From: Maylandia zebra
Lineage: Eukaryota > Chordata > Actinopteri > Cichliformes > Cichlidae
DNA: 64,000 bases
Reading direction: 5' to 3'
Assembly (NCBI RefSeq): GCF_041146795.1
Contig: NC_135182.1
Coordinates: 33,400,509-33,464,508 of the forward strand
Part shown: one piece after another, positions 1 to 64,000 of the stretch
Position numbering within the stretch: the first letter of the stretch is position 1
How the letters are laid out: every line of letters starts with the position of its first letter
Position numbers and translations under genes: made by a program
The notes under the pieces: model-generated
Database searches by the model: none
What the model saw: only the letters and a program-made list of their open reading frames with translations
What the model was told of the DNA's origin: nothing

Positions 1-484
1 AAGATATCTTGAGTCTGAGTTCCTTTGCCTTCTACAATTTCTCTTCACATTGAGTCACTGAGTCATTATGAGACAGACAGCATTCATCTTTAACCATTTA
101 TCTCAAACCAGGTTCAAGATGAACTTATATGACAGACTTTAACATTTATGACCTCTTTCAAGGGAAACAGGCACAAAATCCAAACAGTTGATATTTTAGA
201 TCATTCACCTAATTGGTTGACAATTTGCATTAATAATGTTTTAATAATAATTTACCATATGGAAACTGAACTTGAATATCTTAAACAATCCAAAGGTTCA
301 AGATGAAACGGTAAATTAAACAGATACAAAATTAAATGGAATAGTAGCACCACCCCTGATGGAGGATGCATATAAAGCAGTATTAAAGAGTAATATAATT
401 ACCCAATCTGATGCACTAAAGAAGGTTAAACAAGAGAATATTGAAATATTGAAAGATATCTGGAAACATTTTGACCCTTAGTTT

Positions 485-775
485 GATCTCCCTCTCCCCT
501 AGTATCCCGAGATACTTAAACTCCTCCACTTGGTGCAGTAACTTATCCCTGACCTAGAGTGTGCGCTCCACCTTTTCCCAGCTGAGCACCATGGCCTCAG
601 ATTTGGAGACGATTATTTTCACTCACGTTGCCTCCCATCCAGCTGTAAATCGTGCAAGCTTGAGGCCACCACCTGGTGAAGCCAACAAAATCACATCATC
701 TGCAAAAAGCAGGAATGAGATTCTAAAACGACCTAAGTGTAAGCCGTCCTCCAGCTGGCTATACCTAGAAATTCA
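485..775 (-). mobile_element. LINE reverse-transcriptase relic
   Basis: Minus-strand translation gives fragments such as EFKYLGIL and TMTSKSEAMVLSWEKVE, the C-terminal reverse-transcriptase region of a teleost LINE, with stops and frameshifts. Related fragments occur at 6290-8510 and 13060-15560. The surrounding 1-484 and 776-1219 show no gene beyond the copy A 3' UTR. Confidence 0.6.
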
Positions 776-1219
776 TCAAAATTATGGACAGATTTTCAGA
801 TCTGGCTGGCTGTTCCTCTCAATCACTTTCATTGAAAACAAGAGCATCTTTATTACCTGTGTCTAATTGGAAGATATTTATATATGTTCAAAGAAATTAC
901 TAAAAACATTGAACAGATGCTGTTCAGAAAAAAAAGTACAAACATATAAAAATTCCAGACTATGACATATTTTCCTTTAACAGTCATAAATTAGAGACAA
1001 AATGTAGGTAAGTCATTTTAAAGTATTGTATACTAAAGATTAAATTGTTGTGCTTTATTTTTTTCTGAGGGCTTGTTTATTTGAACAGCAGCAAATTTCC
1101 GTTTTCTTATAAAGCTAAAAATGATTCTTGATCTGATGTACACATGCATCAAAAACAGTGCAGGTAAAAATCAGGCTACAGACTGTTCTAAGAGCTGTTT
1201 CTTGAGGTTTTTATCTAAT

Positions 1220-3109
1220 TCACTTGAATGTAATCAAATATTCAGGATACGCCTGGGCATCATGGAAGACAACAAACATGGTGGGATTGGGGGTTTTATC
1301 CACAACACTGTCGTACAGGTCAGTGGAGGCGGGGCCTTTCACTGGTGGTTCAATCATGCCTTGTTTTCCAACAGTGAAGTCACCAGTCAAAACTCGGCAG
1401 ACGTATATAAACTTCTCCCCGTTCTGATTAGGCTTGGAGTAGGTATTGCTAGCAGAGTAACTTGCATTGACAGCAAAATATGTGCCATTGCCGTAGCATG
1501 TAGCTGAAAATAGAAGAGAGAGAAAAGAAGAGAAATCAATGAAAAAGATATAACATATTATCTGCCATTATGATTATTATTATGATTAATAATAATAATA
1601 GTAATGACTACTACTATTAATAATAATAATAGTAGGAGTCACAGCACTCCAAACTTAAATACTAAAACCCAATTTCAAAAAAGCGGGGGCAAAACATTTT
1701 TTTAAATAAAACAGAAAGGAATGATTTGCTAATCTCATAAACTAAGATTCTATTTACAATGCAACATACTGTGGAGACAGACATTCAAACTGAGTGTAAT
1801 TCAGTTACTTCAGTCACTGCTCTCTCTCAACTCATGGCAGTCTAACACCTCATCAAACTTACTCCAGAATTCCTCTCTCTTCTGACATCACACCTATAAG
1901 ACATACATACATTTAACATTACCCTGGTCTGACATCCTCTTCAACCTTATTCTGCCTTGATGATACTATTCACATACTCTTAATTCAAGATTGCACCTAA
2001 TCTGTTTTCCTTCCTGTCTATACCATGGTAGAACAGGTTGAATCCATCTCCAGAGGTCCTGGCCTTGCTTCCCTTCCACCTCATCTCCTGCAGTAACAAT
2101 GCATCTGTCCTCCTCCTATCTGTCATATCAAACAGCTCGCTCCCCTTTGCTGCTGCTTAACACGAATTGCACCTGTCCTCTTTATTGTCTTTGAGAAATC
2201 ACCCTTACCCACACACTAGCACACTTTCCACAATAGCCTCTCTCCAACAGCACCAGAGGTGGTTGGTGTTAACCCAGTCCCCAATGGATCTGGCATGGTA
2301 ATCTCAATCTTTATGATCTGCATGTTTGATTTGGACAAGATTTTCCACAGGATGTCCTTCCTTACACAACCCTCGCCATTTATCCAGGCTTGGGTCTGTT
2401 ACTAGGAGTACACTGCCTTGTGCCCCACTGTAGCTGGGTCTTGAATGAGAATTATATGTTGCTCTAAAACCTGTATATATCTTTCCGCATTAGTGATATC
2501 TTTCCAAATGTGGAAGCTGTTTATTCCAAAGACAGATTCTCTCAGTCTTTTGTTGATATTATGTACTGTAGATAATGAAGTATTCAAAGTATTCTCAAAT
2601 TCACATTGATTAATATTTTTTTGAAAGTGTTCAACAGTTTGCTCACTGTTGAACCTAGGCCCGTTTTTCTGGGAAACTTTGCCTCTCTAAGATGGTATGT
2701 TTTATACCCTTTCATGTTACTGATCAGTTGTACTAATTAGTTGCAAAATGACCCTTTGGCTGTTGCTTTTTGGGACCACTTATTTTCCAGTCTCTTTGTG
2801 TCCCTAACTTTTTTGAGCTGTGTTGCTAAATTCAAAATGAGGTAATATTTTTTTTTATAAAAAGTCAAACATCTCAGTTTAAATATTTGATGTTTTCTGT
2901 TATGACCCACAAACATGGTCCACAAACATCTCACCATTCTTTCCTGCATAGCTCCTGTTGAAACCTCGCTTATTAATATTTGGCACATTTGTGTTGCAGG
3001 TACCATGGAAAAGGCGTCTCTCGTTATTCTGATGACCATTTCTCAACTCCAAGTCACGCTTCTTGATCTGTAGACACTTCCACAATCCAGGATTCTGGAT
3101 ACGCTCAAT
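1220..3109 (-). CDS. parp14: copy A last two exons: PARP catalytic core
   Basis: Exons 2935-3109 and 1220-1503 (284 nt including TGA). LFHGT carries the NAD-binding His (about residue 1115), [11 protein letters not shown] the Tyr (about 1147), and TMFVVF places Met (about 1214) where poly-ADP-ribose polymerases have Glu. A hydrophobic residue there is the mark of mono-ADP-ribosyltransferases. The C-terminus PEYLITF matches PARP14/15. Possible polyadenylation signals (AATAAA on minus) lie at 1076-1081 and 1054-1059. Confidence 0.9.
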
Positions 3110-6100
3110 CTGAGAAGAAGAAAAGTGCTTTTTGTGTAGACTGATGTAAGTTTATTTTAACTACTTTTAGTCAAAATAAGTTAATCTGTTTTCCTTGAAA
3201 GAGACTTTTTTTTAAAAAGCTAAAAAATAATGTTTAATGCTAATTTCATAACAGTTTGACTGCATAAATCCCTGAACGTATGTACAAAAATACATTTTAA
3301 ATACATTAAATACATTTTGAGTGAGAGATTCTTTTGTGGACATTTTATTACCCAAAAAACTTTTCTATGGAAGTAATTTTAAACAAATTTGATTAAAATC
3401 ATTTTTTGAAATAATCAGTCATTATCCATGCATCCACCAAAAACTTTCTGCTCTAGTGATCTGAGTGATAAATAAGAAATTAAAAGACCAAATTGTTAAT
3501 GCTACCTTTGTAACATCAACAGTTTGATTGCATGATGCCTGGAACAGCTTCAGGATTTCATCATATTCTGATGTATTGGCCTGTATTGCAAAAACCTGAC
3601 ATGGGGTAGCTGGCATGAGTTCCCAGTGCCCCGGAATGCCATCATCTCTTTTCCTGCTTAGCATCTCAGTGTTGTCTTCAATTTTGATCGTCTGAAGTTT
3701 TTGGATCAGTTTCTTGGCTAATTTTACATCAGCCTGAGTGTCACCACAAATGTGGAAGCAAGTAGCATCAGTATTTCCACCCATAAACATTTCTGAAAAA
3801 AAAAAAAATCAAAAACATTAGAAATTAAGGTTCAACACCAACTGGAGACACTAGAACAGTCCTAGTAGGTTTTTCTTATACATATTTTTACCTTTGATTT
3901 TGCAAATGCCTCTCCAGGCCCCCTTTCGTTTTTCCTTGGGATTAGGATCAGTAGCTGCTCTCTGTTCCAGGCTGCTGTGGAAGTCTTTTAGCATAGGTTT
4001 CTGGAAAATAACTATGCGGATTGTGGTCAGGGGACCGAAAGAGTTTTGGCTCAACACATCAATTACTGCATCCAACATGGCATCTGCCACCAGTCTTGCT
4101 TTTACATTACCTTGACCTAAAAAAAAAAACCCATAATACTATAATTATAATTTGAAGAATTGATTTGTTAAAGGTACATGCTGAATATGTGTAGTCTCAA
4201 GGTTTGTCAGTAAGATTTCCAGGGCATCAAAGACTTTCTCTAAGTTGATGCAAGTTACACAGACAGAACTTTAGTAGTTACGTTGTCTGATAATCAGGTG
4301 TATACGCTAGCAAGTTTCATTTCTAAGAATAGACATAAGACTACAAAAACTACAGAAGTTTTTACAGTAGAAGTTGTTACAGAGTTTATATTAGCTAATC
4401 AGTTATCTTACTGAAACATAAATTTCATGTACACTGTTTTTGTTTGTTTTGTTTTTTTAATGGAAGTTTCCATAAATGGTAACATTCAATTCATAAATTC
4501 CAAAATTTAATGTGTGGTTAATAACAATGAAAAAAAATGAAACACAGAAACATACCAATTCAAAAATGATGGGTTTCGCTTTATTTCCATAGTTTTTTTT
4601 TTGTTTTTTTTATTGTGTACCTAAGTCCCTTGCATACATAATGGGTCCCACTGTTAACTGGATGATCCAGATTCAAAAGTTCATCTCTGTCAAAAAATCT
4701 TTAGTCATTGTTACAGAAGCGTACCATCTTAGAACCTGCCTTTGGATATTTTACTTATTTTGCCATTGCACACCCTCATGCCCTCTACCTTAAAAGATAC
4801 AAACAATTTGGTTTGGACTGCAATTTTTGTGAATCCAAGCAGACTGCAAAAAACTATCTGGCCAGGGAAATTTAGACTTTTTTTGTTTCACCATAAAGCT
4901 TAAGAGGTGTGTAGCCCTCATTTAGCAAAACAGAGCTTAGATTACGGTATTTTAAAGGCTACAGTATTGTGTGCCTATTAGTGTTTGAGGCATACTGAAG
5001 AAGAACAAATATCAAGCAGACTTATATGGAATTTCTGCATAAAAAGGGCTGAAGATCACAGAAATTCACCCACCATGGCTGCAGCACATAGATCATGATC
5101 ACAGAAGATTATAAATGAAAAGAATACAGAATTCATTTTTTTATTTTGCTAACCAAACAATTGCATTGGAATAAAGTAATGTTTAAAATGAGTTGGAAAA
5201 TTTAACTATTTTAATGAAATGAATGTAATTGTAACCCATGTGAAATACAGGGCTGCAAAATCCCTTTTTGTAATCTAAGGCTATAGCCTGTTATTGTCAC
5301 AAGGGGGCGCTGTGATGCAGTCTTGTGTTCTGATGACCTTGCGTCTAGTGCGCAGGAAGTATTACCTCTCTCTTCCTGTGAGATTTTCCCTCTGATGGCG
5401 GTCAAGTACGTGTCGGAGCGCATGGAAAAAGTATCTTGGCCCCGAACTCTGACCACAAAGGTCTGTCAAGTTATTTGTGTCTGAAAATCCCGATTGGTTT
5501 TTTTGAACTACTAGAAGAATTCTGGAGAACCACTGACGGCGAGAACAGCCCAAATGAGATCCTGGATGATCGTGAAATGGTGTGGCCAGCCATGCGATCG
5601 GATTGTGGGATTTGCCTGAGAAACTGATTCAAGCAACCCTGGATTACAGATAAGCCCTATGCACTACTTTTCCTACCCGGATAATAGGGTTTGCACACTG
5701 ACAATTCCCCTACAGTACACCTGTTTGGGTTTTCAACGACTTTAAAGGACAATTCAGACTGGACAATTCAAACGTCACAACAGGAACACTTTAATCTGTT
5801 TCATTCATTCCCAAGAGCTCTGATACTGTTCAGTATAAATCTTCCACTTAAATGTCTTTATTTTGTTTTGTTTTACATGTATTCACCTTTAAAATGCACT
5901 ATTAGTGTGCAATTTGGGTTATTGTGTTGTATATGTGTATAAATGGTACTGAGGCAATAAAGGTCCCAGTTATTCACTTCCAAGCCAACTCCTTTTGTGA
6001 GTCTCCAAAACAAAACCTCCTCCTGAACCTAGAAAGATGTCTAGGGTCTCTATTTAAAGTGAGTGTGTACTGGTGCTGAGTAGAGGCGCTACATAATGTT

Positions 6101-9100
6101 TACCTTAATTTAGAAAGAAGTAGCTTTTACCCATCTTGGATAATGGTGCAATGAAAAATCCCAACAGGAAATGACTCAGGGAGCAAGCTGTGTGTGTCAT
6201 GTGAGTGAGGTAGAAAGAAGATGACATGGCTGTTTATACTGAGTATACAAAAATCCTGCGCAAAAAGATCTAGCTGTTATTTCCTGCCTGAACCATCTCA
6301 ACTGTTTCCTTTCAATGTGGAGGAGAACAAACCCTACTCTAAGCCCGACCCAGGTGGCTGAACTCCTCACCCTATCTCTAAGAGAGATAACAGTCACCAT
6401 TCAGAGAAAGCTCATTTCTGCCACTTTCATCCGTGATCTTGTTCTTTTGGTCACAACCCTGAGCTTGTGACCATAGGTGACAGTAGGGATGTAGATAGAC
6501 TGGTAAACACATCACCACCTCTTTTCATCACTGCAGCTACAGCCCCAATACATTTGTTGATCTCCCACAGAAATAGAACCACATTGTCTACAAAAAGCAG
6601 AGACAAGATTCTGATACCACCCAAATGAAAGCCATCTGCTACTTAGTTACACCTAGAAATTTTGTCCATAAAAATCATTAACAGAATCAACGACAAAGGG
6701 CAGCCACATGGTGTAGACCAACATCCACCAGAAGCAAGTATGACGTAAACTCTTACAATGGTTGTATAGGGACCAAATAGCTCATAGTCAGACACCCCAT
6801 ACTTCAGAAGCACCTCCCACAGAATACTCAGAGGGACATGGTCAAAGTCTATTAAACCACATGTACACTGGTTGGATGAAGTCCCATGTACCCTCAAATT
6901 TCCTCAAGAGGGTAAAGAAATCATCCAATGTTCTGCAAACGGGACAAAAACCACACTCTATTCTATTCTAATCCAGAGGTACCGCTCCAGATTTCTATTC
7001 AACATTGTAGAGGCATGTTGACTAGTGGTGCAACGGATCAAAAATCTCACGGTTCGGATCGGATCACGGTTTTAAAGTCATGGATCGGATCAATTTTCGG
7101 ATCAGCAAAAATAGAAAAAAAAGACAAAAATTCTACTCGCCGTTTACTTATTTAAGTATTTTTTGCCTATTAAAAAACATTCAACTGAAGACTCATTCCA
7201 CGCACTTATATAAAACAAATTAAGGTGCAATATGGACATTATGGACCATGCTGGGCAGCCTCTGCATCCTCTGCACATGGCTATAAACAACCAGAGGAGT
7301 CTGTTCAGTGACAGGTTGCTTCTCCCAAAGTCAAGGAGCAGCAGACTTAAAAAGTCCTTTGTCCCACACGGCAACAAACTGTTTAACTCCTCGCTGGAGG
7401 GGAAACAGGGACAGAGGAGAGGGGAACAAGTAGCTGTAGTGCCTTTTCACTGTGCAATAGTTTTTGTTAATATCCAACGGTGTAATAGACTCACAATACT
7501 TAAAATGTACCGTTCCCTTGTATTCTTATTCCTATTTATTCTATTTATCCCTTTTGTATTCTCTGTATTTATAAATGTGTATATGTGGTATATTTCTGCT
7601 CACATTTTTGCAACTTCTGTCGGTGCTGTGCTGAATTTCCCGGAGGAACCCACCCGAGGGATAAATAAAGTTTCATCTAATCTAATGTAATCTATAGGGC
7701 AGTGCAGGGCTTTGTATCTACCACTCCGCTGTGACGGTCACGTGGCTTTCCGTTGCCCAGGAGCTCCACCCATTTGTAGTTTGAGCAACAGAAGATGCCT
7801 GGGACAGTTCAGCCATAACTTTAAACTTCTCCTGCTCATACATGCTTGGAACGATGTCACTGAAGTGGACGCGCAACAAGAAATCATAGCGTGGCTCAAG
7901 CACGTTCATCACAGTTTAAACCCCTTGTTTTGCACAACAGACGACGGCCTCCCGTCTGCAGCTAAACACCCCATTAGCTTTAGTAATAGCTTTAGCCCGG
8001 TCGGACTGGGCAGCAAAGGGCTGCTTAAATGCTGCAAACTCCTCTGCTCCGTTACTTGGACCGCTAGCGCTGGCCATAACTACCACTTGACAGACTGACC
8101 GTGCGCACCATGCACATACTTTCTTTTTTCTTTTTCAATTCTTCGGATCACGTGCGTACCGAACCGTGGAGTGGGATCGGTTCAGATTTTGGATCAACCG
8201 TGATCCGTTGCACCACTAATGTTAACCAAGGCAGCCCTAAAGCATCCGTCAGGAATTTTGGGTAAACCTCATCCACCCCAGGGGCCCTGCTACCGAGGAG
8301 TTGTTTAACTGGCTTAGTGACCTCACCCTCAGTGATGGGTTAGTCATTCCCTTATCCCCCACTCTGCCACCTCTATGAAAGATGTGTCAGTGGGATCCTG
8401 AGTTGCCAGAACTGTTTTGAGGTAGTCCGAAGTGCTTTTTCATCTGCTCTAGGCATTCCAAGATCCATGTGTGAGGCCATGAGTTGTAGGTTTTCTTGTA
8501 CTTAATTCAGGCAGTGCACAGACTGGTCACTCTGGTCTTACAGTTTTGAGTTACTGTCAGTGAAAAGTTTGCTTCATGTGTAAACATACTATTTGCAAAC
8601 AACTATACTTTCTGCTGACAATAGTTTTTCAGTTCAGAAGTTCCTTCAGCTACATATGATGTTGGTGTTTAAAGCTTTGACAGTAAGTAAAGATCCGGCT
8701 TAGACTGTGTGCAAATTTGACATAAAGTTAACTAGTGCAAATTCATGCATTAATATTTATAGAGTAATTGTTTTAATCGCTATTGTGCAGAGAATTGATT
8801 GGTCAGTAGAAGGTGATTTCATGTCTATTGATCCACAATCCAAAACATAACCTGTTTCATAATACACGTTTCTGGTTTGGGCTTAACGTAACTATGGTAT
8901 GTAGATTTCCCATATCATGAACTTCTGACATACATGAACAAATCTCACCTGTGCCAATTGCAGGAAATGATACAGAGGTGTAGGAGCTTTTCACACACAT
9001 CTGAAGTGCATCTTTCACAACCTTGTTGATTTTTACTGGGTCAGAATCTCCAACCACGTGAAGGATCTTCTTACACTTTAGGTTACCTGGCTGAGTCATT

Positions 9101-12100
9101 ATCATGCCTGGATTGGACTTGGCACCTAAATGTGGAGATAGTGGATCTTTATGTCTTTTACCCTTAATGACCATAAGAATGCTTCATTAGGCCATATTTC
9201 CTTTATTGGCAATCTTAGAGTATGATTACAAAATTGGGCTTCATATTAAGTCAGCTTCATTTTTATTGTTGAAAAAACAAACTGTTATAGGTGGAGTCTA
9301 CTCTGAGGTACAATGTTAGAAAATCTAAAAGTGATTTCTTACCAACATTGTGACATTCCTCTTCAACAGCCTCACCAGCTGCATCTAGAATAGCTTTAGA
9401 GACTCCTGGATGAGGTTAAAAAAAATTAGGTGGATTCATCTTTTCTGTAATTTCATACTTAATTTAAAAAGATGCTTAATTCTTCTATGTCCACTGTGCA
9501 ATAGTGAGGAGAGAATACATATAACTATAATTATTTTTCAAAACTGTAATATTCCACTTTTTTCTATGATTTACCTGACTTAAGGGAAAAGCTTTCATTG
9601 GAAGAGTTGACAATGATATCTGTTGTCTCCCTGGTTATGTCTCCTGTGACTACCTGTATAGTCACATTTCCCATTTTAGTCTCATGCATATCTGAGGTTG
9701 AGGTGAGCTTAGAGAAGGGGCGTCCTGGCGTGAACAGTTGAAAAAACATGAACAACTAAAGCCAACAAATTAAATTAATGGATAAATAAATAAATACACT
9801 TTTCACTTCAAACGTATATGATTTAATGTTGGTAAAACTATTTGTTAGCTGAGTAGCAAAAAGACTATTCATTATAAGGTTTTTGAAAATATGCAATTTG
9901 TGATAAAAAATTAAAAACAAACAATGTTATGTGCCTTCAGTTTTTGTAGAACTTGAATCACCTGAGGCATTGGGAAACTTCTTAAATTCATCAGTGAAAG
10001 CCTGCAAAAACAAAACAATCTACTTCAACTGAAAAAAACACTAATATTTAAACCAAAACAGAAGTTAAACAATGCAATATACCCAGCAGCAACCCGTAGA
10101 GTTTAAAAACAAAGTTCACAAAGAAGAGCCATTCAATTTCCTAAAAGGCCACTTAAGGCCAGCTGTAGACTTCATTTCCGTGTTGTGAGTCTCTCTCCAA
10201 AGACTCTACATCAAAATGAATTTTGCAATAGATCCAAGCACGTTAATAGCCGGGTTAAAAATTTATCTAAATTGCTATTTAATCAGATGCCTCCCATGTT
10301 CTTGATTAGAATTCACGTTTAAGGCATGTAAGCAATGTCTTCACTTTATGAATGTAGTATTTTTTTAATTCGCAGTCTACACTGAGACTTTATTAGGTAC
10401 ATTCCACTACATCCTAAAGTTGCTCCATTGGATTTTATATGGTGACTGTGAGGGCTACTTGAGTACAGTGAACTCATTGTCATGTTCAAGAAACATGTTC
10501 GAGAGGACTTGACATGGTGTACTGTTGACATGTTTCACTGTCGCTCACCAAGTGAAGCTTTGTTGGGGCGAGAGTCACAATGGAGATTAGCCAGGCCAGC
10601 TTCACGGACAGTGTTTCTGTCCAGTGTCTGTTTGTTAACAGGATGGTGCCATCAGGGAGGTCATTGGTGCAGTGAGCAAGGGACTCACATTGTGGGCCAC
10701 AGCTGGGTTGTGGTGCAATGAGCTCAATGTGTCTGTGAAGGTTCTCAGTCATCCAGGTCATCGTAGTCAAAGGAGCTTGCAAAGAAAAGCGTCTGGACTT
10801 CTTTAAGTTGCTTGAAGACGTTTCACCTCTCATCCGAGAAGCTTCTTCAGTTCTGAAGAAGCTAGTGGGAGTTTCCCCCCACAGAGGGACAAAAGGACCC
10901 CCTGATGATCCTCTAATCGCCTGAGCCAAGGTGTGAAACTGGGTGTGGGTCCCAGTCAGCCAGAGTTTCGGGTGTGTTCATTGTGAAACCTGGCCCCACC
11001 TTATCATGCGAATTCCTGAGGTCAGATGGCCCAGGATGTGAGTGGGCGTTAAGGCGTCTGGGAAGGGATCTCAAAACTGGATTATAGATGGCAGAGAGTT
11101 GGTGTCGTAAACCCCCGCCTCTGTTCAAAGATGGTCGCTCACAGTGGACATAGATGGCTTCTTTCACTCCTCTTTCAAACCATCTGTCCTCTCTGTCCAA
11201 AATGTGAACATTGGCATCCTCGAAAGAGGATGAGCTCAATGGAGAAACAAGCAGCAGAGAGAAGAGATTCCTTGTTCCTGGGACTAGACTGATGCGGTTT
11301 CACCGTCAGAAGAGGAATTGTTTCTGTCTCTCTTAAAATATAATGAACATTCTTCTTGGGTTTAGTATAATTTTATTGAAGGTTTGTTTTGGATTTTAGT
11401 TTAAACAGAACTTTTTTTTTATTGTGTATATTGTGTTTACTTATTCCTGGTTTCCTTCTCTGAAAATAAACCTCGTGGTGTGACATTTAGGCCCACCAGC
11501 GTTAGGGTCTACACTTCCTTGGTATTAAGGGGCCCAGAGAAGAAAATATCCCCCAGTATCATTACACCATCAGCAGCTGCCCTGAAGCGATGATAAAAGG
11601 CAGGATGGATTCATATTTTCATGTTTCAGAAACTGCAAATTTAGTGGGATTTTTCGACATACTCATCTCTCAGTTTTACAAATAGTTGTCAGAAAAAGAG
11701 AAAATATCCTGTGAGGTTCCAGTATTATCCAGCATTCCCTGTTGAAAATACCTTTAATGTCAGAGGTCAGAGAACACTTGCAAGACTACTTTGAGCTGAT
11801 AGGAAGGCAACAGTATTTCAACCACTCATTGCAATCAAGTTATGCAGAAAAATATCTATGAAAGCACAACACATCTGAACTTGAAGTAGATGAGTTACAG
11901 AAGACCACAGTGGGGACCACACCTGTCAGCTAAGAACAGGAAACTGAGACTACAATTCACACAGGCTCACCAGCCCTGGAGAATAGAAAACTGGAAAAAC
12001 ATTGTACCATTGGCCTCCACAGTTACTGGATCTCAATCCAGTAGAGCACTCTTGGGATGTACTTGAAAGAGAAATTTGGATACAAGCAGCTAATAAATCT

Positions 12101-15100
12101 GCAGCACCTGTGTGATGCTATCATGTCAATATGTAGCAGACTCTGGAACTTGTCCAAGAATCTATGCAATGAAGCTTTGGCATATTATGAAATCTCAGTC
12201 TAAAAATATTGAATCAAAACTGACATTAAAGAGGCCTTGGCACAATCCTGTGTTTTAGATATGTAATATAGCATGTGACATCACCACAAGAAGTAGCACT
12301 ATGAATAAGTCAGCAGGGAAGCAGCATTGCTAAGAAACGAAGACATTATTATATGGAAACTCCAACTTCCAAACTAATACTATTAACAGGGTCCAGTATT
12401 GTGCTACAGACAACAAAACGTAGGTACTGTTTCATCATAGAAGACTGTATGTACGGAACCTTTAAGCTGATCTTTAGTCATGCTAAATGAAGGATATGTG
12501 GAATGAAATTCTAATTTCCTTTCCTTTTTGTCAAACTTAATATAGTTCTATAACAACAGCTAACCAGTGAGTAAAAGTCAAAGTATAAAGCAAATAAAAA
12601 TTTAACAAATCTCTCCAGCGTATCCAGCCCGTTCTCACTCCCGAGGCGTAACATGTCGACGTTTTGTCAGGTCCCGCGGCGTTCCTGAGGAACGCGAAAG
12701 GAGACCTTCGGCGTTCTTATGGCTGGAATCCAGTGCAATGACGCTCCCGCGGTAATAGACGTTCCAGCCCTGTATTCCAGCCCTAAACCTAACCTTATCC
12801 CTAGCCCTGACCATAACCTTATTCCTGACCTTAACCAGGACTTTAATGATGTTAAATAGCGTGTTTCTAAGCGATTTGAAGAAAAAGAGCGAACACGTGT
12901 AGATTCAGTCCAGACGGTTCTCATATTTCCTTTTTTTTCCGAGGTCGTCATTTAGGAACGTGGTGGGTAGCCGAAAACGTAATATGGTGACGATTTGTCA
13001 CCTAGCGTAAAATGTTACGCTTTGGGAGTGAGAACGTGTTGGCGTATCCTAGGTCTGCCCCGAGGCCTCTTCATGGTGGGACATGCACCTCACCCAGGAG
13101 GTGCATGGCTCTACTCTGAGCCCCTCCCAAATGTCCAAACTCCTCACACTAGCTCCAAGAGAAAGGACAGCCACCCTTCAGAGAAAGCTCCTTTTCACCA
13201 ATTGTATCAGCAATGTCATTCTTTCAGTCACTACCCAAAGCTTGTGACCATAAGTGAGGGTATGGATGTTGATCGATTGGTAAACACATCACCACCTCTT
13301 TTCATCACTGCCCTGGAAGACCACCTTAAGAAGCCAACAGAACCACATCATCAGCACAAAGCAGAGACAGGATTTCTGAGACCGCCCAAGTGGAAGCCTT
13401 CTGCTACTTGGCTACACTTATAAATTCTGTCCATAAAAAGTATGAACAGAATTGGTGACAAAGGGCAGCCGTGGCCCACCGGGAACAAATCTGACTCATA
13501 CCGGCTATGTGGACTAAGCTCTTGCAATGGTTCAATAAGGATCAAATGGCCGATACTCTAGAAGCACCTCCCATGGAATACTCAGATGGACACGGTCAAA
13601 TGCCTTCTTCAAGGGGCGACCGTGGCTCAAGGGGTTGGGAATCGCATCTGTAACCGGAAGGTCACCGGTTCGATCCCTGGGCTCTCTGTCCTGGTCGTTG
13701 TGTCCTTGGGCAAGACACTTTACCCTACTTGCCTACTGGTGTTGGCCAGAGGGGCCGATGGCGCGATATGGCAGCCTCGCTTCTGTCAGTCTGCCCCAGG
13801 GCAGCTGTGGCTACAACTGTAGCTTGCCTCCACCAGTGTGTGAATGTGAGAGTGAATGAATAGTGGCATTGTAAAGCGCTTTGGGTGCCTTGAAAAGCGC
13901 TATATAAATCCAATCCATTATCAAGTCCACAAAGTACATGTAGACTGGTTAAGCAAATTCCCATGTACCCTCAAGCGGGTAAAGAACTGGTCCAGTGTTT
14001 CATAACCGGGACAAAAACCACATTGTTCCTCCTGTATCTGAGGTTTGACTAAAGGAGAGACTCTACTTTGCAGCACCCTGGCATAGACTTTCCCTGGGAG
14101 GCTGAGGGGTGTGATCCTTCTATAGTTGGAGCACATGCGTTTGGCGCATAGTAGGGCTGCCACAACGGATTATTTTGATAGTCGACTAGTCACTGATTAT
14201 TTTTGCGATTAGTCGACTAATCAGATCATGTGTCCACTGGACGTAAAACGTACAGTTTATTGCACCAGCATGCATCTGCTCTTATATAACTATCATTAGC
14301 TTACAGCTTTAAGTGTTTACGGTATGTGCTAACTAAAAATAAAGACAAGATGATAGTTTATTAAATTTTAATGACATTTGCAGATTGTTTCGGTTAAGTT
14401 TAATAAACTCAGCTGTCTGCTCCTTGCTATCTAAAATATAACAGGACACCGGAATAAATTCTCGAGCATCTCACACTTCTGATAAACAGTTGTCTGTCTG
14501 TTTATTCAGCTGTGTAAAAAATATAACTTTAATCTCAGCCAAACCGATTTACTCGGGAACAAATAAAATACTGTGGGTTTAAAAAACGATTTGCCGGGAG
14601 ACTGGTGTTCTCACCGGCTCTAGTGAGCCTTGAACCGAGGCTAACTATCGAGCTAGTGGGTAACAGACGTTTCCGAAAACGGAGCGCTTTTGAAAATATG
14701 TGTCTTAAACTGAGCAGATATTGGAAGTTTACACAGCTACATTCTCGCCTGAAAATATGTTAAACATTTATTTTGTGACCCAGAAAGAATATTAAGAGTA
14801 AAATAAAACTAACTAATTGTCGCCATTGTTGGAAACTGAGCAGGGCCACGCTGGGCTGCGCTATGAATTCTGGGATAGGTTGGGCCACTAACTAAATGAA
14901 GGGCGCATTTGTTGGAGTCTTCGAATTTGGACAGTCTTCGTCATGTCGCTGTAACGTAATCGGCCTACTAATGCGGGCACAGGAGGACGCGGGTCCTGAA
15001 TTTGGACACAACTACAGTACTGGACACAGCTTCGTCTTCTTCTTCGGGGTTTAACGGCAGCTGGCATCTTTGTACATGCAGTGCTGCCATCTTCTGTTTC

Positions 15101-18100
15101 AGTCCATTATTACACTCTTAAATCCTACTACTTATTCTTGCGCTGTTTGGGATCTTATAAAGCTTCAAACGACGCGTCGACTATTAAATTAGTCGTCGAC
15201 GATTTTGATAGTCGACGTAATTGTGACTAGTAGACTAATCATGATAGCCCTAGCGCATAGACACAGACAACAGTAATGAGCCGTTCCCCGACCCGAAGGT
15301 GCAGAGAACAAACCCTCTCGTCCATCGGGGAAAACTCTAATGTATAGGCAGCAAGCTGAGGAGATACCCACCCCGAGCCCGCTGTCTCTCACCTCAGGCA
15401 ACTCTAACCAAACTATATCTAGCTGGTACCTCTTGACCTCAAGTACTAGCTCAGGCTCCTTTCCCATCAGAGAGGTAATGTTCCATGCCACAGTAGCTGA
15501 TTTTGTAACCCTATCCCAGGCAGAGTGAACTATTCCCTGGATTTTCTTCTCTTAGGGTTTTTTTAAAATCACTCTTTGTCTGGTCCCTCACCCAGGACCA
15601 ATTTACCATGGGAGACTCTACCGACAAGATAGCCTCTTGGATCCCTGGGACACACAAACTCCTCTACCATGATAAGGTAGTGATTCACAAGGGGGCCATA
15701 AAATTATACATCTAAAGCTGAAGATGGAGCCAATTTATATATATAATTATATAATTTATATATGTTATTACATCATTATTACATTTGCTATTATATCAGT
15801 ATGGCCCAGAATCTCCGAGGAATGTTTCTTGCACCTTGTTGAATCTAGAAGAAGAAGATGCACACCACTTCTTCCGTTGTCCTCCACTTGTCCATTTTTC
15901 TCAGATTTTTTTGAAGAACAAACTGTGCACCATTTTGAGATGCCAAGTTTTCAGCTTGAATATAATTGTGAAAAATCCTGTTTTATGTTTGTCTAACTGT
16001 GTTATCTGTGATATTTTATGTAGTCAGGCAAAGAAATGGGAACAGATGACATGCTTAAAGAAAAATAATTTAAAGTTGGTTCTTGACTAAGATGTGAATA
16101 CAAAACAGTTAGTTGCCTTTGTTATGCTTGGATGATTCATAGATCAGTGTAAAGCGCCAAAAGAAACAAAACAAATTAAAAAAAATATTCTGCTGAAAAT
16201 TGCCAGATACAAGAACTGGAGTGAAAATCAAGGGAAAAGCAGCCAATGTTCAAATAAAAACTTGACTTGCTGTGTATTTGAATGTGATATATTAATGTGC
16301 AAGCTTTTCTTACCTGAATACACTGTCTATCACTGGGGTAAAGTACAATATGAACCTTCTTCAGGTGCTTGGGTTTTCTCTTTTTGCTAAACTCTAAGAT
16401 TTTATCCAACATCAAGGAGGCTACGACAGCTGTTGGGAAACACAGGTCTCCAGTGCCAATTGCAGGCAAGGATATGGAGGTTAGATTATTATTCTCTGCC
16501 ATGTCCAAACAATCCATAAAGATTCCTTGCAAACACTGTAAGGCAACAAATAAATACTATTTAATAATAATAATGATAGTAATAAATATAATGACATTTA
16601 GTTTCAGTAATATTCATATGTCATCAATTTTAGACTGTAGAGATTATTTAAAATATATTATTTATGATGAGAATACATTACCTTTTCAGATGTGCATTGT
16701 CCATTATCCCAGTGAGGTGCAACTGTGTGAAAAACCTTTTTGTTCTTTAGTTGGCAGCCCTCAGTAACAATGATCTCACCAACATTTCCAGTAGCACCCT
16801 GTGCATTTATTGACTGCTGAAGTTTGGGTCCAGCTGCACGCAAGATGGCTTTTGAAACTGCACCTCTGTTCAGGTTGAGGTTTGGAGGCACACTGTTCAC
16901 AATCACCTCTGTCTAAAAGTTTATGAAAGTGAACATAACTATTATAAACAATAAAACAAAAAACAATAATAAAAGAAACCGTCAAACCCTTCACTATTAA
17001 AGATAATTTATAACTAGAGGATAGGGTGATTAGTTAATCTACATGTGTACTCTTGTAGTCTGGCATCTTGTGTGAGTAAAAAATCTGGCATAAAGTAACT
17101 ACGTGCTCTGGATTAAGTATAATAAGAATCCAAATTACCATGGTAGCCTCTATATTTCCCTTTGTAAGAAGGATGTCCAGACCCTCTTTGGACTGTATAT
17201 GATACAAGTACTGGTCAGATCCAGTAGGCTGCAGAACTGGCCTATCGACTAGTTGAACCAGGCAACCAGTTTTAGTTTTGATTGAGGAAACATACAGCGC
17301 TTCATTTTCCTGGAAGAGCTTCTTCACTCCAGACTTGAAGACATTCAGACTTTCAAAGACTACAGCAGAGACGGCACCTTCAACCACAGTCTTGCAATGT
17401 GTCACATTCACTCTGGATCCACTCAGACAGATGGCCTCATTTCTGTAGGACACTCTCACCTTGTCTTTCACTTTCTCCATCCAAGATGTGTTGAAATGTT
17501 TCAAGTATTCAACGACAGCATTAGCTTTGACCACAACAGTTTCTTCTATGTGAGCGTTCTGTGTTAAGAAGACACCAAGCTGATGCTGAACATTTTTGAC
17601 ACTATCCTTGTAGCCTGACACCACGACTTGTTGAGCAGTTGTGTTGATTCGAGTTCTGCATGGCTTACTGTTAGCCTGCTCTAAGTGACTGACCAGCTGC
17701 TGCCACTCTGGCTTCTTCAGGACATTACTGTCTTCAACATTAATGTACTGAGATGTTAACAGCTGTCCTAGATGATCCTGAGCATGAGACAGATCTGTGT
17801 CAGAAACAGCAAGGAGCTGCACCCTGTTCCCACTGATTTCAAACGCTGCGTTTATTCGATGAGATGTGAGGAGAGCACCTGTAAGCTCCTCTTGTTGCTC
17901 ATCCTTCAACAGTTCAAGCACATATTTATCTACTTCCAGATTCTGTCGTTTTAATGCAAGTACTGCATCAAATATAGCATTGATTGCTGCATTAATCTCT
18001 TCCCCTAAACCAGTTATTTTCAGATTAGGACTCTCTGGTGACAATTTGAGTTCTGGATACACAAGTAGAAGTTTGTCCATGAGGCCATTCTGACATAGGA

Positions 18101-21100
18101 GATGAAAAACTGATGGTGACACTTTGATCTCTTCGGTTTTACTTGATTTCTCCCTGTGGATCTTGTTAATAATTTCAGAAAGAGATTTCTCCAGTCTGTC
18201 GACATCACTAACAGGACCAGCCACTGATAAAGCACCTCTGTTTTTATCAGGTACTACGATCACATTTTCATTCAGTAACATCTCTCTGATCTTTTTCTCA
18301 GACTCTTTCCATGCATCTGAATCTGGACAGAACTTCACAGATTTGAACTTTGACACAGATTGTGCAAACGCTGACTTCACAGTATCAGTCCATTCTTTGA
18401 TGATGGCTTTGGCATCCTTTTGCTTTAGTAGAGAAGATACAGGACTCAAGGTCACAGTGGTTTGGTGGAGCTTGACGATGCAGAAATGTTTTTCCATTTC
18501 ACTACAAATGGTCTGTGCTGCTGATTTATTTTTAGCTAGGTATCTCAGGATAGCACTGTCAATGGGCTCTGAGATGGCAGCAGGAAGTTTTAGTGAAGGC
18601 TTTTCTTTGCCATAGAGGGCTCTTTTAAAATATTTAGAAAACCAATTAACTGTGGCCTCTTCATTCTTTTCAACAGCTGTAATAAAAAAACAAAAACCTT
18701 GAAAAACATGTGAAACATTGTAGATATGAAAGACTTTTTCTTCCTGTTCACTGCATGCAGTGTTGGGGAGTAACGGAATACATGTACCAGTGTTACATAT
18801 TTAGAGTACAAAATATGAGTAACTGTATTCCTTTACTGTTACTGTTTAAAAAGGTGGAATTCAGAATACAGTTACTTTGTAATGCCTGTATTGCAATCTC
18901 GCGGCCTCACTTGCGGCCCGCTTAATGACATGAAAAAATATTTTTTTAAAATTATTAGTCAAAAATTAATTTAATATGAGGCATATTCCTAAAGCAGTGG
19001 TCCCCCAACCCCTGGGCAATGGACCGGTTCCGGTCCGTGAGTCGTTTGGTACCGAGCTGCGAGTTGGGGCTCGGGTATGAAATGTATGGTTTTCAGGAGT
19101 TCTATTGGTTTTTATTTTATTTTATTTATCATTTTTATTGCTAACTCGGTTTCTCTGGGTCTTTTCCCGTGTGTTATGAATTAATCTTCTGTTTTTTTGG
19201 TAATTGTACTTTTGTAATTATTTTGTTGTATTATTATTATTATATAGTATTATTTTGTTGCCTTAAAGGCCAGTCCATGGCTCAAAAAAGCTTTGGAACC
19301 GCTGCCCTAAAGAATGTTTGCTTCATCGTGCTGCAGGGAGAATGGACTGCCATACCCGCTATGTGTCTTGTGAGCACGAGGCAGGGATATAAAGGAGAGT
19401 CAAAAAATACTAGGTGTCACTGACCAGAAACGGGAGCTGGAAGCATGCAAATATAATAATAACCACTGCAGCCAAGAAGAGTGCCTGACGAGCCCAGTTG
19501 TAAGTAAGCTATTAAGACTCGACTGTACACCGTGTTCGTGTTTTCCTCCGAAACAATAAGTTCAGTTGGAGCAGCCTTTCAATGCCTCTCTCTGTCTCTC
19601 ACTAGCAAAGTTAACCCAGACAACAAAGTAAAGCTAGTTTTTGGTTATGAGCCTGACACGGAACCCAATGTATTAGCCACAGGTCCCTTTACTACGGTTC
19701 GGAGCCGTGAACCTGTTTTATATATGCGCGGAATAGTTTTCGTTATGAGATTGCTGCCAAGGGTCCACCCTACTGTTACTCATTTTATATTAAGATTTAA
19801 AAATCTAGTTGGTATTGGCATGGCGAGTAACCTTCAGTAATAGTAATAAATCACACAGTAATAGTACATTCATGTAGCTGTAAAAAGCATGATAATATAT
19901 TAAGTAATCCAAAGTATTCAAAATATGTTACTCTGATTGAGTAATGTAACAGAATACGTTACAAAATACATTCTGGGACATGTATTCTGTAATCTGTAGT
20001 GGAATACATTTTAAAACACTGCACCTTCCCAACACTGCATGCATGGCACATGATTGGTGTGTTGGATATTTCAGTACTTACATTTCATGTTGTTTTTATC
20101 CAATTGGACTTCCTGTGTGGAACAAATAAAAATATACATTTTATTCACCATTTTTTTTATTATACTGAAGTCTTGTGTGACCAGTGCCATAAATAGCTGT
20201 TGGTCTTAAAAGTAATCTAGCCAAAAAGCCAAACCCATCTGTTCTCTGATTGGATTGCTAAATTTGTGATTGACATGACATTGACCAATCAGCTGCAAGG
20301 AAGAAAAATCGGGTCAAATTTTGTACATGTAAGCTGAGAGTTACACACAGCCAGGGAGCCTGAGCGCAGAGTTTTACACATAGTTTTTTGCTTTGTATCT
20401 GTAAGCAGACCTTAACAAAAAATCTGTAACTTATATTCTCATCTGTTGATGCACAAATATAAAATTTTCACATATTTTGGTTTACAAGGTTACAAAACAC
20501 AGTTCACAAATGCGCATTTGATCTACAAGTACAAAATATTTATGACAACATTTTGAGCCCATAAAGGTACAGGAAGTATGAAACAACAGCAGAAGAGCAT
20601 TCCTAAAGGAGGGTTATGCTATAATAGACAGTAAAAGAATATTTATATTTCTTCATACATTCTTATATAGTTCTATATTGTGTATTTTGTTGTACAGTTA
20701 TTTTATTTTCAACTTTAATTTATATATTTTATCTTATTCTCCCAGTTAAATTTACCCTTCATTCTAATTTGTGTTGTACAGTTATTTCATTTTTAACCTT
20801 AATTTATATCTTATTCCTTCCTAGTTAAATTTACCCTTTTTAATTTTTCATATTTATTTCCTATCTTATTCATAGCCTTTTCCTTTTTTGTTTTCTTTAG
20901 GTCACGAGCAGTTGTCCAAGCATTTCACTACATATCGTACTGTGTATGACTGTGTACGTGACAAATAAAATTTGAATTTGAATTTGAATTTGAATCGATC
21001 TGTGAGATACACTTAAAAAAGTCACTACAAGTTAAGTAAAAAAAAAAGAAAAAAAATGTGAGGGTTGCAAAGCAATGTTTTAGCTATGTGTTGAGCTAGA

Positions 21101-24100
21101 GGGAGTTATAATTGCTACTCATAAAAACAGGGTAGTACTTTGATAATGTGTATGAGTATTGTTATAATGACATATGTAGGACACTAGGCTTATTCCTGCT
21201 TGAAGCATTCTTTTTCTTCTCGTAAGGGCCAAAAGAAGCTGGTATTGTTCTTGTTTTGTATTTTGTTATTTCCTTTTCTTCACCTTTTATTTGGCTGTTC
21301 TAATAAGTTCTTTAAATGTTTGAGGCTTAAAAACAGCGTTAAACATAAGGCCACGTTTTTATTTTGCAAAGAAATCAAGGCAAACATTCTGTTGTTTAGA
21401 ATGTTTGCCTTGCCTTGCATTATTAGAATGCGGTGTAGACTTCGTGGCCCAACATATCCCAGAATGCATAGCGCGGCGGTGGGTGTGGATAATTTTGCCG
21501 AAAAAATGATGAGGGGCGCCCGAAGAGTAAACTTTAAGTACTGAATATTATGTCACTTATTTATGTGCAAATCTGAGGCTGCGTACTTTAAGGCTGCAGA
21601 CCCTGAATTGGGATACAGCCAGTGTCTGTAAGCTCAGTCTGCGTTATGTTTCCTGTTTTACTTTGAAAGTCCGTGTCTCATGTAAATGCATCTGGTTTTG
21701 CTTCCTTTGTCTCGTTAGGCCTGATTTGCCCCAGCTGTGTTTCCCTCCTGTTTCCCTCCCAACAGCAATATGTCCATTTTATGAAATGGACATATTCCCG
21801 TCTCTTCACTTTTCTGAAACAAGCAGACAAGAATATTACAGTAATATGTAAGCTATGTCCTGGGGAGAAAAAACTATCAGCTGCTGTTAATAGCACGAGT
21901 AATCTACTGAAGCACCTGACACGAGAGCATAGATGAACACTTCTGAGTGATCCTTGTTCATCATCCATGGATAACACCGCGGCAACTCCTGCTAAGCAGG
22001 CAAAACTTGATTTTACTTTAGCAGCACAGAAAGCATCTGAAGGTGAGCTTAAAAAAATGATTGAAGGCTACATTGTGGAAGAGATGCTACCACTGCGTAC
22101 TGTAGAGTCTCAGTCTTTAAAAATAAATAAATAAATAGATATCTATCTCATTCTTTCACGGTTTTTTCAGTGCACTCTCTGAACACTTAGATGGCACACT
22201 TGTTCTTGGAGGTGATTATTTTTTGGTCAGCAGCTCACTGCTGAGCGACATTTCAGACACTGAGATTCACCCTATAGGTGTCAGCGATCACGCTCCTGTA
22301 TCTTTAACACTAATGCACAAGAATAATACTACGCCAAGTAAAAACTGGAGATTTAATACATCACTACTTAAAGATGAAGACTTTATTAAATATTTTAAAA
22401 AAGAGTGGACTTCATATTGAGACTATAATGACACTCCCGAAACATCAGCTTCTGTTCTATGGGAAGCAGGGAAAGCTGTGATGAGAGTTAAAATAATTTC
22501 TTCCTCATCACATAACAAGAAAAAAGAAAACAAAAATATTCAGGAATTAGAAAAAACCATCAAATCACTAGAAGAAGCCTACACGTCCCACCAAGATCAG
22601 GAAACATTGAACAAAATACGCAAAACAAAACTAGAATTAAATGAGATAATTGATTTAAAAAAAAAAAATTCTTAGTACAAAGACTACGCCTACAAAATTA
22701 TGAACATGGTAATAAATCCGGTCAATTTCTAGCAAACCAGCTAAAAATAAATGAAGAAAAAACAACTATATGTGCTGTTCAAGATTCATCTGGGAACACA
22801 ATATATGAACCGAAACAAATAAACAACATTTTCAGGGATTTCTATAAAACGTTGTATTCACCACAAATAAACCCATCTAAAAAGGAAATTGATCAGTTAT
22901 TGGACAACATAACTCTTCCAAAATTATTGGACACTCAAGCAATGGCACTGGATTCGCCACTGACATCAGGTGAACTCCAGGAAGCTCTGATAAGTATGCC
23001 CAATAATAAGGCTCCAGGTCCAGACGGCTTTCCTGCAGAATTCTGGTCGATTCTAGCACCAGTTTTCTACAGAACATTGTTGGAAATCAAAGAAAAGGGC
23101 AGACTTCCATCAAATATGAATTCTGCAAACATTAATCTCCTGCTAAAACCAGGCAAAGACCCTGTATATCCCTCAAGCTATCGTCCAATATCTCTTATAA
23201 ATGTAGACCTTAAAATAATCTGCAAAGCTCTCTCGAAGAGACTGGAGAAAATAACCCCCCTCTTAATTCATCCTGACCAAACTGGTTTCATAAAAGGTAG
23301 GCACTCATCAACAAATACACGTAGATTACTAAATTTGATAGACTACTCATACAGTAAAAACATTGAAACTACAATATTTTCTTTAGATGCAGAAAAAGCA
23401 TTTGACAGAGTTAACTGGAAATTTCTATTTGCAACTTTACACAAATTTGGTTTTGGATCCTCTTTCATAAACTGGTTAAAAATATTATATAATTCCCCAA
23501 CAGCTTGTGTTAGAACAAATGACCAGACATCCTCCAGCTTCTGTCTCCTGAGGGGCACCAGGCAGGGATGCCCACTCTCCCCTTCACTGTTTGCAATTTT
23601 TATTGAACCACTAGCAGCAGCAATTAGACAGAATTCAGTAATTAAGGGCATAAAATGCAAGAACGTGGAACATAAAATCAGCCTTTATGCGGATGATGTG
23701 TTACTCTTTCTCCAAAATTCACAAACCAATATCTCTGGGGTGATTTAATTGATAAACTCTTTTGCAAGAATATCAGATTACTCAATTAACTGGTCAAAAT
23801 CTACAGTTCTACCAATTAATTGCTCCCTCCATAATTCCTCTTCTACACTACTGCAATCGGGAAATATAAAATATTTAGGTATTAATGTTTCTCCCAAGCT
23901 TGCAGATCTAACTAAATTAAACCATATCCCACTTTTAAAGAAGGTAGAAGGTGATCTGGTTAGATGGAAATGTCTACCCATATCACTCATGGGAAGGGTT
24001 GCCGCTATAAAAATGATGGTCTTACCAAAAATTTATTTATTCTCAATGATCCCAACTAAACCACCACAAGATTGGTTCAGATCTCTAGATTCATGTATGT

Positions 24101-27100
24101 CCAAATTCCTTTGGAAAAATAAACCCCCGCGTATCAGCTTAAAAACACTACAAAAGACCAAGGATAAAGGAGGACTAGAACTACCTAACTTTCAGCACTA
24201 CTTCTTAGCCAACAGGCTTCAGTTTATCTCAGGATGGCTAAAACACACCCTCTTAGATGAACCTTGGCTAGATGTAGAACAAGCACTTTGCAATAATCTA
24301 GAGATCTCAGACCTACCATTTATCAGCTCAAACATCCAACGACATGAATGCTTCAAAAGCATCAACATCAGCTCTTCTCTGACAGCATGGTGGGAGTTTC
24401 TAAAATTGACGGCGTCTTCATTAATCCCATGCAAACGTACACCTATCTGGAACAACCCTGACATATTACAAAACAATAATATGATAAACTTTTCAGATTG
24501 GAGTGGTAAAGGAATCAAATATTTAGAACATGTACTAGAAGGAACAGACTTTATTACGTTTGACGGACTAGTTACACAATATGGGATCAACAAGAAAAGA
24601 ATTTTAGAATATCAACAAATTAAATCCATAGTAAAAAAGAAATTTAAACCGGGTCAAGTTGAACTACAAACACCACCAAGTGTGGTTCAATTTCTTACTC
24701 TTAAACCCCCCAAATTACTATCCAAAATATACAGAATGCTTTCTAAAACAGATGAATCAATATCACTTCCTTTTTCTTTTTCTTCTTTTTTTTGCCTGTC
24801 CCGTTTGGCTCTTTTGCCATCAGAATTCTTGTCTAAAGGCAAAGAAAGATGCCCAACGGATTTACTTTACCAAATTGACCATCCCAGCCTTGCCGTAATG
24901 GTCCATTTGATTCACCTTTTATTGTTTATTTTATTTTCACTTACTGAATACGGGACAGACTTGACTGGGGGAAAGAAGGGGAGAAAGAAAGAGGGAAAGA
25001 GAAACAGCTGAGAAGAGGGACGGGGGAGAAGGGCAAAAGACAAAAACCAACAGAACGGGCAGAGAAAAAAAATGCATATATCAATCACCTGGATCACCTG
25101 CTGAGAAAGGAAAAAAGAAAACAAGCAGAAGAGAACAAGAGTAATAGAATAAACAACATCACAATGATATATGGGAATATGACAGTAAATACTAAATATT
25201 AAACATTATTGTGCAGCACATAAGATCAACAGAACACAGTGTGCTTTGAGGTAGGAGCCAAAAAGGGTGTAGTTTGTGGGTGTGATCACCCGTGTGTACA
25301 CCTGTGAGCATGGACGCGCTTGTTTTTTTTAAAAAAAAGGTTCCTTCATGTAATGATCTGCTAGAGGGTGTGGGGGGGCCACAGCCCCGTCCTCCAGGGC
25401 ATGAAGCAGGTATGGAGGAGATCAAAACTCCAGACATCCAGAGGCCCCCAGAACACAAGAGACCAAGGAAGACCAACAGAGGGGCAGCCGCGCCACTGTC
25501 CCAGAAAGAGCTGAGGAGAGTCCCAGATGAGGGCTCACTCAGCAGCCGCGGAGCAGAAGCCAGGGGGGGTTGCAGTGACGCGCCCGTGAGCTCCGCCGGC
25601 AGCCAGCCGTGCCTGAGTGACCGAGCCCCAGGCCGAGAGGCCGGGGGCACCCCACCTCCGAAGTGGCCCGAGCGAGCCCCAGGCTCCAGGCCCCGATAAG
25701 CGGCCGCCAAGGAGTGAGCCGGTGTGTACCTGGACGCCCATCCCCGGACACAAAGAACCACCAACGCACCGATGTCTGAGGGAGTCCGCCACTGGCAGGG
25801 GAAGTGGTGGTAGGGGGAGATAGGCCTCCAAACCTTGGAGGGCCTAAGATGTCCCCAGAGAGGTGGCGCCTGACACCCAACCTGACATATAGACACAGAA
25901 ATACAGGCACACACATATACAAACATCCATTCCCACCCTCATGCTCTCATATGCACTTACTCCACACTCAACCAACGTGGAGAGAGACATAAAGAGACGC
26001 TGTACACACGATCACACTCCCCAAGCGTACTCAACAAACCGGGTCTAGGTACCCTTGCCGGAGGGGGGAACTGCACCCAGACCCAGGTGGTGTTACCCTT
26101 TTCCCTGCGGTGGGGGGAGGCAGACCGCCCCGACTCCGCAGCAGCAGGGAGGCCCCACACTCCAGACCGCAGTCGGACGGCCAACTCCTCCTCCTAGCCC
26201 CCCCCCCCCGCTCCAGCAGGTCGCAGAGAATGGGGGTGAGAGAAGACTCCAAACCTCCCTCCACCCGCTCATTGTAGTGTTGATGCATGTGTGTTCTAAG
26301 GTGCATTTAAAACCCAGGAGGGCATGGAGCTACCTGCCAGAGAGCAGCAGGTAAGCGCATGGTCCGTCCTGCTAGCCCTCAATGTCTACGTGTATTTAAC
26401 ATTGAGAGGTGGGCAATGACGCCAGGGGTGGGGTGTACACCCTCATGGTACTTTGGATTCCGTGTATCGTGCCCACCCCCAAGATCCTATATGTATGTGT
26501 AATGAGAGTGTGAGTAATGTGAATGTCTAAGTTGTGGGATAAAATTGAGGCAGAGGCAGCCAGAAGGGGACAGGGGGGGGTAGCCTCCTCTGCACCCTGG
26601 TGACATACCCCAACTTCAAGGTCCTGCATGTGTGGGTGGTTGTGGTGGAGCGGGAAGAGGGAGGCAGCTGGAGATGGGGAGGGAAGGAAGGGAGGGGCAA
26701 GTGACCCCTCCCTGGGGCCAGCTCCCCCGCTGACCCCAGTAGGCACCCCCATACTCCGCGACCCGCCAGGGAAAGGGGGCCCAGGCCCATCCAGACCGGG
26801 GCCCAGCGCAGCAGCGCCTCCCGGCCCCACAGAGCCCGGGACAGTCCACCCAACCCCACCACAGAGAAAACTGCACCCACCCCACCATCCACTCATCTTC
26901 CAGACTACATAAGACAATAAACACCCAGGCTGAGATCTTCCTCCACCTCTCCTGTGTCTCCCCCTCCTGCAGAGAGAGCTCCTGAGGAGAGGAAAGCTCC
27001 TGCGAGATGTGACAATCTTCCCCACCAGTTGAAGAGCCCCCCAGGTGGCTCGATGCACCGGCGGCACCCTGCTCCAGGGCTGGGCCCCCATGCACCCACC

Positions 27101-29525
27101 CGCCCACAACCCCGGCAACACACCAACCAGGACCCAAGCCCCCGAGGCCCGGCCCGGGCCCCAGCCCAGAGACGGAGCGCCCCCAGAACCTCACGCCCAT
27201 CCCGGACCCACCCAGGGGCAGCCAGGCTACCAGGTCAGTAACCCACGTCCGTCAGCACAGACCCTCCCCTAGCCCCGCTGCACGCAGCCGCGAGGAAACA
27301 GTCACCTGAGAGCCAACAGAGCCCCTAACCGGACATGACCGCTACCCCGGGTTGAGCCCCCCAAGGAAGATGCCTCCGGGGAACCCCCCGACGCCCTAAG
27401 CCTGTCCCTACCCCCACACCAATCACAACAGTGAAGGCGGGACCAAACTATGACCCCCCACCCCCACTAGGTGATGGAGCTGATCAGCTCAATATCACTT
27501 CCTATTGCAAAATGGGAAGCGGATTTATCAGTTAACTTAGACCTAAACTTCTGGTCTCAGATTTGCTTAAAAACCTTTCATCTAATTAGAAATCCCAGTC
27601 TTCAATTAATTCAATACAAATACTACATAGAGTGCACTATACAGGTCATCGGATGTTCAAGAGCTTTATGTCTACCAACAACTGCTCACACTGTCAAACC
27701 AATACACCGGACAATTATATCCACGCTCTTTGGTTCTGTCCACCAGTTCAGAAGTTTTGGCGCGAGATATGTGAAGACTTATCGAAGTGTCTGAAATGTA
27801 ACATTCCAACTTTTCTTTCTCAACAGGTGATTGATATATGTATTTTATTTTATTTTTGTCTGCTTATTTAGTTGGTTTTTGTTTTTTTGCCCTTTATCCC
27901 TGTCCCTCTTCTCCACTGTTTTTTTTTCCCTTCCCCCCGTTTTCCTTTCTCCCTTCTCTTTTCCTCATTCAAGTCTGTCCCATATCTAGCAAGTGAAAAT
28001 AAAATAAACAATAAAAGGTGAATCAAATAGACCATTACGGCAAGGCTGGGATGGTCAGTTTGGTAAAGTAAATCCGTTGGGCATCTTTCCTCGCCTTTAG
28101 ACAATAATTCTCATAGCAAAAGAACCAAACGGGACAGGCAAAAAATAAATAAATAAATAAAACCTGGACTTCACTGTTGATGTAAAAAAAAAACAAAAAA
28201 AAACCCAACTAGACAAAGTACCTGGATAAGGCTAAAGGAGCATATGTGAGGTCTAAAGCCAAGTGGATTGAACATGGGGGGGAGGAGGAAACATCTTATT
28301 TCTATAGTCTAGAGCAGGGGTGTTGAACTCCAGGCCTCGAGGGCCAGTGTCCTGCAGGTTTTAGATATCACCCTGGGTCAACCCACCTGAATCAAATGAT
28401 TAGTTTATTACCAACAATAAAACAAAATTAAAAGGGATAATATTAAAATAACAAACAAATATAAACATTTTGAAATGACCTATCCCACCCAAAGTTAAAG
28501 AAATGCAATTTAAAATAATCAATGGATAATACCCAGCAGCAGAAACACAGAAACACACAATGTTATGGGCAAATACCACAGTGTAAATGGCAAAACAAAA
28601 AACCTTCCCTAAATGGGTTGAAGACTGAATTAAAAATCATTTTTTCATCTTTAGAACTACTGAAGGATTCATGTAAAGATGCTGCTTTCTTATGTGAAAA
28701 TGTGACCCAATATCCTTTTAATGAATGTTTCATTTTTTTGTACCAAGTAAGCCTTATGTTAAAGTGTTGCCAGAAAAGAAAATATAAAATGTCATAAGAA
28801 GAATAAGCCTACACATATTTATATTGTAAATGGGTTTTTTTTGTGCAAAGACTAAAAATAAAGGGAAGTAAACAAAAAAAGGAAGCGAGATCAGCGAGAA
28901 CAGCTTTGAGTTCATGTTAAGTCACGCGACTTCCAAAATCGGAAAAACCGCTCAAAACCAAGACGGAGATCAGTTTAATATAAACTAATCGTAATCCTTC
29001 CACCCACAAATAGTGTAACATTACTATATTTTACATTATTGTATTTATATTGACAAGGGAATACAAAACTATTCTTGAACATTTTACTGGTATGCAGATC
29101 TCCCTTGATTACACCAGCCTATTGTGAATAATACCTGTGAAGATTTCTCTTCAGTGGGTAAACAAACCGTCAGCTTCAAGACACCCTTTTCCAAACTGAT
29201 CTGATGAGACTCTTTCGCCAGAACATTTTTCTGATCTGTGACACAAGAGAAAAAAATCTGCAGTGAATAACTCCACCGATAATACTGCGTAGAAGCTATT
29301 ATTATTGTTGTTATTATTACTTTCAGTTCACTTTATGGTGCCAAACTTACCCTCCTCTCTCCTGAAGCGCACTACCGCTGTGCTGCTGCCATTTTCATAC
29401 TCGATCTCACAGTCACCACTGGCAGATTTCTCACTACTAAAGTACTTCACCAACATTATTTCTAATCTGGGTATGTTGGTTTCTCCAAATCCGACGAGCA
29501 GAGGATAGGAGTATACCTCGACCAT
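1220..29525 (-). CDS. parp14: PARP14-like mono-ADP-ribosyltransferase, copy A (reduced domain set)
   Basis: Predicted exons in transcript order: 29351-29525, 29135-29235, 20082-20112, 17139-18676, 16682-16912, 16314-16535, 9962-10001, 9575-9724, 9343-9405, 8949-9125, 3892-4116, 3506-3792, 2935-3109, 1220-1503. All junctions are GT/AG and phases agree; the total is 3699 nt, or 1232 codons plus stop. Visible domains are an N-terminal RRM-like unit (residues 1-92), a KH-like region (about 103-600), macrodomain 2 (about 600-766), macrodomain 3 (about 780-980) and a PARP catalytic domain ending in PEYLITFK. Against copy B it lacks exons 4-5, macrodomain 1 and the WWE domain. The family transfers single ADP-ribose units from NAD+ to proteins. 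The start at 29525 is chosen because it aligns with copy B; an in-frame ATG at 29621 is an alternative. Introns are swollen by transposons. It is a plausible functional paralogue, since no frame break was found. Confidence 0.85.
1670..2905. mobile_element. degenerate DNA transposon relic in copy A intron
   Basis: The left part reads like the AATCTCATAAAC/ATTCTATTTACAATG terminus of a very common fish DNA transposon, and 2400-2880 retains pieces of its transposase antisense ([11 protein letters not shown], shattered) and of the opposite terminus (TTCAAAATGAG). Between them, 2240-2400 holds a LINE 3'-end-like stretch. Boundaries are approximate. Confidence 0.45.
3506..4116 (-). CDS. parp14: copy A exons 13-14: end of macrodomain 3 and fused pre-catalytic exon lacking WWE
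   Basis: Exon 3892-4116 closes macrodomain 3 ([27 protein letters not shown]). Exon 3506-3792 is a fusion: its first part matches the start of copy B exon 14 ([12 protein letters not shown]), then after [13 protein letters not shown] it jumps to [11 protein letters not shown], which in B is the beginning of exon 15. About 145 codons containing the WWE domain plus the intervening intron are missing. The frame remains open and ends in phase 0, as B exon 15 does. Confidence 0.85.
4117..5229. other. intron of copy A, nothing recognised
   Basis: AT-rich intron sequence between exon 13 and a solo LTR. No exon, RNA gene or clear repeat boundary was seen. Confidence 0.5.
5230..6093 (+). mobile_element. 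solo LTR with 4-bp target duplication
   Basis: Begins TGTAACCC and ends GCGCTACA (TGTA/TACA termini), flanked by TAAT on both sides (5226-5229 and 6094-6097). An AATAAA at 5956-5961 sits where an LTR polyadenylation signal is expected. No internal retroelement coding sequence is adjacent, so recombination to a solo LTR is likely. The family was not identified. Confidence 0.65.
6290..8510 (-). mobile_element. LINE relic split by an hAT element
   Basis: Minus-strand reverse-transcriptase fragments at 6290-7014 ([26 protein letters not shown]-like) and at 8227-8510 continue across the hAT insertion at 7023-8218. Same family as the 13060-15560 relic. Broken by stops. Confidence 0.6.
7023..8218. 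mobile_element. non-autonomous hAT element
   Basis: Terminal inverted repeats TAGTGGTGCAACGGATCA and TGATCCGTTGCACCACTA, flanked by 8-bp duplications ATGTTGAC (7015-7022) and ATGTTAAC (8219-8226), one mismatch. No transposase gene. A LINE 3'-end fragment (about 7205-7690, protein piece [13 protein letters not shown], then an AATAAAGT tail) is nested inside. Confidence 0.8.
8949..10001 (-). CDS. parp14: copy A exons 9-12: linker and macrodomain 3 (first part)
   Basis: Exons 9962-10001, 9575-9724, 9343-9405 and 8949-9125. Visible motifs are [46 protein letters not shown] and SVSFPAIGT, typical of the third PARP14 macrodomain. Exon 9 is one codon shorter than in copy B; the other three match exactly in length. 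Downstream is a 4.8-kb intron with a solo LTR, a LINE relic and an hAT element. Confidence 0.85.
10376..10520 (-). mobile_element. Tc1-like transposon 3'-part fragment
   Basis: ACTTTATTAGGTACATTCC at the left is the terminal motif of a widespread fish Tc1-like element, followed antisense by remnants of the transposase (HDNEF-like region). Partner fragments lie at 11520-12235, 15785-15845, 39980-40310 and 51795-52250. Confidence 0.55.
10720..11245 (-). mobile_element. Penelope-like retroelement fragment with GIY-YIG region
   Basis: Minus-strand frame reads [19 protein letters not shown], then [19 protein letters not shown], the C-terminal GIY-YIG nuclease region typical of fish Penelope/Neptune elements. 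A stop splits it near 10920 and only the C-terminal end is present. Confidence 0.65.
11520..12235. mobile_element. rearranged Tc1-like transposon fragments
   Basis: Pieces of one Tc1-like transposase appear in both orientations: around 11520-11590 antisense, and 11930-12200 sense (CTCAATCCAGTAGAGCAC, then CATGTCAATATG). Frame is destroyed. Confidence 0.5.
12626..13041. mobile_element. MITE with perfect 8-bp target duplication
   Basis: Inverted termini CGTTCTCACTCCC and GGGAGTGAGAACG, extended by GCGTAACAT / ATGTTACGC. GCGTATCC flanks both sides (12618-12625 and 13042-13049). The interior has CCCTAAACCTAACC-type repeats and no gene. Confidence 0.7.
13614..13916 (+). mobile_element. tRNA-derived SINE
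   Basis: A tRNA-like head with A-box-like TGGCTCAAGGGG (13623-13634) and B-box GGTTCGATCCC (13667-13677), followed by an unrelated body ending AGCGCTATATAAATCC. A second copy in reverse orientation lies at 35964-36267. Confidence 0.8.
14152..15252. mobile_element. non-autonomous hAT element with perfect 8-bp target duplication
   Basis: Ends TAGGGCTGCCACAA and ATAGCCCTA with GTCGAC-rich subterminal repeats; GCGCATAG flanks both sides (14144-14151 and 15253-15260). Internal sequence near 14830-14890 resembles 21440-21480, next to a BED-finger transposase fragment, so the two belong to related families. Confidence 0.85.
15785..15845 (+). mobile_element. Tc1-like 3' fragment
   Basis: Short match to the tail of the same Tc1-like family (GAGGAATGTTTCTTGCACC, then TTGTTGAATC). 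The rest of 15561-16313 contains AT-rich intron and no supported gene. Confidence 0.45.
16314..16912 (-). CDS. parp14: copy A exons 7-8: macrodomain 2
   Basis: Exons 16682-16912 (231 nt) and 16314-16535 (222 nt), both phase 0, equal in length to their copy B partners. They show the macrodomain signatures [33 protein letters not shown] and VLYPSDRQ. Macrodomain 2 of PARP14 is known as an ADP-ribose reader. The intron after exon 8 is over 6 kb and is filled with LINE, hAT, Tc1-like, Penelope-like and SINE fragments. Confidence 0.85.
17139..18676 (-). CDS. parp14: copy A exon 6: KH-like region without macrodomain 1
   Basis: This 1538-nt exon encodes about 512 residues of the KH-like, alpha/beta repeat region of PARP14. 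It matches copy B exon 6 (2234 nt) almost base for base over most of its length. In copy B a macrodomain of roughly 180 residues follows the LVQLVD motif; here LVQLVDRP runs directly into QPTGSDQYL, the segment that in B lies after the macrodomain. The frame stays open. The last codons (KGNIEATM) begin macrodomain 2, which continues in the next exon. Confidence 0.85.
18760..20035. mobile_element. non-autonomous hAT element between copy A exons 3 and 6
   Basis: Termini GTGTTGGGGAGTAACGGA and CTTCCCAACAC, flanked by TGCATGCA (18752-18759 and 20036-20043). It sits in the interval where copy B has exons 4 and 5. A second hAT copy is nested at 18995-19304. Confidence 0.75.
18995..19304. mobile_element. 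short hAT MITE nested in a larger hAT
   Basis: Ends CAGTGGTCCC and GGAACCGCTG; 8-bp flanks TCCTAAAG and CCCTAAAG (one mismatch). Same family as 35541-35860. Confidence 0.7.
20082..20112 (-). CDS. parp14: copy A exon 3: 31-nt microexon
   Basis: A 31-nt exon encoding [10 protein letters not shown] plus one base, flanked by CACAG acceptor and GTAAGTACTG donor on the minus strand. Copy B has an exon of identical length and phase at 52352-52382 ([10 protein letters not shown]) with the same donor sequence. It survives alone between the L1-rich intron and an hAT element at 18760-20035. It is too short for ORF detection and was found by comparison with copy B. Confidence 0.7.
20600..20997 (+). mobile_element. 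LINE 3' tail
   Basis: AT-rich 3' UTR ending GTGTACGTGACAAATAAA followed by a TTTGAA-repeat tail, a common fish LINE terminus. No coding part. 20998-21430 shows nothing further that I recognise. Confidence 0.5.
21430..22125 (+). mobile_element. hAT transposase N-terminal fragment with BED zinc finger
   Basis: Translation shows [16 protein letters not shown] and [10 protein letters not shown], the C2H2-type BED finger of hAT transposases, then a [12 protein letters not shown] linker after a stop. The rest of the transposase is missing; an L1 element begins downstream. Confidence 0.65.
22226..24771 (+). mobile_element. 5'-truncated L1-type LINE ORF2, first part
   Basis: Starts inside the endonuclease (ending [10 protein letters not shown]), continues through an ORF2 reverse transcriptase: [48 protein letters not shown]. 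Stops at 22418, 22673 and 23746 break the frame. It is interrupted at 24771 and resumes at 27489. Sits in copy A intron 2 in antisense to that gene. Confidence 0.85.
24772..27488 (-). mobile_element. GC-rich retroelement inserted into the L1, 15-bp target duplication
   Basis: Flanked by identical TCAATATCACTTCCT (24757-24771 and 27489-27503); excising it restores the L1 reading frame ([12 protein letters not shown]). The left end in reverse orientation is an A-rich tail after GGGACAGGC, so the element lies on the minus strand. About 25300-27450 is very GC-rich with long spurious open frames and resembles a 5' UTR or CpG-rich promoter rather than a coding gene. Family unknown. Confidence 0.65.
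27489..27829 (+). mobile_element. L1-type LINE ORF2, resumed 3' part
   Basis: Continues ORF2 after the insertion: [14 protein letters not shown], then the Cys/His region [29 protein letters not shown] frameshift lies near 27650. Truncated at 27829 by the next fragment. Confidence 0.75.
27830..28166 (+). mobile_element. 5'-truncated plus-strand copy of the 24772-27488 element
   Basis: Its sequence is the reverse complement, slightly diverged, of about 24777-25110 (shared AAACGGGACAGGC end, CAAGGCTGGGATGGTC core). It ends in an AAATAAATAAAT tail, indicating a plus-strand retroinsertion. Confidence 0.6.
28220..28420 (+). mobile_element. L1 scrap and half hAT element
   Basis: 28220-28310 encodes a piece of L1 ORF2 ([14 protein letters not shown]). 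28316-28420 starts CAGGGGTGTTGAACTCCAGG, the left half of a known fish hAT MITE; no right end was found. Confidence 0.5.
29135..29525 (-). CDS. parp14: copy A exons 1-2: N-terminal RRM-like unit
   Basis: Exon 1 is 29351-29525 and exon 2 is 29135-29235. Together they encode about 92 residues with SYPLLVGF near the start and [13 protein letters not shown] near the end, matching the first RRM-like unit of vertebrate PARP14 and copy B exons 1-2 (101-nt exon 2 in both). Exon 1 ends in phase 1, exon 2 in phase 0. The next coding exon is about 9 kb downstream because intron 2 holds L1 and hAT insertions. Confidence 0.8.
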
Positions 29526-29896
29526 CGTTAGACGCCGGGAAGACGCACAAAGGAGAATAAACTCTTTCACTTTCTGCTTCACTGGTATAAGTAGACTACA
29601 CTTGGACTGGTATCCGCCCATAAGTGGAAACTAAAAAAAAACAACCTCTAAGTCTCAGTGTTAGAAATGTTGAAATGCAATTTTTAAAAAAACAAAAAGC
29701 TTTTAATGTTTCATATAATATTTACATAGGTGGAATTATTAGAAAAATAAGTAAACTTGTAACCCAAACAACGGTTACCGGACTACGGAGCCCTGCAAGG
29801 GACATGGGAGGGAAAAAATTTTTAATGAACTTTTGCAAGATCTCACAAAAGATCCTGCTACTTTTCGGTTCTGTTTCTGTACCAGAAGGGTACGGT

Positions 29897-31080
29897 ATGG
29901 AGGAGGATTTAGAGCATTTCCTGCGGTCAAGAGAGGTCTCACAAGAGGACATCATGCACATGCAACAAGACAAAGTACGTATAAATTCAGTAAGTGAAAG
30001 AACAAGATAGCATAAAACACTGGAGTTGAGAAGGCGAGTAACTTGTTGAAAAACAGAATTTGTATATGCAAGCCTTTAATATTAACTCTTGTAATTATGT
30101 TCAGGTTCATTAAACATCAAGTAAACATATGTTTAGAAATTTCATATTGTTATCTGGCTTTGCCATGAATAATGGTAACGTGGACGTCATGGCACGAAAT
30201 ACTTGGTGGAACTTATCTTACTTAAACCTTACTTCACGAAATCTTTTTTTTTTTTTTTATAAGATAAAACTTTATTAACCTCTCGGGTGGGTTCCTCTGG
30301 GAACTGAATTTCATTTATAGCATTTCTTTAATGTTTTATGTCTGCAGGTGGATAAGGCAGTGCTATCCGTCATGCATAACTACATATGGTGACAGAGTAG
30401 CTGTCAAGTCCTTCTGTCAACAAACTAAGTACAGCACAGGTAAAGAGACTCTTCTGCAGAACCTAAGAGATAAAATTGCAACACGGAAAGAAAGATCAAA
30501 AACCAAAGGTGCACTGTGTGGTCCATCCGGTGTGTTCCACAAGCAAGAATGGCAAGAAAGAGAAACGCTACAGGAGAGAGGACCTGCATAAAAATTTAAA
30601 TCGGATGGCTTCATTTAAGCAGTACTGAATACCATCAAGTGAGAACCAGAAATGGTGGAGGAAAAAGACATGCAACAGTAGAAAAAACAACTCTAGCTCA
30701 GATTTTGGAAGTGGGAAAGGACCTGTGTGTTTTTTTTTTTGTTTTTTTGTTTTTTTCCTTCTCCCCAGATGGGAACTCGCCAAAAGGGAGAGTTGAAGAC
30801 TTTATCATTGATATCTGTGATTTTAAAAGAAATCAGATTCCTTTAAAATGACACTGTTGGCAAACTTTACGAACAAACCAAATTGAAGCTTCTGAGATTT
30901 TACATTTGCACGAAAGATGAAGTACCGTGAGCAGTTCAGTTCTCATCTGAAGAGGATTTCTCTGTCAGGATAACCGACGAAGATTCAGAGGTGAAATTAC
31001 TTGGATCTGACAGTGAGACAGATGATTTCGTCCCAGATCTAATTGACCATGGGTATTAATCTGACAGTGACACCGACGAA
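29897..31080 (+). pseudogene. broken first ORF of the integrase-type transposon
   Basis: Fragments at 29897-29974 (followed by GTACGT), 30347-30590, 30639-30851 and 30880-31080 are collinear pieces of one protein of unknown function, broken by a frameshift and stops. The intron-like gaps suggest it was once spliced. Confidence 0.4.
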
Positions 31081-31599
31081 CAGGTTTGTGGCAGTAAGAA
31101 AGATATTATTACAAATAATAATCACTTTAAAGTTACTGTGTTGTTTTGTTGTGTTTAGTAGTGCTTTGTGGCGACATGGGACATTTTCTAATTTCAGTGT
31201 ACTATTGTACTAGGTGTTACTGTGCAACGGCAATAAAGAGTTGTCTTATCCAAGTGCTTTATGTACATCTACAAATACGTGCACTTCTGTATGATGAATT
31301 ATTCCAGGAATTTGTTGTTGACTTGTGTGGCAAGGTACGTTTAATACATGTGTAAAAGACTTACAGCTTTGTTGTCATTAACATATAGTAAGTGATTGGC
31401 TGCTGAAAACAAGAATTGTTTTGTTTGTTTTCGGAGTTTGTGAATCTGTGAACCAGAAAACAATTTCCAGATGGAACCCAAACATATACAAAAGAAATCA
31501 CACTGTGAGGCAGTGAAAACACAAATTCCAGAAAAATCAAATCATATTCATTCAGCCCTAACAGGCATTAAAAAACGTAAATTCAGTAAAATTATAATT

Positions 31600-32155
31600 C
31601 ACTTCTGCTGGTTCTTCTCTGGAACCAGCTTCCAGTTTGGATTCAGGAGACAGACACTATCTCTACTTTTAAGATTAGGCTTAAAACTTTACTTTTTGCT
31701 AAAGCATATAGTTAGGGCTGGATCAGGTGACCCTGAATCCCATTTATTATCCTGCAATAGACGTAGGCTGCCGGGGGATTCCATGATGCACTGAGTTTTT
31801 CCTTTCCAGTCACCTTTCTCATGCACTATGTGTTAATAGACCTCTCTGCATTGAATCATACCTGCTAATTATCTGTCTCTCTTCAACAGCATGTCTTTTG
31901 TCCTGTCTTCCTTCTCTCACCCCAACCGGTCGCAGCAGATAGCGCCGCCCCTCCCTGAGCCTGGTTCTGCCGGAGGTTTCTTCCTGTTAAAAGAAAGTTT
32001 TTCCTTCCCACTGTTGCCGAAGTGCTTGCTCATAGGGGGGTCAAATGATTGTTGGGTTTTTCTCTGTATCTATATTTGTAGGATCTACTGTACAATATAA
32101 AGCAACTTGAGGCGACTGTTGTTGTGATTTGGTGCTATATAAATAAAATTGAATC
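31600..32155 (+). mobile_element. L2-type LINE 3' UTR
   Basis: Contains TCTGCCGGAGGTTTCTTCCT and TTTTTCCTTCCCACTGTTGC, then CGACTGTTGTTGTGATTTGG and an AAATAAAATTGAAT end, a very frequent teleost LINE (L2/Maui-like) tail. Confidence 0.65.
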
Positions 32156-32674
32156 ACAATCAGCTGTACACTGTCAATGTTTGGCCTTAGCTTTTGTTTT
32201 TACTCCTGCCATCAGCCCAAATAAAGGCTCGCTTTTGTTTAAAGTTCAGTGTCCTCTCTCATTTTTTGCTTTTGGTTATGTTCTCTCAAAGAAACCGGCG
32301 TACCCCACCATGACACACATTTTCCTTTGGCCTGCTGTTTATCCATCTAGATTGTTTTGGTATATTAGCTGTAGAGATAGAGATATCTTCCTTCTCATAT
32401 AATGAAACTGGATGGTGCTTGCCTTGTGATATAACAGCTAAGGAACCCATGAAAAACAGGTCAGCTGATGGGGGCACCATTAATTTTATATCCAGTCACA
32501 CTGTCATGCCCCTTGCATCACATTTCCTTCTCCACACTCAAAAACTATATGAATGTAGCTAAATAGAAAAACTGCATGAAGCTACATAAAGTCTACATAA
32601 AGTTCAGTATCCCCGTTGTTAGCCATGTTTTTTGAGTTTACAGTTTTCTTTGTTTTATGCACCGGTTAGAATAG

Positions 32675-33175
32675 AATAGAATGCCTTTATTGTCACTATA
32701 CAGTTGTACAATGAGATACAGAGCATCTCCTACTCAGTGTAAACATGCTGGGGGGGTACAGTTCTGCAGCACTATGTACATATGGACAGTATTAACAAAG
32801 GGAAAAACATATATATATGTAAAATGTACAATATACAAGACGTAAGTAATATGTAATAAATAGTGTTATGTATATACAGTTGAGTTATTGCACATAGAAT
32901 TGGTATTGCACAGTGGTGGTCCATAGAGGAAGTGGGAAGTGGGGGGCTGTGTTATCTGTGCATGTGTGAGTTCAGGGTGGTTATCGCTTTAGGGAAGAAA
33001 CTGTTTTTGAGTCTGTGGGTTTTTGTGCTGATGCACGTGTAGAGAGGGCAGCCGATGATCTTTTGTGCTGTCTTGACCACACTCTGAAGCCTCACTCTAT
33101 CTGCTTTGGTGCAGCTGCCGTACCATACCGTGATGCAGTAGGTTAGCAGTGGTTGACAGTGTTTATTGTAAAGAC
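32675..33175 (-). mobile_element. LINE 3' end, minus strand
   Basis: Minus strand encodes PLLTYCITVWYGSCTKADR, then VVKTAQKIIGCPL and NSFFPKAITTLNSH, the C-terminal end of a LINE reverse transcriptase, followed by a tail reading ACAATAAAGGCATTC. Confidence 0.6.
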
Positions 33176-33588
33176 TTAATATTACAGATAAGAAGTTTTC
33201 ATAAGCCACGTCAACATCTTGAACATAGACGTTACCGTAATCTTTATTGTTGAGCTCTTCCTTAAGGAGCCAATTACAATTTTCATTTCATTTACCCCCT
33301 TCTCCACATAACCTCTTCTGTCTCTTTCTTCCTGCAAGTCTCTCCATTCCCTCAACCTGGCCCAGGTCTCATCTTTCACTATACTTCGTGTACTACTTCT
33401 CTATCACTTCCTCCGTTCCCTTTATCTCTCACTCACACATGCATACATCCATGCACGCAACAAAACATAATTTATTAACTCACCTGGATAAGTCCCATGA
33501 AACAAAACTGAAGGTGGTTTTTGTCAAGAAACCCACCATCAAAGTACCTGTTGTCTTTGATGTCTGCAAATAAGGACAAGATCGCCCC

Positions 33589-34104
33589 TCACAACTCTAG
33601 GGCAGCCTTTAAAAGCTGCACGGCTTTTATGTAATACCCCCCGATCACTTTCGGACTATTTGTTGTGTACGCACTAAGCCAGATTATTTTTCTTGAGGAA
33701 CCATCAATACTCCCATTGATACAGATGCCATATGGCTTCAGTTTTTTGTAGGAGTCCATGTGCCAGATGAAGTTCGGCCCTTTTAAAAAATAGTTCCTTT
33801 GCCTGAAACATCTTGCTTGCCTCAGTGCCACCCCTCAAGGATCCAGCTCCTTCAACACCAAGCGCACGTCCTCTTTCCTCACGCGTAGTCCATATTCCCT
33901 GCATTTAGTGTACATCCAGCGGTACCCGTGAAGCTGCCCAGAGTACTGCAATTGGTTGTCAATGAATTCAACCAAGACTGCTAGGTCAGAGTACGCTTTG
34001 TGACGAGTGTGTCCCCTTGTGCTAAGAACTCTCTTCAGATGTCTCTCACTTATATGAAAACTGTGTCTACTGTTTAATGTCTTTACAGTGTAGTCCAAGC
34101 TCAA
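33589..34104 (-). pseudogene. integrase-core-like transposase fragment
   Basis: Two minus-strand frames, 33835-34104 and 33589-33831, join across a frameshift. Features: LVEFIDNQLQYSGQLHGYRW, then GPNFIWHMDSYKKLKPYGI and INGSIDGSSRKIIWL, resembling the integrase core (first and second Asp in WHMDSY and NGSIDGSSR) of eukaryotic integrase-type DNA transposons. Truncated before the C-terminal catalytic residue. Confidence 0.6.
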
Positions 34105-34771
34105 AATAAAAATCTATGAATCTCTCACATGGGTGTGTATCCTCCATCACTGTGGTTGTTCCTAAGGTTTCAGGCCTTCAGACCTGGAGTTGTATGGACT
34201 TTGACTTTTGCGAGATCTTGGAATAGTTTTGCGAGATACCAAGTTACTGTTGCAAGATCTCGCAGAAGTTCATCTTCTTTTTTTTCTCCCATGTCCCTTG
34301 CAGGGCTCCGTACGAGACAGACACGCAAATTTCAGGGGGGGTGGGGGGGGGTGGTGGTAAAATAAAAATACGTTGAAAAAAAAATTCAAACATATCAGAA
34401 AAAACACATGGCAGATTTAGGATACATCATGTTTCTGAGGAAGATCTGAAGTCAGCAACAACAACTATAACAAATATGCTTCTACAACCTGAAGAAGGCA
34501 AGCAAAAGCTAAGGCGAGTGCAGGCAAGACAACTAAACTGGAACTATGAAATTTTGAAGACCATGACGAAGAAGAGTATGAAGGCTAGAACTGTGGAAAC
34601 ATGGGGAAGTAACACAGATGACGCAACACAGACTGGATGAAACACAGAGACTAAATACCCACAGGGATGATTAGGGGAGGTGGAAACACATGAGGGAGAA
34701 CAGCTGACACACATGAACCTAATGACAGGACAGGAGAAGTGAAAGTAAATACAATAAACAAGGAACAGATG

Positions 34772-34826
34772 ACGCATGTCCCTTGTGGGGCTCCATACCA
34801 GACAGACACGCAAATTTCAGGGGGGG
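34772..34826. repeat. second copy of the 34284-34338 sequence
   Basis: ATGTCCCTTG, GGGCTCC and ACAGACACGCAAATTTCAGG occur in both places, each followed by a G-run (34322-34350; 34820-34838), then AAATTCAAAC. It is either a segmental duplication or two ends of related elements. Confidence 0.55.
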
Positions 34827-34870
34827 GGGGGGGGGGGGACTGAAAATAAGAAAAAAAAATTCAAACGTAT

Positions 34871-35482
34871 GTGTCAGGGCTCTGTGTGCAGGCAGGCAGG
34901 CAGAGGTGAGGATCCAAACGCAGGACTCGTGAAGCCAAATTTCAATAGAAAACCACAGCTTTATTGCTGGCAATGAAAAAAACATGAACAGAACAATGAA
35001 CACTGAGAAACGGAAACACACAGGCAGAATCTGAGGGTACGACGCGACACTGAGCAAGGGCAAACACAGGGCTAATATACACAGGGAAGTAATCAAGGAA
35101 TGGAAAACAGGAGGGAGACACAGCTGGGAGAGATTGGGGTTAACTAGACAGGGGAGCAAAGCTGGACACACTAACATAAGACACAATCCTTCAAAATACA
35201 ACAGGAAACAATAAACCACTAAACAAAGACGCAGACTGAGAGGCAGAACATAACACATGGAACTCAAACAATACATGAGACCACAATTCCTTAAACACGG
35301 ATGAACAGAAACATGAACCAGGGAGGCTTAGTACAGAGGGAGATGGCAAAAGGAACTAAGAAACAAAGGACTAAACAGCAACCTAGAAATAAATTAGATG
35401 AGCTAAACTGAAACTAGAACACAAATGAATACAAAATACATTAACACCCACACGCTGGGTCACACGACCCAATACCGTGACA
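34871..35482. mobile_element. dispersed repeat with TGTCA...TGACA ends
   Basis: Begins TGTCAGGGCTCTG and ends CAATACCGTGACA. It interrupts the repeated unit at 34772-34870. LTR-like ends, but no convincing target duplication (only GTA on both sides). Confidence 0.45.
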
Positions 35483-35540
35483 GTAATGTTTAATGTAGTT
35501 CAGCCTGTTATTGTCTTAATGATAGGTTTGTAGCTTAAAA

Positions 35541-35860
35541 CAGCGGTCCCGAACCTTTTTTGCACCACGGACCGGTTTATGCCTGACAATATTTTCACGG
35601 ACCGGCCTTTAAGGTGTCGTGGATAGATACAATAAAATAAAACTAGTACCGGTACCAAAAAAAAGAAGATTTATTCATAACACACGTGAAAAGACCCAGG
35701 AAAACCGAGTAAACGATAAAAACGATAACAAAATAATGCTAAAAACCAATAAAAATCCTGAAAACCATACATTTCACACCTGAGCCTCAACTCTCGGGGC
35801 CCGGTACCAAATGACTCACGGACTGGTACCGGTCCGTGGCCTGGGGGTTGGGGACCGCTG
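35541..35860. mobile_element. hAT MITE
   Basis: Ends CAGCGGTCCCGAACC and GGTTGGGGACCGCTG; 8-bp flanks GCTTAAAA and GCTTAAAC. Related to 18995-19304. Confidence 0.75.
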
Positions 35861-35963
35861 GCTTAAACCTATTCGCTGGAACGTTCAAGACAATTTAACT
35901 ACACAGCAAAGCAAGACACGAGTAGGCAAAGTTCTTTGTGATTCTCGTATAATAATAATAATA

Positions 35964-36267
35964 ATGGATTGGATTTATATAGCGCTTTTCAAGGCACCCA
36001 AAGCGCTTTACAATGCCACTATTCATTCACTCTCGCATTCACACACTGGTGGAAGCAGCTACAGTTGTAGCCGCAGCTGCCCTGGGGCAGACTGACAGAA
36101 GCGAGGCTGCCATATCGCGCCATCGGCCCCTCTGACCAACACCAGTAGGCAAGTAGGGTAAAGTGTCTTGCCCAGGGACACAACGACCAGGACAGAGAGC
36201 CCAGGGATCGAACCGGCGACCTTCCGGTTACAGATGCGATTCCCAACCCCCTGAGCCACCGTCGCCC
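35964..36267 (-). mobile_element. tRNA-derived SINE, second copy
   Basis: Reverse complement of the 13614 copy with B-box GGTTCGATCCC at 36204-36214. Preceded by (ATA)n at the tail end and followed by ATATATAC. Downstream 36400-36490 is TG-rich simple repeat. Confidence 0.8.
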
Positions 36268-36829
36268 ATATATACGAGGGAGACCAACTGGACAAACGCC
36301 GTTCCTTCGGTCGACCCCAGTTGCTCTCGTCCGTTCCCTCATAACACTGCTCTTTTATTGAGGTTACGTGAATATACATAGGTTCATTAACATATGACAT
36401 CTTACATAGGTGTACATGTATACAAAGAGTACCGTCTGTGTGTATGTGTAGGTATGTGTGTGTGTTTAGGTATGCGTGTGTGTGTGTGGTCAAGATGTGA
36501 CCCCATAAAGGACTTCCCTAAACCTGCTGGTCTGGAAGTCCAGCAGATATAGATATAGATATGTTTATCCTACCATGAAACAATAAGAGAAGGTACGACC
36601 TCTCCCATGCTCCCAGGATGTGGGTGTGAATGCCAGAACACTCTGGAATGCACACAAAGTCTTTGCAGACTCCTAAGGATCAACCCTCTACCAACATGAC
36701 ATTGATTATACAACTCTAAGCATATATGAGTAGATATTTCTAAGCATAAATAACAATCCAACAATACAAATCTAACACTTGCAGCAACTGTAACTACATA
36801 ATTTCCTTATGGATTAACAAAGTATTCAG

Positions 36830-38760
36830 ATTCTGATTACTGCACCTAAGTAGAAGTTTCATGTAGCTGCACTTTATGTAAGTATTTATTTTTCTGACAA
36901 CTTTTTACTTTCTACTGCTTACACTTTCAAAACAGACTCATTACTTTAGGTTCATTTATAGCACTCATACTCAGGAGCTAAAGTGGACCGGAAGTACTTC
37001 AGAATAGCGCTACAGAAGTGTGTTTTCACATTGTGAAATGTCCTGCAAAAGAAACAAGGATATACAAAATTGTGTTATTCAAATGTTGCATGAAAATACC
37101 GTGTAGTTTTGTGCAGATGCAGGTGTAAGTGCATTCACAGTAAAGTATTGTGTTGGACTGGTGCACAGTGTCTGTGGTGCTCATGGTCAGATTTAGGTTT
37201 ACATCAAGTATAGCAGATATTAATTTAAAGCTGACGATGTTTCGATTAAGTCACTGAATTCCACCTTTATACTATTATAAAGACAATATACTGTTAGTGT
37301 AGGGAAGGGGTCGGCAACCTGTCTTTCCGGAGCTGCATGCGGCTCTTTAGTCCTTATAATGCAGCTCCGCGTGGTTTGAGAAAATAAATTAGAAGTAATT
37401 AGCTGAAGTGTATTTTATTTATGTTAGGTCTTTTTTAACTTTATTTTTCTATTTCAATATCACAATAATCTTCCAATTTAAAACTACAAATTATATTCTA
37501 TTATTTTTTCATCGCTCAAAATAAGCATCACATACAATTACCCACCAAAACGCCGTGCATTTATCGAGATTTTCAACCCCAGGTAGGCCAATTATGGATC
37601 TTCGGATCCACACTATGTCAGCAACTATTCTCCACCGTGAACTATGTTAAAAACAAACACCGTTCACGCCTCACAGATGACAGCTTACAGTCCTGTGTAA
37701 AGATGAAAGTGAGCACAGCCCCCGATTTGCAGACGCTGTGTGCAGAGGTTCAGGAGCAGAAGTCCCATTGTAAACATACCACGGCAGACCCAACGATGTT
37801 TGTATGAACATGCTTTTCAGGTCAAGGCTCCAAAACCCAAAGGCGATATAAGGGTGGCGGCTCACAACAGTTTTTCTTTGCTACATGGATCATTTTAGTT
37901 CAGCTGGATGTCTTTCCTTTTTCCTGAAGAACTCTATTTCTTTAAGAGTTCAAAATGTGTTAATTACATAAATAAAATGTAGTTTTCTCTGTAGCACTTC
38001 ATGGATTTCATAAGCAACACGCTTTAGTTGTTCACACAAAGCATAAAGGTAAAAAACAATATATGCAGTGTTATCTTCATTTTAGATATCAAAAGGTATT
38101 TGCGGCTCCCAGTGTTTTCGTTTGCGTGGAAACCGGGTCCAAATGGCTCTTTGGGTGTTAAAGGTCGCTGGCCCCTGGTGTAGGGGATATAACAAACTGA
38201 AACTGCTGACATCTTGTTGAATTCAGTTGTATAAATAAACAAAGAGCAGTGGGTCAGCTGATCACAACCTGTACACTAAGAAAATCTACTGAAGCTCACT
38301 TTAGAAATTATTGTGAGTTGTGATTCTTTTTTCCACAGTGAGCCACTACACAGATCCTAGTGTTCACCCACCTGCTGAATCCCACTGTAACACCTGTACT
38401 CATTTTTTAGGTTTGCAGGCAAAGTGACCCTCTAAAATGTAGGCGACAGAAAATAGTTATTTTTTAAAAGAAATTCTCTTTTACTGTGCAGTATGTGTCC
38501 TGCATAACAGATTCAAGCTTTTGTGAGAACTAGAATCAGATTAGAAATTTTTTGTATTCTCATTCACTAATATCATTTTATTATTATATTAATATAGCAC
38601 AAGGCCCTGTTACCTTTGTACAAAAATTGTTAATGGAATTTTCCTTCAAAGAGCTACTTTTTACTTTCTTACTTTGAGTAGATTTCAGAGCTGGTAATTT
38701 TTTACTTAAGTGAAGGAGTTGCTTCAGTACTTCAACTTTTACCATAGTATTTTTAAACGC
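36830..38760. mobile_element. hAT-like repeat with a nested hAT
   Basis: Ends resemble a fish hAT with TACTTTACTTGAGTA-type termini (36840-36960 and 38650-38750). A second hAT is nested at 37305-38177. A terminal fragment of the same family is at 46375-46500. Boundaries approximate. Confidence 0.45.
37305..38177. mobile_element. hAT element with perfect 8-bp target duplication
   Basis: Left end AAGGGGTCGGCAACC, right end GTCGCTGGCCCCTG; GTGTAGGG flanks both sides (37297-37304 and 38178-38185). No transposase gene seen. Confidence 0.75.
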
Positions 38761-41308
38761 ACAGACTCGAATTACGTGTCCACTCTACCTGTTTCTGTTT
38801 CCACTCTCTCTCTTTGCTGTCTTTATCCTCCCTTCACCACCTATTTTTTTTGTCTTCCTCTCTTAATCTTTGTGCTGACTCCCAGAAGGTAACAGTGAAA
38901 CAGAATTTACAACCCAATAAAGGTAATAACAACATTCTAATTTGATGTGAGTTGCTCCTGGCCATTGACAGGTAAATTCCAATATGTCAGCGTTTCTGTC
39001 TATACTATAATTCACTGTCTATAAGTGTGCTCTAAACAGGCATGACACACAGTTCATCCAGACTCTGAAACATTAACAAAATAAAATAATAAAGTAAATC
39101 AGCTCCTTGGCTGGAAAATATTGATTAGGTTAACCCTCTTGAGGCAGGCGTTGCTGATTTGCAACAGTTAAAAACTAACAACCTGATTACCCCACATACA
39201 TATTTTATGAGTTTTTTGTACTCAGAAGTACCACTGCAGGACTTGGTTGTGCATTAGCAACTAAAACTTAATTTGAGCCTGAGAGGTTTAAAATAAGCTA
39301 TAATCTTATAAATATTATCTTGCCTACATTAGCTTTTGTTTGTTATTTAGAGAATATAAATACATAAAAAGACACTTTTAATTCATGCTTTAAGTCACAT
39401 TATTGACCATTATCAGAAGAATTTGCACTTTTGCTTGTTTAAGCAAAACTGTGTTTTTAATCTACACCACTGACTCACTTGTGTTGTGAAAGCATGCAGT
39501 TCCTCTCTGTGAATGGTCTGTAATGCCATGACATCCAGAACACAGGACATTTAAACCTGTGTTCATGCTAACGTTTACCATCTCTGATAGACAAGTTAGC
39601 AAATTTGAACTATATACTTATAGTTATTTTAGGGTACTATGATAAAATTTAGGGGTGCTTGAGCATCCAAATTTTTTTTCTAAACTTATGACTCAAAAAA
39701 ACAAAATTTAAAGTTAAAACCTGAAAACCTCAACTTTCTGACCTTCTCAATACTTCTCCATTAACATTCTCAAAGCAAACATCCCATCTTTAGTGTTCTT
39801 TGTCAGTATGAAGACTACTGCTGCTAAAATAAACATAAAACAATTAAAGAGCTTTTGACAATACCGCCAGTGGCATCTAAACACAGAATACAGTCTATTA
39901 GAGCAAGAAGGATGAACAACAACAGAGGAGCTGCAGGTATCTGGGAGCTCCTTGGGGCTGGAGAGGTGTGACTGCTGGGGTGGTCACACAGTTGTCATCA
40001 GAATGTCTGCCGCAGGCCTTCAGCACTCTAGAGGGTTGCGAATGGTCTGGGTCTCCTAAGTCTGTCTGTGTCTGTGGCTTTTGCTGGCTTCTGGAAAATG
40101 TTATTGTGGCTTCTACCTCTCATTATGAAGTAAATTCCATCCGACAGAGCATGTTTGGCATGTAGTAGAACGGGAGGTTGTCATTGTGAATATGCAACTG
40201 ACAAATGTGCAGCAACTGTGCAATACTGTCATGTCAAAATTCAGAGGAATGTTTTCAGCACTTTGTTGAATCTATGCCATAAAGAACTAGGCCAGTTCTA
40301 AAGGAAAAAGAAGATTAAAAGGTGTACCTATCTATCCTTCTACTTTCATTTTTACAGACTCGTGAGATTGCGCATCTTTGAATACACGAAACCTTAGCAT
40401 GTCAATAAAAGACTTAAACAAGTATCCGCAAACAGACCTTTATTCTGGTAAAAAAAAACAAAAAAACAAAAAAACAGAAAATGCCACTGATATGATGAAT
40501 TTCAAACAATTCTAAAAGTTGTATAAAAACAAAACAAATCAAAATTTGCATTCACCACACTTCTGTTTTATTGATTGACAAGATAAAATGCTAAAAGGAA
40601 TTGGATTTTTTCAAAAACTTCTAGTTTTCCCACAATCCATGCTTGAATAAATCTTAGAATGTGTAACGAGTGCATCTGTGATTGGTTTGATTGTATAATA
40701 TTTGTTTGGTTTGATTGGTTTTCTCTTGCAACATGAATGTAGTTGAAAGGCATTTGCTCAAAGAAAATAACTAAAACACTGAATAGAAGTTTGAACAAAA
40801 GAAAAAAGTAAATTCAATGAATCACAGCGTTACTGTGGTGTAGGGGTTTGAGTTTCCCAGTGCTCCCAGGAGCTGTGCTGTCAGGACTCTTGCTTTGCCG
40901 TATGGTAGGCCTATCAAAGGCTAATTGATCATGGGTGGGTATTTTAATAGACACCATGTGTACAAATAATCCCTGAACCAAAATTCAGGCTAAAGACTGC
41001 TGTGAAGGCTGATTCCTCCAGTTTGTTCTACGTGTGAGTCTTTATTGTGTCAGTGCCAATCTGTTTGCTTAATATAATAATGTCATGCACATCTTTCTGA
41101 CTTTGGGCACAGAAGCCAAGGGAGAAAAGGGGTGTTTCAGGAAGAGGGTGAACTGAGGGGCTGCAATAAGCCCACTATAGAAGGATTATTTGGAACTGTG
41201 AATTGTGCAAAGCCGCTTGAGTACAGTCCAAGAATAAAAATATCGAGCTAAAAATAAGCACAATAGGTAATATCAAGTTATGATTTATGATCTTCCTCGT
41301 TGGCTGCA
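38761..41308. other. intergenic stretch downstream of copy B
   Basis: Holds a Tc1-like transposase fragment (about 39980-40310, TTGAATCTATGCC end), an A/C-rich simple stretch at 40450-40480 and the copy B 3' UTR (polyadenylation signal at 41041-41046). No other gene was recognised. Confidence 0.5.
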
Positions 41309-43837
41309 TTAGTTAAATGTAATCAAATACTCAGGATAAGCCTGAGTGTCATGGAAGACAACAAACATGGTGGGATTGGGGTTTTTGTCCACAACACTGT
41401 CGTACAGGTCAGTGCAGACGGTGCCTTTCGCTGGTGGTACAATCATGCCTTGTTGTCCAAGAGTGAAGTCACCAGTCAGAACTCGGCAGACGTACATAAA
41501 CTTCTCCCCATTTGGACTTGGCTTGGAGTAGGTGTCATGAGCAGAGTAGCTAGCATTGACAGCAAAATACGTGCCCTTGCCGTAGCATGTAGCTGAAAGT
41601 GGAAGAGCAGCAGAAAGTCAATGAAAAAGTTCTGTGACATATTTTCTTTTATTATTATTGGTCATAGAACAAATGTCCTGCATTTGTCTATGTTGACTTA
41701 ATTGTTCTGTATGGTTATGACTAGGGGTGAGTTTTGCTTATTGATCTATCGATTAAAATCTATTCTAGCTTGGATGGTGAATCGATTCATTAAAATCCTT
41801 AATCGATTTTTATATATAAATTTATTCTGCACAAAGACGTAAACACAAAGCGTGGACATCTCAGTGAGATGTCGCCTTTCTCACCCGACGGCACGGACAC
41901 GGTCGGGGCGGAAAGCTGACAGCTCACTGGTTCTGATGTTTCGGTGCGTCCTTTTTGCGCTGGATTCTGAAGCTGCAGGTTTTATCTCTCTCCAAACAAT
42001 ATTGACTGAACCAGCAGCAAAAGAAGATCCAAACTACGCTTCACATTTCGCTTCACATGAATATTGTCATGAATTCCCTCTGACTTTTGCTGTTTTGCTT
42101 CCAGCACGCTAAAATCATACTTCATGCACAGCGCGTTCTCTCTCTAAGTGTATGTCAAGAACAGTTTCCCATCTAAAACTCTGTTTTCTACATTATTCGC
42201 TTGCTTATTACGCACAAGTCTGCCGTTGTTTACAGCGCTGTTGGGCGCTGGTGTTTTTTTTTCCCTTTTACTTACTTCCGAAAATAAAGCCTCATTTCTG
42301 CTGTTCAATACTGAACAAATTTAAACTTTTTAAAATTATGCAAAATTGCAAAATGCTTAGCTGTGTCTCTGTAACTTTGCTTCACTTCAGCAGCATCACG
42401 TAATGTTCATACGTTCATTAATGGTTTTCTTTTGTTTTTGATCTACTGCAGAATATTTTTAAAGTCATCTGCTATAAAATCCCAGGCCAGGAAAATTGCC
42501 TTCATGTTTTTCTTTGTTTTATCCTCAGTTACTTTGACACAAAGGCCTCTGCTGTGATGCTCACACCTTTGATAAAGTCACACAAGTTTCAGCTTTCTTT
42601 TTATAGATATAAAAATATGGATATGTACTGATACGTGATCACAATTATAATATTTCTGACTGTCTGAGGCAAAATTTCCCAGATTCAAATGTAATCGAAT
42701 CGAATCGTGGATCGAATCGATTCAGGACCTTGTGAATTGGAATCTAATCTATTCTAGAAATCAGTGACGATACCCAGCCCTAGTTATGACAACACAGCAG
42801 AAGGTTAACAGTACATTGCTTTCTATGTGAACTAAAGCTGACTTTGAAGGTGTGTTGTAGCCTGCAGCTCTTAAAAATATAATAACAAATAAGCATGTAA
42901 AACTATATTTAATTTAAACTAATAATGTTTTCAGTTAGCATTAACATTGTTTTGATTTTCTTCTTTCTTTCTTTAATTTTCCAACCTTCTGGGACCTCTT
43001 CCCATATGGAAAAGATATATATAAATCTTATAAAGTTTTTATCTGTCTTGTATGAAACTTGTATGAAAGGCGTACAAGAGTGAAAACACATATAAGATCC
43101 CTTGAAAAATTATATAATGAAACTTGTATGTTTTGTATACTTACTAAAAAAAAATATGAAAGTAATGAGAAAGTGGCCACTTTCATGAGTAAATCATATA
43201 AGCCTTATATGATTTATATATGATTTACTCATGAAAGTGGCCACTTTCATGAGTAAATCATATATGTTTTTACTATTTCTTTTCCATATGGGTTGGCTTG
43301 CTTCTATGTCCCTAATTAAAATATATCTTTAGGAGCAGCATCCCCATTTCCCACCATGTCTCTATTATCAGCTCTCTGACAAAAGCAAAAAAAATGGCCA
43401 CGAACGCCTCACCATTCAATCCTGCGTAGCTCCTGTTGAAACCGCGATCATTAATAATTGGCACAGTGGCTTTGGAGGTGCCATGGAAAAGACGTTTCTC
43501 ATTGTTCTGGTGACCATTTCTCACTTCCATGTCACGCTTCTTAACCTGTAGACTGTTCCACAATCCAGGGTTTTGGATCCTCTCGATCTGAAAAAAAGTA
43601 TTAATTAGTAATAGTAATAGTAATTTTGAATTTATGTTCCGAATATAAAGCACAGAAAATGTATTTGCCTAAAATGTTTTTAAAAAATATTAATTCATGT
43701 TACCTTGATGATGGTTTTGTTGCACGAGGTCTTGAACAGGTTCTGAATTTCATCATACTCCTGTGTCCCAGCTTGTAATGGGAAAGCCTGACTGGTGACG
43801 TTAGGTTGCATGAGATCCCAGTGCTCAGGAAGATCAT
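41309..43837 (-). CDS. parp14: copy B exons 15-17: PARP catalytic domain
   Basis: Exons 43704-43837, 43413-43587 and 41309-41592. LFHGT carries His 1661, [11 protein letters not shown] carries Tyr 1693, TMFVVF carries Met 1760; the protein ends PEYLITFN. The H-Y-hydrophobic triad predicts mono-ADP-ribosyltransferase activity. Intron 16 holds a palindromic MITE and an hAT element. A polyadenylation signal (AATAAA on minus) is at 41041-41046. Confidence 0.9.
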
Positions 43838-46800
43838 CTAGTCACAAAATAAACAAATTCAGTTTTTTAGCTCTTGAGCAGAGGCTTTCAGTAGTGAAAG
43901 CACTGAAATATCTACTAGTAAGAAAAATCATGCTAAATTTCAAATACTAACAGATTTCTGATCTCTTATTACTACTTTGACAGGGTTGAATCTCTTTCTA
44001 TCATTAAAATACCTTTTAGCTTGTCAATTCTCTTTATCTCCAGGATATTTCCCTGGCTGTCAGTGGCAGGTCCTTTTGGCATGGTGACAGTGTAATCTTG
44101 ACCCTTGACTGTAACGTTTACAGTTTGTAAATTTTGTTGCAGTGCTTCCTCGAGGTAGAAGTTGGTCATTTCATCAAAACTCTGAAACTGGAACCCAGAC
44201 TGCTGATACTGCCAGTCTGCCGCAGCGCTGGCCAGCTCCACTTTCCTGTTTAGTTCCTCCTCGTCTCTCACCCTGCTCATCATTTTATAGATTTCAGTGT
44301 TAGCTTTGAGCACATCCCTGCTGAGTCCTTCAATAGTGATTGTGGCTTTGGGCTTATTGCTCACAGTCCTTATGCTGATGTCCATGGTCTTCTGCATGTC
44401 AACAATTTTCTGTCGATCTGCATCAGAGAAACTATGGATGGCATTGTCTCCAATTTCCATGCTGTGATATTCTTGGGATATCTTGTCATTTATCCATTTC
44501 TTAGCCCAGTCAACGTTGGCTTGTGTGTCACCACAAATGTGGAAGCAAGTAGCCTCCACTTTCAGACTGTCAATGACAAAATCTTTTTCTGTCCTTTGTT
44601 TTTCAGGACTTCCACCAATAAAGAATGCTGAAAGAACAAATTTCAAAAACAACATGAGAACTTAACATTTGAAACTGATTAAAGATATAGGAATGTGAAA
44701 CCAAAAATTACTTTGCTCTGTGTATTTACATTTGACTTTATTGAGCCAGCTCCACCCTGCTTTATCCTTAGAATCGGGATCAGCAGCTTCCCTCTGTTGC
44801 ATACTGCTGTGGAAGTCTTTAAGCATAGGTTTCTGGAAAATAACTATGCGAACTGTAGTCAGGGGGCTGGAGGTGTTTTGGCTCAACACATCAGTCACTG
44901 CATCCAACATGGCATCAGCCACCAGTCTTGCTTTTACATTGCCTTGACCTAAAAACAAAACAAAAAATAAACAAACAAAAAAAGTAATCATACATTAAAG
45001 ACTGCTGGGATGAACAACATAGACAGTAAAATAATAAATTATTGTAAAAACAAAAATATCAGTGTGACCATGAATCTAAATTGTCAGGGGTCACACAAAA
45101 TTTTCTCCATAGACTTTCTCGATGTTAACTTTTTTCTAAACACAGGTTGCCTGCAAATTAAGACAAGAAATGCAATGAAAGGTATACTATATTGAGGTAT
45201 ACAATACCCTCTCGTGAGCAAGTCAATATAGTAAGTGGGCAACATGTCATGCATTTAGGAAAACTGCTTAACCCGATGACATTAGAGGATTATTCAGCAC
45301 CCTATGTGCTAAGAAGGCCTTTATAAATGTAGCATTTGGATATGTGACCTGTCAGTGACAAAACGCTTTCTAAATCTCACCTGTCCCAATGGCAGGAAAC
45401 GATACAGAGGCAAAAGAGCTTTTCACACATATCTGGAGTGCATCTTTCACAGTCTTGTTGATTTTTACTGGGTCTGTCTGTCCAATCAAGTGGAGGATCT
45501 TTTTACACTTCAGGTTACCAGGGCTTGTCAATATCATGCCCTGGTTGGGCTCAGCACCTAAAAGCAAAGTTGGGAGATGTTAAAGAACCTTAATAATTAT
45601 GTAAGTATGTACAAGGGCATACTTCTTTCTTGACAGTCTTGTGCTAATACTTAGCTTCCAAGTTATTATTGGGAAAACAAGACTGTTATATTGTAGCCAA
45701 TGTTTCTGAGTTATAGCATCATAAAATTATAAGTGATTTCTTACCAAGGTTGCGGCATTCCACTTCAACAGCCGGACCAGCTGCTTCTAGAATAGCTTTA
45801 GACACTCCTGGAGGAGGCAAATGTTACATCACTACTGAATACATACATATAATCTAAAGGATCATTATTACTGTGGGTGGACTGTTCTTTATACAAAGAC
45901 TTTTGATGTAATATTATTCTCTATACAGCACCTAAATATTTACATTTAGTTTAAAAGCAGAAAAAAACAATGAGAAACCACCATTAATGTTTTGCACAGC
46001 TCAAATACTGTCATTCATGCTATGACTAACCTGTCTTAAGAGTAAAGTTTTCATTGGAGGAGTTGACAACGACATCAGCGGTCTCCTTGGTTATGTCTCC
46101 TATTACTACCTGTATAGTCACATTGCCCATTTTAGTCTCGTGCATGTCTGAGGTTGAGATGATTTTAGAGAAGGGGCCTCCTGGAAATTGATAAAAAGAA
46201 CTAATTAACAGCAAAAAAGAACTACAATAGTACACTTTCTAAATTTTGAATGCTGATATAATTGTCAGTTAGCATATGGAAAAAATATAGTATATTTCAA
46301 CAGTTACTACAAATGTACAAAATGTTTTTAACAGCGTTATGTTATAGTTCTTAGAAAATATATAGTTTTTAGCAGAGGTGGGAAGTAGTAAAGTACAAAT
46401 ACATGGTTACTATACATATGTTGAATCTTCAGGTATCTGTACTTTACTTGAGTATTTACTTTTCTGACAACTTTTTTTTTACTCTCTACAAACAGTGTTG
46501 CCTGCCTTCACTTTGTGTAGAAATTGTTGAACCACTTGAAGCACTGGGAAACTTCTTCTGAAATTCATCACTGAAAGCCTGCAGACAGAAAAGAAGAGAG
46601 ATTTTATTGACTGAAACATTCAATTATTACACCAAAACTGAAGTTCAATAACAGCTTTGCAGCTTTCACTGGTGGAAAATGCTCAAAAACTTTTCTGCTT
46701 AGCACTGAATTGTTGTTGCTTCAAAGCTTGTGATTTTTTCTTACCTGGATAGTTTGTGTATCACTGGGGTAAAGTACGATCACAACCTTCTTCAGATGCT

Positions 46801-49800
46801 TGGGGTGTTTCTTTTTGCAAAACTCTAAAATATTGTCCAACATCAAAGAGGCTACAAGATCTTTAGGAAAACCCATTTTTCCAGTGCCAATGGCTGATAA
46901 GGATATGGAGGTTAGATTATTACTTTCTGCCTTGTCCAAGCAGTCCTTAAAGATTCCCCTCAAAGTCTGAAAGACAAAGAATAAATACTATCTGTTTAAA
47001 GACATTTAATTAAAAATATGACATTGACCATCAAAGTTAGATCAAACAGGTTCTTTAACCTTATACTGTGAGGTTCATCACCTTTTCAGATGTGCCTTGT
47101 CCATTATCCCAGTGAGGTGCAATTGTATGAAAAACTTTTTTGCTTTTTAGTTGGCAGCCCTCAGTAACAATGATCTCACCAACATTTCCAGTAGCACCCT
47201 GTGCATTTATTAACTGCTGAAGTTTGGGTCCAGCTGCGCGCAAGATGGCTTTGGAAACTGCAAATCTGTCCAGATTAAGGTCCGAAGATACAGTGTTCAC
47301 AATCACTTCCGTCTAAAAAAAACCCAAAGTTTTATAAATATGAGTACATATTTATCATGTCTAACAATATAAAAACACCTCAAAACATAAAAATAACAAA
47401 AGAAGCTCAAACCCAAAGATTAAATAAACATCAAGAGACTTTATAGCTGTGTTAATAGTTAATGCTAAATAGTCTTGCACATTGTGTTCCTGTCTGAAAC
47501 AGACAAAGTAACTATTTGCTTAATTGGGTATAACAGTACAAATCTGAATTACCGTGGCAAACTCTATTTTTCCCTTTTTAAGAACGATGTCCACGCCTTC
47601 TTTGGTCTGCACATGATTTAAGTACAGGTCAGATCCAGCAGGCTGTGATACTGGTTGTGTGGGAGCAGTGAGATGAGGAGTTTGTTGAGAATGAGAGTCA
47701 CTGAGGTTTCCAAACTCCTGCCTGACAGCAGCCACCATATCCTGAACAGCAATGTCATCATTGTTCACAAAATGGATCTTCTGCAAGATGATGTCATCAT
47801 AGTTCTCATCACAATACTCCTTCACTGCTTTAACAATGGTGAGTTCACACTGCTTGAGGGGAAAGCAGCGCATTCCTCTGCCAATAGATGGAAGAGCTAC
47901 TGAGACGCATCCGTGGGCCTCAGCAAGTTCTAAACTTCCTTTAACAGCTTTTTTCAACTGAGCCAAAGCTTTTTCATGTTTATCTTTTTCAAACTTGGGT
48001 CCCACAACATGGATGACTTTTTTGCAACAAAGATTTCCTCTTGCATTTGTTATGACACAGTCTCCTGGCTTGAGCTGACCCTTGTTTTTAAATGCTTTGT
48101 CACATTCATCTTGTAACTGAGGGCCGGCAGCCTTCAAAAGTGCTGCTGCAAGACCAGTTCTGTGTTTCAAGTCTTGATTAGATGGATTGACAACTGCCTG
48201 CATTGGGTAACTGCACATATCTGCCTTGGAAACAGCGATTTCTACTCCTTCAGGTGTCATAAGTTGGTATAAAGGTGTTGGTACTTGTTTAACGTTGTCT
48301 TGTCCACCACCTGGCTTATCAACTAGTTGAACCAGGCAACCAGTTTTATTTTTGATTGTGGAAAAATAAGCTTCATTCTCCTGGAAGAGCTTCTTCACTC
48401 CAGGTTTGAAGACATTCAGACTGTCAAAGACTACAGCAGAGACGGCACCTTCAACCACAGTCTTGCAATGTGTCACATTCACTCTGGATCCACTCAGACA
48501 GATGGCCTCATTTCTGTAGGACACTCTCACCTTGTCTTTCACTTTCTCCATCCAAGATGTGTTGAAATGTTTCAAGTATTCAACGACAGCATTAGCTTTG
48601 ACCACAACAGTTTCTTCAATGTGAGCATTCTGTGTTAAGAAGTCACCAAGCTGATGCTGAACCTTTATGGCACTATCCTTGTAGCCTGACACCACGACTT
48701 GTTGAGCAGTTGTGTTGATTCGAGTTCTGCATGGCTTACTGTTAGCCTGCTCTAAGTGACTGACCAGCTGTTGCCACTCTGGCTTCTTCAGAACATTACT
48801 GTCTTCAACATTAATGTACTGAGTTGTTAACAGCTGTCCTAGATGGTCCTGAGCATGAGACAGATCTGTGTCAGACACAGCAAGGAGCTGCACCCTGTTT
48901 CCACTGATTTCAAACGCTGCGTTTATTTGATGAGATGTGAGGAGAGCACCTGTAAGCTCCTCTTGTTGCTCATCCTTCAACAGTTCAAGCACATCTTTAT
49001 CTACTTCCAGATTCTGTCGTTTTAATGCAAGTACTGCATCAAATATAACTTTGCTTGCTGCATTAATCTCTTCCCCTAAACCAGTTATTTTCAGATTAGG
49101 ACTCTCTGGTGCCAATTTGAGTTCTGGATACACAAGTAGAAGTTTGTCCATGAGGCCATTCTGACACAGGAGATGAAAAACTGATGGTGACACTTTGATC
49201 TCTTCGGTTTTACTTGATTTGTCCCTGTGGATCGTTTTTGCAATCTTGTTAATAATTTCAGAAAGAGATTTCTCCAGTCTGTTGACATCACTAACAGGAC
49301 CAGCCACTGATAAAGCACCTCTGTCTTTATCAGGTACTACAATCACATTTTCATTCAGTAACATCTCTCTGATCTTTTTCTCAGACTCTTTCAATGCATC
49401 TGAATCTGGACAGAACTTCACAGATTTGAACTTTGACACAGATTGTGCAAACGCTGACTTCACAGTATCAGTCCACTCTTTGAGGATGGCTTTGGCATCC
49501 TTTTGCTTTAGTAAAGAAGATACAGGACTCAAGGTCACAGTGGTTTGGCCGAGGTTTACGATGCAGAAGTGTTTGTCCATTTCACTGCAAATGGTCTCTG
49601 CTGCTGATTTATTTTGAGCTAGGTATCTGAGGACAGCACTGTCAATGGGCTCTGAGATGGCAGCGGGAAGTTTTAGTGCAGGTTTGTCTTTGCCGTAGAG
49701 GGCCACTCCCAGACTTTTATAAAAAGGATAAACTCTGATTTCTTCCTTTTTTATGGAATGCTTCTTCTTGAAGATTTTTTGAACAGCTGGAAAAAAGAAT

Positions 49801-52442
49801 GTAACATACTGTATATTATTATTCACACGTTATTACTGTAGGTTTGCAGGAACATACAGTGTAGTGTAAATAAATTACCTCGATGATCTTTAAATGTGAT
49901 GACAGCAGACTGTTCCGCTTCATTAAGGAAGACCTCTTCCACATCCCCACCTTCATTTTCAAAATAAAGCTGAAGAACTTCTTCACTGAAGTGTAGAATG
50001 TCGTCAACTAGAACTTGCTTTGTGACTTCGAGAGGTTGAACAGAAAATCCCTTCTTGGTGAACATTTTGTTTTGGGGGCATTTTGCCACAAAATTAGCAT
50101 TTTCTGTGAAATAGAGATTAAAAAACGGTTTAAGGCATTTTTAATAAAACAATTCTGCAGGATAAATCTTCTTTGTTGATTTAATAATGAGTACACCCAT
50201 TTTTCAGAATGAAGTATCAGCACATTTATAATTAGCAAGGTACATTACACTACCAGTAGTCTGTGTTGCTTTGCTATCCTGTGCATTAGTGCGCTAGAAA
50301 ACTTTGTCATTCTAACTCAGGAAAATAAAATGGCCACATTGTCCTGGAAAATTCCTTTATTACATTTGTGGCATATTTTTATGTTGTTTTATGTTAATGA
50401 GTGTTGGACCTGGTTATGCAATACAGATTTCAGCATCAAACGGCCGGTTAAACTTTATATTATCATATCATAAATAAGAACTTTTCATTCTGAAATGGGT
50501 ACCTTCTCCACTCTGGAAAGTCACCACAGCAGAGGAGATGTCAGGAAAGAATTCCAAAGTGAAGTCATGAGACTTAGTGATGTTTTCCACCAGCATCTCC
50601 AAGAACTCCTGGTTGGTATTATCAAGAATATTCCCTAAAACGGCCGAGGTGGAACATGGCTCTTCATCTGCTGTATCATCGTCTCCGCCTTCTGTTTCTG
50701 TTTGAACTGTCGGGTTGCTTTTATCAGCACTTGCCTGTTTGTCTGCAGCAACATCTGCTGTTAAAGACAAATGTGGCCAAGTGTAACAAACATATACTTT
50801 TTAGATAGTGCAAGACTTAAAACACTTATATTTTAATTACTTATTTTGGTGTTTCACTCACAGCTATTGCTTCACACTAATCAATAAATTAATTAAAATA
50901 AGAATAATCATTAATATCGACTTAAAAAAATAATCAGACTTTGTATGGTCTTATTGACGTAATGTCTAGGAGACATCTAGTGTATCCGACCAGTCTTGAA
51001 GTGTAAAGCACACTATGTTAAAACAGCATGAAGCTTTGGATATTTTATTGAGAGAGAGGCAGTTTTATCACATAAAGCTTGTCAGCTTGTCTAATTTTTG
51101 ATTCACAGATTCATTTTTTCTTTGTTTTGTTTTCTTCTTACTAATGCTAGCTAGACAGACAAATCACAAGCTATCTAGCAAATACAGTTCAGAAAGGGTC
51201 ACAGAACCTGAGGTACTTTCCATGGTCTCACACGTATTGAATTCATCAGTTAAATACAAATATTTAACTTCAAATAATAACTCAACTAAAACAGTATAAA
51301 TGAAAGGCAAGCCAAATAGGAAATGCTGGACGTGTAATACAGTACAAACACTGATTAGTTCCAAATTGTGTTTGGTGGTGGGGAGTTGCTACTCATCTGA
51401 AAAAAAAGTGAATGTCTGAGAAAACTACCTGAGACAACCTGCCTCGAGTGGATGAGATCACTTGATTAATCAGACGCCCAGGGCTGTTGTGTTAACTCAG
51501 CTTTTCCAGTGTCACAAAGTAGCACTGCTAGATTTGTGAAGTGTTAAGTTAACAACTAGCTGGAAAACAGAATGTTGTTTGTGAAAGTCATCAGTAGTAA
51601 AATCATAACCAAGTAGAAATGCTAGCTTGTGAAATTACTTTACCTACGATACTAAATGATTTCAAATGGCGCTAACTTTAGCCATCAGTAAAGCATGTAA
51701 TGGCTCAAAGCAAAGATGTACAAAGTATTGCAGTAATAGCTAACATTGGCACAGTTAGCCTGCTGAGTGTAATCTAGAGATTTTCTAGTATATATTGTGG
51801 TTGTTGGTGTTTAGGTGGGCGGATCAGAATATTTCAGAAGCTCTGGGGCTTTCCCACACAGCCACCTCTAGGGTTTATAGAGAATGGTCAAAAAAGAGAA
51901 AATATGCAGTGAGCAGCAGTTCTGTGGGGCAGCAATGGCTCGGTGATCTCAGCCATCAGAGGATAATGGTCAGACGACTTGTTATAACTGAGGGATGCTG
52001 AAAAACACAACATGTCACAGACTGAAGCAGCTGGGCTGCAACAGCAGAAGACCAACACTGTTCTCCATTCCTGTTAGCTAAGAACAGAAAACTGAGGCCA
52101 CAGTTCATACAGACTCACCAAAACTGGACAATATTTTTTTTTTGAAAGTGTAGCAATGTCTGATTAATCTGATGATATTTGTATGTTAGGGTCAGAATTT
52201 GGGTCCAATAGGATACTAACAAGGTGCACCTAATAAAGTGGACAGTGGTGTATACTAAAAGTAGATAAACTATAGGGGTGGACAAGTGAAAGGACTTCCT
52301 GATCTTTTAGACTAGTGGTTATAAACACAGTTCTGCTCACTCAGTACTTACATTTCTTCTTATCTTTATCAGACAGAGTTTCCTGTATAAAGAAAATACA
52401 AAAAATACACGTTAGTCACATTTGTTTAGAATTATAGCGAGC

Positions 52443-52491
<49 letters not shown>

Positions 52492-53332
52492 TGTGTGTGT
52501 GTCCAAAAAATAATTCATGCAAACAAATTCATTGTCAGCTTTGTCAGGAAAACCGCACCCAGTAATGCTTTCCGAGCAGTGAGTTTGACTTTTACAATAT
52601 CCGCACGGCAGGAAGAGAAGCAGTGTGCAGCACAGCTTTGGCTTTATAAAGTCACATGACTTCCAGTAAAAGATCAACATGGTCAGATTTCAATGGAACT
52701 GAATGATAATTTGGAGTCTGTAGAGGGGCTCAAGGGTCCCACAAAGCTGAGGAATAATTGAATATTCTCGCATTTCATTTCCTTTTGAGAACAGGAGGGT
52801 CTGACAGAAATTAGAGGCGCGCAGGTTTCACGGCGCACTATCAACAGTGAAACCTTATCTCATAAATAGCATCGTCAATATAAGAACAGATTTGAGGTAC
52901 ACAGAACAGAACAGTTGTTGATAAATGATTCATGACAAACTTTTCGCACCCGTGATGATTTCTCTTCCGTGGGTAAGCGGACCGTCAGCTTCAAAACGCC
53001 TTTTTCCAAACTGATCTGATGCGACTCTTTGGCCAGAACGTTTCTCTGATCTGTGACACAGCACAAACACATGTCACCACATAACTCCGTTGATAATAAG
53101 TAATATTGTAGCTGCTTAAATAAAGCAAGCATGACGTTATTGTGACAAACTTACCCTCCTCTCTCCGGAAGCGCACCATCGCCGTCCTGCTGCCATTTTC
53201 ATACTCCACCTCACACTCGCCACCACCGTTAGATTTCTTACTTTGAAAGTATTTCACTAACTTGATTTTTAATCTGGGTATTTTGGTTTCTTCGAGCTCA
53301 ACGAGCAGAGGATAGGAGTGTACGCCGGCCAT
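41309..53332 (-). CDS. parp14: PARP14-like mono-ADP-ribosyltransferase, copy B (complete architecture)
   Basis: Predicted exons in transcript order: 53155-53332, 52950-53050, 52352-52382, 50503-50757, 49879-50103, 47553-49786, 47082-47312, 46745-46966, 46536-46578, 46031-46180, 45745-45807, 45381-45557, 44730-44948, 44013-44627, 43704-43837, 43413-43587, 41309-41592. The sum is 5337 nt, or 1778 codons plus stop, close to human PARP14 (about 1800). Domain order: three RRM-like units (1-263), KH-like repeats (264-770), macrodomain 1 (about 774-956), macrodomain 2 (about 985-1159), macrodomain 3 (about 1174-1376), WWE (about 1507-1579), PARP domain (about 1590-1778). Known family roles are mono-ADP-ribosylation, ADP-ribose reading and removal, and interferon/STAT signalling and antiviral defence. 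An ATG two codons upstream (53338) could also start. Exon 9 uses the donor GTGGTT, a weaker site than in copy A. Confidence 0.9.
41722..42782. mobile_element. non-autonomous hAT in copy B intron 16
   Basis: Ends TAGGGGTGAG and CCCAGCCCTA with ATCGATT-rich subterminal repeats; GTTATGAC is duplicated exactly (41714-41721 and 42783-42790). No transposase coding sequence. Confidence 0.85.
43001..43292. mobile_element. palindromic MITE in copy B intron 16
   Basis: 15-bp inverted termini CCCATATGGAAAAGA / TCTTTTCCATATGGG. The right half holds a 50-bp perfect palindrome (43216-43265) and an imperfect copy of half of it (43173-43200). Superfamily not assigned; flanks show only TT on both sides. Confidence 0.65.
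44013..44948 (-). CDS. parp14: copy B exons 13-14: end of macrodomain 3, KH-like segment and WWE domain
   Basis: Exon 44730-44948 finishes macrodomain 3 ([14 protein letters not shown]). Exon 44013-44627 encodes [17 protein letters not shown], then [14 protein letters not shown] and a WWE domain at about 44015-44240 ([33 protein letters not shown]). WWE domains in this family bind ADP-ribose-containing ligands or mediate protein contacts. The whole WWE segment is absent from copy A. Confidence 0.85.
45381..46578 (-). CDS. parp14: copy B exons 9-12: linker and macrodomain 3 (first part)
   Basis: Exons 46536-46578, 46031-46180, 45745-45807 and 45381-45557. Motifs: [57 protein letters not shown]. 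Exon lengths match copy A except for one codon in exon 9. Introns are short (under 450 bp), unlike copy A. Confidence 0.85.
46375..46500. mobile_element. hAT-like terminal fragment
   Basis: GGTGGGAAGTAGTAAAGTAC and TGTACTTTACTTGAGTA resemble the 36830-38760 family; truncated. Lies in copy B intron 9. Confidence 0.4.
46745..47312 (-). CDS. parp14: copy B exons 7-8: macrodomain 2
   Basis: Exons 47082-47312 and 46745-46966, both phase 0. Signatures: [64 protein letters not shown]. Motif order matches human PARP14 macrodomain 2 (VVNSVPLDL, APEW, AIGTGNLGF, LHPSD). Confidence 0.85.
47553..49786 (-). CDS. parp14: copy B exon 6: KH-like repeats and macrodomain 1
   Basis: A 2234-nt exon of about 745 codons. 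The first two thirds are KH-like alpha/beta repeats (start [27 protein letters not shown]). The last third, about 47709-48257, is macrodomain 1: [51 protein letters not shown]. Macrodomain 1 of human PARP14 is reported to remove ADP-ribose. The usual NAxN and double-glycine pattern is altered here (NPSN, HRTG). The exon ends at the start of macrodomain 2. Confidence 0.85.
49879..50757 (-). CDS. parp14: copy B exons 4-5: second and third RRM-like units
   Basis: Exon 4 (50503-50757) starts with an acidic linker and continues into [15 protein letters not shown] and AVVTFQSGE; exon 5 (49879-50103) has [28 protein letters not shown] and SAVITFKDH. These correspond to the RRM-like units of human PARP14 with the same AVVTFQ and LEVTNT/FFEN patterns. 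Both exons are phase 1 to phase 1, so removing one or both keeps the frame. Copy A has no counterpart. Confidence 0.8.
50758..52351. other. copy B intron 3 with Tc1-like fragment
   Basis: Contains a plus-strand Tc1-like N-terminal fragment at 51795-52250 ([20 protein letters not shown] helix-turn-helix region) and an AAGGTGCACCTAATAAAGTG end. The rest shows nothing recognised. Confidence 0.55.
52352..52382 (-). CDS. parp14: copy B exon 3: 31-nt microexon
   Basis: Encodes [10 protein letters not shown] plus one base between ATACAG acceptor and GTAAGT donor on the minus strand. Phase is 0 in, 1 out, which joins correctly to exon 4. A partner exon exists in copy A at 20082-20112. Confidence 0.75.
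52447..52501. repeat. (GT)n microsatellite
   Basis: About 27 GT units with one interruption (GTAT) in copy B intron 2. Confidence 0.9.
52950..53332 (-). CDS. parp14: copy B exons 1-2: N-terminal RRM-like unit
   Basis: Exons 53155-53332 and 52950-53050. The protein begins [15 protein letters not shown] and includes the [12 protein letters not shown] stretch also seen in human PARP14, then [13 protein letters not shown]. The first ATG lies about 262 bp from the parp9 exon 1 donor on the opposite strand, so the two genes probably share a promoter region. Confidence 0.85.
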
Positions 53333-53594
53333 CTTCACAGGCCGGCTGCTGTCTGCTCTGAACTAGTTTCACTTTTGTTTCCTGTGAAACGAAACGCAGT
53401 TTTTATTGGCGTGTTGTGGCGTTTGGCCTTGAAGGGTTGGCTCAGACCGGGGTGCAGCTACAGAGAAAGGCCTGAAAAACACCTTTTTACACTTGGCTGC
53501 AGTCCACGGAGGCAGTTTGGAGACGTCCGCGCCCTCTTTTCATTCTTTCGCTTTCTCCTTCACTTCGGTACTTTCCAGCTGAAAGTGTGCGACG
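53333..53594. promoter_or_regulatory. bidirectional promoter region of parp14 copy B and parp9, with ISRE-like motifs
   Basis: The two genes diverge from this interval. AGTTTCACTTTTG at 53365-53377 fits the ISRE consensus AGTTTCNNTTTC with one mismatch, and GTGAAACGAAAC at 53384-53395 has two GAAAC half-sites. PARP9 and PARP14 are interferon-induced in mammals, so this is a sensible interferon-responsive element. Function is inferred; no expression data. Confidence 0.6.
53480..53594 (+). other. parp9: putative parp9 non-coding exon 1
   Basis: The sequence GCGACG followed by GTGAGT at 53591-53600 is a strong plus-strand donor, and the next plus-strand acceptor with coding sequence is at 55051. 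The 5' end is unknown; the start given is approximate. Intron 1 (53595-55051) has C-runs at 53930-53939 and 54250-54276 and no coding signal. Confidence 0.4.
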
Positions 53595-54249
53595 GTGAGT
53601 ATCTGGCTTCTGCGCAATAAACCTCTTAATTCGTTTAAACGACTTTTTTTTATGTAAGCTAGTCAAATGTGTTAAACATTCATGGATTAGGTTTCGGCAG
53701 CACAGAGTAACTTTTGTTGACTGGTCGCGTGTTATGTCGCTCGTGCTGCGTTTCACGTTATAAAAAGGACGCAGAAACGTCAAATGTTTGACATTTTCTT
53801 CATTTATACTGGCCTGTCCGATAAAGTAAGTTATGAAGAACGTTAGAATAGAAAAGCTATGATGTTTACACTGTCTGTGGATTATAGACTGCACGCAGTG
53901 CCGTGCACAAGTAATACATGAACTACACCCCCCCCCCCCAACATGATACAATGAGATTCATAAACTTTTTTCTTTGTTATGAAACACATTTTTCAAAGAC
54001 AATGTAAAGCTATTTCAGCACATTGAAGAATTTGTAAATTCTACAGACGTGTGCAGATATAAAGCTTATTGTTTCTGAAGCAGGTAAATTATTTAAGTGG
54101 CATAATACTGGCCATTGTTTGTCTTTGTCTCCCTCTGCTGCACTGACGGTTTAACAGCAATTTATAGATTTTACCATAGCTTGCCCACAGCCATCAACAT
54201 TTATTGCTCATTGCAAAGTACGATTTTTTTATAGTCCTGATAATACCAA

Positions 54250-54276
54250 CCCCCCCCCCCCCCCCCCCCCCCCCCC
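54250..54276. repeat. poly-C run in parp9 intron 1
   Basis: Around 27 consecutive C residues followed by an A-run; likely length-variable and error-prone in assembly. Confidence 0.9.
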
Positions 54277-55066
54277 AAAAAAAACGTTAAGATAGTTATT
54301 TTCTCTAGTGACATTACTATTTTCCACAAAATTGTGTCTCTGAGAGTGGTTAGGCCAGCAGTTGTGTTTTCAGTAAAACCGGCACCAGAGGCTTCATAGG
54401 CAATTTGTATGCATCATTATATGCATCTCCATAATTACTGTGCCAATAAATACCAATGGAATGGTGATTAACGTGTTAATATTAATTCAGTAGTCATATT
54501 TTGATTTCTTAATAAAATCTATATATATATTTTTATCTCAAATGTTTTGAAGACACTTCCAATAACATTCATTTTGCTTTAACCAGAGTCTGACTGATCA
54601 TAGATTTTGGTGACTGATGGCAAAGCCAAAACTAATTTTTAGCGAGTACAAAACTCTGATATCAATACACTGCATTTGCTAAAACGTTGAACTTCAGAAC
54701 TACTAAATATGTTATTAAATATAATACTGCTAACTCTACTAACAGTTGAGATCACTTAGAAATGTCCTTGTTATAATGAAAGCACAAAGGATTGTTCCAA
54801 ATTACAGCTATGAACCAATGTGATAATAAAATGAGTCATGAATGATTTTGATGGAATACTTATGTAAGCTTAAAGGACAGTTTTCAGCAAAAATTACTGT
54901 TATCTCATTATTCTGAGACTTTCATGTTAAAGTATTTTATTTTTAAAATTTATATCACTCGTTCTCAGTCAGTGCATATGATTTGGATTTACTGTAAAAA
55001 GTGTGTTGCTTTTCTCTTTGTATGATCCTCTAATGTAACATTTTTTTATAGATCTTGGTAGAAACC

Positions 55067-55951
55067 ATGGCCAGTAAATTAGATATTCGTCTTCAAGGAT
55101 CCTCACTTAACATTGTGCGACGGTGTGGGCGTGGTCTGACTGACATCCTTAAAAGCAAATTTGGATGTGCAGCAACTATCGAAGGCGTAGATTTTGAGAG
55201 TGATATGAGCTTTGTACAGCAGAAGAGGCAGACTGTTGCCCAAGAGAAGAGGTTTTCTGTCAAGCTGCCTGCAGGTATTGAGGTGTCTGTGTGGAAGGCT
55301 GATCTCACCACTTTAAAAGTGGATGCTGTTGTGAATGCTGCCAACTCCCATCTTCAGCATGGTGGTGGACTTGCTTATGCTCTGTGTGAAGCTGGTGGTC
55401 CTCAAATCCAAAAGGAAAGTGATATTCACATCACCACGCATGGTGCCTTAAAAACAGGTGAAGCAGTTATCACTACTTCTGGCTCTTTACCATGCAACGT
55501 CATAATTCATGCAGTGGGCCCACATTTGTCATATGGTTTCACACAGTCAGAATTTTTTGATGCTAAACTACTGTTGGAGAAGACCATCTGGAGGATTCTG
55601 CAAACAGTTGGGGAAAATTGTCTGGACACTGTTGCTATTCCTGCTATAAGCTCTGGGTTGTTCAACTACCCCCTGCAAGATTGTGCCGATACTATAGTGT
55701 CAACTGTGAAAAAATACTATGAACATGTTCACTCCCTCAACCATCTTCCTAAAGAGATACTCTTTGCTAACAATGATGACCAAACAGTCACAGAAATGAT
55801 GAAGGCCTGCCATAAGATTCTGGCCCCTCACCAGTTAATGCCACACAGCCTTGCAGCACAAAGCAAAGGTACTGCCAAAACATCAGACATTGCCACCCAG
55901 ATTTGGAGCGTTAATCTAACACTGAAGAGGGATAACATTGAAAATCAGAAG
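55067..55951 (+). CDS. parp9: parp9 first coding exon: N-terminus and macrodomain 1
   Basis: 295 codons in one exon ending in phase 0 (CAGAAG then GTAAGAATC). Macrodomain 1 shows the strong signatures IEVSVWKADLTTLKVDAVVN, ANSHLQHGGGLAYAL, IIHAVGPHL and VAIPAISSGLFNYPL. The same NAAN and triple-glycine motifs occur in human PARP9, so ligand binding is likely retained. Confidence 0.9.
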
Positions 55952-58900
55952 GTAAGAATCTTACTGTTTCTTCATTATGTTTTAACTTCAGTGTTTTCCG
56001 AGTTCTTTTTACTCATATGTTTATCAAATTATCAGTGTATATTTTTATTGTTGGAGATGCAAAAAACAAACCAAAAAGAAAAAAATAAAGGAAACAAACC
56101 AGAATGAAAGCGCATAAAAGTCATAAGAAAACTAAAAAAAATAAATAAATAATACAACTATATCAAAATACAACTAAAAATAGAAAGAACATTATATCGT
56201 AATAGTGAATTGGTGCATGCATGTTATATTTATAAGCTCCAATTAAACATTTTTAGGGCTTCTGAGCATACGTACACTAATGATCTACTATATATTTTTG
56301 TTCTAAAACTCTTATTTATAATCCTTTGTCACCTTTCAGGTGGATGTCATTGTAAACACAGCATCACCTAACAAAGACTTGACCAAGGGTCAGATCTCTG
56401 CTGCTTTGCTGAACAAAGCTGGTCACAAAATGCAACATGAAATACGAAGTGCTCCTCAGAGGAATCACATTATCATCACACAAGGTTACAATCTGTGGTG
56501 TAAAGAGGTGTTTCACACTTTCTGTATTGGTAAAGAACAACAGGCATCGCAACAGGTACATTATAATTGAACATTATATTATAAAATAGAAAAAACAGAA
56601 TTCATATCCTTGTCTTTTCATTTCTTCTTTCATAACAGGTCCTTTTTGATTCAGTATTGCAATGTTTAAATATGGCAGCTACAAATGGCCACAAGTCCAT
56701 CGCCTTTCCTGCAATCGGCAGTGGAAACCTTGGGTTCAATAAAAGAGAAGTTGCACACATCATGTCAGATGCCGTGGTTGAGTTTGCCAAAATGTTTACA
56801 GGGAAGATGGAAATTTATTTTGTCATATTTCCTTCAGACTCTGTCACATTTCAGGTTAGATTTAAAAAATCTTGCCTTGATTTTAAAATAATACCAACTC
56901 CAATCTGTAAGGATTAAATATATTTATTAATGACTACTTCTTTTCAGGCTTTTGAGGATAAAATAAGATCTTTCCAACAGAAGGCATCCCATTCCAGCTT
57001 TACACCTGGTAATGGCAAAATATTTCAGTTTTGTCAGACACTTTATTTACACACAGATAGACAACAGATACAAAGAGTTTTTAAGATGCAGCAACCTTTG
57101 GTTTTTGTTTTTTAATTTTCCTTGTGGTGACTTTATTGTGATTCTTTATTAGTTCACAAAATGGTTAAATGATCATTATCACACTCTCCAAGTGTTTTCA
57201 CTCTGCTTCCAATTACTGAAATAACTGCGCTAAAATCACGTGTTACTATACAAGCTCAAAATTCTGAAACACTTGTTTCATTTATAAACTGCCTACTTGG
57301 AAGATTGAAAACTATTTTAAAAACTGTTCTATTGTAGCTGTGTGGGTGAAATTATATAATAACCATTGTTAACAAGTCTGAAATTGATTTTTAAATGTTA
57401 TGGAATAATTATGTAAAGTTTGCAAACAGCATTTACTAATTCATTTGTATTTGGTTTGTAGAACATTATCTAAATTATTATTGTAAATTGCAGCTGATGC
57501 CCTCCCACCTTCCTTACCCTGGTCACTGCCTCCATCATCTCTGGTCAATGCCAGCTGGGAGACATAAATTCTCCAGCATGTTCTTGTTCTTCCCTGGGAT
57601 CTACTCCAGGGAGGTCATGTACGAACCATATCATCTAAGAGGCATCCAGAGGTCACTGTAGTCAGATCCTCGAACCAACTCAGCCAGTTCTTTTCTATGC
57701 AAAAAGCAGTTTCTCCACACTGAACTTCTCCTGTATGACTGGGCTTCTCATCCTTTTTCTTTGGGAGAGCCCAGAAACCTTCACCATCTTACTCTTTAAC
57801 TCACGCAGAGTTTGTGGCCATAGGTGAGGTATGGAGCGTAGATCTACCAAATCTGTAGTTTAGCCTTCAAGCTTTATTACAAATAGTATTTATAGCAAAG
57901 GTGTAATTCACAATTCTTGTTTTAAAGAGCAAATAGAAAGGTGGAATGGCACTGGCATATATCACAAGACTGTGAACCCACAAAGTGCCATTTGTTCCTG
58001 GGTTTTGCTACCGCTATTTCATTTTATAAAATTTACTTTGACTTGTCCTGCTGTTTGTTAGATTCAGGCACCAAAATTAGTTGACAGGAAGACCATTCTT
58101 ACTATTAATGCCACAGTTCAGAAAGAGCCAGCACTAAAAAGAAAAAGTATGCATATCCTCAGATAGTAGTGACTCTAACTAAATGGCAGTGTTGATACTC
58201 TGGGGAGTAGAATAGTGATCAGTAAAGGAACCTTTCTTGCAAACTGTCTCTTATCAGCTATGATACCAAACAATGTCATATCACACATAATTAATAGACT
58301 AATTAAACTGTATTATACAAACTAATGGCATAAATGTACATACATCAGTTGTAACATGATTTGCAAACTTTATAGAATATCTCATTGTTAACAGCAAAAA
58401 TTAGTATTTGCTTAAGTTTAAGGAACTTTTAAGTTATTTTTATCCATGAAGTTTAACGCTACATAGAAATTGTTAAAGATAAGTAAGATAGTGGTAGTGA
58501 TAATGTCTCCTTGTAATCTCCACTAGCTCTGATGGAAAAAGAAGACCTCAGTTTTAACAGACGTCCAGCTCCACACATCAGTCTGAGTGCTCCATCTGAA
58601 GAGTCTGCAAGTGAGGCTAAAAAATGGCTTACACATCTTCTCTGCAAGTCCTCTCCCTGTGTTACTATCTGTAACAACTTCATCCAGCACCTCAGTGAGA
58701 AGGAATACCTGCAGCTCTCTCGTCTAACCAGAAAGGGTGTTAAGTTCGAGGAGTTTTTGACCAAGGGTCACGCCTGCCTAAATGTTGAAGGGGATTCAGT
58801 TGAGGATGCTGTAGTTGCTGCATTACAGGTGGAGGCCATGCTCTGCACTGCCCAGAAGGAGTTTGTCACAGAGGAGGAGAACGAAATGTGCAAACTGTTA

Positions 58901-59689
58901 GCTAATGAAGTGCCTCTTAAAAGAGAAAAAAAGACAAAGACAGTGGACAACTCAAGCTGGGACTTCAAAGGCAGAATACTTGCTATCAGAAATCTTGGTC
59001 TGTGGATATTAAAGGTACAGTGTGTTTAATAAACCAGGCCTAAAGCTGTAATGAAGCTTTAGGATTTAGTTTCTGATCACAATTTGATTTCTTACGTTAT
59101 ATAAATAAGCTTTATGCCTTATATCAAAATGAAACACTTTTAGATTGACAAAGTTGAGAACCCTGCACTGGAGCTGCTGTTTGATCTCAAGAAAAAACAG
59201 TTGGGGTGCTCCTCGTCTGAGAAAATGTTTCAGCAGATACCTGCACAGTTCTGCGAGATGGTTAGCCAAATTGGCTTCCATGCAGAGTGTGCACCACCAG
59301 AAGGTATGATAATGCTTTTTATATGCATAACATCAAAGGTACACTGGATTTAATAATTAAGTCATGTACAAATAATACTTTCTTTTTTTTTTTATCTCTT
59401 TCTGGATTCAGACCCACAATGTGGAGAGGGTATCTACTTTGCTAAGAATGTGAAGAAGGCCATGGAAGTTTGGAGGGAGAATAATGATCAGTATCTGTAC
59501 TTTGTTGAAGCTGATGTGCTGACAGGGAAGTCCATAAAGGGTAAACCAGGTCTCATTCTGCCACCTGCTGTAGGGAAAGATCCCCAAGTTAGGTTTGACA
59601 GTGTGAATGGCGGGTCTGATATCTCAGTCATATTTAGTAGTTATCAAGCCCTGCCCAGGTACATCATCACCTGTAGAAACCTGAAGTAA
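55067..59689 (+). CDS. parp9: PARP9-like (catalytically inactive-type) ADP-ribosyltransferase family protein
   Basis: Coding exons: 55067-55951 (exon begins 55052), 56340-56555, 56639-56854, 56948-57008, 58527-59014, 59144-59303, 59412-59689. They sum to 2304 nt, 767 codons plus stop; human PARP9 is about 850. Macrodomain 1 occupies about residues 64-245 and macrodomain 2 about 296-440; a PARP fold forms the C-terminus. The start is ATG 55067 in ACCATGG, a good Kozak context. An optional 66-nt exon (58081-58146) would fit the phase. In mammals PARP9 pairs with DTX3L in ubiquitin and ADP-ribose signalling at DNA damage and in interferon responses. Gln replaces the catalytic His. Candidate polyadenylation signals are at 60043-60048 and 60176-60181. 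Confidence 0.9.
56340..57008 (+). CDS. parp9: parp9 macrodomain 2 exons
   Basis: Exons 56340-56555, 56639-56854 and 56948-57008. They encode VDVIVNTASPNKDL, LLNKAGHKMQHEI, SIAFPAIGSGNLGF and VIFPSDSVTFQ. The first two are 72 codons each and phase 0; the third ends in phase 1. Confidence 0.85.
57490..57845 (-). mobile_element. LINE 3' fragment in parp9 intron
   Basis: Reverse complement carries the 3' part of a fish LINE (GAGAAGCCCAGTCATACAGG region), non-coding here. It begins right after TTGCAG, which can mimic a splice acceptor. Confidence 0.45.
58081..58146 (+). CDS. parp9: possible optional parp9 exon
   Basis: A 66-nt interval between AAATTAG acceptor and GTATGC donor, open in the required phase (reads VDRKTILTINATVQ). 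Phase 1 to phase 1 makes it skippable. The acceptor is poor, with two AG dinucleotides just upstream, and the human protein gives no clear match. Confidence 0.3.
58527..59014 (+). CDS. parp9: parp9 linker exon before the PARP fold
   Basis: 488 nt, about 162 codons; contains ISLSAPSEESASEAKKW and VEDAVVAALQVEAMLC, matching the human PARP9 segment between macrodomain 2 and the PARP fold (human VEEMYEAHAWIQRIL and IEDMLCKVQEE). Phase 1 in, phase 0 out. Confidence 0.85.
59144..59689 (+). CDS. parp9: parp9 PARP fold exons
   Basis: Exons 59144-59303 and 59412-59689. PAQFCEMV puts Gln (about residue 657, numbering without the optional exon) at the catalytic His position, as in human PARP9; GEGIYFAKN keeps the Tyr (about 684), and SDISVIF puts Ile (about 746) at the third position (Thr in human). 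Stop TAA at 59687-59689. Confidence 0.88.
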
Positions 59690-62600
59690 CTAATTGAAGG
59701 GTATCTTTAATGAGCATATTTACTATTAGAAAGAAATAACTGTTTTTGTCAGTCATAGACTCAATATAATGATTATTAAGAGCAAAATATGAAGGAATGA
59801 CTGGGCTTATTTTTCTCATAATGTATTGCTGAGTAATGGAAGCAACAAGTTATCAAAATGTATTTTATCATAGCAATACTACAAGGAGTAGAACCAATCA
59901 TATGTTAATAAATCAAGATTGAGCTTAAAAATGTGTGTTTTTATATCAACAACACTGTAGTTTTTACATTGAAAGGGTTCATTTGTTTAGTGGCATCTCA
60001 TGACTCCATAAATTTAGACATGATTATAACAGCAAATACCACAATAAATATGAAAAGACTTTAATCTAACTTTGTTTGTCCATAAAATAACAATGGTGGT
60101 GGTGAACTCCATGATGAATGGGAGAATGAGTCATAATGGACATGAGTAGTTACAGTTTTCCTGTGTTGATGTCAGAATAAAATTAAAAATTGTTGTTTGT
60201 TTGAGGAATCTGGACTTGTTTTATGTTTTGTTTTTATATTTTTGTTGTAACAACATTTACTGAAATATGGAAAAACAACTATTAAACACAGCAAAGCTTC
60301 AAGTGTGTCCAGATTTTTTTTTACTTAAAGCTCAACAACAAAACCTGATCAACTACACAAATTTAATAAAATAAAATAAAATTTAAACAACTTACAAAAT
60401 GAAATACATGTATAAACATTATTCCTGTATACACGACACATGAAAAACAGAGTGAGAAGGTAATCATAACTATACAATGTCACAGTCTACTGAGCATGAA
60501 ACATTTTCACCTTTGACCCTTGAAACAGTTTGACAGGAAAAACAAATAGTGTGTCCGTTTCACGAAGCTTTCAGCTGCATTTCAGTTCAGTTTCACAGAC
60601 ATCAGCAGATGAAGTTTGCTAAGTTGGCCAGATTTACTACATGGGGCAAAACGGCATGTGAGCTCAAAGGTGTGGTTAGCTTTACCAATGATTTACAAAA
60701 CGTATTATGTTTCCAACACACACACACAGTCAGCTCATTTTAATATCAAGCACAAAAATAACAATTGGAAACATTTTCATGTTTTATTCTGGATTAAATA
60801 TTATCAGGATTAGCAATAAATTGTGTTGCAAACATTAGTAAATCAGTTTGTGAGCTTTAAGAATTCTCTGTATATTTTGCACCTAGAAAAAGGAACTCAT
60901 AGAAATATATGCAGCAGGGGCAAAAATCTCAGTTCAAAATCTCCTACATGTCATCTTGTCACTGCGCTCTCTTTCTAGATACCAACAGTACTTTCTTTAA
61001 TGCCTAAACCCAGTTTGGATTGGCTCAGTGTTTGAGTAAATCTGGGTTCCAATTTCTAACAGTGAGGATGTACTCACACACATCATGGCTGTCACCACTC
61101 CACTGATCGCCTGCACTCACCCTTAACAGTCTGGGCTCAGAGTGTGCATCAGTGTGTGTCTACAGTGACGTTCATGATGTTATGCATCCAGTTTCATTTT
61201 AAAGTGCTGACACTTCATCCTCTCATATGCCTTATAGATTTGTGAAGTGCTGAACACAGTGATTTTCACACAGGCAGCTGTCATTGAACAAGTGCTGGAG
61301 TTACATGTAAGTACTTGTGCACGATTAGTGGTCACATAACATGCACATGTTGAGTCCAACTGAACCTGGACTGGGGCAGTTCATGTAACCCTGCTGGGGT
61401 GGAGCATGCAGCAGTCTGGTCAAACAAACTGGAAAATGGGAAACAAACATACTCGGGTATGGCACAGCTTTCTTAGTGTGAGTACAGCCTTAGTGAACGT
61501 CTCTTACCAAACATTTGCTTCACATACACTGGAGAAATCCTTAATATTTAATAACCATGATTTTATTAAAATATTTTTAGCTCAAATTCTGTATTATCCA
61601 TAGACTGCATGTATAAGATGGACATAGCTTCCATACTGGTAAAATGAAGCAAATGCCTTAACCTGCATTCTTTCTAATAGCCAGCAGGGGGAGACTTCTG
61701 TACTTGTAGTTAGCAGGAAAAAAAACTCAACAGATTTCAGTGGAAAAGGAGCCCTCTGTCATTTGAGCTGTGACCTCGGTAAACACTTCATTAATTAATC
61801 AGTGGTATCAATCACTACATTTACATCATATCTAATACATGATGTTCAGAAAGACGATAATGGGGGCAATGACCGATCGACCCCGCTTCTGTGACATCTG
61901 GTTTAAAAACCCTAAGAGGGTCACAGTGGACAGCTGAAGGGTCCAAAAATGTGGCTTTGACAAATGTGGGTGACATCACAGTGGCTTTGTCCATCATACA
62001 CTCTATGATACTACCTCATGAATTGACAGCACAACACAGTCACAGATCTTTCTAAAGAGAACAGAACGTCTTTAAAGTATGTTTGGACATCAGTGAGTGA
62101 TTGCAGCTGTGTAAATGATTTATGCCTAAGTGAAAACTGAGAACAACGCACCCTGTAAATATTCTGACACATCAACAGCAGGCTGTTGGAAGCTAATCAC
62201 TTCATATCAACAGAATTAACCAATGGAAACACAAAGCATGTAACAGGCCAACACCAGAACAGGAACCAGTCCACTGCTACATTCAAGGAATAAAGTTACC
62301 CCGTTGTTGAACCTCCCACTCCACAACATTTGAAAATACAAGAAAGCTAGCACAAAGGTAAGAGAGAATGAGGTGAGGGTTTACTGGGACAGCTCACTGG
62401 TAACATTTGGCTGTGTGATACAGTACTTCTTCAAAAGCAGCTGCTCGTGTTAAAACCCTGGCTGAGAGAGAATAATGTGGCACATCTGGACTCCCGTGTT
62501 GATGATATTACTGAGATTAATAGTGTTAATATGATTATAAAGACCAGTGCACACATCAAATATCCAGTGTGAACATTTGGAGACAGTAAATGCTTGTTTC

Positions 62601-62844
62601 TGGCATTAGTAGCTGCCCTCGGTCTTCTAAAACTGCTCAAACTTAGCTTTTGTCTTCAGCTATGCTATTTACAGGACAGCTTTCACCAGTATATATATGG
62701 CTAATATACTCCGCACACTACAGCAGCAATGCATTGTTTCTCTCAGTTGGTCCCTGACTTTATCAGCTTTAAATCACCTCGCGCCCTCACTCGGCGTCAC
62801 AGATACAAAACCAGATCTCTGCTGTCATCCAGGCGCAGTCACGC
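59690..62844. other. interval between parp9 and faim
   Basis: Holds the parp9 3' UTR (to about 60200), a dispersed repeat at about 61590-62010 (ATAGACTGCATGTATAAGAT, CCAGCAGGGGGAGACTTC) and probably the faim 3' UTR. No dtx3l or other coding gene recognised. Confidence 0.5.
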
Positions 62845-63529
62845 TCACTCTGTGCATTCAGCGATCTCCGTGCCGTCCACGAGCAGCGTGTGAATGATCC
62901 CGTCTCGTCTCTTCCCGCTGCTCACAGCTTTCACGCAGCAGTTGTGGTCTCCGAGTGTGAAGTGCGTCTCTGTGCCGTCGTCCACAAACTCACCCTGCAG
63001 GCGCAAATCGCAAAAGCGTGAACTAAGAAAGGAAGCGTCCTGTTCCAAACGAAAATAATGATCCAATATGATATCCCAAAAGAAAACAATGCACCGCACC
63101 ACACAAGCAACCAATCAATTTATATTCAAAGGCAATGAGCAGATAAAACAACAACCAGGAATACACAAACAATCATCAGTAAACAACTTATGGTTTTACA
63201 ACTGTTGTTAACTATTCAATATAATAAGACCAACACCCCAGATAAAATGACATATCCGAACACAAAGACAATATCCAAACCAAATTTTAATACACAAAAC
63301 AAGTACACACAGCCTAATCCTTAATGTGAATGCCTCCCATCAACATAAGCACTCTTTAATGAATCTATGATTTATACCATCTCTCTTGCAGGGTCCCCGG
63401 GTCACAGACTAGTGGTCTGTTACTAAGGGAACTGCTGCTCTAATAACAACCTGTATTATGTCACTCATGTTTTACTTACTGCAGTCTCAATATTTTGTCC
63501 GTTACACCAAACATCCATGGTGTCTTTCT
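62845..63529 (-). CDS. faim: Fas apoptotic inhibitory molecule, last two coding exons (partial)
   Basis: Exons 63480-63529 and 62845-62994. The first reads KDTMDVWCNGQNIETA; the second GEFVDDGTETHFTLGD, IKAVSSGK-type core (VKAVSSGKRRDGIIHTLL) and ends EIAECTE stop. This is the highly conserved C-terminus of FAIM, a cytosolic beta-rich protein that limits Fas- and stress-induced cell death. The 5' coding exons lie beyond the right edge of the window. FAIM and the PARP9/14 cluster both lie on human 3q, in keeping with conserved linkage. Confidence 0.92.
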
Positions 63530-64000
63530 CTGAAAGTAAAAAGACAGATTTTTTTAAATTAATATTTACCAGATAAGCATTTAAAAAAAATGTAAGTAAA
63601 CTGGCCCAGACACAGCTGCTGAGCCAGTGAGAGCAGGTTAGTGACTAGCTTTAACTTTAGGTGTAATGTTGCTGGGTGCTGGAATGAGAAAGTTTATCTG
63701 TCTTGTGGTTTCCAGTCCTAGTCTGACTCATATCTATTCTGCGTATTTAATCACTTGTAGGTGGTTTCTGCAAACTAAGAGCCAGATTTATGGTCTGCAC
63801 CAGCACAGGATTCTCCGCTTGACATTATAAAACCACAGCTGACATTTGTTAAAGAGCCACAGCATTAACTTTGTGACTGAAAGGCGATGCAACGTCTGAT
63901 CTGAGCAACGCCCTTGTTTGCCTTAATCTTTATCTGCATTCATCTGCTCTCTGCAGTGAAACACTAAACAGAACTAATAAAGTTACTTTCACTGAAGGCA

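Follow-up and report, generated by a model that had tools for sequence, protein, structure and literature searches.

The locus analysed here, in the cichlid Maylandia zebra, places a PARP14-like gene lacking several domain blocks (copy A) beside a full-length one (copy B), and raises the question of whether the reduced gene is a functional paralogue or a copy in decay. The window, that is, the whole stretch of 64,000 nucleotides from contig NC_135182.1, was analysed together with fetched neighbouring stretches, and none of them contains an N.

Gene models and the PARP14 array

Copy B conforms to the full PARP14 plan of 1778 codons that the first-pass annotation had assigned to it: no internal stop was found, 16/16 modelled introns are GT-AG, and Pfam matches comprise RRM1-3, KH1-6, KH8, three Macro stretches, WWE and PARP. 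Copy A, earlier read as 1232 codons uninterrupted by a stop and with agreeing exon phases, indeed keeps an open frame across its 14 exons, with 13/13 modelled introns GT-AG and phases that equal those of B once B exons 4 and 5 and the split between B exons 14 and 15 are removed. Its Pfam content is RRM1, KH1-6, two Macro stretches and PARP. Both models are predictions from sequence (Table 1). The active site of mono-ARTs includes a His and a Tyr. With the Leu named in the accessible part of a review, all three residues are present in the ART of A, which was aligned with the human PARP15 ART and includes PEYLITF. An abrupt, non-homologous 5' end of the A KH exon was considered and rejected, the acceptor being homologous to that of B; likewise, KH Pfam scores were discarded as a sign that A is better conserved than B, given that single-exon scans favour A in 6/6 cases and full-protein scans in only 4/6.

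Table 1. Features of the locus, in window coordinates
Feature	Position	Strand	Basis or remark
Copy A, reduced PARP14-like gene, 14 exons, 1232 aa	1220..29525	-	exon models, Pfam
A ART exon 2 to stop codon	1220..1503	-	exon model, ART match
A ART exon 1	2935..3109	-	exon model, ART match
A fused exon (= B exons 14+15), KH8/WWE missing, intron 14 absent	3506..3792	-	Pfam, alignment
A exon, macrodomain 3 end and next segment	3892..4116	-	exon model, human chain match
A linker and macrodomain 3 (exons 10001-9962, 9724-9575, 9405-9343, 9125-8949)	8949..10001	-	human PARP14 MD3, PARP15
A macrodomain 2 (exons 16912-16682, 16535-16314)	16314..16912	-	human PARP14 MD2 match
A KH exon: short diverged RRM3 remnant, KH1-6, macrodomain-2 lead-in	17139..18676	-	Pfam, alignment
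A macrodomain-1 deletion junction CCAG|T	17236..17240	-	660 bp missing vs B, 648 bp vs D; 3-4 bp microhomology
Homogenised tract, A KH array	17240..18620	-	dS 0.059 to B vs 0.367 elsewhere
A exon 3, 31-bp	20082..20112	-	exon model
A exon 2 (RRM1, second part)	29135..29235	-	exon model
A exon 1 (RRM1, first part)	29351..29525	-	RRM_PARP14_1 match
ISRE-like GAAAGTGAAAG, 39 bp upstream of A's ATG	29564..29574	-	sequence match
Copy B, full-length PARP14, 17 exons, 1778 aa	41309..53332	-	exon models, Pfam
B exon 14 (KH8 and WWE)	44013..44627	-	KH8, WWE not found in A or D
B macrodomain 1, catalytic loops altered	47661..48311	-	motif comparison
B exons 4 and 5 (RRM2, RRM3 N-part), each phase 1-1	49879..50757	-	not found in A or D
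ISRE-like GAAAGCGAAAG, between B and PARP9-like gene	53545..53555	-	sequence match
PARP9-like gene, macrodomain-1 exon	55052..56107	+	keeps HGGGLA, loop-2 Phe (SSGLFNYPL)

The genes had been described as a tandem pair; the tandem arrangement stands, the pair does not. Four tandem PARP14 genes in the order D-C-A-B form an array that extends past the window and adjoins a PARP9-like gene, so that the place next to PARP9 that marks PARP14 is found inside the window (the PARP9-like macrodomain 1 scores 133.6 bits against human PARP9 and 109.2 against human PARP14). In a tree of the C16 genes, for which three PARP14-like genes from C12 served as outgroup (PARP9 and PARP15 left out; scoring in the genome searches was limited to the best candidates), A groups with D (100) and B with C (86), with branch lengths of 0.081 for C, 0.046 for A, 0.043 for D and 0.027 for B. 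The close sister of A is thus D, next to the full-plan B and C of the same genome, and C is a decayed B-type (full-length) copy. As 9 of 11 intergenic matches between D-C and A-B keep the same order, the two halves of the array look like a duplicated unit of one reduced and one full gene.

Domain losses and gene conversion

The reported lack of RRM-like units 2-3, macrodomain 1 and WWE in A was confirmed by Pfam and tblastn, and KH8, which had escaped notice, is gone as well. RRM2, RRM3, KH8 and WWE have no Pfam match in A at E<=0.01, no counterpart of B exons 4-5 (RRM2, RRM3 N-part) was found between A exon 3 and the KH exon, and the B peptides for RRM2, RRM3 and WWE, searched by tblastn at E<=1, match only B itself within the window. 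D, in which KH8 and WWE likewise have no Pfam match at E<=0.01, is without RRM2-3, KH8, WWE and one intron, as is A, and keeps macrodomain 1. In A, B exons 14 and 15 form a single exon, the 175-bp intron 14 of B being gone. Set against the PARP14 plan, A retains RRM1 and KH1-6 of the N-terminal RRM1-3 and KH array, with RRM2-3 not found; it has two Macro stretches where B and D have three; and the KH8-WWE that precedes the ART, present in B, is found in neither A nor D.

Because D shares the RRM2-3 and KH8-WWE losses, two of the three losses of A are older than the A-D split; the view of A as a pair member with three separate losses of its own was therefore dropped. The third, removal of macrodomain 1 by a single within-exon deletion of about 650 bp, appears private to A. 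The claim that three frame-preserving losses argue for selection also proved weak and was rejected as strong evidence: loss of RRM2-3 cannot break the frame because each of the two exons begins and ends in phase 1, and the other two deletions had about a 1-in-3 chance each of being in frame, so that frame preservation alone is little argument.

In the available text on macrodomain hydrolases, human PARP14 macrodomain 1 is described as a hydrolase (PMC10470015, PMC10499325) with the motifs N(6x)GG[V/L/I] and G[V/I/A][Y/F]G (PMC10470015). Macrodomain 1 carries RTG and GMRC in B and STG and GLGC in D, and neither fits these motifs; all three C12 PARP14-like genes fit both, and the PARP9-like macrodomain 1 fits in loop 1 and keeps the Phe, its loop 2 (GLFN) being an inexact fit. 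The hydrolase-motif residues of macrodomain 1 have apparently been lost in B and D, and inactivity is predicted.

Judging from synonymous divergence (Table 1), gene conversion has homogenised the KH arrays of A, B and D, and the locus points to concerted evolution of this array between paralogues that differ elsewhere. Since the array of A has lately been homogenised with B and D, its open frame says little on long-term selection. A-D dS ranges from 0.05 to 0.28 by exon and exon 7 is alike among A, D and B (0.17-0.21), so conversion is not limited to the KH array.

These features bear on a rival that deserves some weight although we do not favour it: that A is constrained for generic ART and reader functions only, the losses being tolerated by-products of recombination, with B covering the rest and no specialised role for A. 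Phase-neutral exons 4 and 5, a macrodomain-1 junction of plain 3-4 bp microhomology, a macrodomain 1 already without hydrolase signature residues in B and D, and the active recombination evident in the KH array all agree with it; it fits less well with a reduced plan that stayed open in two sisters, A and D, while the full-length duplicate C decayed, or with an ISRE-like site kept upstream of A and D, though pseudogene C has one too. Concerning the order of events, loss of macrodomain 1 before the A-D split followed by its restoration in D through conversion from a B-type gene is unlikely. Conversion is common at the locus and D-B dS in macrodomain 1 (0.224) is lower than outside KH (0.338), but it is as low just downstream (0.223; next exon 0.167), in parts present in A too, and two events would be needed in place of one.

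Constraint on copy A

The proposal that selection on a compact transferase with two readers, and not decay, explains A is supported by dN/dS, a branch test, the sister D and the contrast with C. Outside KH, A-B dN/dS (computed without a codon-frequency model) is 0.366 (0.288-0.457) over 722 codons with two badly aligned stubs left out, 0.389 (0.307-0.480) over all 790 codons and 0.400 (0.325-0.504) in the three-way alignment, where the upper bound touches 0.5; with equal branches, the ratio could not drop below 0.5 were A neutral throughout. Neutral simulation of the 790 codons gave a mean of 12.25 stops with 0/500 runs stop-free, and A has none (simulations, permutations and A-B bootstraps used no fixed seed). 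Relative rates against human MD2, MD3 and the PARP15 ART are equal (A-only 24, B-only 24), and A is no faster than D.

These observations were further strengthened by changes on the A branch since the D split, of which 48/83 outside KH (p=7e-4 against 0.745) and 24/47 in macro2+macro3+ART (p=5e-4) are nonsynonymous, the counts being polarised with B as outgroup, restricted to named regions and open to blurring by conversion. The neutral 0.745 was taken from the KH segment, as its share of nonsynonymous sites; the non-KH value of 0.751 would make p slightly smaller. Purifying selection acting on A since it parted from D is thereby supported. A-D dN/dS outside KH is 0.57 (0.42-0.75) overall and 1.04 (0.64-1.83) in RRM1, exon 13 and the KH-exon end, where a value near 1 may reflect relaxation or diversification.

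Stops, frameshifts, broken splice sites and neutral dN/dS, the traits of a pseudogene, are not seen in A, unlike C, and A does not look like a pseudogene. We consider it quite unlikely that A is a young or dying one, open by chance and through conversion from B. The recently homogenised KH tract (dS 0.059) provides only weak evidence from its open frame, the three regions at A-D dN/dS near 1 would suit such a reading, and very recent death would be invisible, decay beginning within the last ~0.01-0.02 substitutions per site leaving 28% to 8% of runs stop-free; against this stand the zero stops outside KH where about 12 are expected, the branch-specific purifying selection, the 13/13 GT-AG introns and a rate no faster than that of B or D, unlike C. 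Tandem, homogenised genes are prone to misassembly, but an assembly artefact is highly improbable given the complete lack of N, the same losses in A and D at separate assembly places and an A-B synonymous divergence outside KH of 0.37, too high for collapsed copies.

Proposed history and known PARP14 systems

The best explanation, to which we assign a probability of roughly 0.6, is that A is functional, a PARP14 paralogue with fewer domains inside a PARP14-PARP9 cluster. In the ancestor of A and D, the exons for RRM2-3 would have disappeared, as would the KH8-WWE block together with one intron; the reduced gene and its full-length neighbour would next have been copied together, yielding D-C and A-B. 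Full-length C would have decayed, with A, D and B remaining open, and A would then most likely have lost macrodomain 1 by one microhomology deletion of about 650 bp, while gene conversion would keep the KH arrays of these three open genes alike. Marks made by A would be longer lived and removed chiefly in trans, with PARP9 macrodomain 1 as one of the agents. By its domain content, A may be a PARP14 that both writes and reads the mark but carries no eraser in cis and has lost KH8-WWE, which belongs to the DTX3L-docking module; in a published docking model (PMC11251020), KH2 of DTX3L touches chiefly the ART, with WWE and KH8 supporting, so docking might survive the loss of KH8-WWE. PARP14 is an antiviral enzyme, and the reduced copies are missing some of the parts by which the human protein is held back or its activity reversed. 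It is a tentative extension, which we hold to be doubtful, that A and D are brake-free PARP14s, in which selection would have kept the writer, two readers and the RNA-binding array and discarded both known restraints, KH8-WWE and the eraser of the same chain (apparently dead by substitution in D and B, deleted in A), with removal by PARP9 in trans and conversion equalising the targeting KH array in restrained and unrestrained forms.

Like vertebrate PARP14 (ARTD8/BAL2), A has RRM1, KH1-6, macrodomains 2-3, an ART and a PARP9-like neighbour; unlike it, A and D are without RRM2, RRM3, KH8 and WWE, and A also without macrodomain 1. PARP15 is described, in the accessible text of PMC4038475 and PMC10221186, as a mammalian partial duplicate of PARP14 with macrodomains 2+3 and ART. 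A similarly combines macrodomains 2+3 with an ART and misses macrodomain 1, and human PARP15 chains are the top-scoring matches of its ART and macrodomain 3, but it retains RRM1 and KH1-6 and stands 0.37 synonymous substitutions from an adjoining full PARP14. Descent from the mammalian PARP14-15 duplication, whose product consists of macrodomains 2+3 and the PARP domain only, is not supported, since A keeps those N-terminal parts and has D as its close sister, with B and C as the next relatives in this genome; A and PARP15 may have converged on part of the plan. The locus also provides one concrete case of the idea, already published, that PARP14 duplicates of fish might substitute for PARP15.

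Within the portions available of PMC4245714, the lancelet has clustered PARP14-like duplicates and a sponge has six PARP14-like proteins whose macrodomains number from one to three, with WWE or RRM in some only, so variable PARP14-like plans as such are already known. Extra PARP14 copies are described for fish, birds and other animals, those of fish without domain plans in the text covered, and no description of the reduced A/D plan was found in the part of the open-licence literature text covered. Recurrent loss of macrodomain-1 catalytic residues in mammals, assayed for bat, cow and polar bear, is reported in the available text of PMC10221186; key residues are likewise predicted lost in B and D, a prediction only, whereas in A the entire domain is deleted. 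B (full), D (reduced, with macrodomain 1) and A (reduced, without it) form a natural deletion series that addresses the same questions as the human constructs and cells from which the known functions of macrodomain 1 and KH8-WWE derive, and the family concerned is presumed to be engaged in conflict with viruses.

The ISRE-like motif that precedes A is also present upstream of both D and C, and B has a variant of it upstream. ISRE-like sequence matches in the window number 8 against 2.26 expected, a count reached in 1/100 shuffles.

Architecture of the tandem PARP14 genes

Rebuilding the gene models from the DNA yielded a full PARP14 gene (B) and a reduced one (A), with the codon numbers proposed in the first-pass annotation. 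GT-AG splice sites border all introns of both genes (13/13 in A and 16/16 in B), and the agreement of exon phases claimed earlier holds at every intron common to both, where the phases are identical. Pfam domains of B comprise RRM1-3, KH1-6, KH8, three Macro stretches, WWE, and PARP, whereas A has RRM1, KH1-6, two Macro stretches matching human macrodomains 2 and 3, and PARP, its ADP-ribosyltransferase domain (ART) matching human PARP15 and PARP14. The Pfam scan of the A protein thereby confirmed the absence of RRM2, RRM3, macrodomain 1, and WWE, and added that of KH8, which had been missed.

Coordinates of the PARP14 genes (A and B in window positions; G000, assembly; C16, contig of the window; C12, another contig; L, search loci)
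Feature	Location	Strand	Basis
B, 17 exons, 1778 aa	53332-41309	-	model rebuilt from DNA
A, 14 exons, 1232 aa	29525-1220	-	model rebuilt from DNA
Gene C, B-type by sequence, between D and A	G000:C16:33379556-33395929 (L013-L015)		search loci
Three PARP14-like genes	G000:C12:39725001-39890000 (L018-L027)	two +, one -	genome searches

Genome searches for macrodomains and ART exons, plus tblastn of B exons on the flanks, placed the window (C16:33400509-33464508) in a larger locus of the 962-Mb assembly, comprising four tandem PARP14 genes (D, C, A, and B) and then a PARP9-like gene on the opposite strand. D has 14 exons, 1457 aa, and an open frame; like A it lacks RRM2, RRM3, KH8, WWE, and intron 14, but unlike A it retains macrodomain 1. 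Gene C is, judged by its sequence, a pseudogene, given that its first and last coding exons are each divided between two frames and that tblastn of B exons on the flanks failed to detect RRM2-3, exons 13-15, or the greater part of the KH exon and macrodomain 1. Genome-wide, the best candidates scored for KH_PARP14_1 fell at six loci, namely A, B, D, and the three genes on C12. The full domain plan is most likely ancestral, since the C12 genes carry the KH array, macrodomain 1, and a weak WWE match in 3/3 (E 7e-6 to 4e-4), RRM2 matches in 2/3, and RRM3 matches at 3/3. A further macroPARP expansion on contig C3 (29.84-32.44 Mb) contains many macrodomain and ART exons, some in tandem, and the genome-wide search gave no KH_PARP14_1 matches within it.

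PARP15, a mammalian partial PARP14 duplicate, consists of macrodomains 2 and 3 plus ART, with a shorter form lacking one macrodomain in elephant and manatee, and extra fish and bird PARP14 copies have been proposed as possible PARP15 analogues (PMC4038475). A converges on part of this plan but is not PARP15 by descent, and unlike PARP15 it retains RRM1 and the KH array. A sponge is reported to have PARP14-like proteins that differ in domain composition (PMC4245714). The part of the open-licence literature searched contained no description of the plan of A, although variation among PARP14-like plans as such is already known.

Duplication, domain loss, and conversion

A tree of nine exons from A, B, C, and D, rooted by the C12 genes, grouped A with D (support 100) and B with C (86). 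Synonymous distances outside KH in the three-way alignment were 0.155 (0.126-0.194) for A-D, 0.376 for A-B, and 0.338 for D-B. The D-C intergenic stretch aligns with the A-B stretch (9/11 matches collinear), and the C-A stretch shows two short matches to one A-B element and two to one D-C element. Taken together, the tree, the distances, and the collinear matches make duplication of a reduced-plus-full pair as one unit the simplest account, after which both reduced copies would have stayed open, one full copy would have decayed, and A would have lost macrodomain 1 later.

The first-pass annotation took three frame-preserving losses as a sign of selection. The losses are real, but that of RRM2-3 was incapable of breaking the frame, because B exons 4 and 5, which encode RRM2 and most of RRM3, are both phase 1-1. 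Macrodomain 1, located within the large KH exon of B, is gone from A by a single deletion (660 bp counted against B, 648 bp against D) whose junction shows 3-4 bp of microhomology. KH8 and WWE were lost together with B's intron 14, so that B exons 14 and 15 correspond to one exon in A.

Within the KH array, A-B dS is 0.059 (437 codons) vs 0.367 elsewhere (Fisher p about 5e-19), and differing codons number 46/447 in the best segment vs 326/780 outside, a contrast matched in 0/5000 permutations. With KH core dS of 0.061 (A-D), 0.048 (A-B), and 0.069 (D-B), the KH array of A, B, and D is, on these distances, evolving in concert, and the open KH frame of A is consequently no evidence for long-term selection. 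D carries 16 synonymous and 43 nonsynonymous private KH changes and A carries 6 and 11, the lower number in A being expected if A-B conversion is more recent. It is improbable that the macrodomain-1 loss predates the A-D split and that D regained the domain through conversion; loss in A after the pair duplication is the preferred order. One exon of macrodomain 3 (9125-8949 in A, C16:33353167-33352991 in D) shows 99.5% identity between the two genes, which could reflect either conversion between them or strong constraint; in the ART exons they diverge by 9-12%.

Constraint on the reduced gene

Outside KH, A-B dN/dS was 0.366 (0.288-0.457) over 722 codons, and 0.389 (0.307-0.480) over all 790 codons; the three-way alignment gave 0.400 (0.325-0.504), an interval that just reaches 0.5, the floor of this ratio if A were neutral since duplication and branches equal. 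Neutral simulation of these regions gave a mean of 12.25 expected stops, and 0/500 runs were stop-free. Private changes relative to human macrodomains 2 and 3 and PARP15 ART numbered 24 in A and 24 in B. When the regions outside KH were polarised with B as outgroup, the branches since the A-D split carried 35 synonymous and 48 nonsynonymous changes in A (p = 7e-4 vs neutral 0.745) and 31 and 58 in D (p = 0.03), the nonsynonymous share lying below neutral on both and showing no difference between them (p = 0.35). Tree branch lengths were 0.046 (A), 0.043 (D), 0.027 (B), and 0.081 (pseudogene C).

Counting against constraint on A are the A-D dN/dS of 0.57 (0.42-0.75) overall outside KH and of 1.04 (0.64-1.83) in RRM1, exon 13, and the KH-exon end; in macrodomain 3 plus ART it is 0.34 (0.23-0.51). 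A further point against it is that death of A within the last ~0.01-0.02 substitutions/site would go unnoticed in 28% to 8% of simulated runs, which stayed stop-free.

Macrodomain 1, DTX3L docking, and upstream sites

Macrodomain 1 of human PARP14 is an eraser of mono-ADP-ribose; hydrolases of its class share the motifs N(6x)GG[V/L/I] and G[V/I/A][Y/F]G, and activity drops sharply with F926A (PMC10470015). Aligned to the human domain, macrodomain 1 reads HRTGLA and GRGMRCF in B and HSTGIA and GRGLGCF in D; it is predicted to be inactive in both, since neither keeps the Phe or the first G of GG. Both motifs are satisfied in 3/3 C12 genes (IGG, SGIFG). In the PARP9-like gene, loop 1 fits and the Phe is retained, and loop 2 (GLFN) is two positions off the motif; human PARP9, an active hydrolase, has GIFQ, one position off. 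The D-B macrodomain-1 dN/dS of 0.60 (0.37-0.97) indicates some remaining constraint, on which basis the domain may serve as a binder, and the domain deleted from A had probably already lost its hydrolase activity. Macrodomain-1 activity has been lost recurrently in mammals, and fish have PARP9 homologues (PMC10221186).

An AlphaFold model with in vitro support has DTX3L KH2-3 binding and inhibiting human PARP14 KH8-WWE-ART, with ART as the main contact, WWE and KH8 supporting, and KH8 as the module scaffold (PMC11251020). As KH8 and WWE are missing from A and D, we infer that DTX3L docking would be weaker on both.

An ISRE-like GAAAGTGAAAG lies 39 bp upstream of A's ATG, with matching context before D and pseudogene C, and in B an ISRE-like GAAAGCGAAAG lies farther upstream than in A. 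The window holds 8 ISRE-like matches vs 2.26 expected, two of them being a single coding site counted once in the KH exon of A and once in that of B, an excess that is suggestive but not proof. B and the PARP9-like gene stand head to head (window 53332-55067), with ~1.7 kb between start codons (that of PARP9 being putative) and an ISRE-like site between them; the arrangement resembles the mammalian PARP9-DTX3L shared promoter, but with PARP14 as the partner. Intron 2 of A holds LINE-like reverse-transcriptase open frames (22654-25011, plus strand), containing what we take to be a YADD motif, followed at 26-28 kb by a GC-rich stretch (GC 0.56).
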